In this document: piece by piece, positions 1-64,000 of the stretch
Layout of the letters: the number at the start of each line of letters is the position of its first letter
How positions within the stretch are numbered: the stretch's first letter is position 1
From: Persicaria tinctoria
Lineage: Eukaryota > Streptophyta > Magnoliopsida > Caryophyllales > Polygonaceae
Direction: 5' to 3'
NCBI GenBank assembly: GCA_037127255.1
Contig: JBANSL010000020.1
Span: forward strand, 51,125,098 to 51,189,097
DNA: 64,000 nucleotides
Translations under genes and position numbers: made by a program
Notes under the pieces: model-generated
Database searches by the model: none
What the model was told of the DNA's origin: nothing
What the model saw: the letters and a program-made list of their open reading frames with translations, nothing else

Positions 1-3000
1 CTGGAAGTTCCTTCTCTAAAACTTGGTGAGAAACAGGGGGAATTGGAATAACAAAGTTCTCAACAACAGGCATTGGCTCCTCTAAACCTTGCTGAATAAC
101 GGGAGGAATTTCTTTTAAGGGGACCTTTGGATAAGATTTCTCAACCGTCTCAAATACTTCTGCAAATGTTGGTACTTTTACAGGTGGAGTCAGCCCAAGA
201 CTCCATGATGGTTGCTCAAGCAGTATTCTCTCCATCTCTTGTTTTTTTGCAATAGCAATATCAACAATCTGCATTAGTCTATCTAACTCAGGATTGTTTG
301 CAAATTCATCTGGCGTTGTCCTTACTTCAGGAGAGGTAGAACCAACAATTCATTTTGCAGCATGGTTCATGTAATCGAGTTCAGGATCCTCGTGCTTCTC
401 CGAAACAGATTCAATTGTCAGCTCCACTACATTTGATATGGATTTCGCCAACATGCACATTGCAGCAACGTACCTCTCTTTTAGACTTTGAAGAAAAATT
501 TTAAAAGTTGTAATATACTAGCTTGTTTCATATATACAAAAAAAATACTATTAAAATATTAAAAACACTTACTTTTTTACCAGCTCCTTCAAACAGCGTA
601 GCATGCTGCTTTATTACATCTTCAGAAACCTAATTAACACACACTGTTATATATGATAACAAAAATATTGTGCTTGAAAACAATCAATAATAACATCCAT
701 GAAATCCATATAACTTATAAATCTCAAACAAACTCCCTCAAATCACTGAATCAAATTGAATCTCAAATGGCATGTGCTGAACCATTATCTGTTAAGTATG
801 ATGAACCAACTAATAAGATTTGATGAAAGAATACATTTTGTATTTAACCCTTGACTAGTTTAGGTATAAAACTGAACCAAACACATAATAAATACCTGAA
901 CAACATAGTATGATTTCATATATACAAATCCTTACTTTTTTAATAGAACCTTCAAGCAACATAGCCTGATTATTTGCTGCATCTTCTTTCCCAAATCCTT
1001 CAACTTCAGAAACCTATGTAACACACACTGTGTTATATGATAACATAGATATTTTGTTTGAAAAGGCAACCATTACTAACATACATGAAATCTATAAAAC
1101 ATATAAATCTCAAAAAAAAAAATCACTGAAACAAATGAACTACACTCGATCTCAGATTACATGTCCTGAACCATCCTATAACCAGTATGATGAACCAAAT
1201 ACTGAGATATTTGATGAACAACTCCATTTTATTGTTACCTCTGAATATCATCAATGTATATGACTGAACCAGACACAGAGTGAATGGATGAACAAGATAG
1301 TATATTATCGTATATGCAAAAAAAAACTATTAAAATATTAAAAACACTTACTTTTCTAACAGAACCTTCAAACATCGTAGCATGATTCTTTGCTGCGTCA
1401 TCTTTTCCATGTTTTCCAACTTCAGAAACCTATGTAACACACACGTGTTATGTATGATACCAAAAATATTGTGTTCGAAAAATATGTATAATAACATCTC
1501 TGAAGTCCATACAACATATAAATCTCAAACAAACTCAATCAACCCAAGGAACAACTGAATTGCAATCAAATCTCGAATAACATTTCTCTGAACCACATTT
1601 TATAATATACAAGGACTACTAACTGAACCACATTCTATTAGTTGAATGTGTTAAAGCATTATCTGGTCAATATGATGAATCAATTACTAATATATTTGAT
1701 GAACCATTTCATTGTATAGTTGACCCTTTAATAACTTATAGGTATATATACTGAACCAGACACAGAATAACTACATGAACACCACTGTATTTTAAAAACA
1801 TTAACATGATAATCTACACAACCAAAATACACTTACTACTTCTGTAGGAACATCAAAAGCCTTGGCATGTTCCTCTGTTGCATGCTCTCTATTGTGTTCT
1901 TCTTCAAAAACCTATAAAAGAGATTGTAAGTTATATCCTTTACATAGAGTAACATATATTAGTGAACAACATAATTATACTATACAATAACAATGACTAA
2001 ATAATATTACTTAATCAGACACAAACAACTCAGTGAAATATGCTTACTTTTTTGGGCTCATATTCAATTAACCCAAATATCTCTTGTTCACTCATATTGT
2101 CCCCGGCAGATAAAGAGACATGTTCTTCAACTGGCTCGATACTTAGACGTGGCAATACACGACCAGAACCAAACCCACTGCCTTTCATCTCTTCCCCTTC
2201 CCTTGCCTTAATTAACTGGGGTGTCCAATTGGCAAGAATGGGTATTGATCTCGGTTTCTCTTGCCTTTGAAGGCGAACCCGATCAAGATAAAATAGCTGT
2301 TATATCAGAAAAATACAACCAAATATAAGAATATATAAAGAACATGCAAAAATAATAAAATAAATTGCTACTTATTTATCTCACTTACCACCAAAAATGG
2401 GAGTGAGCCTGTGAAACTAGAATTCTTGTTACGAGACCATGTTTTTTTAGTTTCTACAAGCCGGTCAAGCAGAAACCCACACCAATTAAACTGCTTAATG
2501 CTTTCTAAGTTTTCAGTTACATTAAAGTAACTAAAGTTTACTGTTCCATTAGAGTTACATTCAATCAACCCTGAAATCAAGAGTATTATAAAACAAGTTT
2601 TAAAAAATTGCCCTCCATCTTTGTCAACAACCATTCCCTTCACCACATCAGCAACATGGATCCTATTTTTTTTGAAGGCAACTGAATTCTTCCACAGAGA
2701 TAGAGATGCATCAGTCCTTGTATTGAATGACGCATCAATAGGCACTTGAATTGACCCCATCGGAAATCCAAGAGTAATTGCAACGTCAACATCTTCGATA
2801 TAAATTGCATCTCCATTAGCTGTAATCAATGCAACCCGGTCTGCATCAAAGTTTTCCACCAGCCAACGTGACAGGAACAATGGCATATGCTTCATTTGTA
2901 GCTGCAAAATACTACCAAATCCCAGCTCTTTGATGCTTTTTCTCTGGGCATCATTGAGTTGTTTGAATGAGTCAACAAGAGAATATGGATGTGTCCTGGA

Positions 3001-3218
3001 TTCTATACAAAAATATGTCAGTGGTCCTTTTGGAGTAACCACAACTTTGGATTTGATTTTTGTTTCGTATTCTTCTTTTATGACAGGATCCTTGTCACTG
3101 TCGGGCTCTGGTTGTTTGGTAACCTTCCTCTTCTTTTTAACCCGTCTCTTCACCACCTGACTTTTCTCAGGTTTCCGTTTGAAATTCTTCAAAACAACAA
3201 CCAATGGGACGTCATCTA
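1..3218 (-). pseudogene. Ulp1-associated N-terminal domain protein (DUF1985/plant-mobile-domain-like), 3' part outside window
   Basis: The main exon is 2389-3217, read leftwards, with an AG acceptor at 3218 and a GTAAGT donor at 2388. It starts with a basic stretch (KRRVKKKRK) and then a domain of about 190 residues with the signatures KELGFGSILQLQ, LSRWLVENFD and DVAITLGFPMG. That domain typically precedes an Ulp1 protease domain in plant transposon genes (known family feature). The next exon, about 2047-2297, begins LFYLDRV. Four short exons (572-1912) and a long last exon (1-about 490) follow. The last exon has an in-frame TGA at 350-352 and then keeps coding character to position 1, so this copy is probably broken. 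The first coding exon was not located; the initiating ATG is upstream of 3218. The DUF1985 versus plant-mobile-domain assignment is from memory of the family and needs a profile search. Confidence 0.5.
574..1912 (-). repeat. Four tandemly duplicated phase-0 mini-exons with their introns
   Basis: Four similar exons of 57, 78, 78 and 75 bp lie at about 574-630, 936-1013, 1352-1429 and about 1837-1911. Each is bounded by AG on its 5' side and GTAAG on its 3' side (minus strand) and holds a whole number of codons (19, 26, 26, 25). The encoded peptides are alike: VSE-V-G-G-DAA, then A-M-L-EG-. The introns between them are also alike and carry the TGAACC motif array. The unit is about 400 bp. The exons can be gained or skipped without changing frame. 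Confidence 0.65.
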
Positions 3219-4160
3219 AAAAACAAATTAAAAGGGAAATATATCAATAATATGTTAAACAGTATTGAACCAAACTATAAGTTACTCCTATTTAAAAAAC
3301 AAAATAGTTACTCCTATACATTTCACTTATTTAAAACATGTGAAAAACTCAAGACAAATTTAAATGTTGAACAAGTTACTGAAAAACTGATGAACCCCAT
3401 ACTAATTATTTTAATGAACAGGTCACTATTACATCAAACCCCACATGCAGGATAACAAATTGAACAAATGTCACTCTTGAAACACTATTATAAACGAACT
3501 AACAAATAAAACAAATATTTAAACAACTATAACCCCTATAACCAAATAAAGTAAAATATAAACACTAGCTATATGGGATTTTCATTATTTATCAACGGCG
3601 ACAAACTCAGGACAGAGACAAAAATCGTTCCCCACTTCGTTCATGACAAAACGTTGACATACTTTGACTTTTCAAATACTACTAAAACAGAAATCCCAAC
3701 CAACCCTAAATGTTAATGAACTATAATCAATTAAAGTAAAGTATAAATAATAGCGATTGAGGGTTTTCGATTGTTTATCAACAAAAACGACTGAAGAAAC
3801 GGAGAAAATCATGGATGACAACCCGTTTAACTAATTTGACTCTTGAATTACTAATAAACCATAATCAGAAACAAAAATAAATGTTAATAAACTAGAACAA
3901 AATAAAGGTAAAGTATAGTCACCGTCGTGCGCGCGGGTTTGCATTTTTTGATCAAAAGCGACAACTGAGCAAAGAGGCAAACACACACAACAAAAAGGAT
4001 AAAATCGTTAATAAACGAAGGAATACTGATTAAACATACGAAAATGAAAAACAACGAACTCTGATTAAAGCTTACATTACCACGAAAATGGCGAGATCCA
4101 GAAGGTAATTCGAAACGACAGAGAGAATGACCAGTTTAAGGAGAGAGAGGGATTCCAGTT
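3219..4160. other. Spacer and 5' region of the DUF1985-like gene
   Basis: AT-rich sequence with several TGAAC motifs (3260-3480) and no credible long frame. Two similar stretches near 3560-3620 and 3740-3800 each contain a GGGTTTTCGATTGTTTATCAACA-like segment. On the minus strand, 4085-4160 resembles an untranslated first exon ending in a GT donor near 4079. No further gene is visible. Confidence 0.35.
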
Positions 4161-4394
4161 TTCAAGGCGATGAAAAGAGAGCAAACCCTTCACCACGCAA
4201 AGGTGCAAATTTGTCTGACATGTAACAACAAATACAGCAAGCAAAATGACAAAACTGCCCCTACAAACCGCTATTGGGCATTCTTTCTTTTTTTTATTAT
4301 CTATTGGACTATTAAAAAGGTATTGGGCTTTATACTCTGTCCAATTATTTCTAGAAAACTGACAGGTTTTATTCCATTAACCACACGTTATATA

Positions 4395-4912
4395 ATTTTA
4401 ATTTAATTTGAGGAAATTTTAGTTACTATCTAAGATGAATACTGAACAACATACACTACATATGCTGAATCAAATATAGTTAGTAATGCTAAACCAATTA
4501 AAAATACACTATTAAGGCCGCATATTTTTTTCATTGAATCAAACTCAATCATAGATACTGAACCCGTGAACCAATTCTTAATAAACAACTGAATCAGGTA
4601 TTAGATAAAATACTAAACCAATTAAAAACAGCCTACCTAACAGCAAATATTTTGTTCTGTGAACCAAATACAAAATTAGATGCTGAACCAAATCTTTATA
4701 AAATTTGAATTCAATTTAAGGAAATTTTAATTATTATCTAAAAGGAATACTGAACAACAGAGTATACATATGCTGAATCAAATAATAGGTAGTAATACTG
4801 AACCATTTAACAATATAAAAGGCCATATATTTTTTTCATTGAATCAAATCCAATCATAGATACTGAAAACCGTTAACCAATTCTTGATAGACTACTGAAT
4901 CAAGTAATAAAA
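4395..4912. repeat. Two copies of a ~205-bp spacer repeat, period about 307 bp
   Basis: Segments starting near 4399 and 4706 repeat the same order: ...GGAAATTTTA(G/A)TTA, GAATACTGAACAACA, CATATGCTGAATCAAAT, AGTAAT(G/A)CTAAACC/CTGAACC, ATTTTTTTCATTGAATCAAA, CAATCATAGATACTGAA, CCAATTCTTAATA/GATA. Each copy holds several members of the TGAACC motif set. The rest of 4160-5040 has no gene. Confidence 0.6.
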
Positions 4913-5041
4913 ACTTGACTGCCTGTTATCATATATATCAAAACACAAATACTTATCTTTGTCATTGTTACACAAAATTAACTGTCCCAAACGCCAAAAT
5001 ACATCCAGATAACCAACTAATAAAAGTTTCAACAAAAATCT

Positions 5042-6400
5042 TCAATTCCCAGGCTGGTAATCGGTAATTCTCGCAATAACGGGCTGCCTTTCTTCATTCA
5101 TAGAAGAAAATACAATCGCATGCATATACAACCTCCGGAGATCAGACACCACATTACACAAGTTCTTGGATAGGCCACAATTCCAATCATTTATACCCAA
5201 GTAGGTCTCCAAATGACGCATGCAAAAGACGCCACAGTCGATGTAATTATCAGTAGTCGCCCACGGTAAATCCAGACGGAATGATTTGCAGTTGCGAATA
5301 AGGTCCGCCTTGCTGGAGAGCATCATCTTATCTAGGTAGTTACTCATCAATTTAACCTTAATAATTAACATAAAAACAAAAACAATTAGTGGATGTTGGT
5401 ACAGAAAGAATAAATGAACCACATACATGTGAAAATGAATGTATATACTTACAGCTACTTCTGGAATGTCAGAGTATCTCAAGGCAAAGCCAACTCCCAG
5501 CTTCATGTTGTCAATAATAACAACTTCCTTTAACTTAAAGTTAAAGCATATGATATAATAATGCTCAGATGCAAGGATTGGCAACATGATCTGCGTAAGA
5601 ATATATTTAATTTAAATTACTTAATTCAAATTTAATTTTAGAAGAAATATAAAAATTAACAACAACAATTTTTAATTTAAATTCTTTATATAAACTTACT
5701 AATTCAAAGCCAGCCAAATTTAAAACAGATGACTCTCTAATAAGCTGCTCAAATTTAGTATGAAACATGAAGAATCGCCTTTCAAAGCTTACATCAGGAT
5801 TAGCCACAACTGAACCTAACTGAATAATATTAGCAAAGTTGTGTTATACAATGAACAAAAACAAAAATTAAATACTTAATCACATGCATTAAAATTTAAA
5901 ACTTACACTAAGATCACAAGTGCCAACATATCTCTTATAGCCATAAAATGTCTCTTGGTAGTTAAGAACTCTCACAAAAGTATCAATCAATTGGGCATCA
6001 ACATATTCATTAGAAAGTAAGGATTGAAACACCACACGTGGCACAATGCGATCTTTGTACTTAAATAGAACTTCCCTGTTACAAAACCAGAAGTATAACA
6101 AATTTACTAACAGATTAAAATTAAACAAACTATATTTCTTTCATGCACAACATTTACTATGTAAATCAATAAATTTAATATATATATAAGAGAAACTTAC
6201 ATCATATCATATTCAGGTTCAGCGACATAACTGATAAGCTTGCAAAAAAGTGGTGAACTTAGAAGACAGGGATTGACAACTTGGCTTCTCAAAGGGAGGT
6301 TTGATTCTTCTTGTCCATTCACTTCACCCAACTGTTGATTCTCCCTGGATTTCCTCTGTTTTTCCTTTTCATTCTTTATTTGCCTCTTCAACTGTCCCAT
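5042..6400 (-). CDS. Ulp1-type (C48) cysteine protease domain protein, transposon-borne
   Basis: Spliced minus-strand gene. ATG at 6398-6400 begins MGQLKRQIKNEK. Exons end in consensus donors at 6201 (GTAAGT), 5907 (GTAAGT), about 5700 and about 5456, and the last exon runs to a stop at 5042. The last two exons carry the protease core: EHYYIICFN (catalytic His), VVIIDN (Asp) and YIDCGVFCMRHLETYL (catalytic Cys). This order and spacing are typical of Ulp1/SENP proteases, which cleave ubiquitin-like SUMO conjugates. The Gln usually found before the Cys box is not evident; the sequence there reads TTDNYIDCG. No frame break is seen in the part examined. The exon-1 start is the first ATG after a TTTGTAG acceptor-like site, so an upstream non-coding or coding exon is possible. 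Orthology to host SUMO proteases is unlikely; the context is a transposon. Confidence 0.65.
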
Positions 6401-7470
6401 TGTTGTTTTATCTACAAAAAAATTTATTTAATATCTAAATTACATAACTAAAATAAAGCAATAAAGCCCACATAGTTAAATAATCTGAACCACTCATAAT
6501 AAGAATCTAAAAATAAACCAATAAATACTGACATGCATATATAAACTAATGGAATGAACCCCCACAGAGCTAGATCATCTGAACAACATTAAAAAATAGA
6601 TACCTGAATCAAACTAAAATAAAGCACTAAATCATCCAACCGCCACTTAAAGGAATGAAGGGATGAACCCCACAGAGCTAAGTGACTAAACCACGTTCAA
6701 GAATAGGTAAATGTCCCAAAGTAAAATAAAACAATAAATCATCCTAACCCAAGCTAAAGAAATTGTAGGAATGATCCCAACATAGCTAGATCATCTGAAC
6801 GACATGCAAATATATGTACTGAACCAAACAAAAACAATCATCAAAACTCATATATAGTAAAATACTCTGAACGAAACTCAAAATAACAATCAAAACAAAA
6901 TATTAAATCATTTTAACATCAGTATGTTAAAATACTATTTAAAAAATGCGTTAAACGACAATAAACCAGTAAATACCGTTGAAGATGATCTAAAAAACAC
7001 TAATTTTGAAAAAACATACTACTTATAGGAGAAAGAAAAAAAAGGAGCATGCAACAAGACACAACGACATACCGTTGAAGATGATGTTTTCCATTGTATG
7101 CGATAACAACCAGCAACTTCGAAACTCCGAATATGGAGGTTACGTGGAACCAAAATACAACGCTGATGACGATTTTGAGTTCAGATACAATAAAACAAAC
7201 AGACTTTTAGATTGAATCTAAAAACAAAACTCGATTCAAACTTTGAGTTTGAAATCGGGGGATGAAAAGAGAGAGGAGAGAGGAATTGATTACCTTCGGA
7301 CGACGATAATGCTTTTCTGGACGAAATCCCCTAGGGCAAAAGGTAATATCAATGACAGTAGCAGTTGAAAAGACAGAATCGGAATTCAAAAAAACAAAAA
7401 TACCCCCCGATTTTTACACGCGCCTGTGATTTCCGCGCCCCCCGAAATATTATTATTTTAATCCAAATCA
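6401..7470. other. E1 promoter-side spacer
   Basis: AT-rich, with TGAACC/TGAATCA motifs to about 6860 and no convincing gene. Near 7290-7330 the minus strand has an exon-like stretch with a GTAATC donor that could be an untranslated first exon of the Ulp1 gene. A CACGCGC heptamer lies at 7417-7423, about 110 bp inside the E1 end. Confidence 0.35.
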
Positions 7471-7524
7471 TCCAATTACACCCCTTCTTTCCTTCTCACC
7501 GGTACAAATTATTCTCAATTGAAC

Positions 7525-7531
<7 letters not shown>
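7471..7531. repeat. E1 right terminal inverted repeat
   Basis: Read inwards from the end it is AGGGTAGGGTTCAATTGAGA...TACCGGTGAGAAGG. The left end of E3 (from 18308) reads GGGAGGGTTCAAGTGAGAAG...GTCCGGTAAGAAGG and the right end of E3 (21478-21540) also matches, so E1 and E3 belong to one family. Confidence 0.6.

Positions 7532-7556
<25 letters not shown>
7532..7556. repeat. (TA)n microsatellite between E1 and E2
   Basis: About 12 TA units separate the E1 terminus from the E2 terminus. Confidence 0.9.
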
Positions 7557-7557
<1 letters not shown>

Positions 7558-7618
7558 CGGGTTGACTCCGGTGAAAACAAAAAATTAAGGTGAAAACCGT
7601 GAGGAGCCTTTTAATTGG
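7557..7618 (+). repeat. E2 left terminal inverted repeat
   Basis: Matches the reverse complement of 17736-17796 over about 50 bp, with a few substitutions. Confidence 0.75.
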
Positions 7619-8480
7619 ATGATAAATTATACATCCACGCGCTACTGGGTCTCTCTTCTTCACCTTTTCTGAGTTCCGCCTCTCTCTTGGCCTCAACTCC
7701 TTCCGACGTCCTCATCCGCCTCTCGTCGTCCGATACTCCGATCTGCCGCTGCCGTCACCGTCGCCCTCACCCGCTCACTGCCGGCCTCCAGGTCCTCTTC
7801 GCCCTTGCTCGTTGCCCTCGCTCGCCATCCACTCTAGTCTCAGATCTGGTGGATCTCGGCGTCGCTCGCTGCCCCTGAACTCGCCCTCGCTCACCGCCTC
7901 TGGTCCTCGTCGTCCTCTCCTCGCAGTCGTCGTCGCTCGCTCGCCGCCTCCAATCCTCTTTGCCCTCGCTCCTAGCCTCTAGTACTCCTCGTCATTCTCG
8001 CACGCTGCTCCAGTCCACTTTCAGGTATTCCTCTCCCCGCCGAGGTACTTCATCTGTGTGAAAATTTTCTCATAAGTTGGAATTCAGTGCTTTGGAGGGA
8101 TTTTAGGAATCGCTTGATTTGGTTCTAGAGTTAGGGACTAAACCTCTCCTCTTGCTGGTAGATGATTCAGACCTAAACCTATGTCAAAGTGCTTCATCTT
8201 GAAGAATTTGCTCTTGATTCGTCGACTTACTTGGCTGAAAGTTGCTTGATTGAAGTGGATCTGACCTATGGCTAGGGTTTCGGAGAAATTAGCAATGATT
8301 TTGCAGATGGTGAATTTTATTTGTAATGTTGGGAGATCTCCTCCTTATTTATAATTATCAGTGTCATTTTATTTCTATGCTGCTGAAATTCTAGAGTTTT
8401 CCTACTTCTCTTGGTAAATCGGATGCATTTTGCTGTCTTAGTTGCCTGTAAAAGCGTTGACAAAGTTGTGACATTTTTGT
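7615..8480 (+). other. GC-rich captured 5' region (probable 14-3-3 leader and intron)
   Basis: 7640-8030 is C-rich (TCGCTCGC, CTCGTC) and unlike the surrounding AT-rich DNA. It resembles a plant 5' untranslated exon followed at about 8029 by a GT donor and an intron, which ends at the GTGCAG acceptor just before the 14-3-3 fragment at 8484. I infer that leader, intron and coding exon were captured together at the DNA level. No protein is recognised in the C-rich part. Confidence 0.4.
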
Positions 8481-8483
8481 GCA

Positions 8484-8758
8484 GAAATGGTGGATGCCAT
8501 GAAGAAAGTGGCAAACCTTGATGTGTAACTGACAATTGAAGAGAGGAACAAAAGGAGAGCTGCATGGAGAATTTTGTCATCAATTGAACAAAAGGAGGAA
8601 TCCATAGGCAATGAAGCCCATGTGAAGCAGAACAGGGATTATAGACAAAAGATCAAGTCTGAATTGGAAGCCATCTGTGGTGATATCATGATTCTCATCG
8701 TTGAACATCTTTGTTCCTTCGTGTTCGGGTGCAGAATCCACGGTTTTTTACTATAAAA
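8484..8758 (+). pseudogene. 14-3-3 protein gene fragment captured by E2
   Basis: Reading forward from 8486 it encodes MVDAMKKVANLDV, a stop (TAA at 8526-8528), then [37 protein letters not shown]. These are the first helices of plant 14-3-3 proteins, phospho-Ser/Thr adaptor dimers of the cytosol and nucleus. Differences from the family: an in-frame stop replaces the Glu before the second helix, about 12 residues (the LLSVGYKNVIGA stretch) are deleted between EERN and the RR/ASW motif, and a later frameshift separates EHL from the ESTVFYYKM coding still visible at 8732-8758. A GTGAGT donor-like site follows at once, so the fragment ends in a former intron. It is non-functional as a 14-3-3. Confidence 0.85.
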
Positions 8759-9195
8759 TGTGAGTAGAGGTAGCCTATAATGGATTGTTGATTTTCATAT
8801 ACTGGCCTTCCAATGTTTGCCACATTATTGCAATCATCAATTGTCAATTAGTCTAAGTGGCAATTAACAAAGCATTTTCAGTTGTAAAACATAAATTTCT
8901 TTGTTTTGATCAAAGACAGGCCCTCAAATTTAATATAAGAGGTTATATAATACTCCCTCTGTATTTGATTAATGCATTATTGTTGGTGTGAATAATGGTA
9001 GAAACGTGTGTCGAAAGCTGTATACTAGTGAAGAGAAAGGAGGACAGTCCCGTTGAAGTTAGGTGTTTGTTTTTTATTCTCAACAACTTACATTCATTGT
9101 CTAGCATTCTATCTTTAAACCGATCTATGACTCATGGGTAAGGCCGAAGATTTGCACCGATACAACTAGAATTGCTTTTCAAGTGGTCGATTTCT
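8759..9195. other. E2 intron-like sequence
   Basis: AT-rich, no frame. It follows the 14-3-3 splice donor and is probably captured intron or element spacer. Confidence 0.4.
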
Positions 9196-10645
9196 TGATA
9201 TAACTATGGATTCAAGATTTAAAAATGTTGAACCTATATTTAATGGAGGCAATACACCATAAAAAAATTTGAATCTACTTAATAAATCAACATGAAATGT
9301 GAGGCATCAAGATGTCAAAATGTCACTTTAGGGTTATATAATACTATGGGTTCAAGATTTAAAAATCTTGAATCTACTTTAAATGGAGGCAATGCACCAT
9401 GAAAAAACTTGAACCTACTCAATAAACCAACATGAAATGTGAGGCATCAAGATGTCACTTTAGGGTTATATATAACTATGGGTTCAAGATTTAAAAATCT
9501 TGAACCTACTTTAATTGGAGGCAATACACTCCCAAGAAAATTGAACCTACTTAATAAACCAACATGAAATGTAAGGCAATAAGATGTCACTTTAAAGCTA
9601 TATATAACTATGGGTTCAAGATTTAAAAATCTTGAACCTATTTTAAATGGAGGCAATGCATCATGAAAAAAGACTTGAACCTACTTAATAAACCAACCTG
9701 AAATGGAAGGCATCAAGATGTTACTTTAAGACTAGATATACCTATGGGTTCAAGATTTAAAAATCTTGAACCCACAATTATAATAAACATTTTGGAAATA
9801 TTTTGATATTATAAGCAAGTTCAAGATTGTAAAATCTTGAACTCATAATCATAAAACAATATGTTCAAAATTTTATTACGTAGTTTCAAGATTTTTTTTA
9901 TAACGCTAGTTCAAGATTTTGTACCATATATTCAAGATTTTTATAAATATAGGTTTAACATCTTATAATTATATCTTTTATTAAGTAATATTTTAAAATC
10001 TTGAACCCATAACTATACAAAGAATAGGTTCAAAATTTTATTAAGTAGATTCAAGATTTTAAAATATTGAAACAATATTTAAATAAAACATTTCAATAGG
10101 TAAGATAATTTAAAAAAATCTTGAACCCACAATTATAATAAATATTTTGATATTATAAGTAGGTTCAAGATTTTAAAATCTTGAACCTAATTTAAATGGA
10201 GGTAATACACCATGAAAAAAACTTGAACCTACTCAATAAACTAACATGAAAGGTAAGACAACAAGATATCACTTTAGTGCTATACATCATTAATTGACGT
10301 GGCAAAAAACCCGGCCAGATTGCACCACAGAAAGACACGTAAGTGAATCGCACCAGAGCCCGCCACATAGGATTTCCACGCCTCTGTTTTAGTATTATAT
10401 ATTGATGATAGGTTCAAGTTTTTTAAAATGTTGAACCCACAATTAAAAAAATTCTAAATTTTATTAAGTAGGTTCAAAATTAAAATTTTGAAAAAAAAGG
10501 AAATTTTTTATTAAGTAGGTTCAAAATTTTAAAATCTTAAACCCACAATTATATATTAAAAAAAGATTAAAATTTTTATTAAGTAGGTTCAAGATTTTAA
10601 AATCTTGAGTAGGTTCAAAATTCTTAAAAAAAATTCTCAAGAAAA
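9196..10645. repeat. E2 motif array: TTCAAGAT/ATCTTGAA palindromes, partly in ~130-bp tandem units
   Basis: From 9196 to about 9790 a unit of about 130 bp recurs about 4.5 times (near 9205, 9345, 9477, 9607, 9742). Each unit contains TGGGTTCAAGATTTAAAAATC, TTGAACCTACTT, GGAGGCAATACACCATG, CTTGAACCTACT and CCAACATGAAATG. From 9790 to 10645 only the core motif continues, as GGTTCAAGATTTT and AAAATCTTGAACC pairs that could fold back. Some copies carry TAAGTAGGTTCAA. Confidence 0.85.
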
Positions 10646-10852
10646 ATATTATTTATTTTCAAATAAATGAAAATTTTAAACCTACGACATTGAATTTCAA
10701 AAATATTGATTTTTTTAGTAAAAGTCAAATATATAAAAAAAAGAAGATGTATGAACGGTCAAAGTGTGTTTCTTGCCTTGGTGGATCTCTATGAGGGTGG
10801 AAGAAAAGCAAGGAAATCAAAAGCCGAAAAGAAGAACAAAAAGTTGACGGTC

Positions 10853-13378
10853 ATGGTGAAGAATTCGATGACCCTCATGGCATCTTCATATGTCCTATTG
10901 AGCAGTGTAAGAGCTGCAGCCTCCCGGGTAAAACTCTCTTCTGATTACTATTGCTACTGGGTCTTAATTCAAGCTTTTTCGAATCAAACATGTCCGAATC
11001 AGGGATTTATCTCCAATGATGTAAAATTGGGAGCTTTTTTTATGATCTCATTGGAAAAATCTCAGTCTATGTTCTTTGTTGTGCCTAGTCACTTGCTTAT
11101 TAAAATGATAGAGCGCATTCAATTGCAAAATTTGTGGAAATTTTTCAAGGTTTACATGTGGTATAAAAACAATTTCTTGAACATCATAGGTTGTCTTGCG
11201 CAATTTATTTTAGAGAACAATATGTGGTACAGGTTGTGTCAACTTTTGCTTTGTTTTATCAGCAACTGGCTTTTATCGTGCCTTCCGTGGTGGATTATAC
11301 TGCTTTGCTTGCTTGATATTGGCTATCTAATTATGGAGTCTATGATTATATGGCAAACTGAGCTTTCAAAAAATGGATTAATGAAAAGATTCTTTCTGAT
11401 GTATATAGCTTATCAGAAACTCTGGACTCCTGAATTTTTGAGTTTTCATATGTGGCGTATTAAGAGTAAAGTAATGACACTCATATATGCTGGATCTTCT
11501 CCTTACCGGATATGTTTTATTCTGTGCTTTGGCATGCCTAACTTCGGTAAGGACCTAGGTATGACTGGTGTAGTGGAAGCTGCTTGTTCACTGTCTACCT
11601 TTGCTCGCTTGGGCAACAACAATAATGATGAGAACAACATTCCTGAGGGGGTTTCCCGCCCCAATGATGGAGGAGGAATCACAAGCAAAACCTTCCAGGT
11701 AATATACTATATATTGATGGGTGACCCTCCCCTTAATATACATCCTCCGGCTCTTTTGCGAGGTATTGTTTCAACAAATATCCCTTATATCCCATATGAT
11801 GTCTCTTTGGACTCGTATGCCTCAGTTCCATCTAAAGTCTCCCTTTACCGGGCTGCTGAGGAAGTTGCTTTGGGTGTCGATTCTGACATGATCGACTCTC
11901 CCAATATGTGGAAAAGCTTCCTCACCTTCTTCGTTGCTCCTTGCGTAGTACTTTCAGGTATGCGTAAGTTTGAGCAGCAGGAGGTGGGGCTGTTTTCAAA
12001 ATCTGATTCTAGTAACCGTGTTGGGAACTTTGGTGAATCCGAATGGGCATCGTCTAAGCTGATGGGACTAAATGCTAAATTCTATAGGGGGGACCGATTC
12101 TTGCCCTTTGTCAAACTCTTATGTATACTCTATTACGTTAACAAATGGAACTTTGAGTGTTGCCTCCCGTTAAGGATACCTATTAACAGTAGAAATGGCC
12201 TTCTAAACGGTGTATTTACTGATTGTATTACAAGGAATTATTTGGTCTGTGGTTATGCATTAAAAACCAGTGTAAGCTGCCTCTGTTTTGATTCTGTTGG
12301 CCTTAAACTCGTGTCGGCTAGGAGGAAAAAGGTTTGTAACATCATAGATGCTGCAAGTTTCTATATATATAAAGCTCTTTATAAGTCTAGTTTAACTGAA
12401 TTGTCCTATGCTTCTATTGTTGCTCCTCATGTTTCTTTTTTCAAGTTATATGAGTTTGAGCAGCTGGAAGGATGGGACCCTGTTACCCCCACTCCTGACT
12501 ATTGCAAAGGTGATTTCCATGTAGTCTATATTACATTTTCCCAATTGATGGGAAATTGCAAAAAAGCCCAAACAAGTGAACCTTATTACTACTCTAACAA
12601 GTCTATTTGTGATTTACAATTATTCAACAAATGTTTTCTACTTCTAAAGAACTACTGGGAACATTCGAGCTGGGTTTGCCCTACCACCTGTATACTCTCA
12701 TATGGGCTTCTGGTTTTGTGGAAAGTTGTTTTTTTTCACCCTTGGAAAAGTCTGTGTAATGATCGTGTGAATAATTATCATTCGAGCAAAAGACTGTTAT
12801 CTCTCGTCCATTATCACATTTATTGGATTGTGAATGATGAAATTTTGTATTTTGGTGCTGTTTTCTGTCCTTGTTATATAGCAATAACTAAAGCGAAACA
12901 ATCTTTCTTCAAACCCACTTGTATCGGCAAATTTGACCTCATTGAGTTATCCTTTCAAATTAGCTACGTTCAAAATTTAATCTCAGGGAAAAATTGTTGT
13001 AAAACAAATTGGAATCCAAGGGGTATTCAATGGTGCTGTTCTTGGCCTTGTAACAAACTTAGTGGGTATCTTATGCTACGGGGAATTTGGCCCCCTCTTC
13101 ATCTATATGCTAGATTAGTCAACAACGGCATAGTGCAAACACTTAAGAAGGATGTAATTGGATTTTATGAGCCACCAATCACGGCTGTGTACTATGCCAT
13201 GTTCAACTATGTTCGACGGTGTACTAGACCTTGTATTACCTATGCAAATAAGGGGAACCAAAATATTTACAAATTCTTAGACAAAAGCAAGAGTGTTGGG
13301 AACACCGCAAAAAGAGTAAGCTATGAGTATGGGAGGGCTCACCTTTTGCTCTCCTATGCACAAACAAAGTGGTCATGA
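10853..13378 (+). CDS. LINE ORF1, unusual protein of about 841 residues
   Basis: Continuously open from before the LINE start to the TGA at 13376-13378; the first ATG inside the element is 10853. The stop overlaps the ORF2 start as ATGA, an arrangement known for coupled translation in non-LTR elements. Plant L1 ORF1 proteins normally carry a DUF4283 domain and a CCHC zinc knuckle and are 400-650 residues long. Here I see neither a CX2CX4HX4C motif nor DUF4283, and the protein is rich in Cys, Trp, Tyr and Phe with long hydrophobic runs. An open frame this long in AT-rich DNA is very unlikely by chance. Its role is not recognised; a nucleic-acid-binding ORF1p role is inferred only from position. 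Confidence 0.55.
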   Translation: MVKNSMTLMASSYVLLSSVRAAASRVKLSSDYYCYWVLIQAFSNQTCPNQGFISNDVKLGAFFMISLEKSQSMFFVVPSHLLIKMIERIQLQNLWKFFKVYMWYKNNFLNIIGCLAQFILENNMWYRLCQLLLCFISNWLLSCLPWWIILLCLLDIGYLIMESMIIWQTELSKNGLMKRFFLMYIAYQKLWTPEFLSFHMWRIKSKVMTLIYAGSSPYRICFILCFGMPNFGKDLGMTGVVEAACSLSTFARLGNNNNDENNIPEGVSRPNDGGGITSKTFQVIYYILMGDPPLNIHPPALLRGIVSTNIPYIPYDVSLDSYASVPSKVSLYRAAEEVALGVDSDMIDSPNMWKSFLTFFVAPCVVLSGMRKFEQQEVGLFSKSDSSNRVGNFGESEWASSKLMGLNAKFYRGDRFLPFVKLLCILYYVNKWNFECCLPLRIPINSRNGLLNGVFTDCITRNYLVCGYALKTSVSCLCFDSVGLKLVSARRKKVCNIIDAASFYIYKALYKSSLTELSYASIVAPHVSFFKLYEFEQLEGWDPVTPTPDYCKGDFHVVYITFSQLMGNCKKAQTSEPYYYSNKSICDLQLFNKCFLLLKNYWEHSSWVCPTTCILSYGLLVLWKVVFFHPWKSLCNDRVNNYHSSKRLLSLVHYHIYWIVNDEILYFGAVFCPCYIAITKAKQSFFKPTCIGKFDLIELSFQISYVQNLISGKNCCKTNWNPRGIQWCCSWPCNKLSGYLMLRGIWPPLHLYARLVNNGIVQTLKKDVIGFYEPPITAVYYAMFNYVRRCTRPCITYANKGNQNIYKFLDKSKSVGNTAKRVSYEYGRAHLLLSYAQTKWS

Positions 13379-16300
13379 TCATACGATATTGGAACTGTAG
13401 AGGGATTGGAAAACAAACCTTCTGGACTAACATGAACGAATGGCGGTCGTTAGATCATGTACAAATGCTAATCTTAGCAGAAACAAAGACTGAAACAGAA
13501 CCAAAGGAATCTCTATGGAAAAATGCGGGATTCACAAACATGTGTTGGTCCCCGGCGTCGGGTCGTGCCGGGGGCATTGCCCTATTCTGGAATGAAAACT
13601 CCTTCATAGACGAATCCATCTCGGTAATTATTCATCTCCCTAGAATTATTGGCATAAAATATGAGAACATAAAAGAGAACTTTGAGTGTCTAATGCTGTT
13701 TGTATACGCCCCACCAAACCCCTCAGAAAAAGACGACTTCTGGAGAAATCTAAAAAATCTGATTACCCAAAGTGATATTCCATGCCTAATCATGGGAGAT
13801 TTAAACGAAATAAGCCAACCAGCGGATAAAAGTGGAGGGGCAGAAACCCTTCCCGGAAGATTTACGAGAATAATGGAATTCAAATATGCTTGCTCCCTGC
13901 TGGACATCCCCTCGTACGACAACCCGTTTACTTGGAGAAAAAAGCAATTTGGTCCAGATAACATTTTGGAAAAACTTGATAGGGTACTTGTCCATCATGA
14001 AGTAATTGACATGTTCCCCGAGTTGGCAATTAAGAATGGAGCATTCTCTAACTCGGACCACTGTCCTATCTCAATTAACATCTCCAAAAACACTAGCTTT
14101 AAACCACCCCCTTTTAAATTTGAAAACATTTGGCTGCAAAGGAGAGACTTCCGAAATATTGTTAAGCAATCATGGAGAGCTTCATGTGCAGGCTCTGCTA
14201 TGTTCCGTATTACATACAAATCAAAAATCCTCAAACAAAAGGCCAAAAAGTGGAATAAAAAACATTTGGAAACATCTTCCGACAAATACAAGACGTTGAC
14301 GAGGCCCTAATCGAAATACAATCTATCCAACAAACCAACCAAAACCCAGATTCGTACACAAAAGAACAAAATCTACTATCTAAAAGAGAAAAACTGCTTC
14401 TTTTCCATAAAACTTATTGGAACCAAAGAGCTAAATCAAAACACTTAAAACTAGCAGACACCAACTCCTCCTATTTCCATAGAGTAGCCACGGGGAGAAG
14501 AAATCGGAAGATAATTAGAACAATTACCTCCGCAGAAGGAACAAACATAATTGGCAATGAGAATATTAAAAGAGAAATTCAAAGAGACTTTGAGAAAAGA
14601 TTTAATCGGGAAAAAATGCACAGGAACCCCCAAATAGAAGAATACCTTTCAGAAATCAACCCGACCATTACAGAAGAGGAAAACAAATCTCTTATCCAAC
14701 AACCAACAAACAGTGAAATCAAAAAGGCTGTTTTCTCTATAGGGAACAACAAATCCCCTGGTCCTGATGGAATGACGGCTGAGTTCTACAAAAATTATTG
14801 GGACATCGTTGGATCTGATATCATCCGGGCTACAAAAGCATTTTTTCACTCTGGCAAAATGCTGAAACAAATTAACCACACTTTCATCTCCCTCATACCA
14901 AAAATTGATAACCCTACCATGACTACACACTATCGCCCTATTAGCCTATGTTCTACCTTATATAAAATCATCTCAAAGATAATAACAGAACGACTGAAAA
15001 TGGTGATAGGAAAACTTATACACCCATTACAAGGAGCTTTTGTTTCCGACAGAGCAATCCAAAACAATATCCTAATAGCCCACGAGATATTCCACTCCTT
15101 TCGCACTAGAAAAGGTACCAAGGGATGGGCGGCAATAAAACTTGATATGGAGAAAGCATACGACAGAGTAGATTGGCACTTCACGAAAGCAGTCCTCCAA
15201 AAATTTGGATTCAGCAAAAAATTTGTGGATATTATTATGGAATGTGTGACCACAGTCTCCTTTTCTGTTTTAGTAAACAACGGTCCTACAGACCCCTTCA
15301 AACCTTCAAGGGGTTTGAGGCAAGGGGACCCCCTCTCCCCGTTTCTCTTCCTGCTCGGGGCAGAAATTCTTGCGCGTAAACTCTCAAGGGATGCAGAATC
15401 TAACCACAACAGCATCGGATTCAAATTTGGCCATTCGGGCCCCTGCGTTCCGTTCTTGGCCTTTGCAGACGACATAATAATTTTCTCAAAAGGAACTAAC
15501 TCTGCATGTACAAAAGTTAAAGAAATAATTGAAGATTATTGTAAATTCTTAGGGCAAAAAATAAATTATCATAAATCGTCCTTCCAAACCACCCCGGGTA
15601 TTCCTAGATCAAGAGCTCGAGACCTAGAAGGGATTCTAAACATACCCCTTGAACGAAACCTGGAAAAATATTTAGGTTGTCCAATCATAAATGGGAGGGT
15701 TACCAAGGAAACCTTTGGCGAAATGATTTGCAAATCTAAAGACCAATTGAGCAAATGGCGAGCCAATGCTCTTTCTCAACAAGGTAGAGCAACCCTAATA
15801 GTGTCTAATTTATCATCGAAACCTTTATACTCAATGCAGAGCTTCATGCTTCCGATAGCGGTACACAAACAACTAGATCAAATCAACAGAACCTTTTTCT
15901 GGAACAAAGATGCTCAACATAGTCCTTTAATCAGTTGGGACAAAATATGCAAACCAAAAAAGGACGGAGGATTGGGAATTAGAAAAACCAAAGATATGAA
16001 TGAAGCTCTTCAGCTAAAACTCCTCTGGAAAATTCTAGCGGAACCGGAAAATAACTGGGTCAAAATCATACAACACAAGTATCTGAAAGAAAGCCACATC
16101 CTTACCTACTCTAGAAAAGGCAATGCCTCGTGGCAATGGTCGAAACTAAGTTATCTGATTCCAAAATTCAAAAAGGGGCTCATCTGGCAGGTGGGTGATG
16201 GAAAATCAATTAAGTTTTGGGAAGATAACTGGGTGGATACGACTCCTCTAAAAGACAAAACAGACTCTCAACATAACATTAACCAACATGATTCCGTAAG

Positions 16301-17501
16301 CAATTTCATTATAGGAGGACAATGGTGGAAGGAAAAACTCGAATCGGTGCTCCCAAAGCCAATAGTAGAGGATATAATGCAAATTCCACTGCCAATCACT
16401 CCCCTGACAGATAGACTGTATTGGTGGCCTGCCAAAAAGGGATGGTTCACAACAACAAGTGCCTTTAACTTAATCTCATCAACTCCACAAAGTTCGTCGG
16501 ATGAGTTCTCATGGATTTGGAAACTTGACGCCCCACCTAAAGTTAAGAACTTTATTTGGAAAATAAAACAAAAAGGTCTAGCCACGGCTTCCAGGCTGGC
16601 CCTAAAAGGGGTGGCAGTACCGACCACATGTAGCTTGTGCAACCAGTTCATGGAAGATGATATTCACCTATTCATAGAATGTCCCATCAACAATTTCCAG
16701 CAACAATTCCATGGTCAAATATCTCAAAACATCAACAATCTAATTACAGGAAACAGAGATATGAATCAAATTTTACAAACTTTAGGTTCCACTCTTCCGA
16801 TGGAAAAGAAACAACAATTAGCAATCAGATGGTGGACCATCTGGTTTATAAGAAATCAAACAATCTTTAGAAATGAAACCCTTCCCTCTACAGAGGCTAT
16901 AAAGAAAATGATCACAACCAATATCGATAATTGGAGGAAAGCTAGTAAGTGGAATGATATGGAGGAAGACGGCATACAGAAACAAAGTAAAGGAAAAGGA
17001 CTATCTGGAAACAATAGGAAAACCTACCGATGGAAAAAACCTCCAGAGGGCAAATATAAGTTAAACTTTGACGGATCATTCAAATCAACCACAAACAGTT
17101 CCATTGGATACATCATCAGAGACTGGCATGGAAACCCAATCAACATTGGCGGAAAAGCAAACGGTGGACAATCACCCCTTATAGCGGAAGCCTTAGCTCT
17201 ACGCCTATGGATAGAAAAGGTGAGAGAACTAAACATAGCAAATCTAATAATAGAAGGAGACTCTAAAATTATCACAGATTACCTAACATCACAAGCTGGA
17301 TGTCCTTGGGAAATAGAAATGGCTATATCAGATATCCAAAACCTTCTCAAAGGAATAAGAAATGTAAACATATCACATATTCCCCGTATTGGTAACCGGG
17401 TAGCAGATAAGGTTGCACACCTTTGCTACTCTACCAGGGGATCTGAGCTATACTCAGATACAGGTCTTCTTGACCTCATCCGACATGATGCCTTCGGTTA
17501 G
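13375..17501 (+). pseudogene. LINE ORF2: endonuclease, reverse transcriptase, RNase H (one frameshift)
   Basis: The start ATG at 13375 begins MIIRYWNCRG. The APE-type endonuclease spans about residues 1-230, with WNCRG, LAETK, FVYAPPN, IMGDLNEI, LDRVL and SNSDHCP. After a single-base shift in the A-run near 14256-14261 the next frame continues to 17501. The reverse transcriptase follows with NKSPGPDG, FISLIPKI, YRPISLC, LDMEKAYDRV, GLRQGDPLSP and the catalytic FADDII. A zinc-binding domain (CSLCNQF, HLFIECP) precedes a C-terminal RNase H with NFDGS, EALAL, IEGDSK and GNRVADKVAH. All catalytic motifs inspected are intact. The enzyme nicks target DNA and copies its own RNA in place. Only the one frameshift separates the endonuclease from the rest. 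Confidence 0.93.
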
Positions 17502-17560
17502 GGTCCCCCAACCGAATTTTTACCTAATCAAAAAAAAAAAAGTGTTTCTTGCCTTGGTGG

Positions 17561-17735
17561 TTGTGCTGATTGGGAGTTCCGTGTGGTCATCGGTTCGATT
17601 CACAATCTTCCACGCTGTATTTTTTTTTAAACAAAAGGAGGCGCGTGTATTTGGCAAGCTGTTTCGTTTTTTTTAATCGCTGTTTTATTTTTTAAAAAAC
17701 AGAAGGGGCGCGCGTGTCTTTTGGCACTTTGGCAG
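17561..17735. other. E2 sequence right of the LINE
   Basis: Resumes the sequence interrupted by the LINE. It contains TCATCGGTTCGATTC, which resembles a tRNA B-box but lacks a matching A-box at tRNA spacing. GCGCGTG occurs at 17641-17647 and 17710-17716. Confidence 0.4.
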
Positions 17736-17796
17736 CCAATCAAATTAGTCCTCACGGTTTTCACCCTAATTTTGGTTTTCACCGGAGCGCACCCCT
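17736..17796 (-). repeat. E2 right terminal inverted repeat
   Basis: Reverse complement of 7557-7618, with the same CTCCGGTGAAAAC and GGTGAAAACCGTGAGGA blocks. Confidence 0.75.
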
Positions 17797-18307
<511 letters not shown>

Positions 18308-18379
18308 GTGGGAGGGTTCAAGTGAGAAGTAATTGGTCCGGTAAGAAGGTGAGAAGCACTGGGGTACACGCGCTTCTAA

Positions 18380-18920
18380 TTTCTTATTCCCTCTCTCCTG
18401 CCAATCGGTCTCCTTCGCTCCCATGGTATTTCTAACGCCTACTCCGACCGCCATGGCCTCTCCACCAACGACCTTTATCACCCTCGACCTTTCTCGCAAC
18501 CTTCGGATCTGCCTCTTCGTCTCGCCGCCCTTCACCTCTCTCCGAGAGGTTGTCAATTTCCCCAGATTGGCCAGTGAGCGAAGAAACAGACGCGGCGCTT
18601 GCACTGAGTGCCGTCCTTGCACGGCTGAGTCCGATAGCACGCCAGGGGGAGCCAGCACTCGAAGATGCCGTGAAGGAACTCGTGGGAGTGTCCCTTCCTC
18701 CACCGGAGGATTCAATCGTTGTCCACCGGACGATTCGATCTCCGAGATTGAAGCCGGAGGGATATGTTGATCGATCGCTATCCTTGATACCGCCTCCCTT
18801 CGCCCTTCGCCGCTAGTTACCGTCGGTACCTCACCGTGTGTTATCGGGGTTGTCGCTTGTCTCCGTGCTCGAAGGTACTTAGCACGTCGTCGCCGCCGAT
18901 GCTCTCTACAACTCCAAACA
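18380..18920 (+). other. E3 GC-rich exon-like block of unknown origin
   Basis: CG-rich sequence bounded by AT-rich DNA, as in E2 where the equivalent position is captured gene DNA. Two overlapping forward frames (18423-18770, 18550-18816) stay open but resemble no family I recognise; one contains [19 protein letters not shown] think it is a captured host-gene leader or exon, but I cannot name the source. Confidence 0.35.
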
Positions 18921-19094
18921 AAGAAGATGACATGTTAGGGCTAATTACAAAATTGGCACAATGTTCTTAAAAATTGCTAATTACGAGCAAGTCATTGTTT
19001 TGTTAATCAAATCGGATTGGCCCCGGTGTAATTGGCATTTTGTTTGACTAAGATTCAAATCATATATACTTCGTTATGTTTAATTTAAGAAAAT

Positions 19095-19830
19095 ATAAAG
19101 TGGTTTAGGGTTTTAATACCAAGCAGTTCAGGGGGTTTATACCAAGCGGTTCTGGATTTTAAATCAAGTCGTTCATGGGTTTTATACCAAGTGGTTCAGG
19201 GTTTTAATATCAAGTGGTTCAGAGTATTTATACCAAGTAGTTCAGGGGTTTATACCAAGTGGTTCAGGATTTAATACCAAGTGGTTCAGGTTTTTTATAC
19301 CAAGTGGTTCAGGGGTTTATATCAAGTGGTTCAGAGTTTTTTATACCAAGTGGTTCAGGGTTTTAATACCAAGTGGTTCAGAGTTTATATATCAAGTGGT
19401 TCAAGATTTAATACCAAGTGGTTCAGGGTTTAATACCAAGTGGTTCAGGGGTTTATACTAAGTGGTTCAGGATTTAATACCAAGTGGTTCAATGTTTAAT
19501 ATCAAGTGGTTCAGGGTTTTTTAAACCAAGTATTTCAGCACATATAAATAGAAGTGGTTCACGAAATAAATTGTATTGGTTCATGAACCATTTGATTTAA
19601 AATAACTAAATAATTAAGTAAAAATTAAACATTACAAGAAAATAAAAGAAGAATGAAAACTTCATGAACCGCTTCTTTATAACTTCATGAATCACTTCTT
19701 GATAAAATTGAAAATGAAAGATAGAAATCTTGTTTCAGGGTTTTAATACCAAGTGATTTAGGGTTTTAATACCAAATGGTTCAGAGATTTTATACCAAGT
19801 GGTTCAGGGATTTTATACCAAGTGGAATAA
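19095..19830. repeat. E3 motif array: ATACCAAGTGGTTCAGGGTTT
   Basis: About twenty copies of a 20-25-bp unit with core AAGTGGTTCAGG, spaced by GTTTTAATACC or GTTTATACC. Degenerate members (AAGTATTTCAG, GAAGTGGTTCACG) lie at the edges, and inverted ones (CATGAACCACTT-like) at 19575-19700. GGTTCA is the complement of the TGAACC core in E1. Confidence 0.9.
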
Positions 19831-20106
19831 TAATAATTTTTTTTTATTGTGAAATATATATATTAATATGTATCTTAATGTGTAATTAATAAATTTATGT
19901 GAAAACATTATAATTATAATTAGAAAAATATCTATATCGAAAGTAGTAAAATCAATTTTGAGGCAATTCACTCCCTAGTAAATTTGATTATATGCTACAA
20001 ATGACAAGAGAAACAGCTTCTCAAAGTGGTGCATGAATTGGGTACCCACAGGAAGGTTTTAATTTCGATTCCCAGGATTCGCGCGTGTATGGACATGTCT
20101 TTTTAT

Positions 20107-20365
20107 TAAGGGTGGGCACGGGACGGGACGGGACGGGATTGGGTCGGGACGGGACTCGTCTCGCGAAATTTTTTCGGGACGGGATTGACATTTTTTTTTT
20201 GGGACGGGATCGGGACGGGATGGTGTCTGGACGGGACGGGACGGGCCTTGTCCCGCATATAAAAATAATAAAATATTATATAAATTTGCAAAGTAAAAAA
20301 TGCTTTCATAATTCATTATTTAGTATAATATGTTGAATACGGTATTATTCTCAACTATATTATTC

Positions 20366-20416
<51 letters not shown>

Positions 20417-20606
20417 ATACTATTATTAATTCATACAATGAATGTATAATTAATTAGAATGTTAAACATATTTGGCTACATTATCTTACTAGATTAAGAC
20501 GGAAAGGAATTGAGATGAGATTCACCAATATTGTCTCATTATCGATTGATAGTTGGGAAGAATACCGTATTTAATTAGCTATTTGCCTCTTGTAACTATA
20601 AATGGG

Positions 20607-20678
<72 letters not shown>

Positions 20679-21056
20679 CCCACGTTATAATTAAAAATAA
20701 AATAAAATAATATTACTTATTTTTATTGTTATTATTATAAAATAATTATACTTTACAAGAAAAAAAATATAATATGATATAATAATAATTTTATTATAAA
20801 TTAATATTATTATGAAATTATATTATAATATTATATAATAATATTATTATTATTATAAATTGAAAATTATTATTATAGTTATAAATAATATTTGCTCAAA
20901 TAATAATATTATTATTATTATAAACAAATATTATTATTATTATTATAAATGGAAGATTATGATTATAATTATAATTATAATATTTGCCCAAAATAATAAT
21001 ACTAATAATATATTATTATTATTCTATAATATTATAATATTATTATTATTATAAAA

Positions 21057-21098
<42 letters not shown>

Positions 21099-21338
21099 GT
21101 TGTTGTTTTTGTTGTTGTTGTTGTTATTATTATTATTGTTATTATTATTATTATATGTGGGACGGGACGGGATTTGCGGGATCCCACCGGGATCGTCCCG
21201 CATTTCGTCCCGCATAATTTTTGCGGGACGGGATCGGGACGGGATTCACTATTTTGTCCTAAATCCCACCGGGATCAGGACGGGATCGGGACGGGACCGG
21301 GACGGGATCGGAATTTGCGGGATTTGTGCCCACCCCTA
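20107..21338. mobile_element. Non-autonomous hAT element nested in E3
   Basis: The 8-bp target duplication CTTTTTAT is perfect (20099-20106 and 21339-21346). Terminal inverted repeats read TAAGGGTGGGCAC and TAGGGGTGGGCAC. Next to both ends are subterminal repeats of GGGACGGGATCGGGACGGGA type. The middle is AT-rich with long (TAA)n, (TTA)n and (GTT)n runs (20371-20415, 20611-20680, 21058-21152). No transposase frame; frames over the triplet repeats are artefacts. Confidence 0.93.
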
Positions 21339-21537
21339 CTTTTTATTAATTATTTGGCGGAGTGGCGCGTGCACCACATGCGAGGAGAGAGTGCGAGTGG
21401 GATTGTGTCCACGCGCGGGAGATTTTGGTTGAGCGCTGGCGCGGGAACTTTTTCAAGATTATTTTAATCCTCTATCAACCAATCAGATTCCTTCTTTCCT
21501 TCTCACTTTTAGAGTTGTATGTACCCGAACCCAACCC

Positions 21538-21540
<3 letters not shown>

Positions 21541-21589
<49 letters not shown>
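21541..21589. repeat. (TA)n(GA)n microsatellite between E3 and E4
   Basis: About 10 TA units followed by about 14 GA units. E5 ends in the mirror (CT)n(GT)n block at 25138-25172. Confidence 0.92.
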
Positions 21590-21592
<3 letters not shown>

Positions 21593-21770
21593 GGTATAAA
21601 GTGCACACCCCTTAGGGTGTACTTTAAGCACGATTCCTGACCATTGATTTGGGATAAGCGGATGACTGAGATTAAAAGGCTCTTTTTCTTTTTTTTTTAA
21701 TATAAAAAAACGTGGGGCCCGCGCACTAATTAAAAAAACCGGACTTACTCTCTTTGTTTCATGATGTGGG
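21590..21770 (+). repeat. E4 left long inverted repeat (pairs with 24958-25137)
   Basis: Shared blocks include GTGCACACCCCTTAGGGTGT, AGCGGATG(A/G)CTGAGATTAAA, GGGGCCCGC and the CGGACTTACTCTCTTT / AAAGAGAGTAAGTTCGG pair. Length near 180 bp fits Mutator-type termini. Confidence 0.8.
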
Positions 21771-21799
21771 CGCGTGTGGTGTAGAGAGAGCGAGATTAA

Positions 21800-22630
21800 A
21801 AACCCTAAATTTGAGGCTTCTTCTTTGACGTTCTGGAACCGAAGAGAGCGAGATCAAATGGATCGACTGAGTGGCGGCGTGGCTAGGAACAGGCGATGGG
21901 GTAATTTCTGATTGGCGGCGATGGGGAGTTCCTGATCGGCGGCGGTTGGGGGAGGTGTTTTGCGAATTCCGGCGGTGAGGCTAGGAAGGGGCGAGGCTGG
22001 CAAAGACAGTTCTGGGCGGTGGTGGAGACGGTCTGCGAAGATCGACGGCGGCGAAGGCTCAGGGGAGTTGATGATCGGTGCGACGGGGGTCTTCCACTGG
22101 TTCCCAAGTGAAGGTCGATGAGATGGGTGCCCAGATTGCCAATTGGGAACGAATTCGGAGGTCATCGTCTTCGCGTTTCTCTTCTTGCTCGGCTTTCCAA
22201 GTAAGACGGTGGCGGTTGGCGGTTTTGCGTTTCTCTTCTTGCTCGGCTTTCCAGGTAGGACGATCGCAACTGCAGTCCGGGAGATCGAGCCACCCCGACG
22301 GTTCGATTTCGAGTTCGCTCTAAGGGCGTCTTGGGTGCGGCGGTCTTCGGTGAGGCGACGCGCTGTCCTGGCGAATCGAGTCGAAAGGAAATGTGAGGCA
22401 TCTACTCTTCGTCTGCGAGGAGGGACGTTCGAATCGACTCCAAGGAAAGAGACGATCATTGGCCGCGGCGAGGGTGGGTGGGAGTGGGGGATGGGGTTTG
22501 GGTTTTTGGCTGGAAAGAGACGATCGATGGCGGCGGGGTGGGTGGGTAGGGGTGGGGGGTAGGGGTGGGGAAAGACGATCGATGGCGGCGGGGTTGGGGT
22601 GGGGGTTTGAGTTTGGGTTAGATATCGACG
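21800..22630 (-). other. E4 GC-rich exon-like block of unknown origin
   Basis: GC-rich, with an internal duplication: the segment TTTCTCTTCTTGCTCGGCTT occurs near 22176 and 22234, about 60 bp apart. Frames on both strands are open (minus 21854-22459 is the longest) but repetitive and basic, with no family recognised. Position next to one terminus parallels the captured gene DNA of E2. Confidence 0.3.
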
Positions 22631-22699
22631 AAATCGGGATAGGCCGACCTGAAAATTGTTTAATTAGTCGTAAATTATTTAGACGTATGTATCGAATTT

Positions 22700-23060
22700 C
22701 GGCAATTAGTGGGAATGAATTGGTAAATTATTCGGTGAAATCTGATTTATTATTCATCATTAATGAAGTCTTCGGTTTGACAAAAAATATAAAAACCGTT
22801 CATCGTACAAGCATTATTCGGTGAAATGTAAAACATTATTCGGTGAAATATAAACCATTATTCGTATAAAACAGAAGTATTGTTTAGGGAATTGGAGTTT
22901 TTTTTATCTGAAATTGATAAACAAAAAATATAAAACATTATTCGGTAGCATATGACAAATTATTCAGTGGAATTGGTAATTGTTCATCTAAACTAGATGA
23001 AAAAAGATATTGTGACATTATTCGGTAGCATATTAAATATTATTCGGTTAAATTGACAAA
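22700..23060. repeat. E4 motif array: ATTATTCGGTGAAAT
   Basis: About ten copies of TTATTCGGT(G/A/T), with variants TTATTCGTA, TTATTCAGTGG and TTGTTCATC, lie between the GC-rich block and the right terminus. E5 carries the same motif inverted. Confidence 0.85.
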
Positions 23061-23116
23061 TTTTAAAAACAAATGAAATTAGTTAAAATAAAGCGGGTTG
23101 AAAAAAATAGCTCACC

Positions 23117-23148
<32 letters not shown>

Positions 23149-23707
23149 AACAACAACAACAACAACAACAACAAAAAGGCCAAAAGGAGGGTTTCTTCAA
23201 GAATGGGTGGATGAGGGAGGTTGATTCACGCGCAGTTAAAGAAGTGGAAATGGAGTTGTGTGATTTTTGCACGTGGGTCCCACAATAAATTAAAACAAAA
23301 TTAAAAAAATCCCCTTTAATCGTAGCCATCCATCTCACTTTATCAACGGTCCATAGTTGTGCACAAGGTACACCCTAAGGGGTGTGCACAAGGGAACCAC
23401 TCCGAGTAATTTCCTTGTGCACATCCCTTAAGATATATCTTGTGCACATCTATGGGTCATTGATGAAGGAGAAATGGAATGCCATGATTAAAAGAAGTTT
23501 TTATTTTTTTTCTTTTTGAAATGATGGAACCCATGTGCCAAAAAAAACCATCTCCTTTCTTTGTACGTGTGATACACCCCCCACACCCCATTTTGCCTTT
23601 TTTTTAAAAATTATTTTTTCGGTATTTTCTTTTTTAAATTTTATTTTTAAAAATAAATAATTATGAGGAATTTGACAATGAGATGCACCTGATTTCGTTT
23701 TTTTCAA

Positions 23708-24130
23708 TTTTTGTAATTCCACCGAATAATATTTCACGTTATACCGAATAATATTAGGTTATGTTTTTTAAATATGGTGTTCCTAAATATCGATTTCTAC
23801 TTACAAAATTCACGTATTCCATTGAATAATTATTATAAATTCAACGAATAATATCGAAAACCTCGCAACTCAACCACACATTGATTTCAAATTACAAAAT
23901 ATACTCAATTTCATTGAATAAGTATTTAGAATTCAACGAATAATATGAATCAACAATCTCAATCACACATTAATTTCAAATTACAAAAGACACACATTCC
24001 GTTGAATAATTATTCAGAATTCAACGAATATATCGACAATCTCATATCTCAATCACAAAATACACACATTCCATTGAATAATAATTAGAGATTGACCGAA
24101 TAATGTTTGTATTCCACCGAATGATTCACC
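23708..24130. repeat. E5 motif array: CACCGAATAATA / CATTGAATAATTATT
   Basis: About fourteen copies of (C)ACCGAATAAT, CAACGAATAAT and CATTGAATAAT, the complement of the TTATTCGGT motif in E4. Confidence 0.85.
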
Positions 24131-24149
24131 TGTTGAACAATATCTCGAT

Positions 24150-24880
24150 TTCGAATGAGCCTTGGTCTTCATCATCACTGCCCATCTCCGGCCACCATCA
24201 CCGGCCACCATCTCCGGCCATCATCACTGCCCATCTCCGGTCTTCATCATCGCTGCTCGTCGCCGGAAACCGGCCTGCCCAGATCCACGATCTGCCGGCC
24301 AGATCCGGCACCACCATCACCCGACAGCCCATCCTCCCTCCTCTTCGCAGCAACCACGCAGCCACTTCGCCCTAACCCGCACCCTCTTCGCGCGCACCTC
24401 CATAAAACCACCTCCTTCCGTCCTTCCTTAGTTTTTCTGACCACCACACCCGCCGCCGGGAACCACCATGCCCAGATCCACGATCTGCCGGCCAGATCCG
24501 GCACCACCATCACCCGACAGCCCATCCTCCCTCCTCTTCGCAGCACCCACGCAGCCACTTCGCCCTCACCTCGCAACCACCACAACCGCCTTTCCTCTCG
24601 CTTTTCCGATCACCAGTGCCCACCTATAGCATACCCAACTGCCCCCGCTGGCCACCACTGCCCTCTGGCGATCGAATCGCACACTTCGCCTTCGCCGCCC
24701 TATCAACTCTCCTCCCTCTTCGCTGCCGCCTCTCCTCAACGACGAACCTCCAGCGGCCCTAATCGCCTCTTTGTACACCGCCATGAAGGGGATCTCCGGG
24801 TGATGGCGCCGATCAGACTGATTTTCCACCAAGATTTCAGATCTGAATTTCGTGGTGGCGATTTCTGATATGGTTTTCCA
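24150..24880 (+). other. E5 GC-rich block with an internal ~100-bp duplication
   Basis: C-rich and CATCAC/CACC-rich. The segment beginning CCCAGATCCACGATCTGCCG occurs at about 24279 and 24471 and continues as a match of about 90 bp. A forward frame (24155-24868) stays open across it, Pro/His/Ser-rich and low complexity, with no family recognised. Confidence 0.35.
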
Positions 24881-25137
24881 CCAAGATGACCGGCTAATTA
24901 AAAAAGGGGCCTAGGGTTTTTATCAGTTTCCTCCACCCGACCATACAATCACACGCGCCACATAATGATAGAAAAGAGAGTAAGTTCGGTTTTATTAATT
25001 AGTGTGCGGGCCCCACCTTTTTTTATATTAAAAAAAAAGAACAAAAGCCTTTTAATCTCAGCCATCCGCTTACCCCCATCCAATGACCAAGAATCGTGCA
25101 CAAAGTACACCCTAAGGGGTGTGCACTTTATACCCAT

Positions 25138-25170
<33 letters not shown>

Positions 25171-25173
25171 ATA
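25138..25173. repeat. (CT)n(GT)n microsatellite between E5 and E6
   Basis: About 10 CT units followed by about 6 GT units. Confidence 0.92.
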
Positions 25174-25496
25174 TGATGGTTCAGGGATACTCATGGCTTA
25201 TTGTGTAACATGTGAACAAATCTGGACCGTTAATTAAAAGAAATGGAGGGCTGTGATAATTAGCCATTTTTGTTTCTTTTTTTTTAATGAAAATGGTGGG
25301 GTCACTAGCTGAATTTGCATTACCTTCCAACGGAGCGCGTGAATGGGTGCGTGAATGGAGTGCCACACACATATTTTGATGAAGTGTGGGTTTGGGTGAG
25401 TTAGTGGCCTGATGAAAGTTTTTTTTTTTTTTTTTTTTTTTTTGTAAGAAGAAACCCTAGTGGATAGATACACCGTACCAATGGAAATCAATTATT

Positions 25497-25850
25497 ATCT
25501 ATGAATAATCTATCAATACAATCGAACAATATCAAAATACCATCGAATAGTTCAACGATACCATCGAATAGTGAACTAATTGTCAGGGAAATTGTCATAA
25601 GTATTAATGGCTAATATTCGGGTATATTGATGGATTATTCGGTGGTATATCTTGATTATTTGATGGTATCGCTTGATTATTCGATTGTATAGATTAATTA
25701 TTCGATGATGTTACAATATTATTCGGTTACTTATGTCATTTTAAGACATAACTAAAAATTATTTGATGGCATCGCTGGATTATTCGATGGTATCCCATGA
25801 TTATTCGATGGTATCCCATGATTATTCGATGGTATCGATGTATTTTTCAT
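25497..25850. repeat. E6 motif array: ACCATCGAATAG and TTATTCGATGGTAT
   Basis: About fifteen copies. The left third is in the CGAATA orientation, and the rest is TTATTCGATGGTATC. The array resumes after the solo LTR at about 26910-27005. Confidence 0.85.
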
Positions 25851-25856
25851 TCATAT

Positions 25857-26886
25857 TGATAACTCCACTCCCTTTGATGAAAAACGGAAATAGTTTCAAA
25901 GGCTTTGACAAACAGTTTGTGTCAAAGGTCTTGACGATACATCTGTGTTGATGAAACACAAAACCTGCACGTTATTATATTATGTCCGAATATTATATGT
26001 TATTATATGCTTCCGGATATTATTATATATATGCACTAACATTTCAGGAAGCTTTTTGAATTATATCTCCTTCCTTGGGCTGAATAAACGTGGAGAATAA
26101 AATCGGAAAGATTGTGGCTTCAAAGTTTCCCAGAATAGAAGATTGTGAAGATTGCCATGATCTCTAATAGCCGTTGGAGAAGATTCCTTCCTCAAGTGGT
26201 GCCGATGATCTTCACTATATAAAGGAGATGAAGAAGAGAGAGAGGACTGACGCACTTCAAGAATATCATTGCACAATCAGCCCTCAAGTTTACGATCTCT
26301 CTTCAGCGTGTTCTCTCTGCTTGTTCTTAAGAGTCTTATATTTTGTTTCAAAGCATTTAAGAGATACACAGCGAGCTTATAGGATATATTTCGAGAGAGT
26401 GTTATACTCAAGAGTTTGTAACTCAGGAAGTTGACACTAGGCGATTGATTCACTAAGTGTAAGAGGATTGTACTAGATAGCATAGAGAGGTGGGGCTCTT
26501 CTAGATTGGTCTAGGACTCCAAGGGAACGTGAGTTGACTAGATTGCAATTGTATAGGAGAGAGGCTTCTCGGGGAGCTATTATGATCCTAGGTCTTGTGA
26601 ATCAATAAAAGCCGGTTGAATCCTAGGGTTGTGGAAGAACCCTAGGCGGGGACGTAGGCCAAGTTCGTGCCGAACCTCGTTAACAATTCGTTGCGTCCTT
26701 TATTTACTGCTTTACCTTATTTCCGCACTTGGTTTGAATTGTTTAACTTTGTGATTCAGGTTTTCTCAAAGGGTTTGACACGAGCTTCAAAAGTCTTGAG
26801 AATATCTGCAAAAATCCGGCATACTCTATTCAATCCCCCTTCTAGAGTATTTCTATATTACTTTGTTTTAAATTATCGAACCTTCA
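25857..26886 (+). mobile_element. Solo LTR, 1030 bp (copia-type), copy 1
   Basis: Starts TGATAACTCC and ends CCTTCA, with a perfect 5-bp target duplication CATAT at 25852-25856 and 26887-26891. It is closely similar throughout to the LTR at 31259-32277. A TATA box is visible (CACTATATAAAGGAGATG near 26213), and the 3' part (GGGGACGTAGGCC, GTGCCGAACCTCG) is typical of large copia LTRs. No internal region or partner LTR is present, so it is a recombination product. Small frames inside are not genes. Confidence 0.93.
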
Positions 26887-27429
26887 CATATAACCCCCAA
26901 CAGCTAATATTCGGGTTTATTGATGGATTATTTGGTGGTATCGCTTGATTATTCGATGGTATCGTGATTGTATCGCTTAATTATTCGATGGTGTTACAAT
27001 ATTATTCGGGGAATTGAAATTATAGATTAGGTTTTATATAGTTTGTTGGGGAATTGAAATTATAGATTAGGTTTTACGCGCTACCAATTATGAGTGGGAT
27101 ATTTTTTTAATTTTCTTTACAAAATTACCCCCTTACGTGGCAGAATCTTGACCTTCAATTTCCTTTAGATCAACGGTTCAGATTTATTCACATGATACAC
27201 ATTAAGGGCTGAGTACATATGATCTAATCATATGTACTCACCTCTTATTGTGTAACATGAGAACACATCTAGGCCATTGATTGATGCAAAATAGAGGGCT
27301 GAGATTATTCAAAAATATTTGATTAATTGTAATTTTGGGTTTTCACAAAATAAAACACTCTCACCTGAGCGCGTGATATCACTTAAATCCCTAACCCTAT
27401 TTATACTAATTGACACAGAGACGATAAAA

Positions 27430-27910
27430 CACTCTCACCTGAGGAGAGGCGATGGCGTGGAGGCGACTCCGGCGATATGGGACGTCTAGTTGAAGGCCGG
27501 CGATGAGCCGAGGCGAAGGCGAGGAGGCGACTCCGGCGTTGGGAAATCGAGTTGAAGACCGGCTATTCGGAGGGATGAATGATCAATTGTGCTGGTTTGA
27601 AGACGATAGCGACGACGGAGGGATGGAGGGACGGTCCGGACGGAGGCACGATGGCGCCGACGAGGAAGACGGTGGAGGCGCGAGATGGTATCGACGTCGG
27701 CAGATCTGGGCGTTGGAGAACTTTCAGAAGGCAACGATGATTTCGAAGCCATGGGCGACTCCCTGGTGGTGCCAGTCGGGAGGTTTTTTGGTGGGCGGAT
27801 GATGGTTGAGGGTCCATTTCCGAAGGCGGCGGCGTTTTTGAAGCCATGGGCGACTCCCTGTGGTGGTTTTGCAGTTGGCGATTTGTGTTGGTAAGGGTTT
27901 CATTCCTAAT
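27430..27910 (+). other. E7 GC-rich exon-like block of unknown origin
   Basis: G-rich, with internal short duplications: GGCGA(C)TCCGGCG near 27460 and 27530, and GAAGCCATGGGCGACTCCCT near 27746 and 27841. Open but low-complexity frames on both strands; source gene not recognised. Confidence 0.35.
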
Positions 27911-28099
27911 GCTTTCAATTCGGGTTGTCAGGCATAGTTTTCACTGGATCTGGGTTCAAAATGTACCTCGGACGGCTTCAATTGCAGCCATATGTGTGAG
28001 ATTTTTTAATTGGATCTGGTTTCGTTCCTGATGCTTTCAATTGAGTTACATTTTCGTTCCTGATGCTTTCAATTGGTTTTGTTAATTGGTTTTGTGAGT

Positions 28100-28432
28100 G
28101 GTTGCACTATCGAATAATATCGTTATACCATCAAATAATCCAGCTTTACCATCGAATAATCAAGCAATACCACCGAATAATTTTTAGTTAAAAGAGATGT
28201 CATCGAATAATTAATCAATACCATCGAATAATCAAACTATATCATCGAATAATCAAGTGATACCGTCGAATAAAAGTTCAGAGCGTTTTCAGGGTGCTAA
28301 CCGTTTAGAAAAATTCATCGATATCATCGCATAATCAATGGATACGATCGAATAATTTGGCAATACAACTGAATAATTTAAAGTTACGATCGAATAAGTT
28401 GGCGATACAACTGAATAATTCAAAGGAAAAAA
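28100..28432. repeat. E7 motif array: ACCATCGAATAATCAA
   Basis: About fourteen copies of (A)(C/T)CATCGAATAATCAA, ACCACCGAATAAT and ATACAACTGAATAATT lead up to the right terminus. Confidence 0.85.
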
Positions 28433-28642
28433 ACTCAACCCCACAAAACCCAAAACAAACCCACACACGCTAAAAAGGAGAGTGAAGTAGAATTATTGGT
28501 GGGTCCCACCATTTTCTCAATTAAAAAAAAACAAAATTACATATTAATCTCAGCCATTCATTTCACCAAATCAATGGCCTAGATGTGTTCTCATGTTACA
28601 CAATAAGGCATGAGTACCCATGAACCATCCTCTATACTCAAC

Positions 28643-30342
28643 ACCGCCTTAATTACTTTGTAAATAACATCATGACCGTACGTGTGCAATTTTTTGTGGT
28701 CTAATTGTATAAATTCTAGTAATAACTTGTGTGGTTTCATGATGTGGTTGTATGCGGGTGGCAAAATCACATTATTTGAGCTGTCACTGTTTTAGACGGG
28801 ATTTATTTTAAGTGTTGGAACTATCTTTGTTGCTATTTTTAGAGACCTTTTTATTTAAGTTATTTTAGGTAATTTAGGGATTTATTTTAATTTCCATTGT
28901 ATTTATTATTTTCATTAAAATCAGCCCTAGGGTTTTTTATATTAGAACGGTTGATTCCTCCATTGTAAATTAGACGCCTCTTTTCATGAATGAAATTTTC
29001 TCTGTGTGAAACACAATGAGAGAAAGTCGATCGATTTGTAGTGTGGCTCGTCGATTGCAAATTGGTAATTGATCTTGCTTGGTTTCCTTTGAGTTCATCA
29101 ACCTCGCGAGAGCTTGGTGTTCCTGGTACTCACAAGTCCCCTCCTTGTGCCTCCAAGTTGTCCGCTTGGTTGTGTAAGGTTGTAGAGGCGGGCTTTGTAG
29201 TTGTTGATACTTGGTTCCTACCCTCTTAGGAGGTCTGGGATCTTTATCTCGTTCTACCTTAGTTCGAATCACCCTTTTATCGGTCTTTATTTTCATTGCT
29301 TTGTCGAGTCTTTATTCTTGTTTGGATCGAGTTCAGTTTCTGCATTTTTAGTCGATTTCGAGCATAGATTGTTCGAGTCAAGTTGCTGCGTTTGTTTTTA
29401 TTTCCTGTCGATATCGAGCCCTTTGCTTGGTGTTCTTGAGTCTTTGCTTCCGTCTTGTCTTTTGAGTCTTGATTGTCGAAGATCGGGTCATCCTACGGCT
29501 AACCCCGTATCAGTGGCACTGGGATGTTGGTAGCAAAAATCATTTGCTATAGTTGCTAGAGGCCAGAGGTAAAGAAGCCCAGGAGTGATGATGAACCATT
29601 TGAGTCATCACTTTGGTCTTACGAATGATCTCTTTCTACCGAGAACACTCGTGTCAGCCTATTTTGTAAGTTAAGCTTGGTGGGCAATTCTTGCTTGAAT
29701 TGTTAGTTTACTATACAAAAATGCATATATGTTGATTGATCTCATGTGCATTTGTGTTATTAAATGATGATCATGATATGACTTTCAATTTGTCTTGAAA
29801 GAATGTTGCTTTATGACATCTTTATGAATGTTGATCTTTGGCATGCCACTAGAACATATATAGGAAGTTTCTTTGAGAGAACTCCATAATTGCTCCTAAC
29901 CTCCAACTTGGTTGTTGTTGATCAAAATTATGGTGATATATATAAATGCTAACGTGCTAAACACCTTTTAAACCCGTAATTGAGAGGACCACTGGATTGT
30001 TTGAGTTAATTTATTGTTAAACTCTAAAAGCAAGCGTGGTAAAGGTGTTATATCACATTAATAGATGATCTATTGATATACCAAGTTTCATGTATTTTTT
30101 GAAGATCAAAGGTGTAGTAGGAAGATTTGTTCTTGATATATACATATGAGATGTAAAACCAACTTGATTAGAACCAAACAATTTAGATCTTTCAGATGTA
30201 AGAAATAAGATACCACATGAGAAGTTAAACAAAACCCCTATAAGATGCGGAAATGACTTAGAGTCAAACTAGAGTATATGAAAAATGCGGGGGTGTTTGA
30301 CTAAAGTGGTTGTACTTTCCTTTAATTGACATGATGTTGGAT
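28643..30342 (+). other. Degenerate LTR-like and leader sequence of an old copia element
   Basis: 28700-29010 has features of an LTR 3' part (ATGAATGAAATTTTCTCTGTG), and 29040-29520 is a T-rich leader ending in CCCCGTATCAGTGGCACTGG. I infer this is the 5' part of the copia whose pol remnant begins at 30343. No intact primer site or gag could be made out. 29530-30342 is AT-rich with no convincing frame. Confidence 0.3.
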
Positions 30343-31253
30343 CTAATATGGTCGATGTTATTCTTGTTGGTTATTATGAGAACAATTGTATTGCTTATGA
30401 GCTTATGTGCTTAGATGATATAAATACGTGTGAATATCATGATGTTGAGTTTTGTAGCAATGCTTGCTTAAGTAAAATCATAATAGTATTCATACTTATG
30501 TGCTTATGTCTGCATCTCTGTCTTTACTTGATTCAAATGTTGTACTTGAACCTAGTAAGTCTAGTAGGAGTAAAAGACATATAATTGAAACTAGCTGATG
30601 TGAGTTTAAGTTTGAGACAACTCTATTAGATGAACTCGTTGATGTGATTGAAAGTGATATACCTCTTACTTATGTTCTTAAGTTAGAAAATGAATTTAGA
30701 ACACTTAAAGAGGTTATGAGTTCAACCTATACTAGTTTCTTTCAAAAGATGCTATAGACAGTAAAGTGGAATCTATTATGTGTATCCCTTCTTGGGAACT
30801 AGTTGATTTGCCTAGAGGTATCAAAATCATTAAGTGTAAATGGATCCTAAAAGGAATTTTAGAACAAATGGTTCTATTATAAAGTTTAAGGCAAGACTAG
30901 TGGTTAAAGGATTCACACAAATATGAAATTGATTTCGTTAATGCATATTCTCAAATGATTATGATTGTCACTTACATTTATTATTTGCTTTAGCATTTAA
31001 TTATAAATCAACAGTACATCAATAGATGTTAAACTGTGTTTTAAATGACGATCTAGAGAAAGAGATATGTGGAACAACCTACGGGCATGTGGTTCCAAGA
31101 AAAGAGAATTTTGTTCACTTAAGAAATCAATATATGGATTTAACAAAGCATATTCGAAATGTTATGAGAATGTAACCAAACTGTGTTGAAGTTTTCATTT
31201 TGTGTATATAATGCATGTTTTTTTTACCAAGATATATTATATTGGTTACGTGC
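30343..31253 (+). pseudogene. Decayed copia pol (integrase end and reverse transcriptase), part 1
   Basis: At 30343-30460 the translation VDVILVGYYENNCIAYEL resembles the FVGY-box at the copia integrase/RT border. Around 30780-30930, WELVDLPRGIKIIKCKWILK corresponds to the conserved TWxLVxLPxGxKxIxxKWI start of copia RT. Many stops and shifts occur. The frame is cut at 31254-31258 by a solo LTR and resumes at 32283. Confidence 0.7.
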
Positions 31254-31258
31254 CTTTG

Positions 31259-32277
31259 TGATAACTCCACTCCCTTTGATGAAAATCGGATTTAGTTTCA
31301 AAGGCTTTGACAGGCAGTTTGTGTCAAAGGTCTTGAAGCTAACAGCTGTGTTGATGAAACACAAAACCTGTACTTTATTATATTATGTCCGAATATTATA
31401 TTATGCTTCCATATCATTATTATATATTCACTAACCTTTCAGGAAGCTATTTGAATTATATCTCCTTCCTAAAGCGTTCATAGCTGAGAAAGATCAAATC
31501 GAGATCATGGCTTCCGAAGTTTCCAAAGATAGAAGATTGCACTCAAGCCATGATCCTCTCTTAGCCGTTGGAGAAGATTCCTTCCTCAAGTGGCACCAAT
31601 GATCTTCACTATATAAAGGAGATGAAGAAGAGAGAGAGGACTGACGCACTTCACGAATATCATTGCACAATCAGCCCTCAAGTTTACTTCTCTCTTCAGC
31701 GTGTTCTCTCTGCTTGTTCTTAAGAGTCTTATATTTTGTTTCAAAGCATTTGAGAGATACACAGTGAGCTTATAGGATATATTCAGAGAGAGTGTTATAC
31801 TCAAGAGTTTGTAACTCAGGAAGTTGGCACTAGGCGATTGATTCTCGAGAGTAAGAGGATTGTACTAGATAGCTGAGAGAGGTGGGGCTCTTCTAGATTG
31901 GTTTAGGACTCCAAGGGAACGTGAGTTGACTAGATTGCAATTGTATAGGAGAGAGGCTTCTCGGTGAGCTATTAGGATCCTAAGCTTTGTGAATCAATAA
32001 AGCCGGTTGAATCCTAGGGTTGTGGAAGAACCCTAGGCGGGGACGTAGGCCAAGTTCGTGCCGAACCTCGTTAACAACTCGTTGCGTCCTTTACTTATTG
32101 CTTTACCTTATTTCCGCACTTGGTTCGAATTGTTTAACTTTGTGATTCAGGTTTTCTCAAAGGGTTTGGCACGAGCTTCAAAAGTCTTGAGAATATCTGC
32201 GAAAATCCGGCATACTCTATTCAACCCCCCTTCTAGAGTATTTCTATATTACATTGTTTTATATTATCGAACCTTCA
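31259..32277 (+). mobile_element. Solo LTR, 1019 bp (copia-type), copy 2
   Basis: TGATAACTCC...CCTTCA with a perfect 5-bp target duplication CTTTG (31254-31258 and 32278-32282). Same family as 25857-26886. The insertion point lies within the copia RT sequence immediately before its active-site motif. Confidence 0.93.
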
Positions 32278-32954
32278 CTTTGTATGTAAATGAGATGTTG
32301 ATATTTGGCACTAGCATGCATGTGATAAATGAAGCTAAACATTTGTTTCCTTTCGCTTTGAAATGAAAGATATGGGTGAAGTTGATGTGTTTCTAAGTGT
32401 TAAAGAAACTAGAAAAAATGAAATTGCTTCATTCCATTATGTAGAGAAATGTTGAGAAGATTTGATAACTTTATCGTTGTGCCAGTATGATTAAACATTC
32501 TAATTATGATGATGTTATAGCTCCACTAGTGGTTTTGTTTTGACATTATGTGGTTGTGCTATATTGTGAAAATCATCAAAATTGTCATGTTTGTTACATC
32601 GACTATGAAATATATATGAGATCATAGTTCTAGATTTAGCTGCACAAGAGATAGAGTAGTTGAGAATGTTACTAGCTTACATACCTTTGTAGGGGCATGA
32701 AGCTCTATCTAGTTCTCTATATTGTGACTCACATTTGCTATTTGTGTAGCTAGTAGCAATACATAGAATGGCAAGAAGAGACACGCAAATTTGACATGAA
32801 GTTGTGAGATTGCGAATGGTGTCATCTATTTGGAGGATGTGAGGTCCGAGAGGAACCTGATGATATATAGACAAAGGGCTAAACATGAGACTAGTCCTTG
32901 TTTTGTCTAAAGGAATGAGACTCAAACCAATATGAGGAGAGATACACCACTTCT
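32278..32954 (+). pseudogene. Decayed copia pol, part 2 (RT active site to RNase H end)
   Basis: Resumes as YVNEMLIFG, the decayed YVDDMLIFG active site, and KDMGEVDVFLSVK. Near 32730 ILYCDSH and near 32885-32930 SKGMRLKPI match the copia RNase H and the segment behind it. Both catalytic Asp positions after YV are altered (YVNE). Interrupted at 32955 by the CACTA element. Confidence 0.7.
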
Positions 32955-33779
32955 CACTACTAGAAATGTGTTCATAGACATCGGTTAAAAACCGATGTAA
33001 AACAAAAAAAAAAAAAAAAATTCAACGTGTTAGTGGGTGGTGTTAAAGATCCCAACTTTATGACATCAGTTTTGAACCGATGTCTATAATAATTTATAAC
33101 ATTGTTTTAATGTTTGATAACGATTTAAATACATCGATATAATTACATTTTGGTTGATTCACCTAATGTTCAACCATTGTTATTTTGCATTTCTAGATGG
33201 TTGAAACAATGTAGGGCAATAAAAAAATTTGACATTAACATCACTATATTTTTAATAAGAGATGTTATAAAATGATATACACATCGGTTATGTTTTATTC
33301 ATTTTGGGTGCACTTTTTATTCATTTAAAATTTTATGATATTCATTTATATAAATATAATGTATCATATTGAATATTTTGAAGCCGATGTCATCAGTATA
33401 TTTTCAAATCGTTTTTCAGATAAAAAGCGATGTGTTCATGCTATAAAACATCGATTTATACTTGTTTAACGATGCAAGTGTTTCCTATTAACATCGAGTA
33501 GCATTGCATTTTTAATATATTCAAGGCTTTCAAAATCATTTTGCGTCTTCGTAGTCGACTTATATAAAAAAAAATAGACATCGCTTTTTAATTTGTTCAG
33601 ATATCGGATGTCTTTTGATTATTAGCTATATATGTCATATATTAAAACACACCTGCTAATTACAGGAAACACACCTGCTAATTACAGCCAAAATATCATT
33701 AACCAACATGCATTCACCATAATCCAATATATCATCCACCAATGGATATTCACCATATTCAATATATCGAATCACTCAG

Positions 33780-35284
33780 CCCACTCAACCTAATGTTTAG
33801 CTATGAATTCAACGGATTATGCAATGCCTCTCTAATCCACTGACATCTCTTTTCGCTCTCTACAGCTTGGGCTAGATATCCTAAGAGATCACGAGATGGG
33901 AACAAATATGCTATAGCTGAAAAACCTGCAAGACAAATGAAGAAAAATGTATGTAGTGAATACCTTCCATCAATACCAATAAGTACAAGCATACTCTTTT
34001 CAGCACCATCAAAGGTATAAAATCAAACATACAGCAACATAAATAACAAAACAAAAAATAGTAATAAGGGCTACTGAATAACCTCATACTCTTTTCAGCA
34101 CCAATAAGTACAAGCATTGATAAGTTGATATTAATGTGTTTCTCTATCTCTATGTCCATGATATCCAGCTGCAATAAGTAGCAGCACCATAATGAGAAAA
34201 AGGGGAAGGAGACGGATCAAATTTAACAAAATTCTTGTTGCAAGTATAAGTATCACCTTATTGAAATATGGATCATTTCCCTAAAAACATGCATATATCC
34301 ATGTCAAATAGAAGCGAAAAAGCAGAAGCCTAGAAATCAAAAAAAAAATCGATTCAGAAGGATATTTCAAGGCTTCAGGTCTTAGTGAATGATGGGAAAG
34401 AAATAGCTAGAGTGCAAGTAAGCCAAGTCCCTCTACAACAGAGACAAGAAACTTGATTCTCTTTTATAGTTCCACGCCCAAAATTATTGAAATCAATTAT
34501 TGTTGATAAAAGTAGAAAGGATGGGTTAAGGGATGTAAAGAGGACTAACAATGGCAAGTTCAGCGACAAGCAAGGAAGGTGGTGCTTGGTGGATCGACAA
34601 GTTGGGTTTAGCTTCATAAGTTGCATTATGTGCAAGGGCAACAAATTAATCACAATACATCCCAAAAGCAACTCTTCTAATTAATCATAGAAGTGCTTTA
34701 GAAGGAGCTAGCTAGAACAATATATGATGACAATATTTACATGTGCCTTGGCCCTTTTGATATGAGGTCACACGATAGCATATAGCAGTTTTGTCCAGGA
34801 AAAAACAATAATAAAAAGTAATAAGTTTATCAAAATGGACAAGTTAAATGCAAGTAAGATTTTATTTTGTTTGAATCAAGGCTAGATCCAAAAAATAATA
34901 ATCAAATTCAAAACTAGATAAGAGTTCATATACCAGATTTAGAATAACATAAAATGCATCCCATTCAAATATCAAACTTCCTGGGGATTCATGCAATTTG
35001 TATTGCGATCTCTTTCTTGTCACTAGTTAACATCCAAAAGTTTATGCCTGTTTTCCTTAACATCTCGATGGTTTCAGGCAATCAATCCTGATAAATTTAG
35101 AAGGATATAAATCTAAAACTTACCACCTGATATATTAGAGCTATGGATCGTAGAAGATATACATCTAAAATTTAACAGCTGAAAATTGGAAGATGCAAAC
35201 GATCTAAGATCAAGCTCTTAAAGCTCACATTCAAGATCATAGATAAAATAGTGATTTAGGATATCTCAAAGAGACAAATTCTCT
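33780..35284 (-). other. CACTA interior: intron-like and unidentified captured sequence
   Basis: Short minus-strand open stretches (33801-34174, 34375-34671) are separated by AT-rich DNA, and a short segment (ACCAATAAGTACAAGCAT, CATACTCTTTTCAGCACCA) is duplicated at 33970-34010 and 34085-34120. They may be further pieces of captured genes, but I recognise none of them. Confidence 0.25.
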
Positions 35285-35324
35285 TTATTCAAAAGCAGAA
35301 TAAGTAGCAATAGAGCCAGACTTA

Positions 35325-35653
35325 CAGAAGTTTACAATCCTCTCGGACATTGTTATCGACTTCGATGATCTTTGACCCAGCTGCTGGATCACCAAACTAG
35401 ATGTCACAATGGGGGTGTTACCAAGCTCCATCACACTTCCCGAACTTGAGGCAAGGATCACACGCATCCAGTAGAATGTATGAGCACCGGTTGTTGAATG
35501 CATTCCATAGAGAGGGAGCTGACTGCAAACCAAAAATATGAAAAGATAGATGACATTGTCCCTAAAAGGTAACTTTCTGTTGGTGCTTTGGACTTCCCGT
35601 AGAAACGCAAGGAAAGGTCTGTCCAAATCCATCACTTTGAATCCCCCTCCCAT
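35325..35653 (-). pseudogene. SEC61 subunit alpha gene fragment captured by the CACTA element
   Basis: The minus-strand frame starts MGGGFKVMDLDRPFLAFL and continues IFLVCSQLPLYG, HSTTGA, FYWMRVILAS and VMELGNTPIVTS. This is the N-terminus of the plant SEC61 translocon channel (ER membrane protein import). A one-base shift then puts the sequence into the frame AGSKIIEVDNNVRED (plus 35337-35382), again SEC61. The fragment ends in a GTAAGTCTGG splice donor at 35325, so genomic DNA with an intron edge was captured. About four residues after VIY are missing and several conserved residues are changed. It covers about 110 of roughly 475 residues and cannot make a channel. Confidence 0.88.
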
Positions 35654-35689
35654 GATGAACTAGTATGAATCAGATATTGCCTATTTAAG

Positions 35690-36900
35690 ACAATTATAGA
35701 AAACATCAGCATTACTGACGTTTAGTAATTCTTCTAACAAATTAAGTTATACACTCTGACCTGCACCTTTTCTAGATTACAAAATACTTCAAATTCACAA
35801 CCATATATTTTTAAACTCAAGAATCGTAAACAATTGGATACTCTAAGTCAATTCAAGTTAAAAGAAGATTATATTGACCATGAAGCTAATTGGAACAACA
35901 AGGAATACAACTAGCAACACCTACCAGATTCTATTAAATCAAGGTTTTCATAGAAAGTCCTGCATCTAAGTCATATCTCCTAAGGATAGGTCTCGATTGC
36001 TCTTAAGGGTTTTCAATGAAAGATTTTAAGACACCTTTCAGTAATTGAATGCGGCCTCAAGAGCAAGAGGTATCTTTTCATAACTAAGCAGTAATTGAAT
36101 TCCAGTAGTATTAGCAATATCAACTGCTAGATAAAAACTGAGAAACCCAATAATTGAAGCAGATGAAAACTGAAGATCGAAATTGAACACAATAGATGCA
36201 TCTTAATAACATAACAGATGCATCTTAATAACACAACCTAAAACGAAAACTCAAGATCAAAATCGTAACAAGAGAAAGCCAGAAGAAGAAGTACCTTGCT
36301 TGTGGAAAAGAGAGATGGCGTTTGGAGCAGCGAAGAGCGAACAGTAAACCCTAGATCGAAAAATAATTAATCAAAACAAAACCCTGGATCTGAATTTAGG
36401 AGAAATGGAATAAGAAAAAGAGAGAAGAAGTGAAGTACCTTGCAACATCTAGAGAAGCAGAGCAGCAGCGAAGCGCCTCCGCCTAGCCTCCTCCCTCCGC
36501 CACCTCCTCGGCGTCCAACCTCGCGATGTCGTCTTTCTCTCCAACGTGTTTTGTCTTTGATTGAGAGCGGTGCTAGAGGGATGCGAAGAGGAGCGAGGAT
36601 GGCCAGTTATGGATCTGAGATCGAGCGGTCCGCCATGGGAGAATAGCTCGCGGCCTCGGCTCCACCGATTTAAACGAGAGAGCAGAGGGAGTGAGGAAAT
36701 TGAGAGATATGAGATGGGTTTAAAGGGTTTCAGATTCAAAAGTGGAGATGGAAATCCGAGATTGAGAAATGAAAGATGGGGTAAGTTCATCAGATCGGAG
36801 GATAGACCGATAGAGGTAAATATGGGGGTGAGATCCATATCTCAAAATGGGAGAGAAATGAAGTCTATCTGATTCATCTGAAAATGGGAGATGGGTACTT
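35690..36900 (-). other. CACTA interior upstream of the SEC61 fragment; GC-rich leader-like block
   Basis: 36300-36700 is purine-rich and then GC-rich, resembling a 5' untranslated region and promoter on the minus strand, possibly the SEC61 gene's own leader. No second protein is recognised; short frames on both strands are unconvincing. Confidence 0.3.
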
Positions 36901-37242
36901 TAGGTCTGAAAAGGGAGAGGGGATTTTTATTTGTTTGAAGTGTTGGGTTTGAGTTTTTTTTTTTAAAGACAAAAGTACAAATTTCAAATATTTTTGCCAA
37001 GTAATTAGGCGGCACCGTTACCGCTTTTTTTTTTTTTAGGTGAACTCTAGACTAAGTATATTCCGTGTCTTTTGGGTTTTGAAAAAAAAAAAAGTTTTAA
37101 CATTGTCCAAAAAATGAAACTGATGTATATTGTTTCAATGACATCAAAAAATTACAAACTGATGTTATAAATCTATTTAACATCAGGCGTATTTCTGCCT
37201 GATGTAAATAGTGTGATGTCTATGTACAGAATTCTAGTAGTG

Positions 37243-37408
37243 AGGAAGGTTGAGTCATGTACTCTTAATGAGTCCATAGCCCAGAGTTGGGTGGTCCTAC
37301 TGAGAAGGACTCGAAGGATTCACCGAATATAGAAGAGGATGAGTGCAAGGCTCTTAATGGATCCATAGCCCTAATAAGGGTGGTCTATGTGAGATAGACT
37401 TGATGGAG
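37243..37408 (+). pseudogene. Old copia remnant between the CACTA and gypsy insertions
   Basis: GAGGAAGGTTGAGTCATG...GGTGGTCTATGTGAGATAGA continues the region that follows RNase H in large copia elements. The sequence resumes after the gypsy element at 46598. Confidence 0.45.
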
Positions 37409-37413
37409 CTACC

Positions 37414-39602
37414 TGTTGTAAGGAGGAAATCGAGTATGAAATATAATGAAATAACTCAAACCAGATTTGTGCCCCAGCAAATAAATACAAGACTCCTCCA
37501 ATGCAGTAAGAGAAAGTCAGGATCGAATCCACGAGGAAGCACGTCAGCAGTTCCCAAGTAGCTGTAAATCTCACAGACAAAGCAGCAGAAACACATAAAC
37601 ACAGAAACAAGGAAAGAAACAGAAATAAAACAGAAAATAATAAACAAAAGCAATGAAGACAGAAAAGACAAAGCAAAGCAGCAAGTAAAGCAAATCAAAA
37701 AGGTGTACTCGATCTCGACCAACAGCTACTCGAGATCGACTACCAACAAATCGACATAAACTTGAAAGTCGACAACAGGAGCAGAAAACTCAACTCGACC
37801 AAGACAAGACCTACTCGATCTCGACAAGGTCCTACTCGAGATCGACTACCAACAAATCGACAGAAACTTGAAACTTTAAAATGCAAATTTTCGAACCCAA
37901 ACAAAGAACTTTGACAGAAATAAACTCAATATAATAAAAGACTTCCAAAGCCAGGGTATCAACACCACAACGATAACCATGCAAAGTAATACATAAAGGC
38001 ATAAAAGATCATGCTTTTCATCAAATAACTTTCGTTATTAACAAATAGGCATATAGAGGCTTTCGCATAAAACCTAATTGTTACTAACCCTTTTTCACAT
38101 AATTAACCCAAGTTGCATTAAGATCACTTTCGCTTCAATAATACAAACAAGGATCACCTTCAACTCTCGCAAAAGAATCATGCTCATAGGGATAGAAGAT
38201 GAATTGCACAAAAAGATCTGACCTTTACCGCGTCACCTCACATGGCCACCGTTGGGCTCACCCCAGCCCCAGAAGTGGGTGGACTACTCACGCCTCATCG
38301 CAATCGCAGACATTGATTGATGAAAATAAACTTGCATTAACTAAATTCAAAAGCCTTTACAATCCCGGCAATCAACTTTCGCAGAAAGCCAAAACCCTAA
38401 AAACCTTAGAACTCCTAAACTGTATCTGTGGAACTACTTGTTTCTCTCTGAAATTGAATGCCTTAAAACTGAGCCCCTAGGGCTTTATTTATAGTGATCA
38501 AACCTCGCTAATCAAGGAAATAATCATCTATCTATATCTACTTAAAGCTTAAAGATAAATAAATTGCATAAGGAAATAAATCTTTAAAGGAAAAGATAAA
38601 TCTAAACTAGGTAAGTCTTCATGTTGATAGATTTCCTTCCATGGATAGAACTTGATCAAATTTGGATAGATCTCGGCCATTCTCGGATTTCTTCGTGCCC
38701 AAGGATTCCAAGTCTACTCGGACTGCTCAAGTCGACTCGTCTACGGAAACTGGGCTACTCGACATCGACAAAGGCTATTCGATATCGACTAGGACTCATC
38801 GTCGACTGGACTTCTCGGGTGGCTCTGCTCGACGTGGCTCGGACATGGGTTCCTAGCGCTCCTCGACCACGAGTACACCTAGTCGATCTCGAGTAGACTG
38901 GTCTTGCCGACTAGGTTTCCTCGGCATCTCTACTCGACAGGCATGGATCTGGTCTCTGGGCTTAGTCAATCTCGACTAACCCTAGTCGACATCGAGTTAG
39001 TCGACATCGAGTAGAGGTGTGGACTCTTGGTCGAGCAGCTTCTCCTCGGCATGGACTCGGACTGGCACTGGGTGGCTCGTCGATCTCGACTAGGGCTTTG
39101 TCGAGATCGAGTAGGATTGTGCTCGGCGTCTTCGTCCTCGGCTTCTCGATCAGCTCTTCTCCTCGTCGACTCTGGGCGTGGTACTGGGCTTCGTCGATCT
39201 CGACCAGGTCTTGTCGAGATCGAGTTGGGTTCCGGAGTTTGGTTGGTCTGGCTCTCGACACTGCTCCTAGTCGACAAGGCAGTGCTCGGACATACTCATC
39301 GAGATCGAGTAAGGTCTACTCGAGATCGAGTAGCCTGGGTTCTCAGCTCGATTCGACTGGTTCCGCTGCTTCTTTGACCTTGGACTTCTGTAGTGGATTT
39401 CCGAGCTTTTCAGACCTTCCTTAGAATTGCTGTAAAATGCCTCGAATTCTGCGATTTAAACAGAAACTGGTGTAGATTCCATAATTTGGCAAATAAACAT
39501 AAACTACATATATTATGTACTGTTCTTAGCCCAAATGCATGAAATGTATGCAGAAATCGCTATAAACTTAAGTGTAAAACATGGCAGAATCAGTTCACAA
39601 CA
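37414..39602 (-). repeat. Gypsy LTR, left copy (biological 3' LTR), 2189 bp
   Basis: Contains about fifteen paired copies of TCGATCTCGAC and GTCGAGATCGA (37708-37860, 38770-39330). The segment 38464-38774, missing from the right LTR, is present here. Confidence 0.93.
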
Positions 39603-39616
39603 AACACCCCATACTT
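39603..39616 (-). other. Gypsy polypurine tract
   Basis: On the minus strand it reads TAAGTATGGGGTGTT immediately before the LTR, similar to the GGGGTGTT tracts of Athila-group elements. Confidence 0.6.
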
Positions 39617-41085
39617 AAGCTTGCTTGTCCTCAAGCAATACTTTTATTTGTCATTCAGGGAAGGAATTCAAACTCTCAACATCTTAGATTCATTGCCATA
39701 TAACCCTGCAATCAATTACCATCCTCGAAAAGGTACTAGTGTCACAGATCCATGCATGTGTAATTATACAAAAGCAACATCTACTCACAAAAGGAGGGTT
39801 ATGCAAAACATTCATTCGTGACAAAGCATTGATAATCAAGAGGACTTTAATTTAAGCTCAATAAGGAGTAGAATGGTAAAAGGCTAAAAGTGGGCAATTT
39901 TTTGCAATGTGGTGCTTTTGATCCGGGGAAATGGAGTATTTCCAAACTTGAGTTTCCACATTCCTTTTCATAAGATTCATCACCTTTCATATTGCTTTTC
40001 TCAATAATAATGCTTTTACCTCTCTGACCTCAGCACTGCCTTCTCGCGAGTCGCAAACATGGGTGTCATGAATGGCCCCGGATACTTAGTGTTTTGGACT
40101 CCTCACAATGTGTCCCATCTCTCCAAACTATTATCACAGAGAGCAGGGTCAATCTACCTTTATCTCCTGAGGTGATTGGATTTTCTTTCACTCATTAAAT
40201 TTTCCATATATTTCAAACAATTTTTCCCTCCAAACTCCAAATATGATAACAACAACACAAACACCATATGATAATCTCCATAATGTAACATCATTCTCAA
40301 CATAATCCCTGGATAAGGTAAAGAATGGCAAATATTTAGATCATGTGGAGCAATATTTAAAATAAGGCATAATATGGCTTTTGTGTAATGTATAAGCATA
40401 GGTAAGGCTAGGATTATAAACAATGAGCATTATATGGAAATATAAAGTCCTCCATCATTTTATCATGCAACATGTCAAAAGCAACTTCAAATTTTACCTC
40501 CTTTCATGGTTTTCAATAAATAATGCACTTCATTGTGACTTCCCTTTACTAGGCAATTTCATGCTATATCTCTAATGAATCCAATTTTGCATCGTCGAGT
40601 TCTATATAAGCTTCCATGACATTATTCAAAATTTTCAATGGGGGTCATTTTTCAACACTTTGGAAAACATGCATGTAAGCACATAAATCAATAATGAATT
40701 CCAAAATAGCCATGTATAAGAATTCTAAGAAATAAATTCCAAATATGCACAAATAATGTTAAATAAATCAAATATGCATAAAGTAAGCCCTTCCCCCACC
40801 CCATACTTAAACATTACAGTGTCCTCACTGTATAAAAACAAGGGTAAAGAAAGAAACTCACAAGACAGGTGTACAGGGCCTCAAAATGTCGAATGGAAGC
40901 ACCTCCTGGGCCGAGTATGAATGTAGCTTGTCCATGGACCTGAAAAGTGGAGAAGACATATACTCATAATAGCAAACTAAAAGTGTTTCAAAACAAAAAC
41001 AAAAGCAACAAAGTCTCAAAAGTCCTAAAAAGTCTATGTACATGCTCTAGATTTTATAGTCGCTAGGCCGACTTTTCCATTTAGC
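39617..41085 (-). other. Gypsy 3' non-coding region
   Basis: AT-rich, no frame above background. Athila elements normally have a long non-coding or env-like region here; no env-like frame is seen. Confidence 0.5.
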
Positions 41086-41376
41086 TCAAGGTGGCATTTG
41101 CAGGGCCCTTGTAGCTTGGGCCTCAAATAGGACTCCATTCTTGTCCATCAGCTGTAATCCTCCAAAATGGATCTTGTTCACCACGAAAGGCCCCATCCGC
41201 TTCTTGTTGAATTTGTTGGGGAACCAATGATCCTTTGATTTAGAGACATAGAGCTTGTCTCCAACTTCATACTCCTTGGGCTCATCATTGGATATCCTGC
41301 ACAATCGCACATACCAAGGCAAACCTCTCCCATGTATAGATAAATCTTTAATGGAAATAGGAGAAGAAAGATCCAT
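41086..41376 (-). pseudogene. Gypsy integrase C-terminal (GPF/Y-like) fragment
   Basis: The frame of 96 residues has EVGDKLYVSKSK, FPNKF, KKRMGPFVVNKIH and a final basic tail. This matches the layout of the integrase C-terminal module (GD-V-L, FPGKL, GPF-V). The catalytic DD35E core is not upstream; the protease frame ends only 12 bp away. It is therefore the edge of an internal deletion. Confidence 0.55.
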
Positions 41377-41388
41377 ACCTTGGCTTAC

Positions 41389-44300
41389 CTATGCAGAGAC
41401 GGAATCGGGGACCACAGTATTTGGTCGATCTCGACTAGGGTTAGTCGATCTCGACGAGGTCTCACGTCCTGGTGGTGGCCTGCTCGAGGATGCGGAAGTC
41501 GATGAAGGACAGGTCTTGTCGATATCGAGTAGGCTACTCGATATCGAGTAGGGCTCCGCTCCTGGTGGTGGCCTGCTCGAGGATGCGGAAGTCGATGAAG
41601 GACAGGTCTTGTCGATATCGAGTAGGCTACTCGATATCGAGTAGGGCTCCGCTCCTGGTGGCTCCAGCGTCGAGGAGGAAGAAACTGGTGGAGCCGGATG
41701 GTGGTCGATCTCAACGAGCTTAGTCGAGATCGACGAGCTTGGTCCGTCTGGTGGAGTCTGTGTCGAGGAAGACGGTGCCCGAGGATGCTGAAGTTGGTCG
41801 ACATCGAGTAGCGTACTCGAGATCGACAAGGGTTCTGGTTCTGGAGTCGTCAGCGTCGAGGAAGGCGAAGTTGAGTTGGCCGAGTGGTGGTCGATCTCGA
41901 CGAGTCTACTCGAGGTCGAGTAGGGTTCTGCTTCCGTCTGGCTGCTCGACGAGGCTGGTGCTGGTGGAGGCTCCTTGGTCTGGTCGAGATCGACTAGGGT
42001 CCTCGATGTCGAGGAGTCTTGGTCGATCTTGACCCCATACTTAGTTCCTGTCAAGGCATCCGAAAAATAATTAATCCATAACGACTTACCTTGGTCTGTG
42101 TCGATTGGATTTTCTGTGTTCTCCTTGAGGATTGCCATGATCTCCTCTACCTGAGCCTCAATGTCCCTCTTTTCCAGCTCCTCAGGGGTCATATTTCTGA
42201 CCTTGGGTTCCCCGCAGGTGATGTAGCCAGCTGAGATAGATTTGACCTCTTCCATTGGACCTGTATGCCTTTCAGTTTTATTAAAGGAATACTCAATTAC
42301 CTCATCGTTGATGTTGAAGGTGAGCACTCCTTTCCTTACGCTTATGTTGGCATCCACCGTCGCCAAGAAGGGTCTTCCTAAAATAATTGGACAAGCAGGA
42401 TCCTCTTGCATATCAACAACTAAGAAATCAGCAGGGACAAAGAATTTACCTACTTGTACTGGGACATTGTCCACCATGCCTGTTGGAATGACCACCGTGT
42501 TGTTGGCCATGTAAAGTCTAGCATCCACAGGCTCTAGGGCACCTATCTTAATCTTGGACCAAATCGTTAAAGGCATTATACTCACACTAGCTCCAAGATC
42601 ACATAAAGCATTAATTTTGTATCGACCAAACCCAATAGTTATAGCAAACTTACCTGGATCCGGCCTCTTCTCCAGTATGTCCAAATGGCTGCACTCCTCT
42701 GTGATTTCAGCCATTGATCGCTTTTTGCTCAGAATCTCCTTCAGGAACTTGACATAAGATGGCATTTCATTGAGAGCTTCTGTGAAGGGGATGGTGACGT
42801 TGAGCTTCTGAAGCATCTTGATGAAGCGCTGGAATTTTTTTTCCGCCGGGTCCTTTGGAGATTTTGTGGGGAAAGGCAGATTCTTTTTCTGATTTGGAGC
42901 CAGAACAGACGTCGGAGATGCTGCAGGCTGCTCTATGTCGACTAAGGGCTCCTCGACATCGACTAGGCCCTTGTCGATCTCGACCAGGTTGGGTGCAGTC
43001 GAGTTGCTGTTTGGCGCAGACGAAGGTTTCTGAAGGTTCTCCTCGAGGTCGAGTTGGCCGTCCTCGAGATCGACTAGGCTCTGGTCGACCAGCTGTTCTC
43101 CGTTGTTCTACTGCTTTCTGACCTCTGGCTCTTGCAATTGATGGCCGCTTCTGAGTTTTACAGCAGCGATATGTCCGGTCTTTCCTTTAGGATTTGGTTC
43201 TGAAGATCCAGGGAGCGAACCTGACTGTCTGGGGATTCCTGCTGCTAGCTGACCAATCTGTGTATCAACTGTTTTCCTCCATATATCAATCTCCCCAAGC
43301 CTAGAGTTGACGCCCTGAATCTAAGTGTAGACTGAGTTGAAGGATTGCCTAGTTTCTGAGTGATTCCTCCTTATTTCCTCCAGGACTGTCTGTATATCAT
43401 CCTTTTTCTGGTCCCTTTCCGGATGTCCTGGAGCTCTGTAGGGCGGGGGGTTCCTAGGGGCACCTTGGTTCCATTGTGGTTGCTGAAACCTTTGGTCCCC
43501 CGTGTAGCGATTGGGACCCCCTGCGTAAGCTATCTCCTCGTGGTGCTCTGCCAGCTTGACTTGCTCTGTGTGTGGGCACTCAGGAGTGGTGTGCCTTTGC
43601 GATCCGCATTCAATACAAGGCTGGTTGACAGAGAGATACTTTACTTGCTTGAGGAGTTTCTTATTCCGATCTCTGTAGTATTGCTCCCTAACGTCTGGAT
43701 CGATCTCCTTAGGGGGATCATATAGGGGCATGGATGGTGCTGGCCTGGCGTATGGGTTCTCTTCACAGGTTGCAGTAGACCCATACTTGTTGTCGTAGTT
43801 AGTGAGCTTCTCTAGCACACCCCATGCGTCACTTGGCGGCATTGTCAGATACTCATAGCGAGTATAATGGTTGATTCTGTCCTTAGTGACCTCATCAAGA
43901 GAGTTGAAGAAGATCTCCTGAATGACGTAGGGTGGCTGTCCATGAGTAGGGCAAGATCGCAGTAGTTCCTTGTAGCGTTCCCATCCCTTTGCCAGTGGTT
44001 TCCCTTGCTTCTGTTTGAAGGCAGTGATTTTCTGGCGGAGATGTGCTGTTTTGGCGGGTGGGAAGAATTTGTTCAGAAACTCTTGCTCTACTTGGGCCCA
44101 GGTTGTGAGTGATCTTGCTTTCAGCCCTTCCAGCCATTTCAGTGCAGGTCCAACGAGAGACCAGCGAAAATCTTTCATCTTGACATATGCCAGGGTTGTA
44201 CCTTCAGCAAGAGTACGACACATGTCAGAAAAGTTTGTAATATGTTCAAGAGGACACTCATTAAATCTACCATAAAAGGCATTATTTTTAAGCTCTATAA

Positions 44301-44631
44301 GAAATTGAGAGCGAATTTCAAAAGAGTTATCAGGGATTAGAATCGCCGATTCAGGCACGACGAGAGTGGGATGCATATAATCCTCTGCAGTGGTTGGATA
44401 TTGGGCAAGCTCAGTTTCTGCTTGCCTTGCGCGCTCATTTGCTTGTTCCCTCGTCGTCCTCTCATTGGCGATAGTAGTATCCTTTGCGGCTAGTTCCCTG
44501 GTAAGCCTCTGTATCAGCTGCTCCTGTGTTTCAGCGGCTACCATGGCTCTTTGCAGTCTAGCTCTGATGTGTAGGAGGCGTTCTGGTTCGTCTAAGGCGT
44601 CAAACTCAGGTGGGATACCAGAACGGCGCAT
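41389..44631 (-). pseudogene. Gypsy gag-protease frame with two in-frame TAG codons
   Basis: ATG at 44629-44631. Gag residues 1-436 include a coiled-coil start (AMVAAETQEQLIQRLTREL), the capsid signature WLEGLKARSLTTW, FLNKFFPPAKT, and a zinc knuckle CIECGSQRHTTPEC. A TAG at 43321-43323 interrupts it; the same frame goes on with TQIGQLAAG and KLRSGHQLQEP, typical of Athila gag. A second TAG is at 43108-43110. The aspartic protease lies at about 42660-42250, with INALCDLGASVSIMP as its active site and IILGRPFLATVDA. After it the frame is Ser/Pro-rich with repeated LVEID/LLDID units to the stop at 41389. Both TAG codons could come from CAG by C-to-T change. Confidence 0.85.
41427..43095. repeat. 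TCGATCTCGAC / GTCGAGATCGA motif pairs inside the gypsy coding region
   Basis: About twenty copies occur in two blocks, 42935-43090 (between gag and protease) and 41427-42030 (after protease). In frame they read VEID, LDID, LVDLD. A 93-bp unit (31 codons) is tandemly duplicated at 41468-41560 and 41561-41653. The same motif fills the LTRs. Confidence 0.9.
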
Positions 44632-44692
44632 ACACCTGCGAATTCACTCAAGAGAAAAGTGAGAACTGACTACCTAAGGCGCGAATGATTGC

Positions 44693-44711
44693 TTCCCCGG
44701 CAACGGCGCTA
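44693..44711 (-). other. Gypsy primer binding site
   Basis: On the minus strand, three bases after the LTR: TAGCGCCGTTGCCGGGGAA. This resembles the TGGCGCCGTTGCCGGGGA site described for Athila-type elements (tRNA-Asp, from memory), with one mismatch. Confidence 0.7.
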
Positions 44712-44714
44712 ATT

Positions 44715-46592
44715 TGTTGTAATGAGGAAATCGAGTATGAAATATAATGAAATAACTCAAACCAGATTTGTGCCCCAGCAAATAAATACAAGACTCCTCC
44801 AATGCAGTAAGAGAAAGTCAGGATCGAATCCACGAGGAAGCACGTCAGCAGTTCCCAAGTAGCTGTAAATCTCACAGACAAAGCAGCAGAAACACATAAA
44901 CACAGAAACAAGGAAAGAAACAGAAATAAAACAGAAAATAATAAACAAAAGCAATGAAGACAGAAAAGACAAAGCAAAGCAGCAAGTAAAGCAAATCAAA
45001 AAGGTGTACTCGATCTCGACCAACAGCTACTCGAGATCGACTACCAACAAATCGACATAAACTTGAAAGTCGACAACAGGAGCAGAAAACTCAACTCGAC
45101 CAAGACAAGACCTACTCGATCTCGACAAGGTCCTACTCGAGATCGACTACCAACAAATCGACAGAAACTTGAAACTTTAAAATGCAAATTTTCGAACCCA
45201 AACAAAGAACTTTGACAGAAATAAACTCAATATAATAAAAGACTTCCAAAGCCAGGGTATCAACACCACAACGATAACCATGCAAAGTAATACATAAAGG
45301 CATAAAAGATCATGCTTTTCATCAAATAACTTTCGTTATTAACAAATAGGCATATAGAGGCTTTCGCATAAAACCTAATTGTTACTAACCCTTTTTCACA
45401 TAATTAACCCAAGTTGCATTAAGATCACTTTCGCTTCAATAATACAAACAAGGATCACCTTCAACTCTCGCAAAAGAATCATGCTCATAGGGATAGAAGA
45501 TGAATTGCACAAAAAGATCTGACCTTTACCGCGTCACCTCACATGGCCACCGTTGGGCTCACCCCAGCCCCAGAAGTGGGTGGACTACTCACGCCTCATC
45601 GCAATCGCAGACATTGATTGATGAAAATAAACTTGCATTAACTAAATTCAAAAGCCTTTACAATCCCGGCAATCAACTTTCGCAGAAAGCCAAAACCCTA
45701 AAAACCTTAGAACTCCTAAACTGTATCTGTGGAACTACTTGTTTCTCTCTGAAATTGAATGCCACTATTCGATATCGACTAGGACTCATCGTCGACTGGA
45801 CTTCTCGGGTGGCTCTGCTCGACGTGGCTCGGACATGGGTTCCTAGCGCTCCTCGACCACGAGTACACCTAGTCGATCTCGAGTAGACTGGTCTTGCCGA
45901 CTAGGTTTCCTCGGCATCTCTACTCGACAGGCATGGATCTGGTCTCTGGGCTTAGTCGATCTCGACTAACCCTAGTCGACATCGAGTTAGTCGACATTGA
46001 GTAGAGGTGTGGACTCCTGGTCGAGCAGCTTCTCCTCGGCATGGACTCGGACTGGCACTGGGTGGCTCGTCGATCTCGACTAGGGCTTTGTCGAGATCGA
46101 GTAGGATTGTGCTCGGCGTCTTCGTCCTCGGCTTCTCGATCAGCTCTTCTCCTCGTCGACTCTGGGCGTGGTACTGGGCTTCGTCGATCTCGACCAGGTC
46201 TTGTCGAGATCGAGTTGGGTTCTGGAGTTTGGTTGGTCTGGCTCTCGACACTGCTCCTAGTCGACAAGGCAGTGCTCGGACATGCTCGTCGAGATCGAGT
46301 AAGGTCTACTCGAGATCGAGTAACCTGGGTTCTCAGCTCGATTCGACTGGTTCCGCTGCTTCTTTGACCTTGGACTTCTGTAGTGGATTTCCGAGCTTTT
46401 CCGACCTTCCTTAGAATTGTTGTAAAATGCCTCGAATTCAGGGATTTAAACAGAAACTGGTGTAGATTCCATAATTTGGCAAATAAACATAAACTACATA
46501 GATTCTGTACTTTTCTTAGCCTAAATGCATGAAATGTATGCAGAAATCGCTATAAACTTAAGTGTAAAACATGGCAGAATCAGTTCACAACA
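44715..46592 (-). repeat. Gypsy LTR, right copy (biological 5' LTR), 1878 bp
   Basis: Matches 37414-39602 with few visible differences except a 311-bp deletion between GAATGCC (near 45764) and TATTCGATATCGAC. The lost part includes the TTTATTTATAGTG TATA-like box seen at 38481-38495 in the left copy (orientation uncertain), so promoter function may be impaired. Confidence 0.92.
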
Positions 46593-46597
46593 CTACC

Positions 46598-47390
46598 TAC
46601 GAGAGTGTGAAGGGGTTGGTCATCTTCTATGGAAGACTAGGGTGGTATTTCTAGAGCACTCTTCAACACCCAAGGTATGAGATGACCACATACATATTTG
46701 AGGATCTTATCGCGGAATCACCAAGATCATGGTTGAGGTATGTGTTGTTGAGATCACTCTCATGTCTAATAGTTCAAGACTTGTTCACTTCTATGACAAG
46801 GGAGGCACTCAACTTCACTATGTGTTGGTTCAAGACTTGCTCACCAACATTTAAGTATCTCCTCCATAAAACCAGCTCAGAACGTTGTTTTCAAAGTTGT
46901 TTTAGAAAACCTATTTTCTCGCATTTGTGGAGGATTGTTGAAAATAATGCTTGAATAAGGTTTTATGATGGGTTTTATTTTATGTAAACTTATCCATGTA
47001 TTTAAAAGGGAAAAAAATTAATTGGTTTTTGAGGATTTTCCTCAACTAACTAGGTTTGGTGGGAGAGTGGGACGTTTGTGTTACGCACGTTCTAATCCCC
47101 TTAATGTTGCGTTTTCCCCTCCTCTTCCTCTAGCCTTTTTCAGAGAGAAAAATTGTTCTGAGTTCCTGGTTGATTCCATTTATTCGATTGCGAGTGCACG
47201 CTTTTGAAGGGCGTTGTGTAACCTTGGGGGCGATGCCAAGAAGCCGACTTGCACCGTGGTCGGGGTGAAATCGCTTCTAAGGCAGTGGGTTCGGATATAT
47301 ACCACGCCACAACAAATTGTGTTTTGAAGATAAGTTTTCTACATAGATTTTCAATGTGTTTGATGAATTATATGAATCAATTTGTGGTTT
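46598..47390 (+). pseudogene. Old copia remnant: 3' region and LTR-like end
   Basis: 46598-46960 continues the degenerate copia 3' region. From about 46965 the sequence (GATGGGTTTTATTTTATG...TAACCTTGGGGGCGATGCC, GTGGTCGGGGTGAAATC) resembles a copia LTR. No second LTR match was identified in the window, and no frame is credible. Confidence 0.4.
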
Positions 47391-47393
47391 TTA

Positions 47394-47463
47394 CTAACAC
47401 AAACACCTCCCGCTCATCCTCTCTGTATATAAGAGGGTCTGGGTGCTTCTGTAATGTATTTTA
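47394..47463 (+). repeat. Partial LTR copy just upstream of the second copia
   Basis: ACAAACACCT...CATCCTCTCTGTATATAAGA, then GGTCTGGGTGCTTCTGTAAT matches 47562-47622 inside the copia LTR. It carries the LTR's TATA box but not its start or end. Confidence 0.75.
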
Positions 47464-47469
47464 TGTATA

Positions 47470-47669
47470 TGAGATAAGTGGCTATTAGTGGGCAATATTT
47501 GTAAATAGGAGAATAAGGAGTATGAGTTTATAAGGCGTAACAAACTCTCCTCTGTACAAACACCTACATCTCATCCTCTCTGTATATAAGAGGATCTGGG
47601 TGCTTCTGTAATGTATTGAGTTCAATGAATTGTTTTCTAGAACTTTTTTTTCTCCAAGATTCAGTTTCA
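47470..47669 (+). repeat. Copia 5' LTR (200 bp)
   Basis: Starts TGAGATAAGTGGCTATTAG and ends CAGTTTCA. TATA box CTGTATATAAGAG near 47580. Confidence 0.88.
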
Positions 47670-47671
47670 AA

Positions 47672-47684
47672 TGGTATTAGAGCC
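47672..47684 (+). other. Copia primer binding site (initiator tRNA-Met type)
   Basis: TGGTATTAGAGCC, one mismatch from the usual TGGTATCAGAGCC, two bases after the LTR. Confidence 0.9.
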
Positions 47685-47755
47685 TTGATGGGTTCTTTCG
47701 GTTTTCGTTTCACTCTCGACGTCGTTTGGTCAAGATCGTGTCATCGTCGTTTCAG

Positions 47756-48714
47756 ATGGAGACTGCGAATACATGGAATTTGCTGAATCACAGCGTTGGC
47801 AATCGAGGAGTACCCCATGCGTCGAATGATCTGCTTTCGTTGGCAAATTCGAATCACTCGGGGCACAGATCGTGGCTCTGCAGCTAATTGGGCTCAATTT
47901 CCTCAACTGGAGCAGGAACGTCAAGATGGATTTGGGGGAGAAGAGTAAGCTTGGATTTATCAATGGCTCTTGCAGGAAGCCGGTGATTGGAAGCCCAGAT
48001 TATCAGAGATGGATGAAGTGTGACTATATGGTCAGATGTTGGTTGCTCAATTCCATGGTAAGCACCGTTTCTGAAAATGTTATGTACGTTGAATCGGCGT
48101 TACAATTGTGGGAAGAATTGGTCGAAAGATTTGGACAATCAAATGGTACATTGCTTTACCAGTTGAAGCGGTCGTTGTCGACTCTTCAACAAGGGAATCG
48201 ATCAATTGGAGAATATTATTCTCAATTAAAAGAGATTTGGGATGAGATCGCAAGTCTTGAAGGAATTCCTAAAAGCGATGCAACTTGTACGTGTAATCAA
48301 TTACGAAGCATTTTAGAGCAAGATTCTAGAAATAGATTAATTCAGTTCTTGATGGGGTTGTCTGATAAATATGATGGGGTTCGGAGCAACACCTTGTCCA
48401 TGGAGGTCCTACCTACGGTGAATTGGGCTTTCTATCTTGTTCAACAAGTAGAAGGACAAAGAATGGTTACTGGTTCTCTGCAACTGGAAACAGAGGGCAA
48501 TGCGATGTATTTCATGAACAAGCAGCAATCTGGAAAGAACAAGCAAGAATACAAATCAGATTCTAAGCAGAAAACTGATAAGAAGTGTGATTTTTGTCAC
48601 ATGAAAGGACATGTGAGTGAGACATGTTACAAGCTGATTGGGTATCCCAAGAACTTTGGAAAGAACAAGCTGTCGGGAAGGATGGCTAATGTTGCTGATG
48701 TGCAAAGAGTCTGA
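47756..48714 (+). pseudogene. Copia gag (UBN2/retrotran-gag type), frameshifted near its start
   Basis: ATG at 47756 begins METANTWNLLNH. A one-base shift near 47860 moves the frame to the one open at 47872-48714. Recognisable parts: LIGLNFLNWSRNVKMDLG, SPDYQRWMKCDYMVRCWLL, LWEELVERFGQSNG, and the zinc knuckle CDFCHMKGHVSETCY followed by KLIGYP (48586-48645). These match the plant copia gag family that coats the element's RNA. The frame ends at a stop in 48712-48714, before the protease. Confidence 0.88.
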
Positions 48715-48904
48715 CAATCCTCTAGAATGTGATCAGGGAGGGCAAGGAAGCGGCAATGGAACTGATATGGCCCTGATCAATACACTATGTCAAGAGAAGG
48801 TCAAGGTATTCCAGAACAGATAGGGAAGCCACAACAATGGCAACGACGACAACATATCCTATGGCAATTTTGCCCTTGCAGGTACGATTGCTTTTTCGAG
48901 TGCT

Positions 48905-51900
48905 TTGAATGTTGTTGAAACACCTCGGAAAGGATGGATGATAGATTCTGACTATACTTATCATATGGTAGATGACACTAGTTTGTTGTTTGATAAAAGA
49001 TTATTGAAAATGCCAATTCGGGTAGGACAGCCATATGGGAAAATCACATTAGCAGAGGTGATTGGGTCAGTTAGAATATTTGAAAAGCTTGTGTTGCAGA
49101 ATGTGTTGGTTGTTCCAGGGTTCAAATATAACCCGATGTCAGTTGCAAAGTTGCTTGATCACAATGGTGTGTATTTGAAATTCATACCTGATGGGTGTCT
49201 TTTCAGGACCATATCACTAAGCAAGTGATAGAAGTGGGATCAAGGAAATGAGATTTGTTCATTCTTGAGAATGGAGGGCAAGTTGAGAAGATGATACAAG
49301 GTAATCAATTTGATATAGTTTCTTTAGCCATGCTTAGAATAAAGCTAGTTCGGCTAGTTGTAGTAATAACTGTGATATGTTGCATCTTAGACTTGGTCAT
49401 TGTTCTATGAGCAAACTGAAACATTTTAATTTGATCAAGTCATCATAAAGTGATGATTTCTTTTGTGAAAGTTGTGTACTAGCTAAGCAATCAAAAGATT
49501 CATTTTCCAGAAGTGCATCTCTAGCTGAACATGTATTTGATCTTGTACATTTGGATTTGTGGGGTCCATATAGAACTCCTACTATGAATGGACATTCATA
49601 TTTTGTCACCATTGTGGATGATCACTTGAGATTTACTTGGGTTTATTTAAAGACAAGTATCAGGTTATAAGTGTTCTAGAATCCTTTGTGATGTATGTTA
49701 TAACACAATTTTCTGTAAGCATAAAGGCATTCAGAAGTGATAATGGCACAAAATTTGTTCAACAAGGATGTAGAGAATTGTTTGCTAGAAATGGAATTGT
49801 CCATCAGATAGAGAAGCATTCCAGGAAATCCTCAACAGAATGGCTGGGTTGAAAGAAAGCATAGGCACATAATAGAAACTACTCGAGCATTCAGAATCCA
49901 TGCTAATTTACCAATCAAACTTTTGGGAGATTGTGTGTTAGCAGCAGTTCATACAATCAACATGATGCCTAGTGTTGTGCTAAATTGGCAAATTCCATTC
50001 AAAATTTTGTTCAATAAAGATCCTAGCTATGAAGAGTTGAGGGTCGTTGGATGTTTTTGTTATGCCAAGATCAGTTGGCAAGGCAAGAGCAAAGACAAGT
50101 TTGGGTCTCAAACGAGGAAATGTGTGTTTGTTGGTTACTCACAACCAACAAGGTCAGAAAGGGTACAAGCTCATGAGTTTGGATGACAATTCGGTGATTT
50201 TGAGAAGAGATGTGACCTTTAGAGATTATGTGTTTCCATTTAAGGATAAGGGACATAAGCAAGAAGTTGAGAGTCAGTCAAGGAAACTTGAGTTAGTAAA
50301 TCCAGCCAGTGATTCTGAGGAGGTAACGATCATCCAATCACCACTCACTCCAGTCCATGTCCCTTCACCAACAGACTCACCAAGATCGGAAGAAGTGTCT
50401 CTACCAGGCTCGGAAGAAAGATCTTCTTCAGCATTGCAACCTTCATTGGTCCCTTCACCAAGAAGATCCACCAGGAACAGAAGGGCGCCTACACGATTTC
50501 AGGATTATATATGTCCTGCCACATGCATTCAAGATCAATCTAAGTTCAGTTCATTCAATGTGAGGAAGTTCTTTGATGCCTTAGAAATGGCTGATGAATT
50601 TGTTGAAGCATTTGCTTATACCTGTAGCATGGTGGAACCAAATACATATGCTCGGGCAAGAGGGCAACCATGCTGGGAGGAAGCTATGGCTAAGGAAATA
50701 TCAGCATTAGAGAGTAATGAAACATGGAGATTGACTGAGTTGCCTAAGGATAAGAAAGCTATTGGCTCAAGGTGGGTGTATAAAATCAAGTTCAGGCCTG
50801 ATGGTAGTGTGGAGAGGTACAAGGCAAGACTTGTAGCCAAGGGTTACACAGATGAGAAAGGAAAGGATTACAAGGTTACGTTCACATGTAGCTAAACTTG
50901 CAACTGTGAGGATTATGTTGGCTCTAGCTACAATTAAAAGGTTGGATGTCTTCCAGTTAGATATTAATAATGCATTTCTCCATGGGTTTTTAGAGGAAGA
51001 AGTTTACATGGGGCCTCCTGAATGATACACCAAAGCTCATCCATGGCAAGTATGCAGATTGCAGAGGTCCTTATATGGCCTTCAACAAGCTTCAAGACAA
51101 TGGAACCTTGAGCTCACAGGATTCCTGGTGAGAATGGGATATGAGCAGTCCAAGAGGGATTATACTCTTTGTTTGTTGAGAAATCAGGTCAGTTGATAGT
51201 AATTTCACTGGTTTATGTAGATGATTTGTTGTTGACTGGAAATGATCTTGCTACCATTCAACAAACAAAGAAGGGACCGGATGATGCCTTCACAATCAAG
51301 GACCTTGGGATGGTAAGGTTCTTCCTTGGTATTGAGGTAGTCTGATCTGAGAAAGCTACTATTCTAAGTCAGAGAAAGTACATCTTAGATATTTTGCAAG
51401 ACACAGAGATGTTGGTCGGAGTGCAAACCATCTCCATTTCCTCTTCCAAGAGGATTGGGACTGAGTACAGATGAAGGCCAAATTCTTGAAGAATCAGAAG
51501 TGTATAGGAGGTTGGTAGGCAGGCTAATATATCTCAATATCACCAAGCCATACTTCTCATTTGCAGTACAACACTTGAGTCAATTTCTCAATGAAACTCG
51601 AGAGCCACACCTTCAAGCAGCAATGCCTACATCGTGAGGTATTTGAGAGGCACCCTGAACATGGGGCTGTTTTATTCTTCGCATGGTGACATGTTGCTCA
51701 GCAGTTACAATGATGCTGATTAGGGTGCGTGTAAGTTTTCTGCTCGATCAGTCAGTGGTTATTGCACATTTCCTGGCGAGCCATTAGTGGCTTGGAAAAC
51801 GAAGAAACAGAAGATTGTTTCCAAGTCATCGGTAGAATCAGAATATAGAAGTATGTCAAGTGCAGCTAGTGACATTGTATGGATACATGGGATCTTAAGT

Positions 51901-52148
51901 GATCTAAGTGAGTAAGTTCCTCTGTCGATTACTCTATATGGTGATAATAAAGTTGCACAACACATTGCAGCTCATCCAGCTTTCCATGAGCGAATGAAAC
52001 ACCTTACGTTAGGGCCGAGAGAAGGTAGATGAGGACTTTTTGAAGACATCGTTTGTGAAGTCTCAATTACAACTAGCAGATGTACTTACGAAGCCACTTG
52101 GGGAAGCTCAGCACAAGTTCTTTTCTCTCAAGTTTGGACTTGTTAATT
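48905..52148 (+). pseudogene. Copia pol: protease, integrase, reverse transcriptase, RNase H (several breaks)
   Basis: Protease 48930-49230: WMIDSDYTYHM stands where DSGATDHM is usual, so the catalytic DSG is altered; LVVPGFKYN follows. Integrase 49380-50190: LHLRLGH, a stop at about 49446, CESCVLAKQSK, HLDLWGPY, FRSDNGTKF, with shifts near 49640 and 49855. Reverse transcriptase 50650-51400: [34 protein letters not shown], a break near 50885, [22 protein letters not shown], and an intact VYVDDLLLTGND at about 51211. RNase H 51660-52148: SKSSVESEYRSM and LADVLTKPLGEAQH. Order integrase before RT confirms copia. Confidence 0.9.
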
Positions 52149-52164
52149 CATCAACAATTCCAAC

Positions 52165-52234
52165 TTGAAGGGGAAATATGAGATAAGTGACTATTAGTGG
52201 GCAATATTTGTAAATAGGAGAATAAGGAGTATGA
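52165..52234 (+). repeat. Copia polypurine tract and truncated 3' LTR
   Basis: TTGAAGGGGAAATA precedes TGAGATAAGTGACTATTAG at 52179. The match to the 5' LTR stops after GGAGTATGA at 52234. Confidence 0.88.
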
Positions 52235-52412
52235 AGCGGGTGAGCTTCTTCTCGAAAAAAAATATTGCTAATGCTATTATTGATGATATGAAATGAAGCA
52301 GGTGATTAGCTCGACTTTGTTCTTTAGTTTAGATCAGTTATCGCAACACATTGTTAATGTTATTATTGATGATATGAAATGAAGCGGGTAAGCTTCTTCT
52401 CAAAAAAAAATT
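52235..52412 (+). mobile_element. Two LINE 3'-end fragments with A-tails
   Basis: GAAGCGGGTGAGCTTCTTCT then CGAAAAAAAA (52233-52261) and GATATGAAATGAAGCGGGTA, AGCTTCTTCTCAAAAAAAAA (52371-52410) are similar. Both are preceded by a shared GCTATTATTGATGATATGAA-like segment. Such GCGGGT(A/G)AGCTTC ends before an A-run are common in plant LINEs. Confidence 0.55.
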
Positions 52413-52429
52413 CGAATTTTTAATATGTA

Positions 52430-52666
52430 CTCCATCCGTTTCAAAATAAAAGTCGTTTGACTTTTCTGCACGTATTTTGAGGAGGTCAAAACTATATAAA
52501 ATATTATTTTTTTAATAAATTTGTTTTTATAAGTTTATACTTATGAATACTGACTATGAAATTATTGAAAAAAAATTGATTAAAAAAATAATATTTTATA
52601 GCGTTTTTACCTCCTCAAAAAGCGTGCAGAAAAAGACAAACGACATTTATTTTGAAACGGTGGGAG
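52430..52666. mobile_element. Stowaway-type (Tc1/mariner) MITE, 237 bp
   Basis: Ends CTCCATCCGTTTCAAAATAA and, inverted, CTCCCACCGTTTCAAAATAA, flanked by TA on both sides. The arms continue as AAGTCGTTTG.CTTTTTCTGCACG, so most of the element can fold into one hairpin. Confidence 0.93.
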
Positions 52667-52668
52667 TA

Positions 52669-53588
52669 TATCAATTGGTCATAATTATTTTAATTAACCT
52701 CATTTTCAATTGATTTAGATTACGATTGAAAATCTTATTTAAATTGATTGGATTTTAGGGTTAATTAGTTTGGTAACACAATTGAATCTAATGAATTATA
52801 TGTGTTAAATATATTTTAAATTATAAACTGTTTATAATTTATTTTGGTGTTTGATAACCTTAATTGTTAGGGTAGGTTATGTTCACCTCATTCATAGATT
52901 CTTTTCATCATTTAAATTTGAAATACTCTTTTTATATAAAGCCTTATAGTGACCTATGTGAGAGTGGAGGTTTGCTAACTGCTCTCTCTTCAGTCTTAAA
53001 GAAAGTTCAATAATCTAATTACGCACTTTTAAGACGTATGATATGAACTTGACCTTTGTTAGTCCTTTATTCAATGAAAAGTGAGCCATTGTGAGCTTAT
53101 TGACATTGAATAAATTAAGTTAAAGAGTTTTTTGATATATATCCACGGACATACAATGCAAAAATTCAATAGTTTTATGATTGGTAATAGGAATTGGACA
53201 ATGAACCACTAATTGATTAATGGTTTATTTATTGGGAGATAATGATAATGATGGTATATTAGTATACTGCTTATAAAATTATAATGGTATTATAAAGAAT
53301 AAAGATTGAAATGAAAACACAGGGTAACAATAAACTGATCATTCATCAACGAAATTTGCAATTTCATGCCAATTTCTGGTATTGTAAAGCACAACCCCAC
53401 AAATCAAGCGAATTTAAAGGCTGAACATTCATTATCAAAGTGTGATCAGTTTGTTTCTCTACATTTTGAACTCACTATCTCATTACAATACTCCAAAAAA
53501 TCAAAGCATATACACTTTTTATATATTTAAAAGGAAAAAAAAAACAATATAGAATTTAGATGTGATCCCGGAAATTACTTTGAAGCTA
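52669..53588. other. Intergenic, downstream of the laccase
   Basis: AT-rich, no frame or repeat of note. It contains the laccase 3' untranslated region (towards lower coordinates from 53588). Confidence 0.6.
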
Positions 53589-56500
53589 TTAACACTTTGG
53601 AAGATCACTTGGAGGTGGAAGTAATGACTCGTCTGGTCCTTCTCCATTTTCCACCAAAAATGCCATTTTTAGCCCCCATGATGTATGCACCTCCAAATGA
53701 CAATGCATAAACCATACTCCTGAATATTCCAAATAAAATATCAAATAATTAGGCTCATTTTTATTATTGATGAAACTAATTGAATTAACATAAGTGTTAA
53801 AAAAAATATCCTCATTTTCTACTTGAAGAAAAATAACTCAATCTTTAGGATAGTGGCAACAAAGTATCTCGACTTACGGCCATAAATTGGGTCAAAACAA
53901 TGATATGAAATTGATCAAATGATATTATACTCATTAAAACAAGTTAATATCATCCAAAAATCTTAATTTTGTCAATTATATGCCATCGGTTTTACCTGAA
54001 TTTATAGTCGGAAAAAAATTAGGATTCTTTATTACCCCCTCCCCAAAGATTGAATTATTTTTCTTATCATTGAAAGGTGAGGATATTTTTTTAACACATC
54101 ACCAAATATTGTGTTATTTTAAATAGTTTTACCCTTTTTTTCCAAATTAATTTGTAATACTATTAACATTTTTTTGATGAAATACTATTAACATTTTAGT
54201 TAGTAAAAATAGATGAAATCTAATGGGCCGTTTCAGACATATTGGGTTTATGAGCTGGCCCATTTCAGCCCAACCTATTCTTAAAGCAACTTCGTATTAC
54301 TAGCAAGCAACTTCAAAAAAATCAAGGATAAAGCATTTACCTGGATTATCCGCTCGGAATCGGATAGCAACCCACCCGCCGGAGGGAACGCCGATGGTGT
54401 TCCTCTCAACCGGATCCACAAGATTAAAGCTCTTCGGATCTTTCTTCGGGTTATAATTTCCGATTCCCCTGCCAACGGCGAAGAAATTGAATCCATGGAG
54501 ATGGATAGGGTGGTTCTCCGGCGATATCATCCCGGTATCCTGCAGAACCAGCTGGACCGTCGCGTTGTAAGGAAGCTTGTATACCTTCGTCCCCTTAATC
54601 GTCCTCAGATTCGCTGGCTGCCGTTTTCCGGTGAAATCGTACCGGATCCGCGGCCTCCCGGGGAAATCCTCGGTGAAGACGCCGTCGATTCCGAAGTAGT
54701 GCGCCTGGAGGAGAGCGATCTTCGGCATCATGAACGTGACGTTGTTGAAATCGGCGACGAGGCGGCTCTGATTGACGCATCCGGGGCACGGATTGACCCC
54801 TAGGCTAACCGTGAAGAGCAGATCGTGGTCGACGATCACCGGAACCCTAGCCGGATACATTTCGGAGTTCAGGCTCCGGAGTGAATCGGTGAAGCTATTG
54901 GCTATCCAGGTGGCGTTGCGTGGGGGAGGCGCGGTCAATACCGTGGTCAGCGGGTGAGTGCCGCCAGCGGAGTCGAGGGAGGAGTAGCGGACGAAGGCGG
55001 TGGCGGTGAAGTTGTCGACGGGAATCGGGGCATCCAGGAAGGGGGAAACTGCGACGAGGTACTTCCCGGCGGGGCGGTCTGCGGTGAGGATAACATTGGT
55101 GGTCTGCCCGGGGGCAATGACGACTGTGCTTGTGCTGAATGGCTTGACGTAGGTGGCGTCGACCTCCACGACGGTGAGGTGGTGGCCGGCGACTCTGAAG
55201 AAGAGCTCCTCGTTGAGTGCCGCGTTGATGATTCGGAGCATGTAGCGCTTCCCTGGCTCCACTGCTAGATTGATCCCTCCTGCACACCAAGTGTTCGATG
55301 AAATGCTTACAAAAAGGAACATCATATCAAAACCAATGGTTTGAACAATATTCAATCAATTTGATGAATCTTATAAGCTTATTATAATAAGATCAGTTAA
55401 GGTTTTGGTGTTACTTTGGGTAAGGCAGTTTCGAACCGGTCCAGGGTGACCGTTGATGGTATGAGCGTCCGAGACATTGGGAGCCAATCCGGATTTCATA
55501 GCTTCATTGATCACATCCTCAACGTCGGACTTCCACCATTCCCCTGCAGTTCAGAACAATCCAATCAATCAAATTCAAATCTCGGTTTGGTTGTGGATGA
55601 CAACGAAGGATTCGAAATCTTACCCAAGACGATGATCTCTTCCTTGTCGGGGCGTGGGAAAGGGTAAGGGACTCCACGCTTGGGCAAGACAACAATGGCG
55701 CCATGAAGGGTTGCTCTAAGCCATAGGATATGGGCATGCCACAGCAGAGTTCCTCTCTGCCCAGTGAGTGTGAATTTGTAAATGTAGCTTTGCTTGGGCT
55801 GGATTGGGCACTGTGTTATGTATGCAGGCCCGTCGGCCCAGCCCGTACGGAGTTGCCTGATCCCATGCCTACCCACCAAACGGGTTTATCATTTTAGAAT
55901 TTATAATAATTAATAGATTGTTAACTGTAGTTTGAAGTTTTCAACATACCAATGGATGCTAACGTTGTAATGAACGTGGTTGACCACCTTAACAAACACT
56001 GTATCATCCTCCCTGGCGACGATGGTAGGGCCAGGGTACTTGCCGTTGACCGTTACGATGGGTTTGGTTGAACAAAGTCTCGTGGTGTTCGTCATCACCA
56101 CCTAAAACTCGTAATGTTATTCATTAGTAATAACTATAAAGTAATCAATTCATATATGCAAGTTTAATCCTAACTACATTCCTTCTAATTTTAGGGTTCG
56201 TTTGTTTAGATAATTAGGGAAATAAAAGATAAGGTATTAAATTTTACACATAAAATGTATATGATCACCAATTTTTGTGAGCTTGGAGGAGAGGATGGAG
56301 GGAAATATTAGCCCATCCTAGAGGTATTAGTTACCCCCTCAAAATTAGGAAATAGAAGGGTAACACATTTGTATGGAAAATGGGAGAAGGAGGGGAATGA
56401 GTAGAATAGGGATCAATGAATCTTAACTTAAATATGGACTATATTCATGAGGATAATCATTACTTTTCCCTACCAAAAAAACAAACGGAGGCTTAATGTG

Positions 56501-56776
56501 TATATAGTTAGGGTGAATGATAGACAATCGATCATAAATCGTCTGAAGAGGTAAATGTACAGACAAGTGATCAAATGATCTAGTTACAAAAAATCGATCC
56601 TAAATTGTAATTAGGGCGTGAAAATGTGTATGGACGCAATGTGTTTGGACAGCGTGCTATATACTTACATTAAACTTGTAGTGACGAATCCGCGACTCGA
56701 CGAGTGCAGTGGAGGAGAGGAGGAGGCAAACCACCACGAGCAGCGCCGAGGATGTGAACCGTGCAAGGCTAGCCAT
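53589..56776 (-). CDS. Laccase (multicopper oxidase), LAC4/11/17-like
   Basis: Six exons: 56776-56669, 56101-55950, 55868-55624, 55543-55415, 55279-54341 and 53719-53589. Every intron has GT and AG ends and the phases join. The sum is 1704 bp, or 567 residues plus stop, the usual laccase size. Residues 1-26 form a signal peptide ([20 protein letters not shown]), so the enzyme is secreted to the cell wall. Copper ligands are all present: HWHG across the exon 2/3 junction, WHAH in exon 3, HPIHLHG in exon 5 and HCHLEVH with axial Leu in exon 6. [22 protein letters not shown] and [20 protein letters not shown] resemble the clade that oxidises monolignols in lignifying walls. The exact paralogue is inferred; laccases are a multigene family. 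No break was found. Confidence 0.95.
55210..55230 (-). promoter_or_regulatory. Candidate miR397 target site in laccase exon 5
   Basis: On the coding strand, CATCAACGCGGCACTCAACG with a final A encodes INAALNE. miR397 is known to cleave laccase messages at the codons for this conserved stretch. As I recall the microRNA, pairing is complete except for two positions (opposite miRNA bases 12 and 3). A mismatch near the cleavage site and one in the seed could weaken control. Confidence 0.6.
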
Positions 56777-56852
56777 GGAGGTAGATGAAGGCAGGTAGAA
56801 TGTGAGGAAACAACTACGTACTGTGTTATGAAGAGAGAGGCAGGAAGGGATT

Positions 56853-56897
56853 GGTTTTATAAAGGAATTCCATGTATGTCATTTTTAATGGTTAGGT
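56853..56897 (-). promoter_or_regulatory. Laccase core promoter: AC element and TATA box
   Basis: On the coding strand, ACCTAACC (56897-56890) lies about 27 bp before CTTTATAAAACC (56864-56853), and the ATG is 77 bp further on. ACCTAAC is the AC-III form of the motif bound by lignin MYB factors in phenylpropanoid promoters (known). Transcription start near 56825 is inferred. Confidence 0.6.
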
Positions 56898-56899
56898 AT

Positions 56900-59819
56900 A
56901 TAGCTTCAATAGATTGGTTGCTCTAAACACACAATCTTATTTTTATTTTTATTTTATGCTCATACCTGGTTTATGCTCTATTTCTATGGGTATTTTGTAA
57001 CATTTTTAGTTTTACACTTGCTACTTGTATTTAACTATTAAACTATACATATGTAATTACCAAATATATGGTAATTAGTTAGTACAATTATTGGGTTTTT
57101 TTTACTATGTCCGAGAATTCAAAATATTAGACAAATCTTTGTATGTTAGATTGAGGGATCGATCAATCGCTAGATAGTTTAATCGTCATAAAACAATGCA
57201 AATAAAGAGAAAAATATCGTAAATAGCAAGATCACAATTTTATGAGTTGGGTAATTATAATTAATTCAGAAACTCAAACTTCGAAACTAATGTATTCTGT
57301 AAGTAACTGATTTCAGCCATAACTATGAATAAATTTGAGATATATTCTATAAAAGAATGGTTTATGCTTCACCTGAGTGAATAAAGTTTTTAATTAACAG
57401 ACAAAAGGTTAACTTGACCAAATACGTACATTGGTGGCAATATATGGCATGAACAATATAAAATCAATATATTTGTTAATCAGATCAGATCTACTTATGA
57501 TTGGGACGTAATTTTATTTTATTTTATTGTTATATAAAATTTCAACCCTTTGATGGAAAAAAGGGCCTTCTAGACCAATCCCATTTATGGGGTAAGACGG
57601 AGGAAAATGGGTACCTGAATCTCATCTACAAACTTTTATACAAATTTAGGTGGATTTGTAAAAATGAGTTCATCATCCGATGAGTTAGCATGAGAATTAG
57701 TTATAGAGTAAGGTTCAAGTACAATTTTATGGCACCTATATTCTTTAGTATATATACTCCGTATTATATAGGTTGAATTGACCGAGTCCACACGACGATG
57801 TATAAATTAAACAAATTAAAACTAACTAACTAAGTAACTAGGTAAAGCACATGTATAAACTAACTAACTATAGGTGGGGTGGTGGCCTGGTGGGAGGATA
57901 TTTGGAAATAAGTGTAAGATAAGGGAGAGTAGCATACAAAAATGGGGTTGGTTCAACACACTCCCTAACTATGTACAAAAAGAAAGAGATTGGTGTACAA
58001 CGGATCTACCTCCTTCCAAATTCCCAATCATATTATATTTATATTTATATAGTTAGTCACCAAATTCATACTTCTATGATCAATTGTATTTGTCTATTAA
58101 TTAATCTCGTGGATCGGATGTGAATTGATGGTGGCTTCTATTAAACTCCTAATTCGTTTTATATTTTTCTTAATTTGTCCATCTTTTTGACATTTATAAG
58201 TCGTTTGGAAACAAATGTAGTTTGAGAAATAGTATATATATTTTGATCGTCAAACCTTGTTTTGAATTGAATGAGATAAGATTGAGATTGTTATTTTGTA
58301 CCTATATATATTTTTAATGTTCATCTTCAATGTAATTATATATGTTATTTTTGTATCTACATGAGGATGGATATGTATATCATTGTATTGCGCAAAGTTT
58401 TGTTACTACTTTTTATTTAAAAAGAAACCGTTCTATATATGTTGTTTATTTAATAGTAGCGTTTTAAAAGAAGTTCAACATTTTACCTAAATTTAATCTA
58501 CTAAAAAATTTCATTAATTTTTTTTTTATCTAGTCTAGATTGTAATTTTAAACTAGATTATATAGTGTTAAAGACATACTCAAATGCACAAGGCAAAAGA
58601 AGGGTGCAATATATATAGTATTTGAGATGAATCACGTGAACTTGTGATCAAACTTACTTATTGGTGTTTAGTGCGAATTTTGAGTGGTCGTATTTAGTTA
58701 CCATCAAAGACGTACATAACAACGTCGACGACTTGGGACTCGCTTGGTTGATTACAGGAAGTACAATTCCCGAGAAGTTATTTTCTATGAATTGAATTCT
58801 CGTGAAATATACTTATAGTGAATTAAAAAAGTTGTTAGGTTGAATTTTGATGTTCAAAAATATCAATAGGAAAATAAAGAAACATACATTAAAAATGGTG
58901 AAAGTTGAACTTACCTAGTCTCTATGTAAGTGAACTTCCTACCATTTGGAGGAATTGAATTTTTTGAAAAGTTGAATTTTCGTGTCTTTCTGTCAATCAA
59001 ATATAGGAATTTATCCTACTTTTCGAGTTTATGAACTTCCTGGGTTTTTAATTGAGTAACCAAACAGCCACTTGGTTAGATGATATGGAAGATTGTAATT
59101 CAATTTAGTGAATGATCAATTAAAACAAAGTGGTTTGATTTGATCATCTGAAATGTAAAGAATGCCCAATCAGTCTTTGCCCCAAATCTTGATCACATAA
59201 CCACTTGACCAACCCACCCAACCCATCATCTTAACAACTTTCCTGGTTTCCTACTTTGGTTGTAGTAGCTAGTAGGTTAATTAGTAGTTACCTTACTTCC
59301 CTGGTTGGGCAACCAAAATTTTACCTCCAAAAAGATAATTTACTGTTTAAAATAATTGTTGATCTAATTATAAAATTTTAAAAAGTAATGAATAAATTGC
59401 TGATCCAATAAAAATAATAAAAATTGCAAGGGGCAAAAATTTTGTTTTGTTGAATTTTTTTATTTTTATATATATAATGAAGAATTTTTAATTTTAAAAA
59501 AAATAGTAAAAGAAAATTATATATTTTGGTTTAAATATAACATTTTTAGTAAAAAAATGTTATATTGAAAGAAAATTATAAAATGTTAAATATAACAATA
59601 ATGTGTGGTGTAATAAATATTTTTGTGATAAATATTGAAAGAAAATTATAAAATTTTATTTAAATATGTCATTTTTAATTGAAATTTTTTAGATAATTTA
59701 TAAACTATGAGTTTTGTAAAATTTTATAATTTATGGGGGTTGTATGTAAAATGTACTAATTGAAGGGCGGTTTTGCGAAGTTTACGGTTTACCAAATTAA
59801 AACTTCGGAGTACGTATAG
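56900..59819. other. Intergenic, upstream of the laccase
   Basis: About 2.9 kb of AT-rich sequence. No frame above background, no terminal repeats or transposon motifs recognised, no tRNA. Distal laccase promoter is the likeliest content near 56900-58000. Confidence 0.55.
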
Positions 59820-60112
59820 TTTTTACAGTTCCAGTCGGCCGTCCTCATCGAAGAGGACGGCCATATCGCCTAAAATCGCCATAGACTAGCCTCCTCTCCG
59901 CCGGCGTAACAACCTTCCATATCCGGTAAACCCTTATTTCGCTCCCAGTCTAGATTTTGCAGCTATTTTCCCATTTTGTGCTTGAATCCGCCACTCAATT
60001 TTCGCTCTTTCGTTTCCGTGCCCACCTTTTCCCCTTTTCCGAATGATCTATAAGGCTATAATCCTCATCCTCTCAGCAATTTCTCTATTAGGCCGTGTTT
60101 AGTGCAGAATTC
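59820..60112 (+). other. Leader-like GC-richer block with a perfect hairpin
   Basis: 59820-60060 is richer in C and T than its surroundings, resembles a plant 5' untranslated exon and has a possible GT donor at 59936. A 10-bp perfect stem, GGCCGTCCTC / GAGGACGGCC with a 6-base loop, lies at 59837-59862. The copia debris starting at 60118 may have displaced the gene body. Confidence 0.35.
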
Positions 60113-60117
60113 GAGGC

Positions 60118-60480
60118 CCCCCAATTCGATGGCACCAGAGATTTCAGTCTTTGGAAATGGCGAGTGAAGAGTCTCGTAACATGGAAGGGGATGTTAAAGA
60201 AGATGAAAGAGACAAAACTTGTTTAGTTGAAAGATGATGAATGGGAGAAGATACAAGATAAGGCATCGTCGGGTATTCGACGTTGTCGGGCGGATAAAGT
60301 GATATACCACATGGTTGACATGGAGTCTTTGAAGAAGATTCGGGTTCAATCGGAGAAGAGGTATATGTCAAAGTCTTTGTCCAACAAGTTGTATCTACTG
60401 CAAAGGTTGTCAAGATGGAAGATGGTGAACGGTACCGGACTGGTGAAGCATGCCACCAGGTGGAAGTTCAAGGAACACAA
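60118..60480 (+). pseudogene. Copia gag (UBN2) fragment
   Basis: Reads F-GTRDFSLWKWRVK, then after a stop LKDDEWEKIQDKASS, IRRCRADKVIYHMVD, KRYMSKSLSNKLYLLQRL. These are the start of gag in a widespread plant copia group (FDG-NF-LW..., DEEW..DxKA, MTKSLTNKLYLK). The rest of the element is missing. Confidence 0.75.
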
Positions 60481-61400
60481 CTTGGACTTGATCAATATCA
60501 CTTGATGAGATTCAAGAGAGGAGCCCCAGGGAGCAGAGCACGAGAGGACCTAGGGCAGACAATTAATCATCCTAGGTAGACAGATAAATTGAATTGGGGC
60601 TCAATTCAATTTATCTATAGCACGTTTTATCTATATGGTTTATATATAGAAGGTTTATTATAGATTGATTTATCTATAATAGGTTCTAGATAAGGTAGGT
60701 TTTATCTATATCTAGGTTTATCTATAGGAGGTTCTACCTATAGGACTCTATTATAAATAGAGGGAGTAGGGTTGAATTATGATGTGCCAGTGTATCCATC
60801 AAAGCATCACAATAATAAGAAACCCTAGCTGCAGAGAAGTTTTTCTCTGCAGGGTGTTCTGCGCAGTTCTTGCCAGAACACGGAAATCCTTTGATGCCAC
60901 CGGGAAGAAGTTCAAGGAGCGCTACTTGGACTTGATCAACATCACTTGATGATATTCAAGAGAGAAGCCCCAGGGAGCCGAGCACAAGAGGACATGGAGC
61001 AAACAAGGTCCTAAAGATGTCTATGTTCATTGTTATAGATAGATTAATTGTCTAGGTGGAGATTGTTGTAGGAGACAATTAATCATCCTATGTAGACAGA
61101 TAAATTGGATTGGGGCCCAAATCAATTTATCTATAGCAAGTTTTATCTATATATGGTTTGATATATATATGTGTGGTTTTATCTATATCTAGGTTTATCT
61201 ATAGGGTTATTTATAGGAGGTTCTCTATTATAAATAGAGGGAGTAGGGTTGAATTATGGTGTGTCCGTGTATCCATCAAAGCATCACAATAATAAGAAAC
61301 CCTAGTTGTAGAGAGGTTTTTCTCTGCAGGGTGTTCTGCGCCGTTCTTGTTAGAACACGGAAATCCTTTGTGTCCTATTGTTAATTCTCTTTCTCTTTAA
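60462..61400 (+). repeat. Tandem duplication of a copia gag-end plus LTR segment
   Basis: Copy 1 (about 60462-60895) and copy 2 (about 60909-61370) share TTGGACTTGATCAA(T/C)ATCAC, GAGCCCCAGGGAGC-like text, ACAATTAATCATCCTA(G/T)GTAG, ACAGATAAATTG(A/G)ATTGGGG, CTATTATAAATAGAGGGAGT and GGAAATCCTTTG. Copy 2 alone keeps TGTAGGAGACAATTAATC, which looks like an LTR start at about 61068. A TATA-like CTATTATAAATAG is in both. Confidence 0.75.
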
Positions 61401-62177
61401 CGGTATTCACTCGGGGAAATTCACAACAGGGCGAACATCAGCTAGCACTTCCATCGTGAAACTACTGATGAAAAGATACTCTCCTTCAAACCACAGATCA
61501 TATACAATTGCGTTAACCAAGGCACACATAGTCTTCCCCTGCTCGTCAACATCAATCACTCTAATCTGGATCAGTTGAAATGGCTTTGGACTTTCCACAA
61601 AGACACCAGGCACGTCCTGAAGGCCTAGAATCTGCCCCATCGAGTTGACGATGTAGGCTACCAAGCGCACAGTATATTCATCATCAGGGGAGACTTGCAC
61701 TACTGCAATGACCACAAAGAGCTGATCATTCCCAAAGGGAAGTGACTCTCCTACACTCACGATCACGGGTCACTTGAGCATAGATACGGTCTCCCAGCAC
61801 CAAGTGAGAACTTATCTCATGGCTTTCTCCAAGGACACTGTTTTTCGGGATTTTGGTCCACTTTTTACCAAGCTTATCGAGGCTGAGTACCTAATGGGAG
61901 AAGGCCCCTGTAAGATGGCAGCCACTCAACTTCGAAGGAACGGAGTCGATCACGTGTATCTTCCCGCCAATCTTTTCCACTATAGGCCACACTTTGGGCT
62001 TGCTGAGTTCCCTGATGTTGCATCTAGAGAGACTGAGAGTCTTGTCAGCTAGAGCCAAGCGATAAACGGCACGGGATGACCCCTTGATACCGTGTTCAGA
62101 TGAGAGGAATCTGTAAAGATCGATGCGCCATGAGTCACCACCCGACCACTCAACATTCAAGGGATCAGGGTAGCCAG
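61401..62177 (-). pseudogene. Broken host-gene fragment, identity uncertain (kelch/F-box-like)
   Basis: Minus-strand coding character runs from about 62170 to 61407 in three frames: GGDSWRIDLYRFLSSEHGIK...KVWPIVEKIGGKIHVIDSVP, then LDKLGKKWTKIPKNS, then GNDQLFVVIAVV...EYTVRLVAYIVNS. At least two frameshifts and a stop break it. The alternation of a short strand pattern with GGKIHVID and W-K-IP resembles a kelch-type beta-propeller of F-box proteins, but I cannot name it. It lies between copia debris and a TRIM-like element that may have inserted into it. Confidence 0.35.
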
Positions 62178-63541
62178 TGTTAAGAATTGGTGTAGAAGAA
62201 CACTCATTCTATTCATTAGTAAAAGGGAATATATAGAGCGTACAATAAACTGATAAACTGATGGAGAAAGTGGGGAGAGATTTACTCTAACTACCTTTGA
62301 CTAATTCTAATCCTAAATAATGGAAATAATTAAATCCTAATAATAATAATATATACTCCTAATATTCTCCTGCAGTTGAAGCAAGAGATATCAAAACTGA
62401 AAACTGGATAAATATGGGATACACCATAAATAAGTTTTTTTTTTAATTTGTTGAAGTTGTTCCACTAATCATGCACATCTAGCGCAAGCCACCGATGCCG
62501 CAACAACTTCGAGGATCTTCGGGCTAGGGTTGTGTGAGGAGCTCCTCTCATATTTGGATCCCGCAAACTGATATGGAAGAGTCAAGAGATGTGCATGCCG
62601 TCGATATGCTTGATCGCCTCTCGAACCGACATCAAGCCCGATTCTCTGACCTCAAAACCTCAATCTCCTCCCAAATCGCTCCATCTCCTCCCAAATCTGA
62701 GAAGGTACAGAGTGTGGGTCGCGGCTGGTCTTGTACCATCATGGAGACCGACTTCTGTTAATTGGGATGGAGGTTGTGATTTGGTTGGCCTATGAGACTA
62801 TTCAGCAATGCAAATGGAGGTAGTGTAGCATTTGTGGTGGGTGGTTACTTGAAGCCACCATTGATGGTCATGATGAAGGCTGCGAGGATTGGTAGGGTGA
62901 AAGGAAGGTGGTGGTGGAGTGGTATGGCGGGTGGCCATGACTTTTTTTTTAATGAAGAAATTGAGGCCAATTTGGTTTTCGCCATGAAAGATGTTTGGTT
63001 AGGGCCGAAATTTTGTTTGCCGATGGCATTTTGTGGTGGCCAAAGCCAAGTTAGGATGGTCCGTAGGACATTTTGTGGTGACCAAAGCCAAAGGTGGGTT
63101 CCCCGTAGGCAATTAGACCGAAGCCTTGTTAGGGTTGCCCGAAGGCGGTTTTAGGGTGCCCGTAGGCGGTTTTGTTGTGGCCGAAGCCTGAGTGCCTGAA
63201 GGCGGTTAGAGGGTTGCCCGAAGGCGCTTTTAGGGTGCCCGTAGGCGGTTTTGTGGTGGCCAAAGCCTGGGTGCCCGAAGACGGTTAGAGGGTGCCCAAA
63301 GGCGGTTTTGTGGTGGGCGGAAGGATTTTGTGAGGATCGAAGCCGTTAGGCTAAAAGCTCTGATACCATGTTAAAAATTGGTGTAGAAGAACACACATTC
63401 TATTCATTAGTAGAAGAGAATATATAGAGCGTACAATGAACTGATGGAGAAGGTGGGGAGAGATTTACTCTAACTACCTATGACTAATTCTAATCCTAAA
63501 TAATGGAAATAATTAAATCCTAATAATAATAATATATATTA
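62178..63541 (-). mobile_element. Small non-autonomous copia-type element (TRIM/LARD-like)
   Basis: Direct repeats of about 175-200 bp at 62178-about 62370 and 63369-63541 start TGTTAA(G/A)AATTGGTGTAG and contain AGCGTACAAT, GGGAGAGATTTACTCTAACT and CCTAAATAATGGAAATAATT. Next to the right copy, 63357-63368 read on the minus strand is TGGTATCAGAGC, the usual copia primer site, so the element runs leftwards. The 1-kb interior has no gag or pol, only short frames and a minisatellite. A target duplication was not seen. Confidence 0.8.
63020..63335. repeat. Minisatellite in the TRIM-like element: GGGTGCCCGAAGGCGGTTTT
   Basis: About twelve degenerate copies of a 17-22-bp unit (TGCCCGAAGGCGGTT, TGCCCGTAGGCGGTTTT, GGTGGCCAAAGCC) in loose tandem, GC-rich against an AT-rich background. 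Confidence 0.8.
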
Positions 63542-63542
63542 T

Positions 63543-64000
63543 CTATATAAACTCTTAATTTAGAAGAGTTTAAGATGATGTGTTAAGCTTAGAGGAATTT
63601 TAGGAGTCTCGGCCAATCATTATTTTTTCCATTTTTCTTTGATTTTCTTTAATTCTATTTTTTTTTTCTTCTTTTTCCTTTAATTCTCTTTTTACTTTAA
63701 TTTTACTAACTATCTATATCTATATATCTATATAAACTCTTAATTTAGAAGAGTTTAGGATGATGTGTCAAGCTTAGAGGAATTTTAGGAGTCTCGACCA
63801 ATCATTATTTTTGCCATTTTTCTTTGATTTTCTTTAATTCTATTTTTTTTTTCTTCTTTTTCCTTCAATTCTCTTTTTTCTTTAATTTTACTAACTATCT
63901 ATATAAACTCTTAATTTAGAAGAGTTTAGGATGATGTGTCAAGCTTAGAAGAATTTTAGGAGTCTCGACCAATCATTATTTTTGCCATTTTTCTTTGATT
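63543..64000. repeat. Tandem repeat of 171-185 bp running off the right edge
   Basis: Unit starts CTATATAAACTCTTAATTTA (63543, 63728, 63899) and continues GAAGAGTTTA, GATGATGTGT, AAGCTTAGAGGAATTTTAGG, GACCAATCATTATTTTT and a T-rich tail. At least 2.6 copies; the 14-bp length difference is extra TATCTA units. Confidence 0.92.

Follow-up and report, generated by a model that had tools for sequence, protein, structure and literature searches.

The window analysed here is a 64,000-nt stretch of Persicaria tinctoria DNA (GCA_037127255.1, contig JBANSL010000020.1, positions 51,125,098-51,189,097, forward strand), and positions 1-28642 are occupied by seven elements, E1 to E7, which look Mutator-like when judged by their ends and setting. 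These DNA transposons are stacked end to end, mostly at microsatellites, and none is nested in another element of the set. Four of the six junctions are microsatellites: (TA)n at E1/E2 and E2/E3, (TA)n followed by (GA)n at E3/E4, and (TC)n(TG)n at E5/E6. Inspection of the junction sequences revealed no microsatellite at E4/E5, at E6/E7 or to the right of E7. E1 (1-7545, minus strand) carries two minus-strand genes; its right end is at the (TA)n tract and its left end lies outside the window. The non-autonomous E2 (7546-17795) has terminal inverted repeats, 82% identical and extending into the TA tract, at 7543-7626 and 17728-17810, and is interrupted by a plus-strand LINE (10787-17540, edges approximate) with endonuclease, RVT_1, RVT_3 and zf-RVT domains and the direct repeat TGTTTCTTGCCTTGGTGG at its edges. 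E3 (18304-21540) is likewise non-autonomous, and both its ends match the right end of E1. E4 and E5 (21590-25137) lie back to back with outer ends that are 88% identical; E6 and E7 (25175-28642) are also back to back, with their junction at about 27216. Terminal inverted repeats are present in E4, E5, E6 and E7 as well as in E2. No transposase or target-site duplication was identified for E1-E7 in the visible sequence, and a transposase gene was not seen in the visible 7.5 kb of E1 (open reading frame list, with Pfam applied to two frames).

Gene A of E1 (1-3944, minus strand) is PMD-like, has a VANC-like layout and runs off the window. Its modelled exons are 3923-3944 (tentative), 2389-3215, 2048-2296, 1837-1911, 1352-1429, 936-1013, 573-629 and 1-475; the first exons of this gene and of gene B were guessed from frame and splice sites, and the acceptor of exon 1-475 was picked among four to keep the frame open. 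The large exon, given as 2389-3217 in a preliminary description of this DNA, is retained with its coordinates changed to 2389-3215; so modelled, the exon has AG as its acceptor and GTAAGT as its donor. Tandem exon-plus-intron units at 573-1836 (minus strand) form a tandem duplication and encode a repeated peptide, and the introns concerned (630-935, 1014-1351 and 1430-1836; pairwise identity 69-76%) hold 10 copies of the word TGAACC. Under the gene model the last visible exon contains one in-frame stop, so this copy of E1 is probably not fully functional.

The preliminary description had assigned gene A to DUF1985, an assignment that we reject: Pfam-A scans at E<=10, with filters that remove most matches above E ~0.1, found neither DUF1985 nor DUF287, and the profile search returned PMD (PF10536) alone, at 22.9 bits (E 5.6e-5) and below the cut-off of 34.9. 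A protein search gave one match among 2554 candidates, P0001, with 71% identity over 72% of the query, and P0001 was found again in a further search that scored the best 8000 candidates by shared words. PMD is also the sole Pfam match of P0001 (14.7 bits, E 0.018). The same exon is open in P0001 at 65-71% amino-acid identity to gene A, which suggests selection on the gene A protein. An AlphaFold model built from this exon of gene A together with P0001 has a mean pLDDT of 33 and is unusable.

Gene B (5042-7094, minus strand; exons 7073-7094 (tentative), 6201-6411, 5907-6075, 5700-5819, 5453-5590 and 5042-5356) encodes 324 amino acids and is Ulp1/C48-like by eye. For the Ulp1-type protein described earlier for E1, a His-Asp-Cys pattern can be read by eye (H184, D201 and C261 in ASEHYYIICFN...IIDN...DCGVF). 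Ulp1 has a Gln six residues before the Cys of its catalytic pattern, and gene B has a Thr at that position. Profile searches and PDB sequence searches added no support for the assignment: no C48 match was obtained with the open reading frame, the spliced protein or the C-terminal part (Pfam, E<=10), the last of which matched DELLA alone (E 0.1), and the PDB sequence searches with gene B yielded CovR alone at chance level (E 0.48) and, in a second search, nothing. A further PDB sequence search gave one chance-level match, and a protein-database search with gene B gave none at E<=0.1 among 846 candidates. Genes like A and B were not found in the open reading frame list for E2 or E3.

Every element contains short words repeated above the expectation of an order-2 Markov model for 6-mers, which upholds the motif arrays described before; the five independent motifs that had been listed are rejected, as they reduce to two core words, TGAACC common to E1, E2 and E3 and CGAATAA common to E4-E7. 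The first three elements share the one word TGAACC because TTCAAGAT of E2 lies inside GGTTCAAGATTT and AAATCTTGAACC, and GTGGTTCAGG of E3 is CCTGAACCAC reversed. TGAACC occurs 23 times in E1 non-coding DNA (2.72 expected; first among 1234 distinct 6-mers), 23 times in E2 without the LINE (2.07 expected; second among 1286) and 21 times in E3 (1.38 expected; sixth among 1163). E1 exons show no such excess of the word (3 versus 2.31 expected), so that the arrays, said to be always non-coding, are so in E1 as an enrichment, three copies being coding. Nor is TGAACC enriched in E4 or E5 (no copies each), E6/E7 (4 versus 2.45), the LINE (2 versus 3.87) or window positions 28643-64000 (10 versus 17.9). 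CGAATA reaches 25 copies in E6/E7 (3.55 expected) and is weaker in E4 (7 versus 1.36) and E5 (6 versus 1.45), where other words outrank it.

A location near the element ends, put forward as a general rule, does not hold for E1, whose arrays occupy four non-coding stretches in the introns of both genes and between them, three of these being tandem duplications. The intergenic array (4379-4909) is a duplication of 4379-4603 and 4686-4909 at 83% identity, and the array in intron 1 of gene B (6480-6840) has units of about 108 bp. The E2 array (9198-10620) is built of GGTTCAAGATTT and AAATCTTGAACC, which stand several times as inverted pairs at 20-21 bp spacing, and the E3 array (19098-19825, minus strand) repeats AAGTGGTTCAGGGTTTTATACC with a period of 22-23 around the TGAACC core. 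In E4/E5 the CGAATAA arrays are mirrored (about 22728-23046 minus, about 23723-24103 plus), and in E6/E7 (25635-25828 and 26949-27008 minus, 28111-28397 plus) CGAATAA/CCATCGAATAA recurs with a period of 21.

The core words track the similarity of the element ends, scored pairwise against 200 shuffles per pair. The right end of E1 scored 52 with the left and 56 with the right end of E3 (best of 200 shuffles 25 and 24), and among the seven E4-E7 ends 18 of 21 pairs had scores that no more than 2 of their 200 shuffles equalled. The ends of E1 and E2 are marginally similar (24 versus a best shuffle of 22). The two E3 ends, each of which matches E1, failed the test when compared with one another, whereas the right ends of E3 and E4, a pair that crosses the clades, passed it (2/200 shuffles). 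Apart from the E1/E3 ends, blastn (E<=1e-4) detected no sequence common to E1, E2 (up to 10786) and E3.

The layout of gene A, the arrays, the two cores and their match to end similarity are direct observations, and by analogy with VANC a sequence-specific anti-silencing system is their likeliest reading, held tentatively and with somewhat less than even confidence. The protein of gene A, as made by intact E1-type elements, would bind the TGAACC arrays in E1 introns and intergenic DNA, as well as those of E1's non-autonomous relatives (E3, probably also E2), and once bound would remove silencing at these elements. We infer that the binder comes from gene A and neither from gene B nor from the portion of E1 beyond the window, that it binds DNA and that it counteracts silencing. 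Weighing against this reading are the sub-threshold PMD match as the sole Pfam hit of gene A, the marginal similarity of the E1 and E2 ends, the cross-clade pair of E3 and E4, the GGTTCA/TGAACC that the ends of E6 also contain, and the core-conservation and CpG results given below. The Ulp1-like protein of gene B might contribute, for example, by removing SUMO from silencing proteins. E4-E7 had also been named as clients of the E1 protein; they carry another core and so, under VANC logic, would not be, and the CGAATAA clade would be served by a separate protein from another element outside the window. The anti-silencing reading of the preliminary description thus keeps the word arrays in non-coding and intronic DNA, the duplicated units, the repeated peptide and a word that tracks kinship, and loses DUF1985 and a motif of its own for each element.

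The arrays could alternatively be neutral minisatellites, in which slippage and unequal exchange amplified a 20-24 bp word of each clade ancestor and nothing binds; we consider this rather unlikely. The arrays are mostly tandem repeats, and core conservation beyond descent was not seen. In the neighbour-unit test on E1 and E3 the core was not conserved in excess one array period away, and in the duplicated introns of gene A GGTTCA columns are conserved at 0.906 versus 0.723 elsewhere (pairs counted in both directions), with 12 of 47 6-mers of at least four copies outscoring GGTTCA and one tying with it. Spacings of 20-25 bp occur in every array and resembled two helical turns: gaps of 19-25 bp make up 19 of 35 E1 gaps of <=70 bp when a relaxed word set is used (for the exact word, 3 of 7), 6 of 15 in E2, 14 of 17 in E3, 3 of 3 in E4, 1 of 1 in E5 and 9 of 15 in E6/E7. 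Such periods are common at 28643-64000, in 8 of 25 tandem-repeat rows, some of which overlap, so the spacing is weak evidence and we give the helical argument little weight. Against neutrality, one word is enriched across the introns of two genes and an intergenic stretch in E1, and E1, E2 and E3 share it without the wider similarity that blastn would detect. In favour of the anti-silencing reading, 15 CGAATAA units lying one period away from an intact copy have decayed, and 11 of them differ from it only by CpG to TpG/CpA, a count without rate control, as expected if the arrays had been methylated. CpG observed/expected ratios, by contrast, form no consistent picture across E1 non-coding DNA (0.71), E1 exons (0.45) and the arrays of E2 (0.32; 8 CpG) and E3 (0.22; 4 CpG).

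Subterminal repeats of En/Spm and Ac bind a transposase or transposition helper, and it is possible, if improbable in our estimate, that the words here do the same. The distance to an end is about 200-700 bases for the E4-E7 arrays and, once the LINE is subtracted, for the E2 array, and GGTTCA stands in the terminal sequence of E1, the E3 left end and E6. The E1 copies, however, span kilobases of intron and intergenic DNA that end-binding would not need, and the main E3 array is about 800-1500 bases from the left end and farther from the right. A role in RNA, with GGTTCA acting in pre-mRNA introns, for instance in splicing, would suit the common orientation of all 23 E1 non-coding copies relative to both genes. 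We nevertheless think it very improbable, given that the word is also in the intergenic array, that it stands in either orientation in E2 (12 plus, 11 minus) and such genes were not found in E2 or E3, and that over 100 bases separate the acceptor from the copies in the duplicated introns of gene A.

If the anti-silencing reading is correct, sequence-specific anti-silencing would reach microsatellite-stacked MULEs and would include a protein in which no DUF1985 domain is detected, and a shared word would mark which non-autonomous elements are clients. It would also make a genome-wide question simple, namely whether or not the word tracks the protein clade. A more far-reaching proposal, which we regard as unlikely, is that one locus holds a separately built second class of anti-silencing system, in which microsatellite-stacked MULEs with two clade words and non-autonomous clients pair a PMD-like rather than a DUF1985 protein with an Ulp1-like protease encoded on its own. 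The host PMD protein MAIL1 functions in silencing, so in the PMD-like reading the same type of domain would serve both sides.

Sasaki and colleagues (2022, EMBO J) reportedly described anti-silencing systems carried by Mu-like elements of eudicots, and anti-silencing in such transposons is already published. In the portions of PMC5907723 and PMC4486113 used here, SaTar and MuTAnT are microsatellite-targeted MULEs that have (TA)n or other microsatellite flanks and adjoin each other with none inserted into the next, all of which E1-E7 resemble; terminal inverted repeats, another trait of such MULEs, are present in E2 and E4-E7. Membership in the SaTar group would further call for ends in common with an autonomous MULE transposase and for 9-11 bp target-site duplications in copies outside microsatellites; for E1-E7 neither a transposase nor a target-site duplication was identified, and the E4/E5 and E6/E7 junctions differ in being without microsatellites. 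A term search of PMC5907723 returned no 'motif', 'ulp' or 'plant mobile'. Terminal repeats offer no clear difference from VANDAL elements, which a review calls non-TIR (PMC13317346, in the part drawn on), whereas the non-coding regions of VANDAL21 are listed as including TIRs (PMC10398659). In the same part of that review, KIU (Kaonashi) denotes those VANC genes, carried by VANDAL elements, in which a Ulp1 domain is present. E1 similarly pairs an anti-silencing candidate with a Ulp1-like protein, which differs in being a separate gene whose Ulp1 nature is a by-eye pattern.

The closest parallel is with the VANC proteins of Arabidopsis VANDAL elements (VANC21, VANC6 and VANC1), whose motifs, in the sections of PMC5735166 consulted, lie in tandem repeats of non-coding DNA, introns included, and differ by family. 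Those sections (Hosaka 2017) also describe VANC genes with tandem exon-plus-intron units and a repeated peptide, and show that VANC21 and VANB21 have introns with motif repeats. A VANDAL element also carries a VANA transposase and VANB, and VANC acts by sequence-specific binding and demethylation. Unlike that system, gene A has no DUF1985 or DUF287 match in Pfam, and E1-E7 sit at microsatellites. As in VANDAL elements, different words mark different clades (TGAACC versus CGAATAA), and the E1 word is tandemly repeated in non-coding DNA, some of it intronic to the genes that the element itself carries. As in VANC genes, the word is enriched in introns and between genes, not in exons, and gene A consists of a domain followed by tandem exon-plus-intron units, with a repeated peptide tied to the duplication.

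The row of transposon elements E1 to E7 (1-28642; the left end of E1 lies outside the window) carries two core words, TGAACC (GGTTCA on the other strand) and CGAATAA. The preliminary description had given each element a short motif of its own, and its five motifs reduce to these two cores with differing flanks. Against an order-2 Markov expectation, and among 6-mers occurring at least five times, TGAACC was the most over-represented word in the non-coding DNA of E1 (23 copies, all in one orientation, versus 2.72 expected; 1234 distinct words). It ranked second in E2 (23 versus 2.07; 1286 words) and sixth in E3 (21 versus 1.38; 1163 words), outranked by simple repeats, repeats of the GGGACGG type and a word that overlaps it. 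No such enrichment was seen in E1 exons (3 versus 2.31), in E6/E7 (4 versus 2.45), in the LINE retroelement inside E2 (2 versus 3.87) or in 28643-64000 (10 versus 17.9), and E4 and E5 each have zero copies. CGAATA, the 6-mer of the second core, ranked first in E6/E7 (25 versus 3.55) and was elevated in E4 (7 versus 1.36) and E5 (6 versus 1.45), where other words rank above it; it was at expectation in E1 (2 versus 1.92) and absent from E2 and E3. Elsewhere in the window, a gag/aspartic-protease retroelement region (37000-47000) is rich in CTCGA/TCGAG, with up to 25 words in one kb and palindromic ACTCGATATCGAGT repeats, another case of a short word enriched in a transposon; a multicopper oxidase (laccase-like) coding segment lies at 54300-55355 on the minus strand. 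With this segment, its retroelements and a plant-type domain in gene A of E1, the window looks like plant DNA.

The elements abut one another. E2 has terminal inverted repeats (7543-7626 and 17728-17810; 82% identity, counting some of the TA tract). The LINE (about 10787-17540), which has a direct repeat at its edges, interrupts E2. Each end of E3 (18304-21540) matches the right end of E1 by blastn: 7484-7557 against 18356-18282 at 83% and 7452-7555 against 21458-21561 at 78%, TA tract included, or 83% over 48 columns and 74% over 89 columns without it. E1 and E2 ends align at 69% over 95 columns, again with the TA tract. E4 and E5 (21590-25137) form a back-to-back pair with mirrored arrays, as do E6 and E7 (25175-28642). 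Since the outer ends of E4/E5 (88% identical) are closer than the two ends of E4 itself (73%), these two elements may have transposed together as a single unit; the opposite holds for E6/E7 (outer ends 79%, E7's own ends 85%). Microsatellites mark four of the six junctions, with (TA)n at both E1/E2 and E2/E3, a (TA)n tract followed by (GA)n at E3/E4 and (TC)n(TG)n at E5/E6, and are missing from E4/E5 and E6/E7. This architecture is that of the SaTar elements as far as the accessible text describes them (PMC5907723), and it resembles MuTAnT in the part of that report available (PMC4486113); from these likenesses we infer that E1-E7 are Mutator-like. No transposase was found in their visible sequence. 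GC-rich blocks noted by eye in E2 (7640-8050), E3 (18360-18900), E4 (21850-22620), E5 (24160-24870) and E7 (27420-27880), among which blastn listed no similarity between elements, are possibly captured gene pieces. In E3, GGGACGGGAC-type repeats (20100-21330) flank an A/T-rich tract on both sides with a 69% mutual match, and in E6 about 1 kb (25855-26900) between two array copies (25610-25726 and 26903-27009; 84% identical) looks by eye like a solo LTR.

Does the core word follow kinship? Twelve element ends were compared pairwise with 200 dinucleotide shuffles per pair, a pass being a score reached by at most two shuffles. In the E1-E3 group 4 of 10 pairs passed: E1R-E3L (L and R denoting left and right ends; score 52, best shuffle 25), E1R-E3R (56, 24), E2L-E2R (67, 31) and, marginally, E1R-E2L (24, 22); E3L against E3R fell short, as did every E2-E3 pair. 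The E4-E7 group gave 18 of 21, and a single between-group pair of 35, E3R-E4R, passed at 2 of 200 shuffles. By this pattern of passes, the match between word and kinship is good for E1/E3 and E4-E7 and weak for E2. Blastn with a low-complexity filter (E<=1e-4) found no mutual similarity among E1, E2 (7546-10786 only) and E3 beyond the E1/E3 ends. The word is not wholly missing from the E4-E7 group, since GGTTCA/TGAACC also occurs in the E6 ends.

E1 holds two minus-strand genes; the preliminary description had proposed that a DUF1985-like or Ulp1 protein of E1 works as a VANC-like factor against silencing. Gene A comprises exons 2389-3215, 2048-2296, 1837-1911, 1352-1429, 936-1013, 573-629 and 1-475, bounded by GT donors and AG acceptors; a first exon is tentatively placed at 3923-3944. 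For the last exon (1-475) the acceptor was picked among four to keep the frame open, and that exon has one in-frame stop. The preliminary description's DUF1985-like protein was not borne out: Pfam scans at E<=10, whose filters discard most matches above about E 0.1, found no DUF1985 in gene A and a sole match to the Plant Mobile Domain, which at 22.9 bits (E 5.6e-5) falls short of the 34.9-bit cut-off. One database protein that matches the main exon, P0001 (65-71% identity), likewise matches this domain alone, more weakly. The host protein MAIL1, which carries a plant mobile domain, has a role in silencing, according to the accessible part of a meeting report (PMC6419827). In gene B (5042-7094, minus strand, 324 aa) a His-Asp-Cys pattern (H184, D201 and C261, with DCGVF) is visible by eye, but Pfam gave no C48 match (a chance-level DELLA match alone, E 0.1), a PDB search gave a chance-level match alone (CovR, E 0.48), and a protein search returned no database relative at E<=0.1.

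Several tests of the words themselves either brought no help or counted against an anti-silencing reading. Units one period from an intact copy showed no extra core conservation in E1 or E3; the core ranked 2nd of 22 blocks in E4, 3rd of 22 in E5 and 2nd of 21 in E6/E7. In the duplicated introns of gene A, GGTTCA columns are 90.6% identical versus 72.3% elsewhere, a difference whose Fisher value is too strong because pairs were counted in both directions; of the 47 6-mers with at least four copies there, 12 score above GGTTCA and one ties. Spacings of 20-25 bp occur in every array, but of 25 tandem-repeat rows elsewhere in the window 8 have periods of this size as well. CpG observed/expected is inconsistent (E1 non-coding 0.71, E1 exons 0.45, E2 array 0.32, E3 array 0.22); it reaches 1.8-2.1 in the E4-E7 arrays, where the CGAATAA word itself contains CpG. 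Among decayed CGAATAA units (at most two mismatches, one period from 31 intact copies in E4-E7), 11 of 15 differ solely by CpG to TpG or CpA, a raw count without rate control. This decay is consistent with past methylation of the E4-E7 arrays and does not demonstrate escape from it.

It is the layout of gene A and its arrays that favours a VANC-like anti-silencing system, with gene A as leading candidate and its function inferred. Introns 630-935, 1014-1351 and 1430-1836 are duplicates (69-76% identical) with 10 TGAACC copies, and the exons that separate these introns encode a repeated peptide: three units are alike (15/26, 12/19 and 10/19 residues identical), and a fourth shares 7/25, 6/25 and 6/19 residues with them. 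Further arrays lie in intron 1 of gene A (3266-3461) and, as tandem duplications, between the genes (4379-4909) and in intron 1 of gene B (6510-6837). In the part of Hosaka 2017 (PMC5735166) available, VANC genes, from the Arabidopsis Mutator-like VANDAL system, are described as having tandem peptide motifs and an exon/intron organisation linked to tandem repeats, and the introns of VANC21 and VANB21 as holding motif-bearing repeats. Gene A is like them in its tandem peptide, duplicated exon/intron units and word-bearing intron repeats; its membership of the VANC family fails on DUF1985, for which the Pfam scans gave no match. The general idea behind this reading is already known: anti-silencing has been published for Mu-like transposons of eudicots (Sasaki 2022, via the accessible part of the review PMC13317346), and the same part of that review covers KIU, VANC genes that bear Ulp1.
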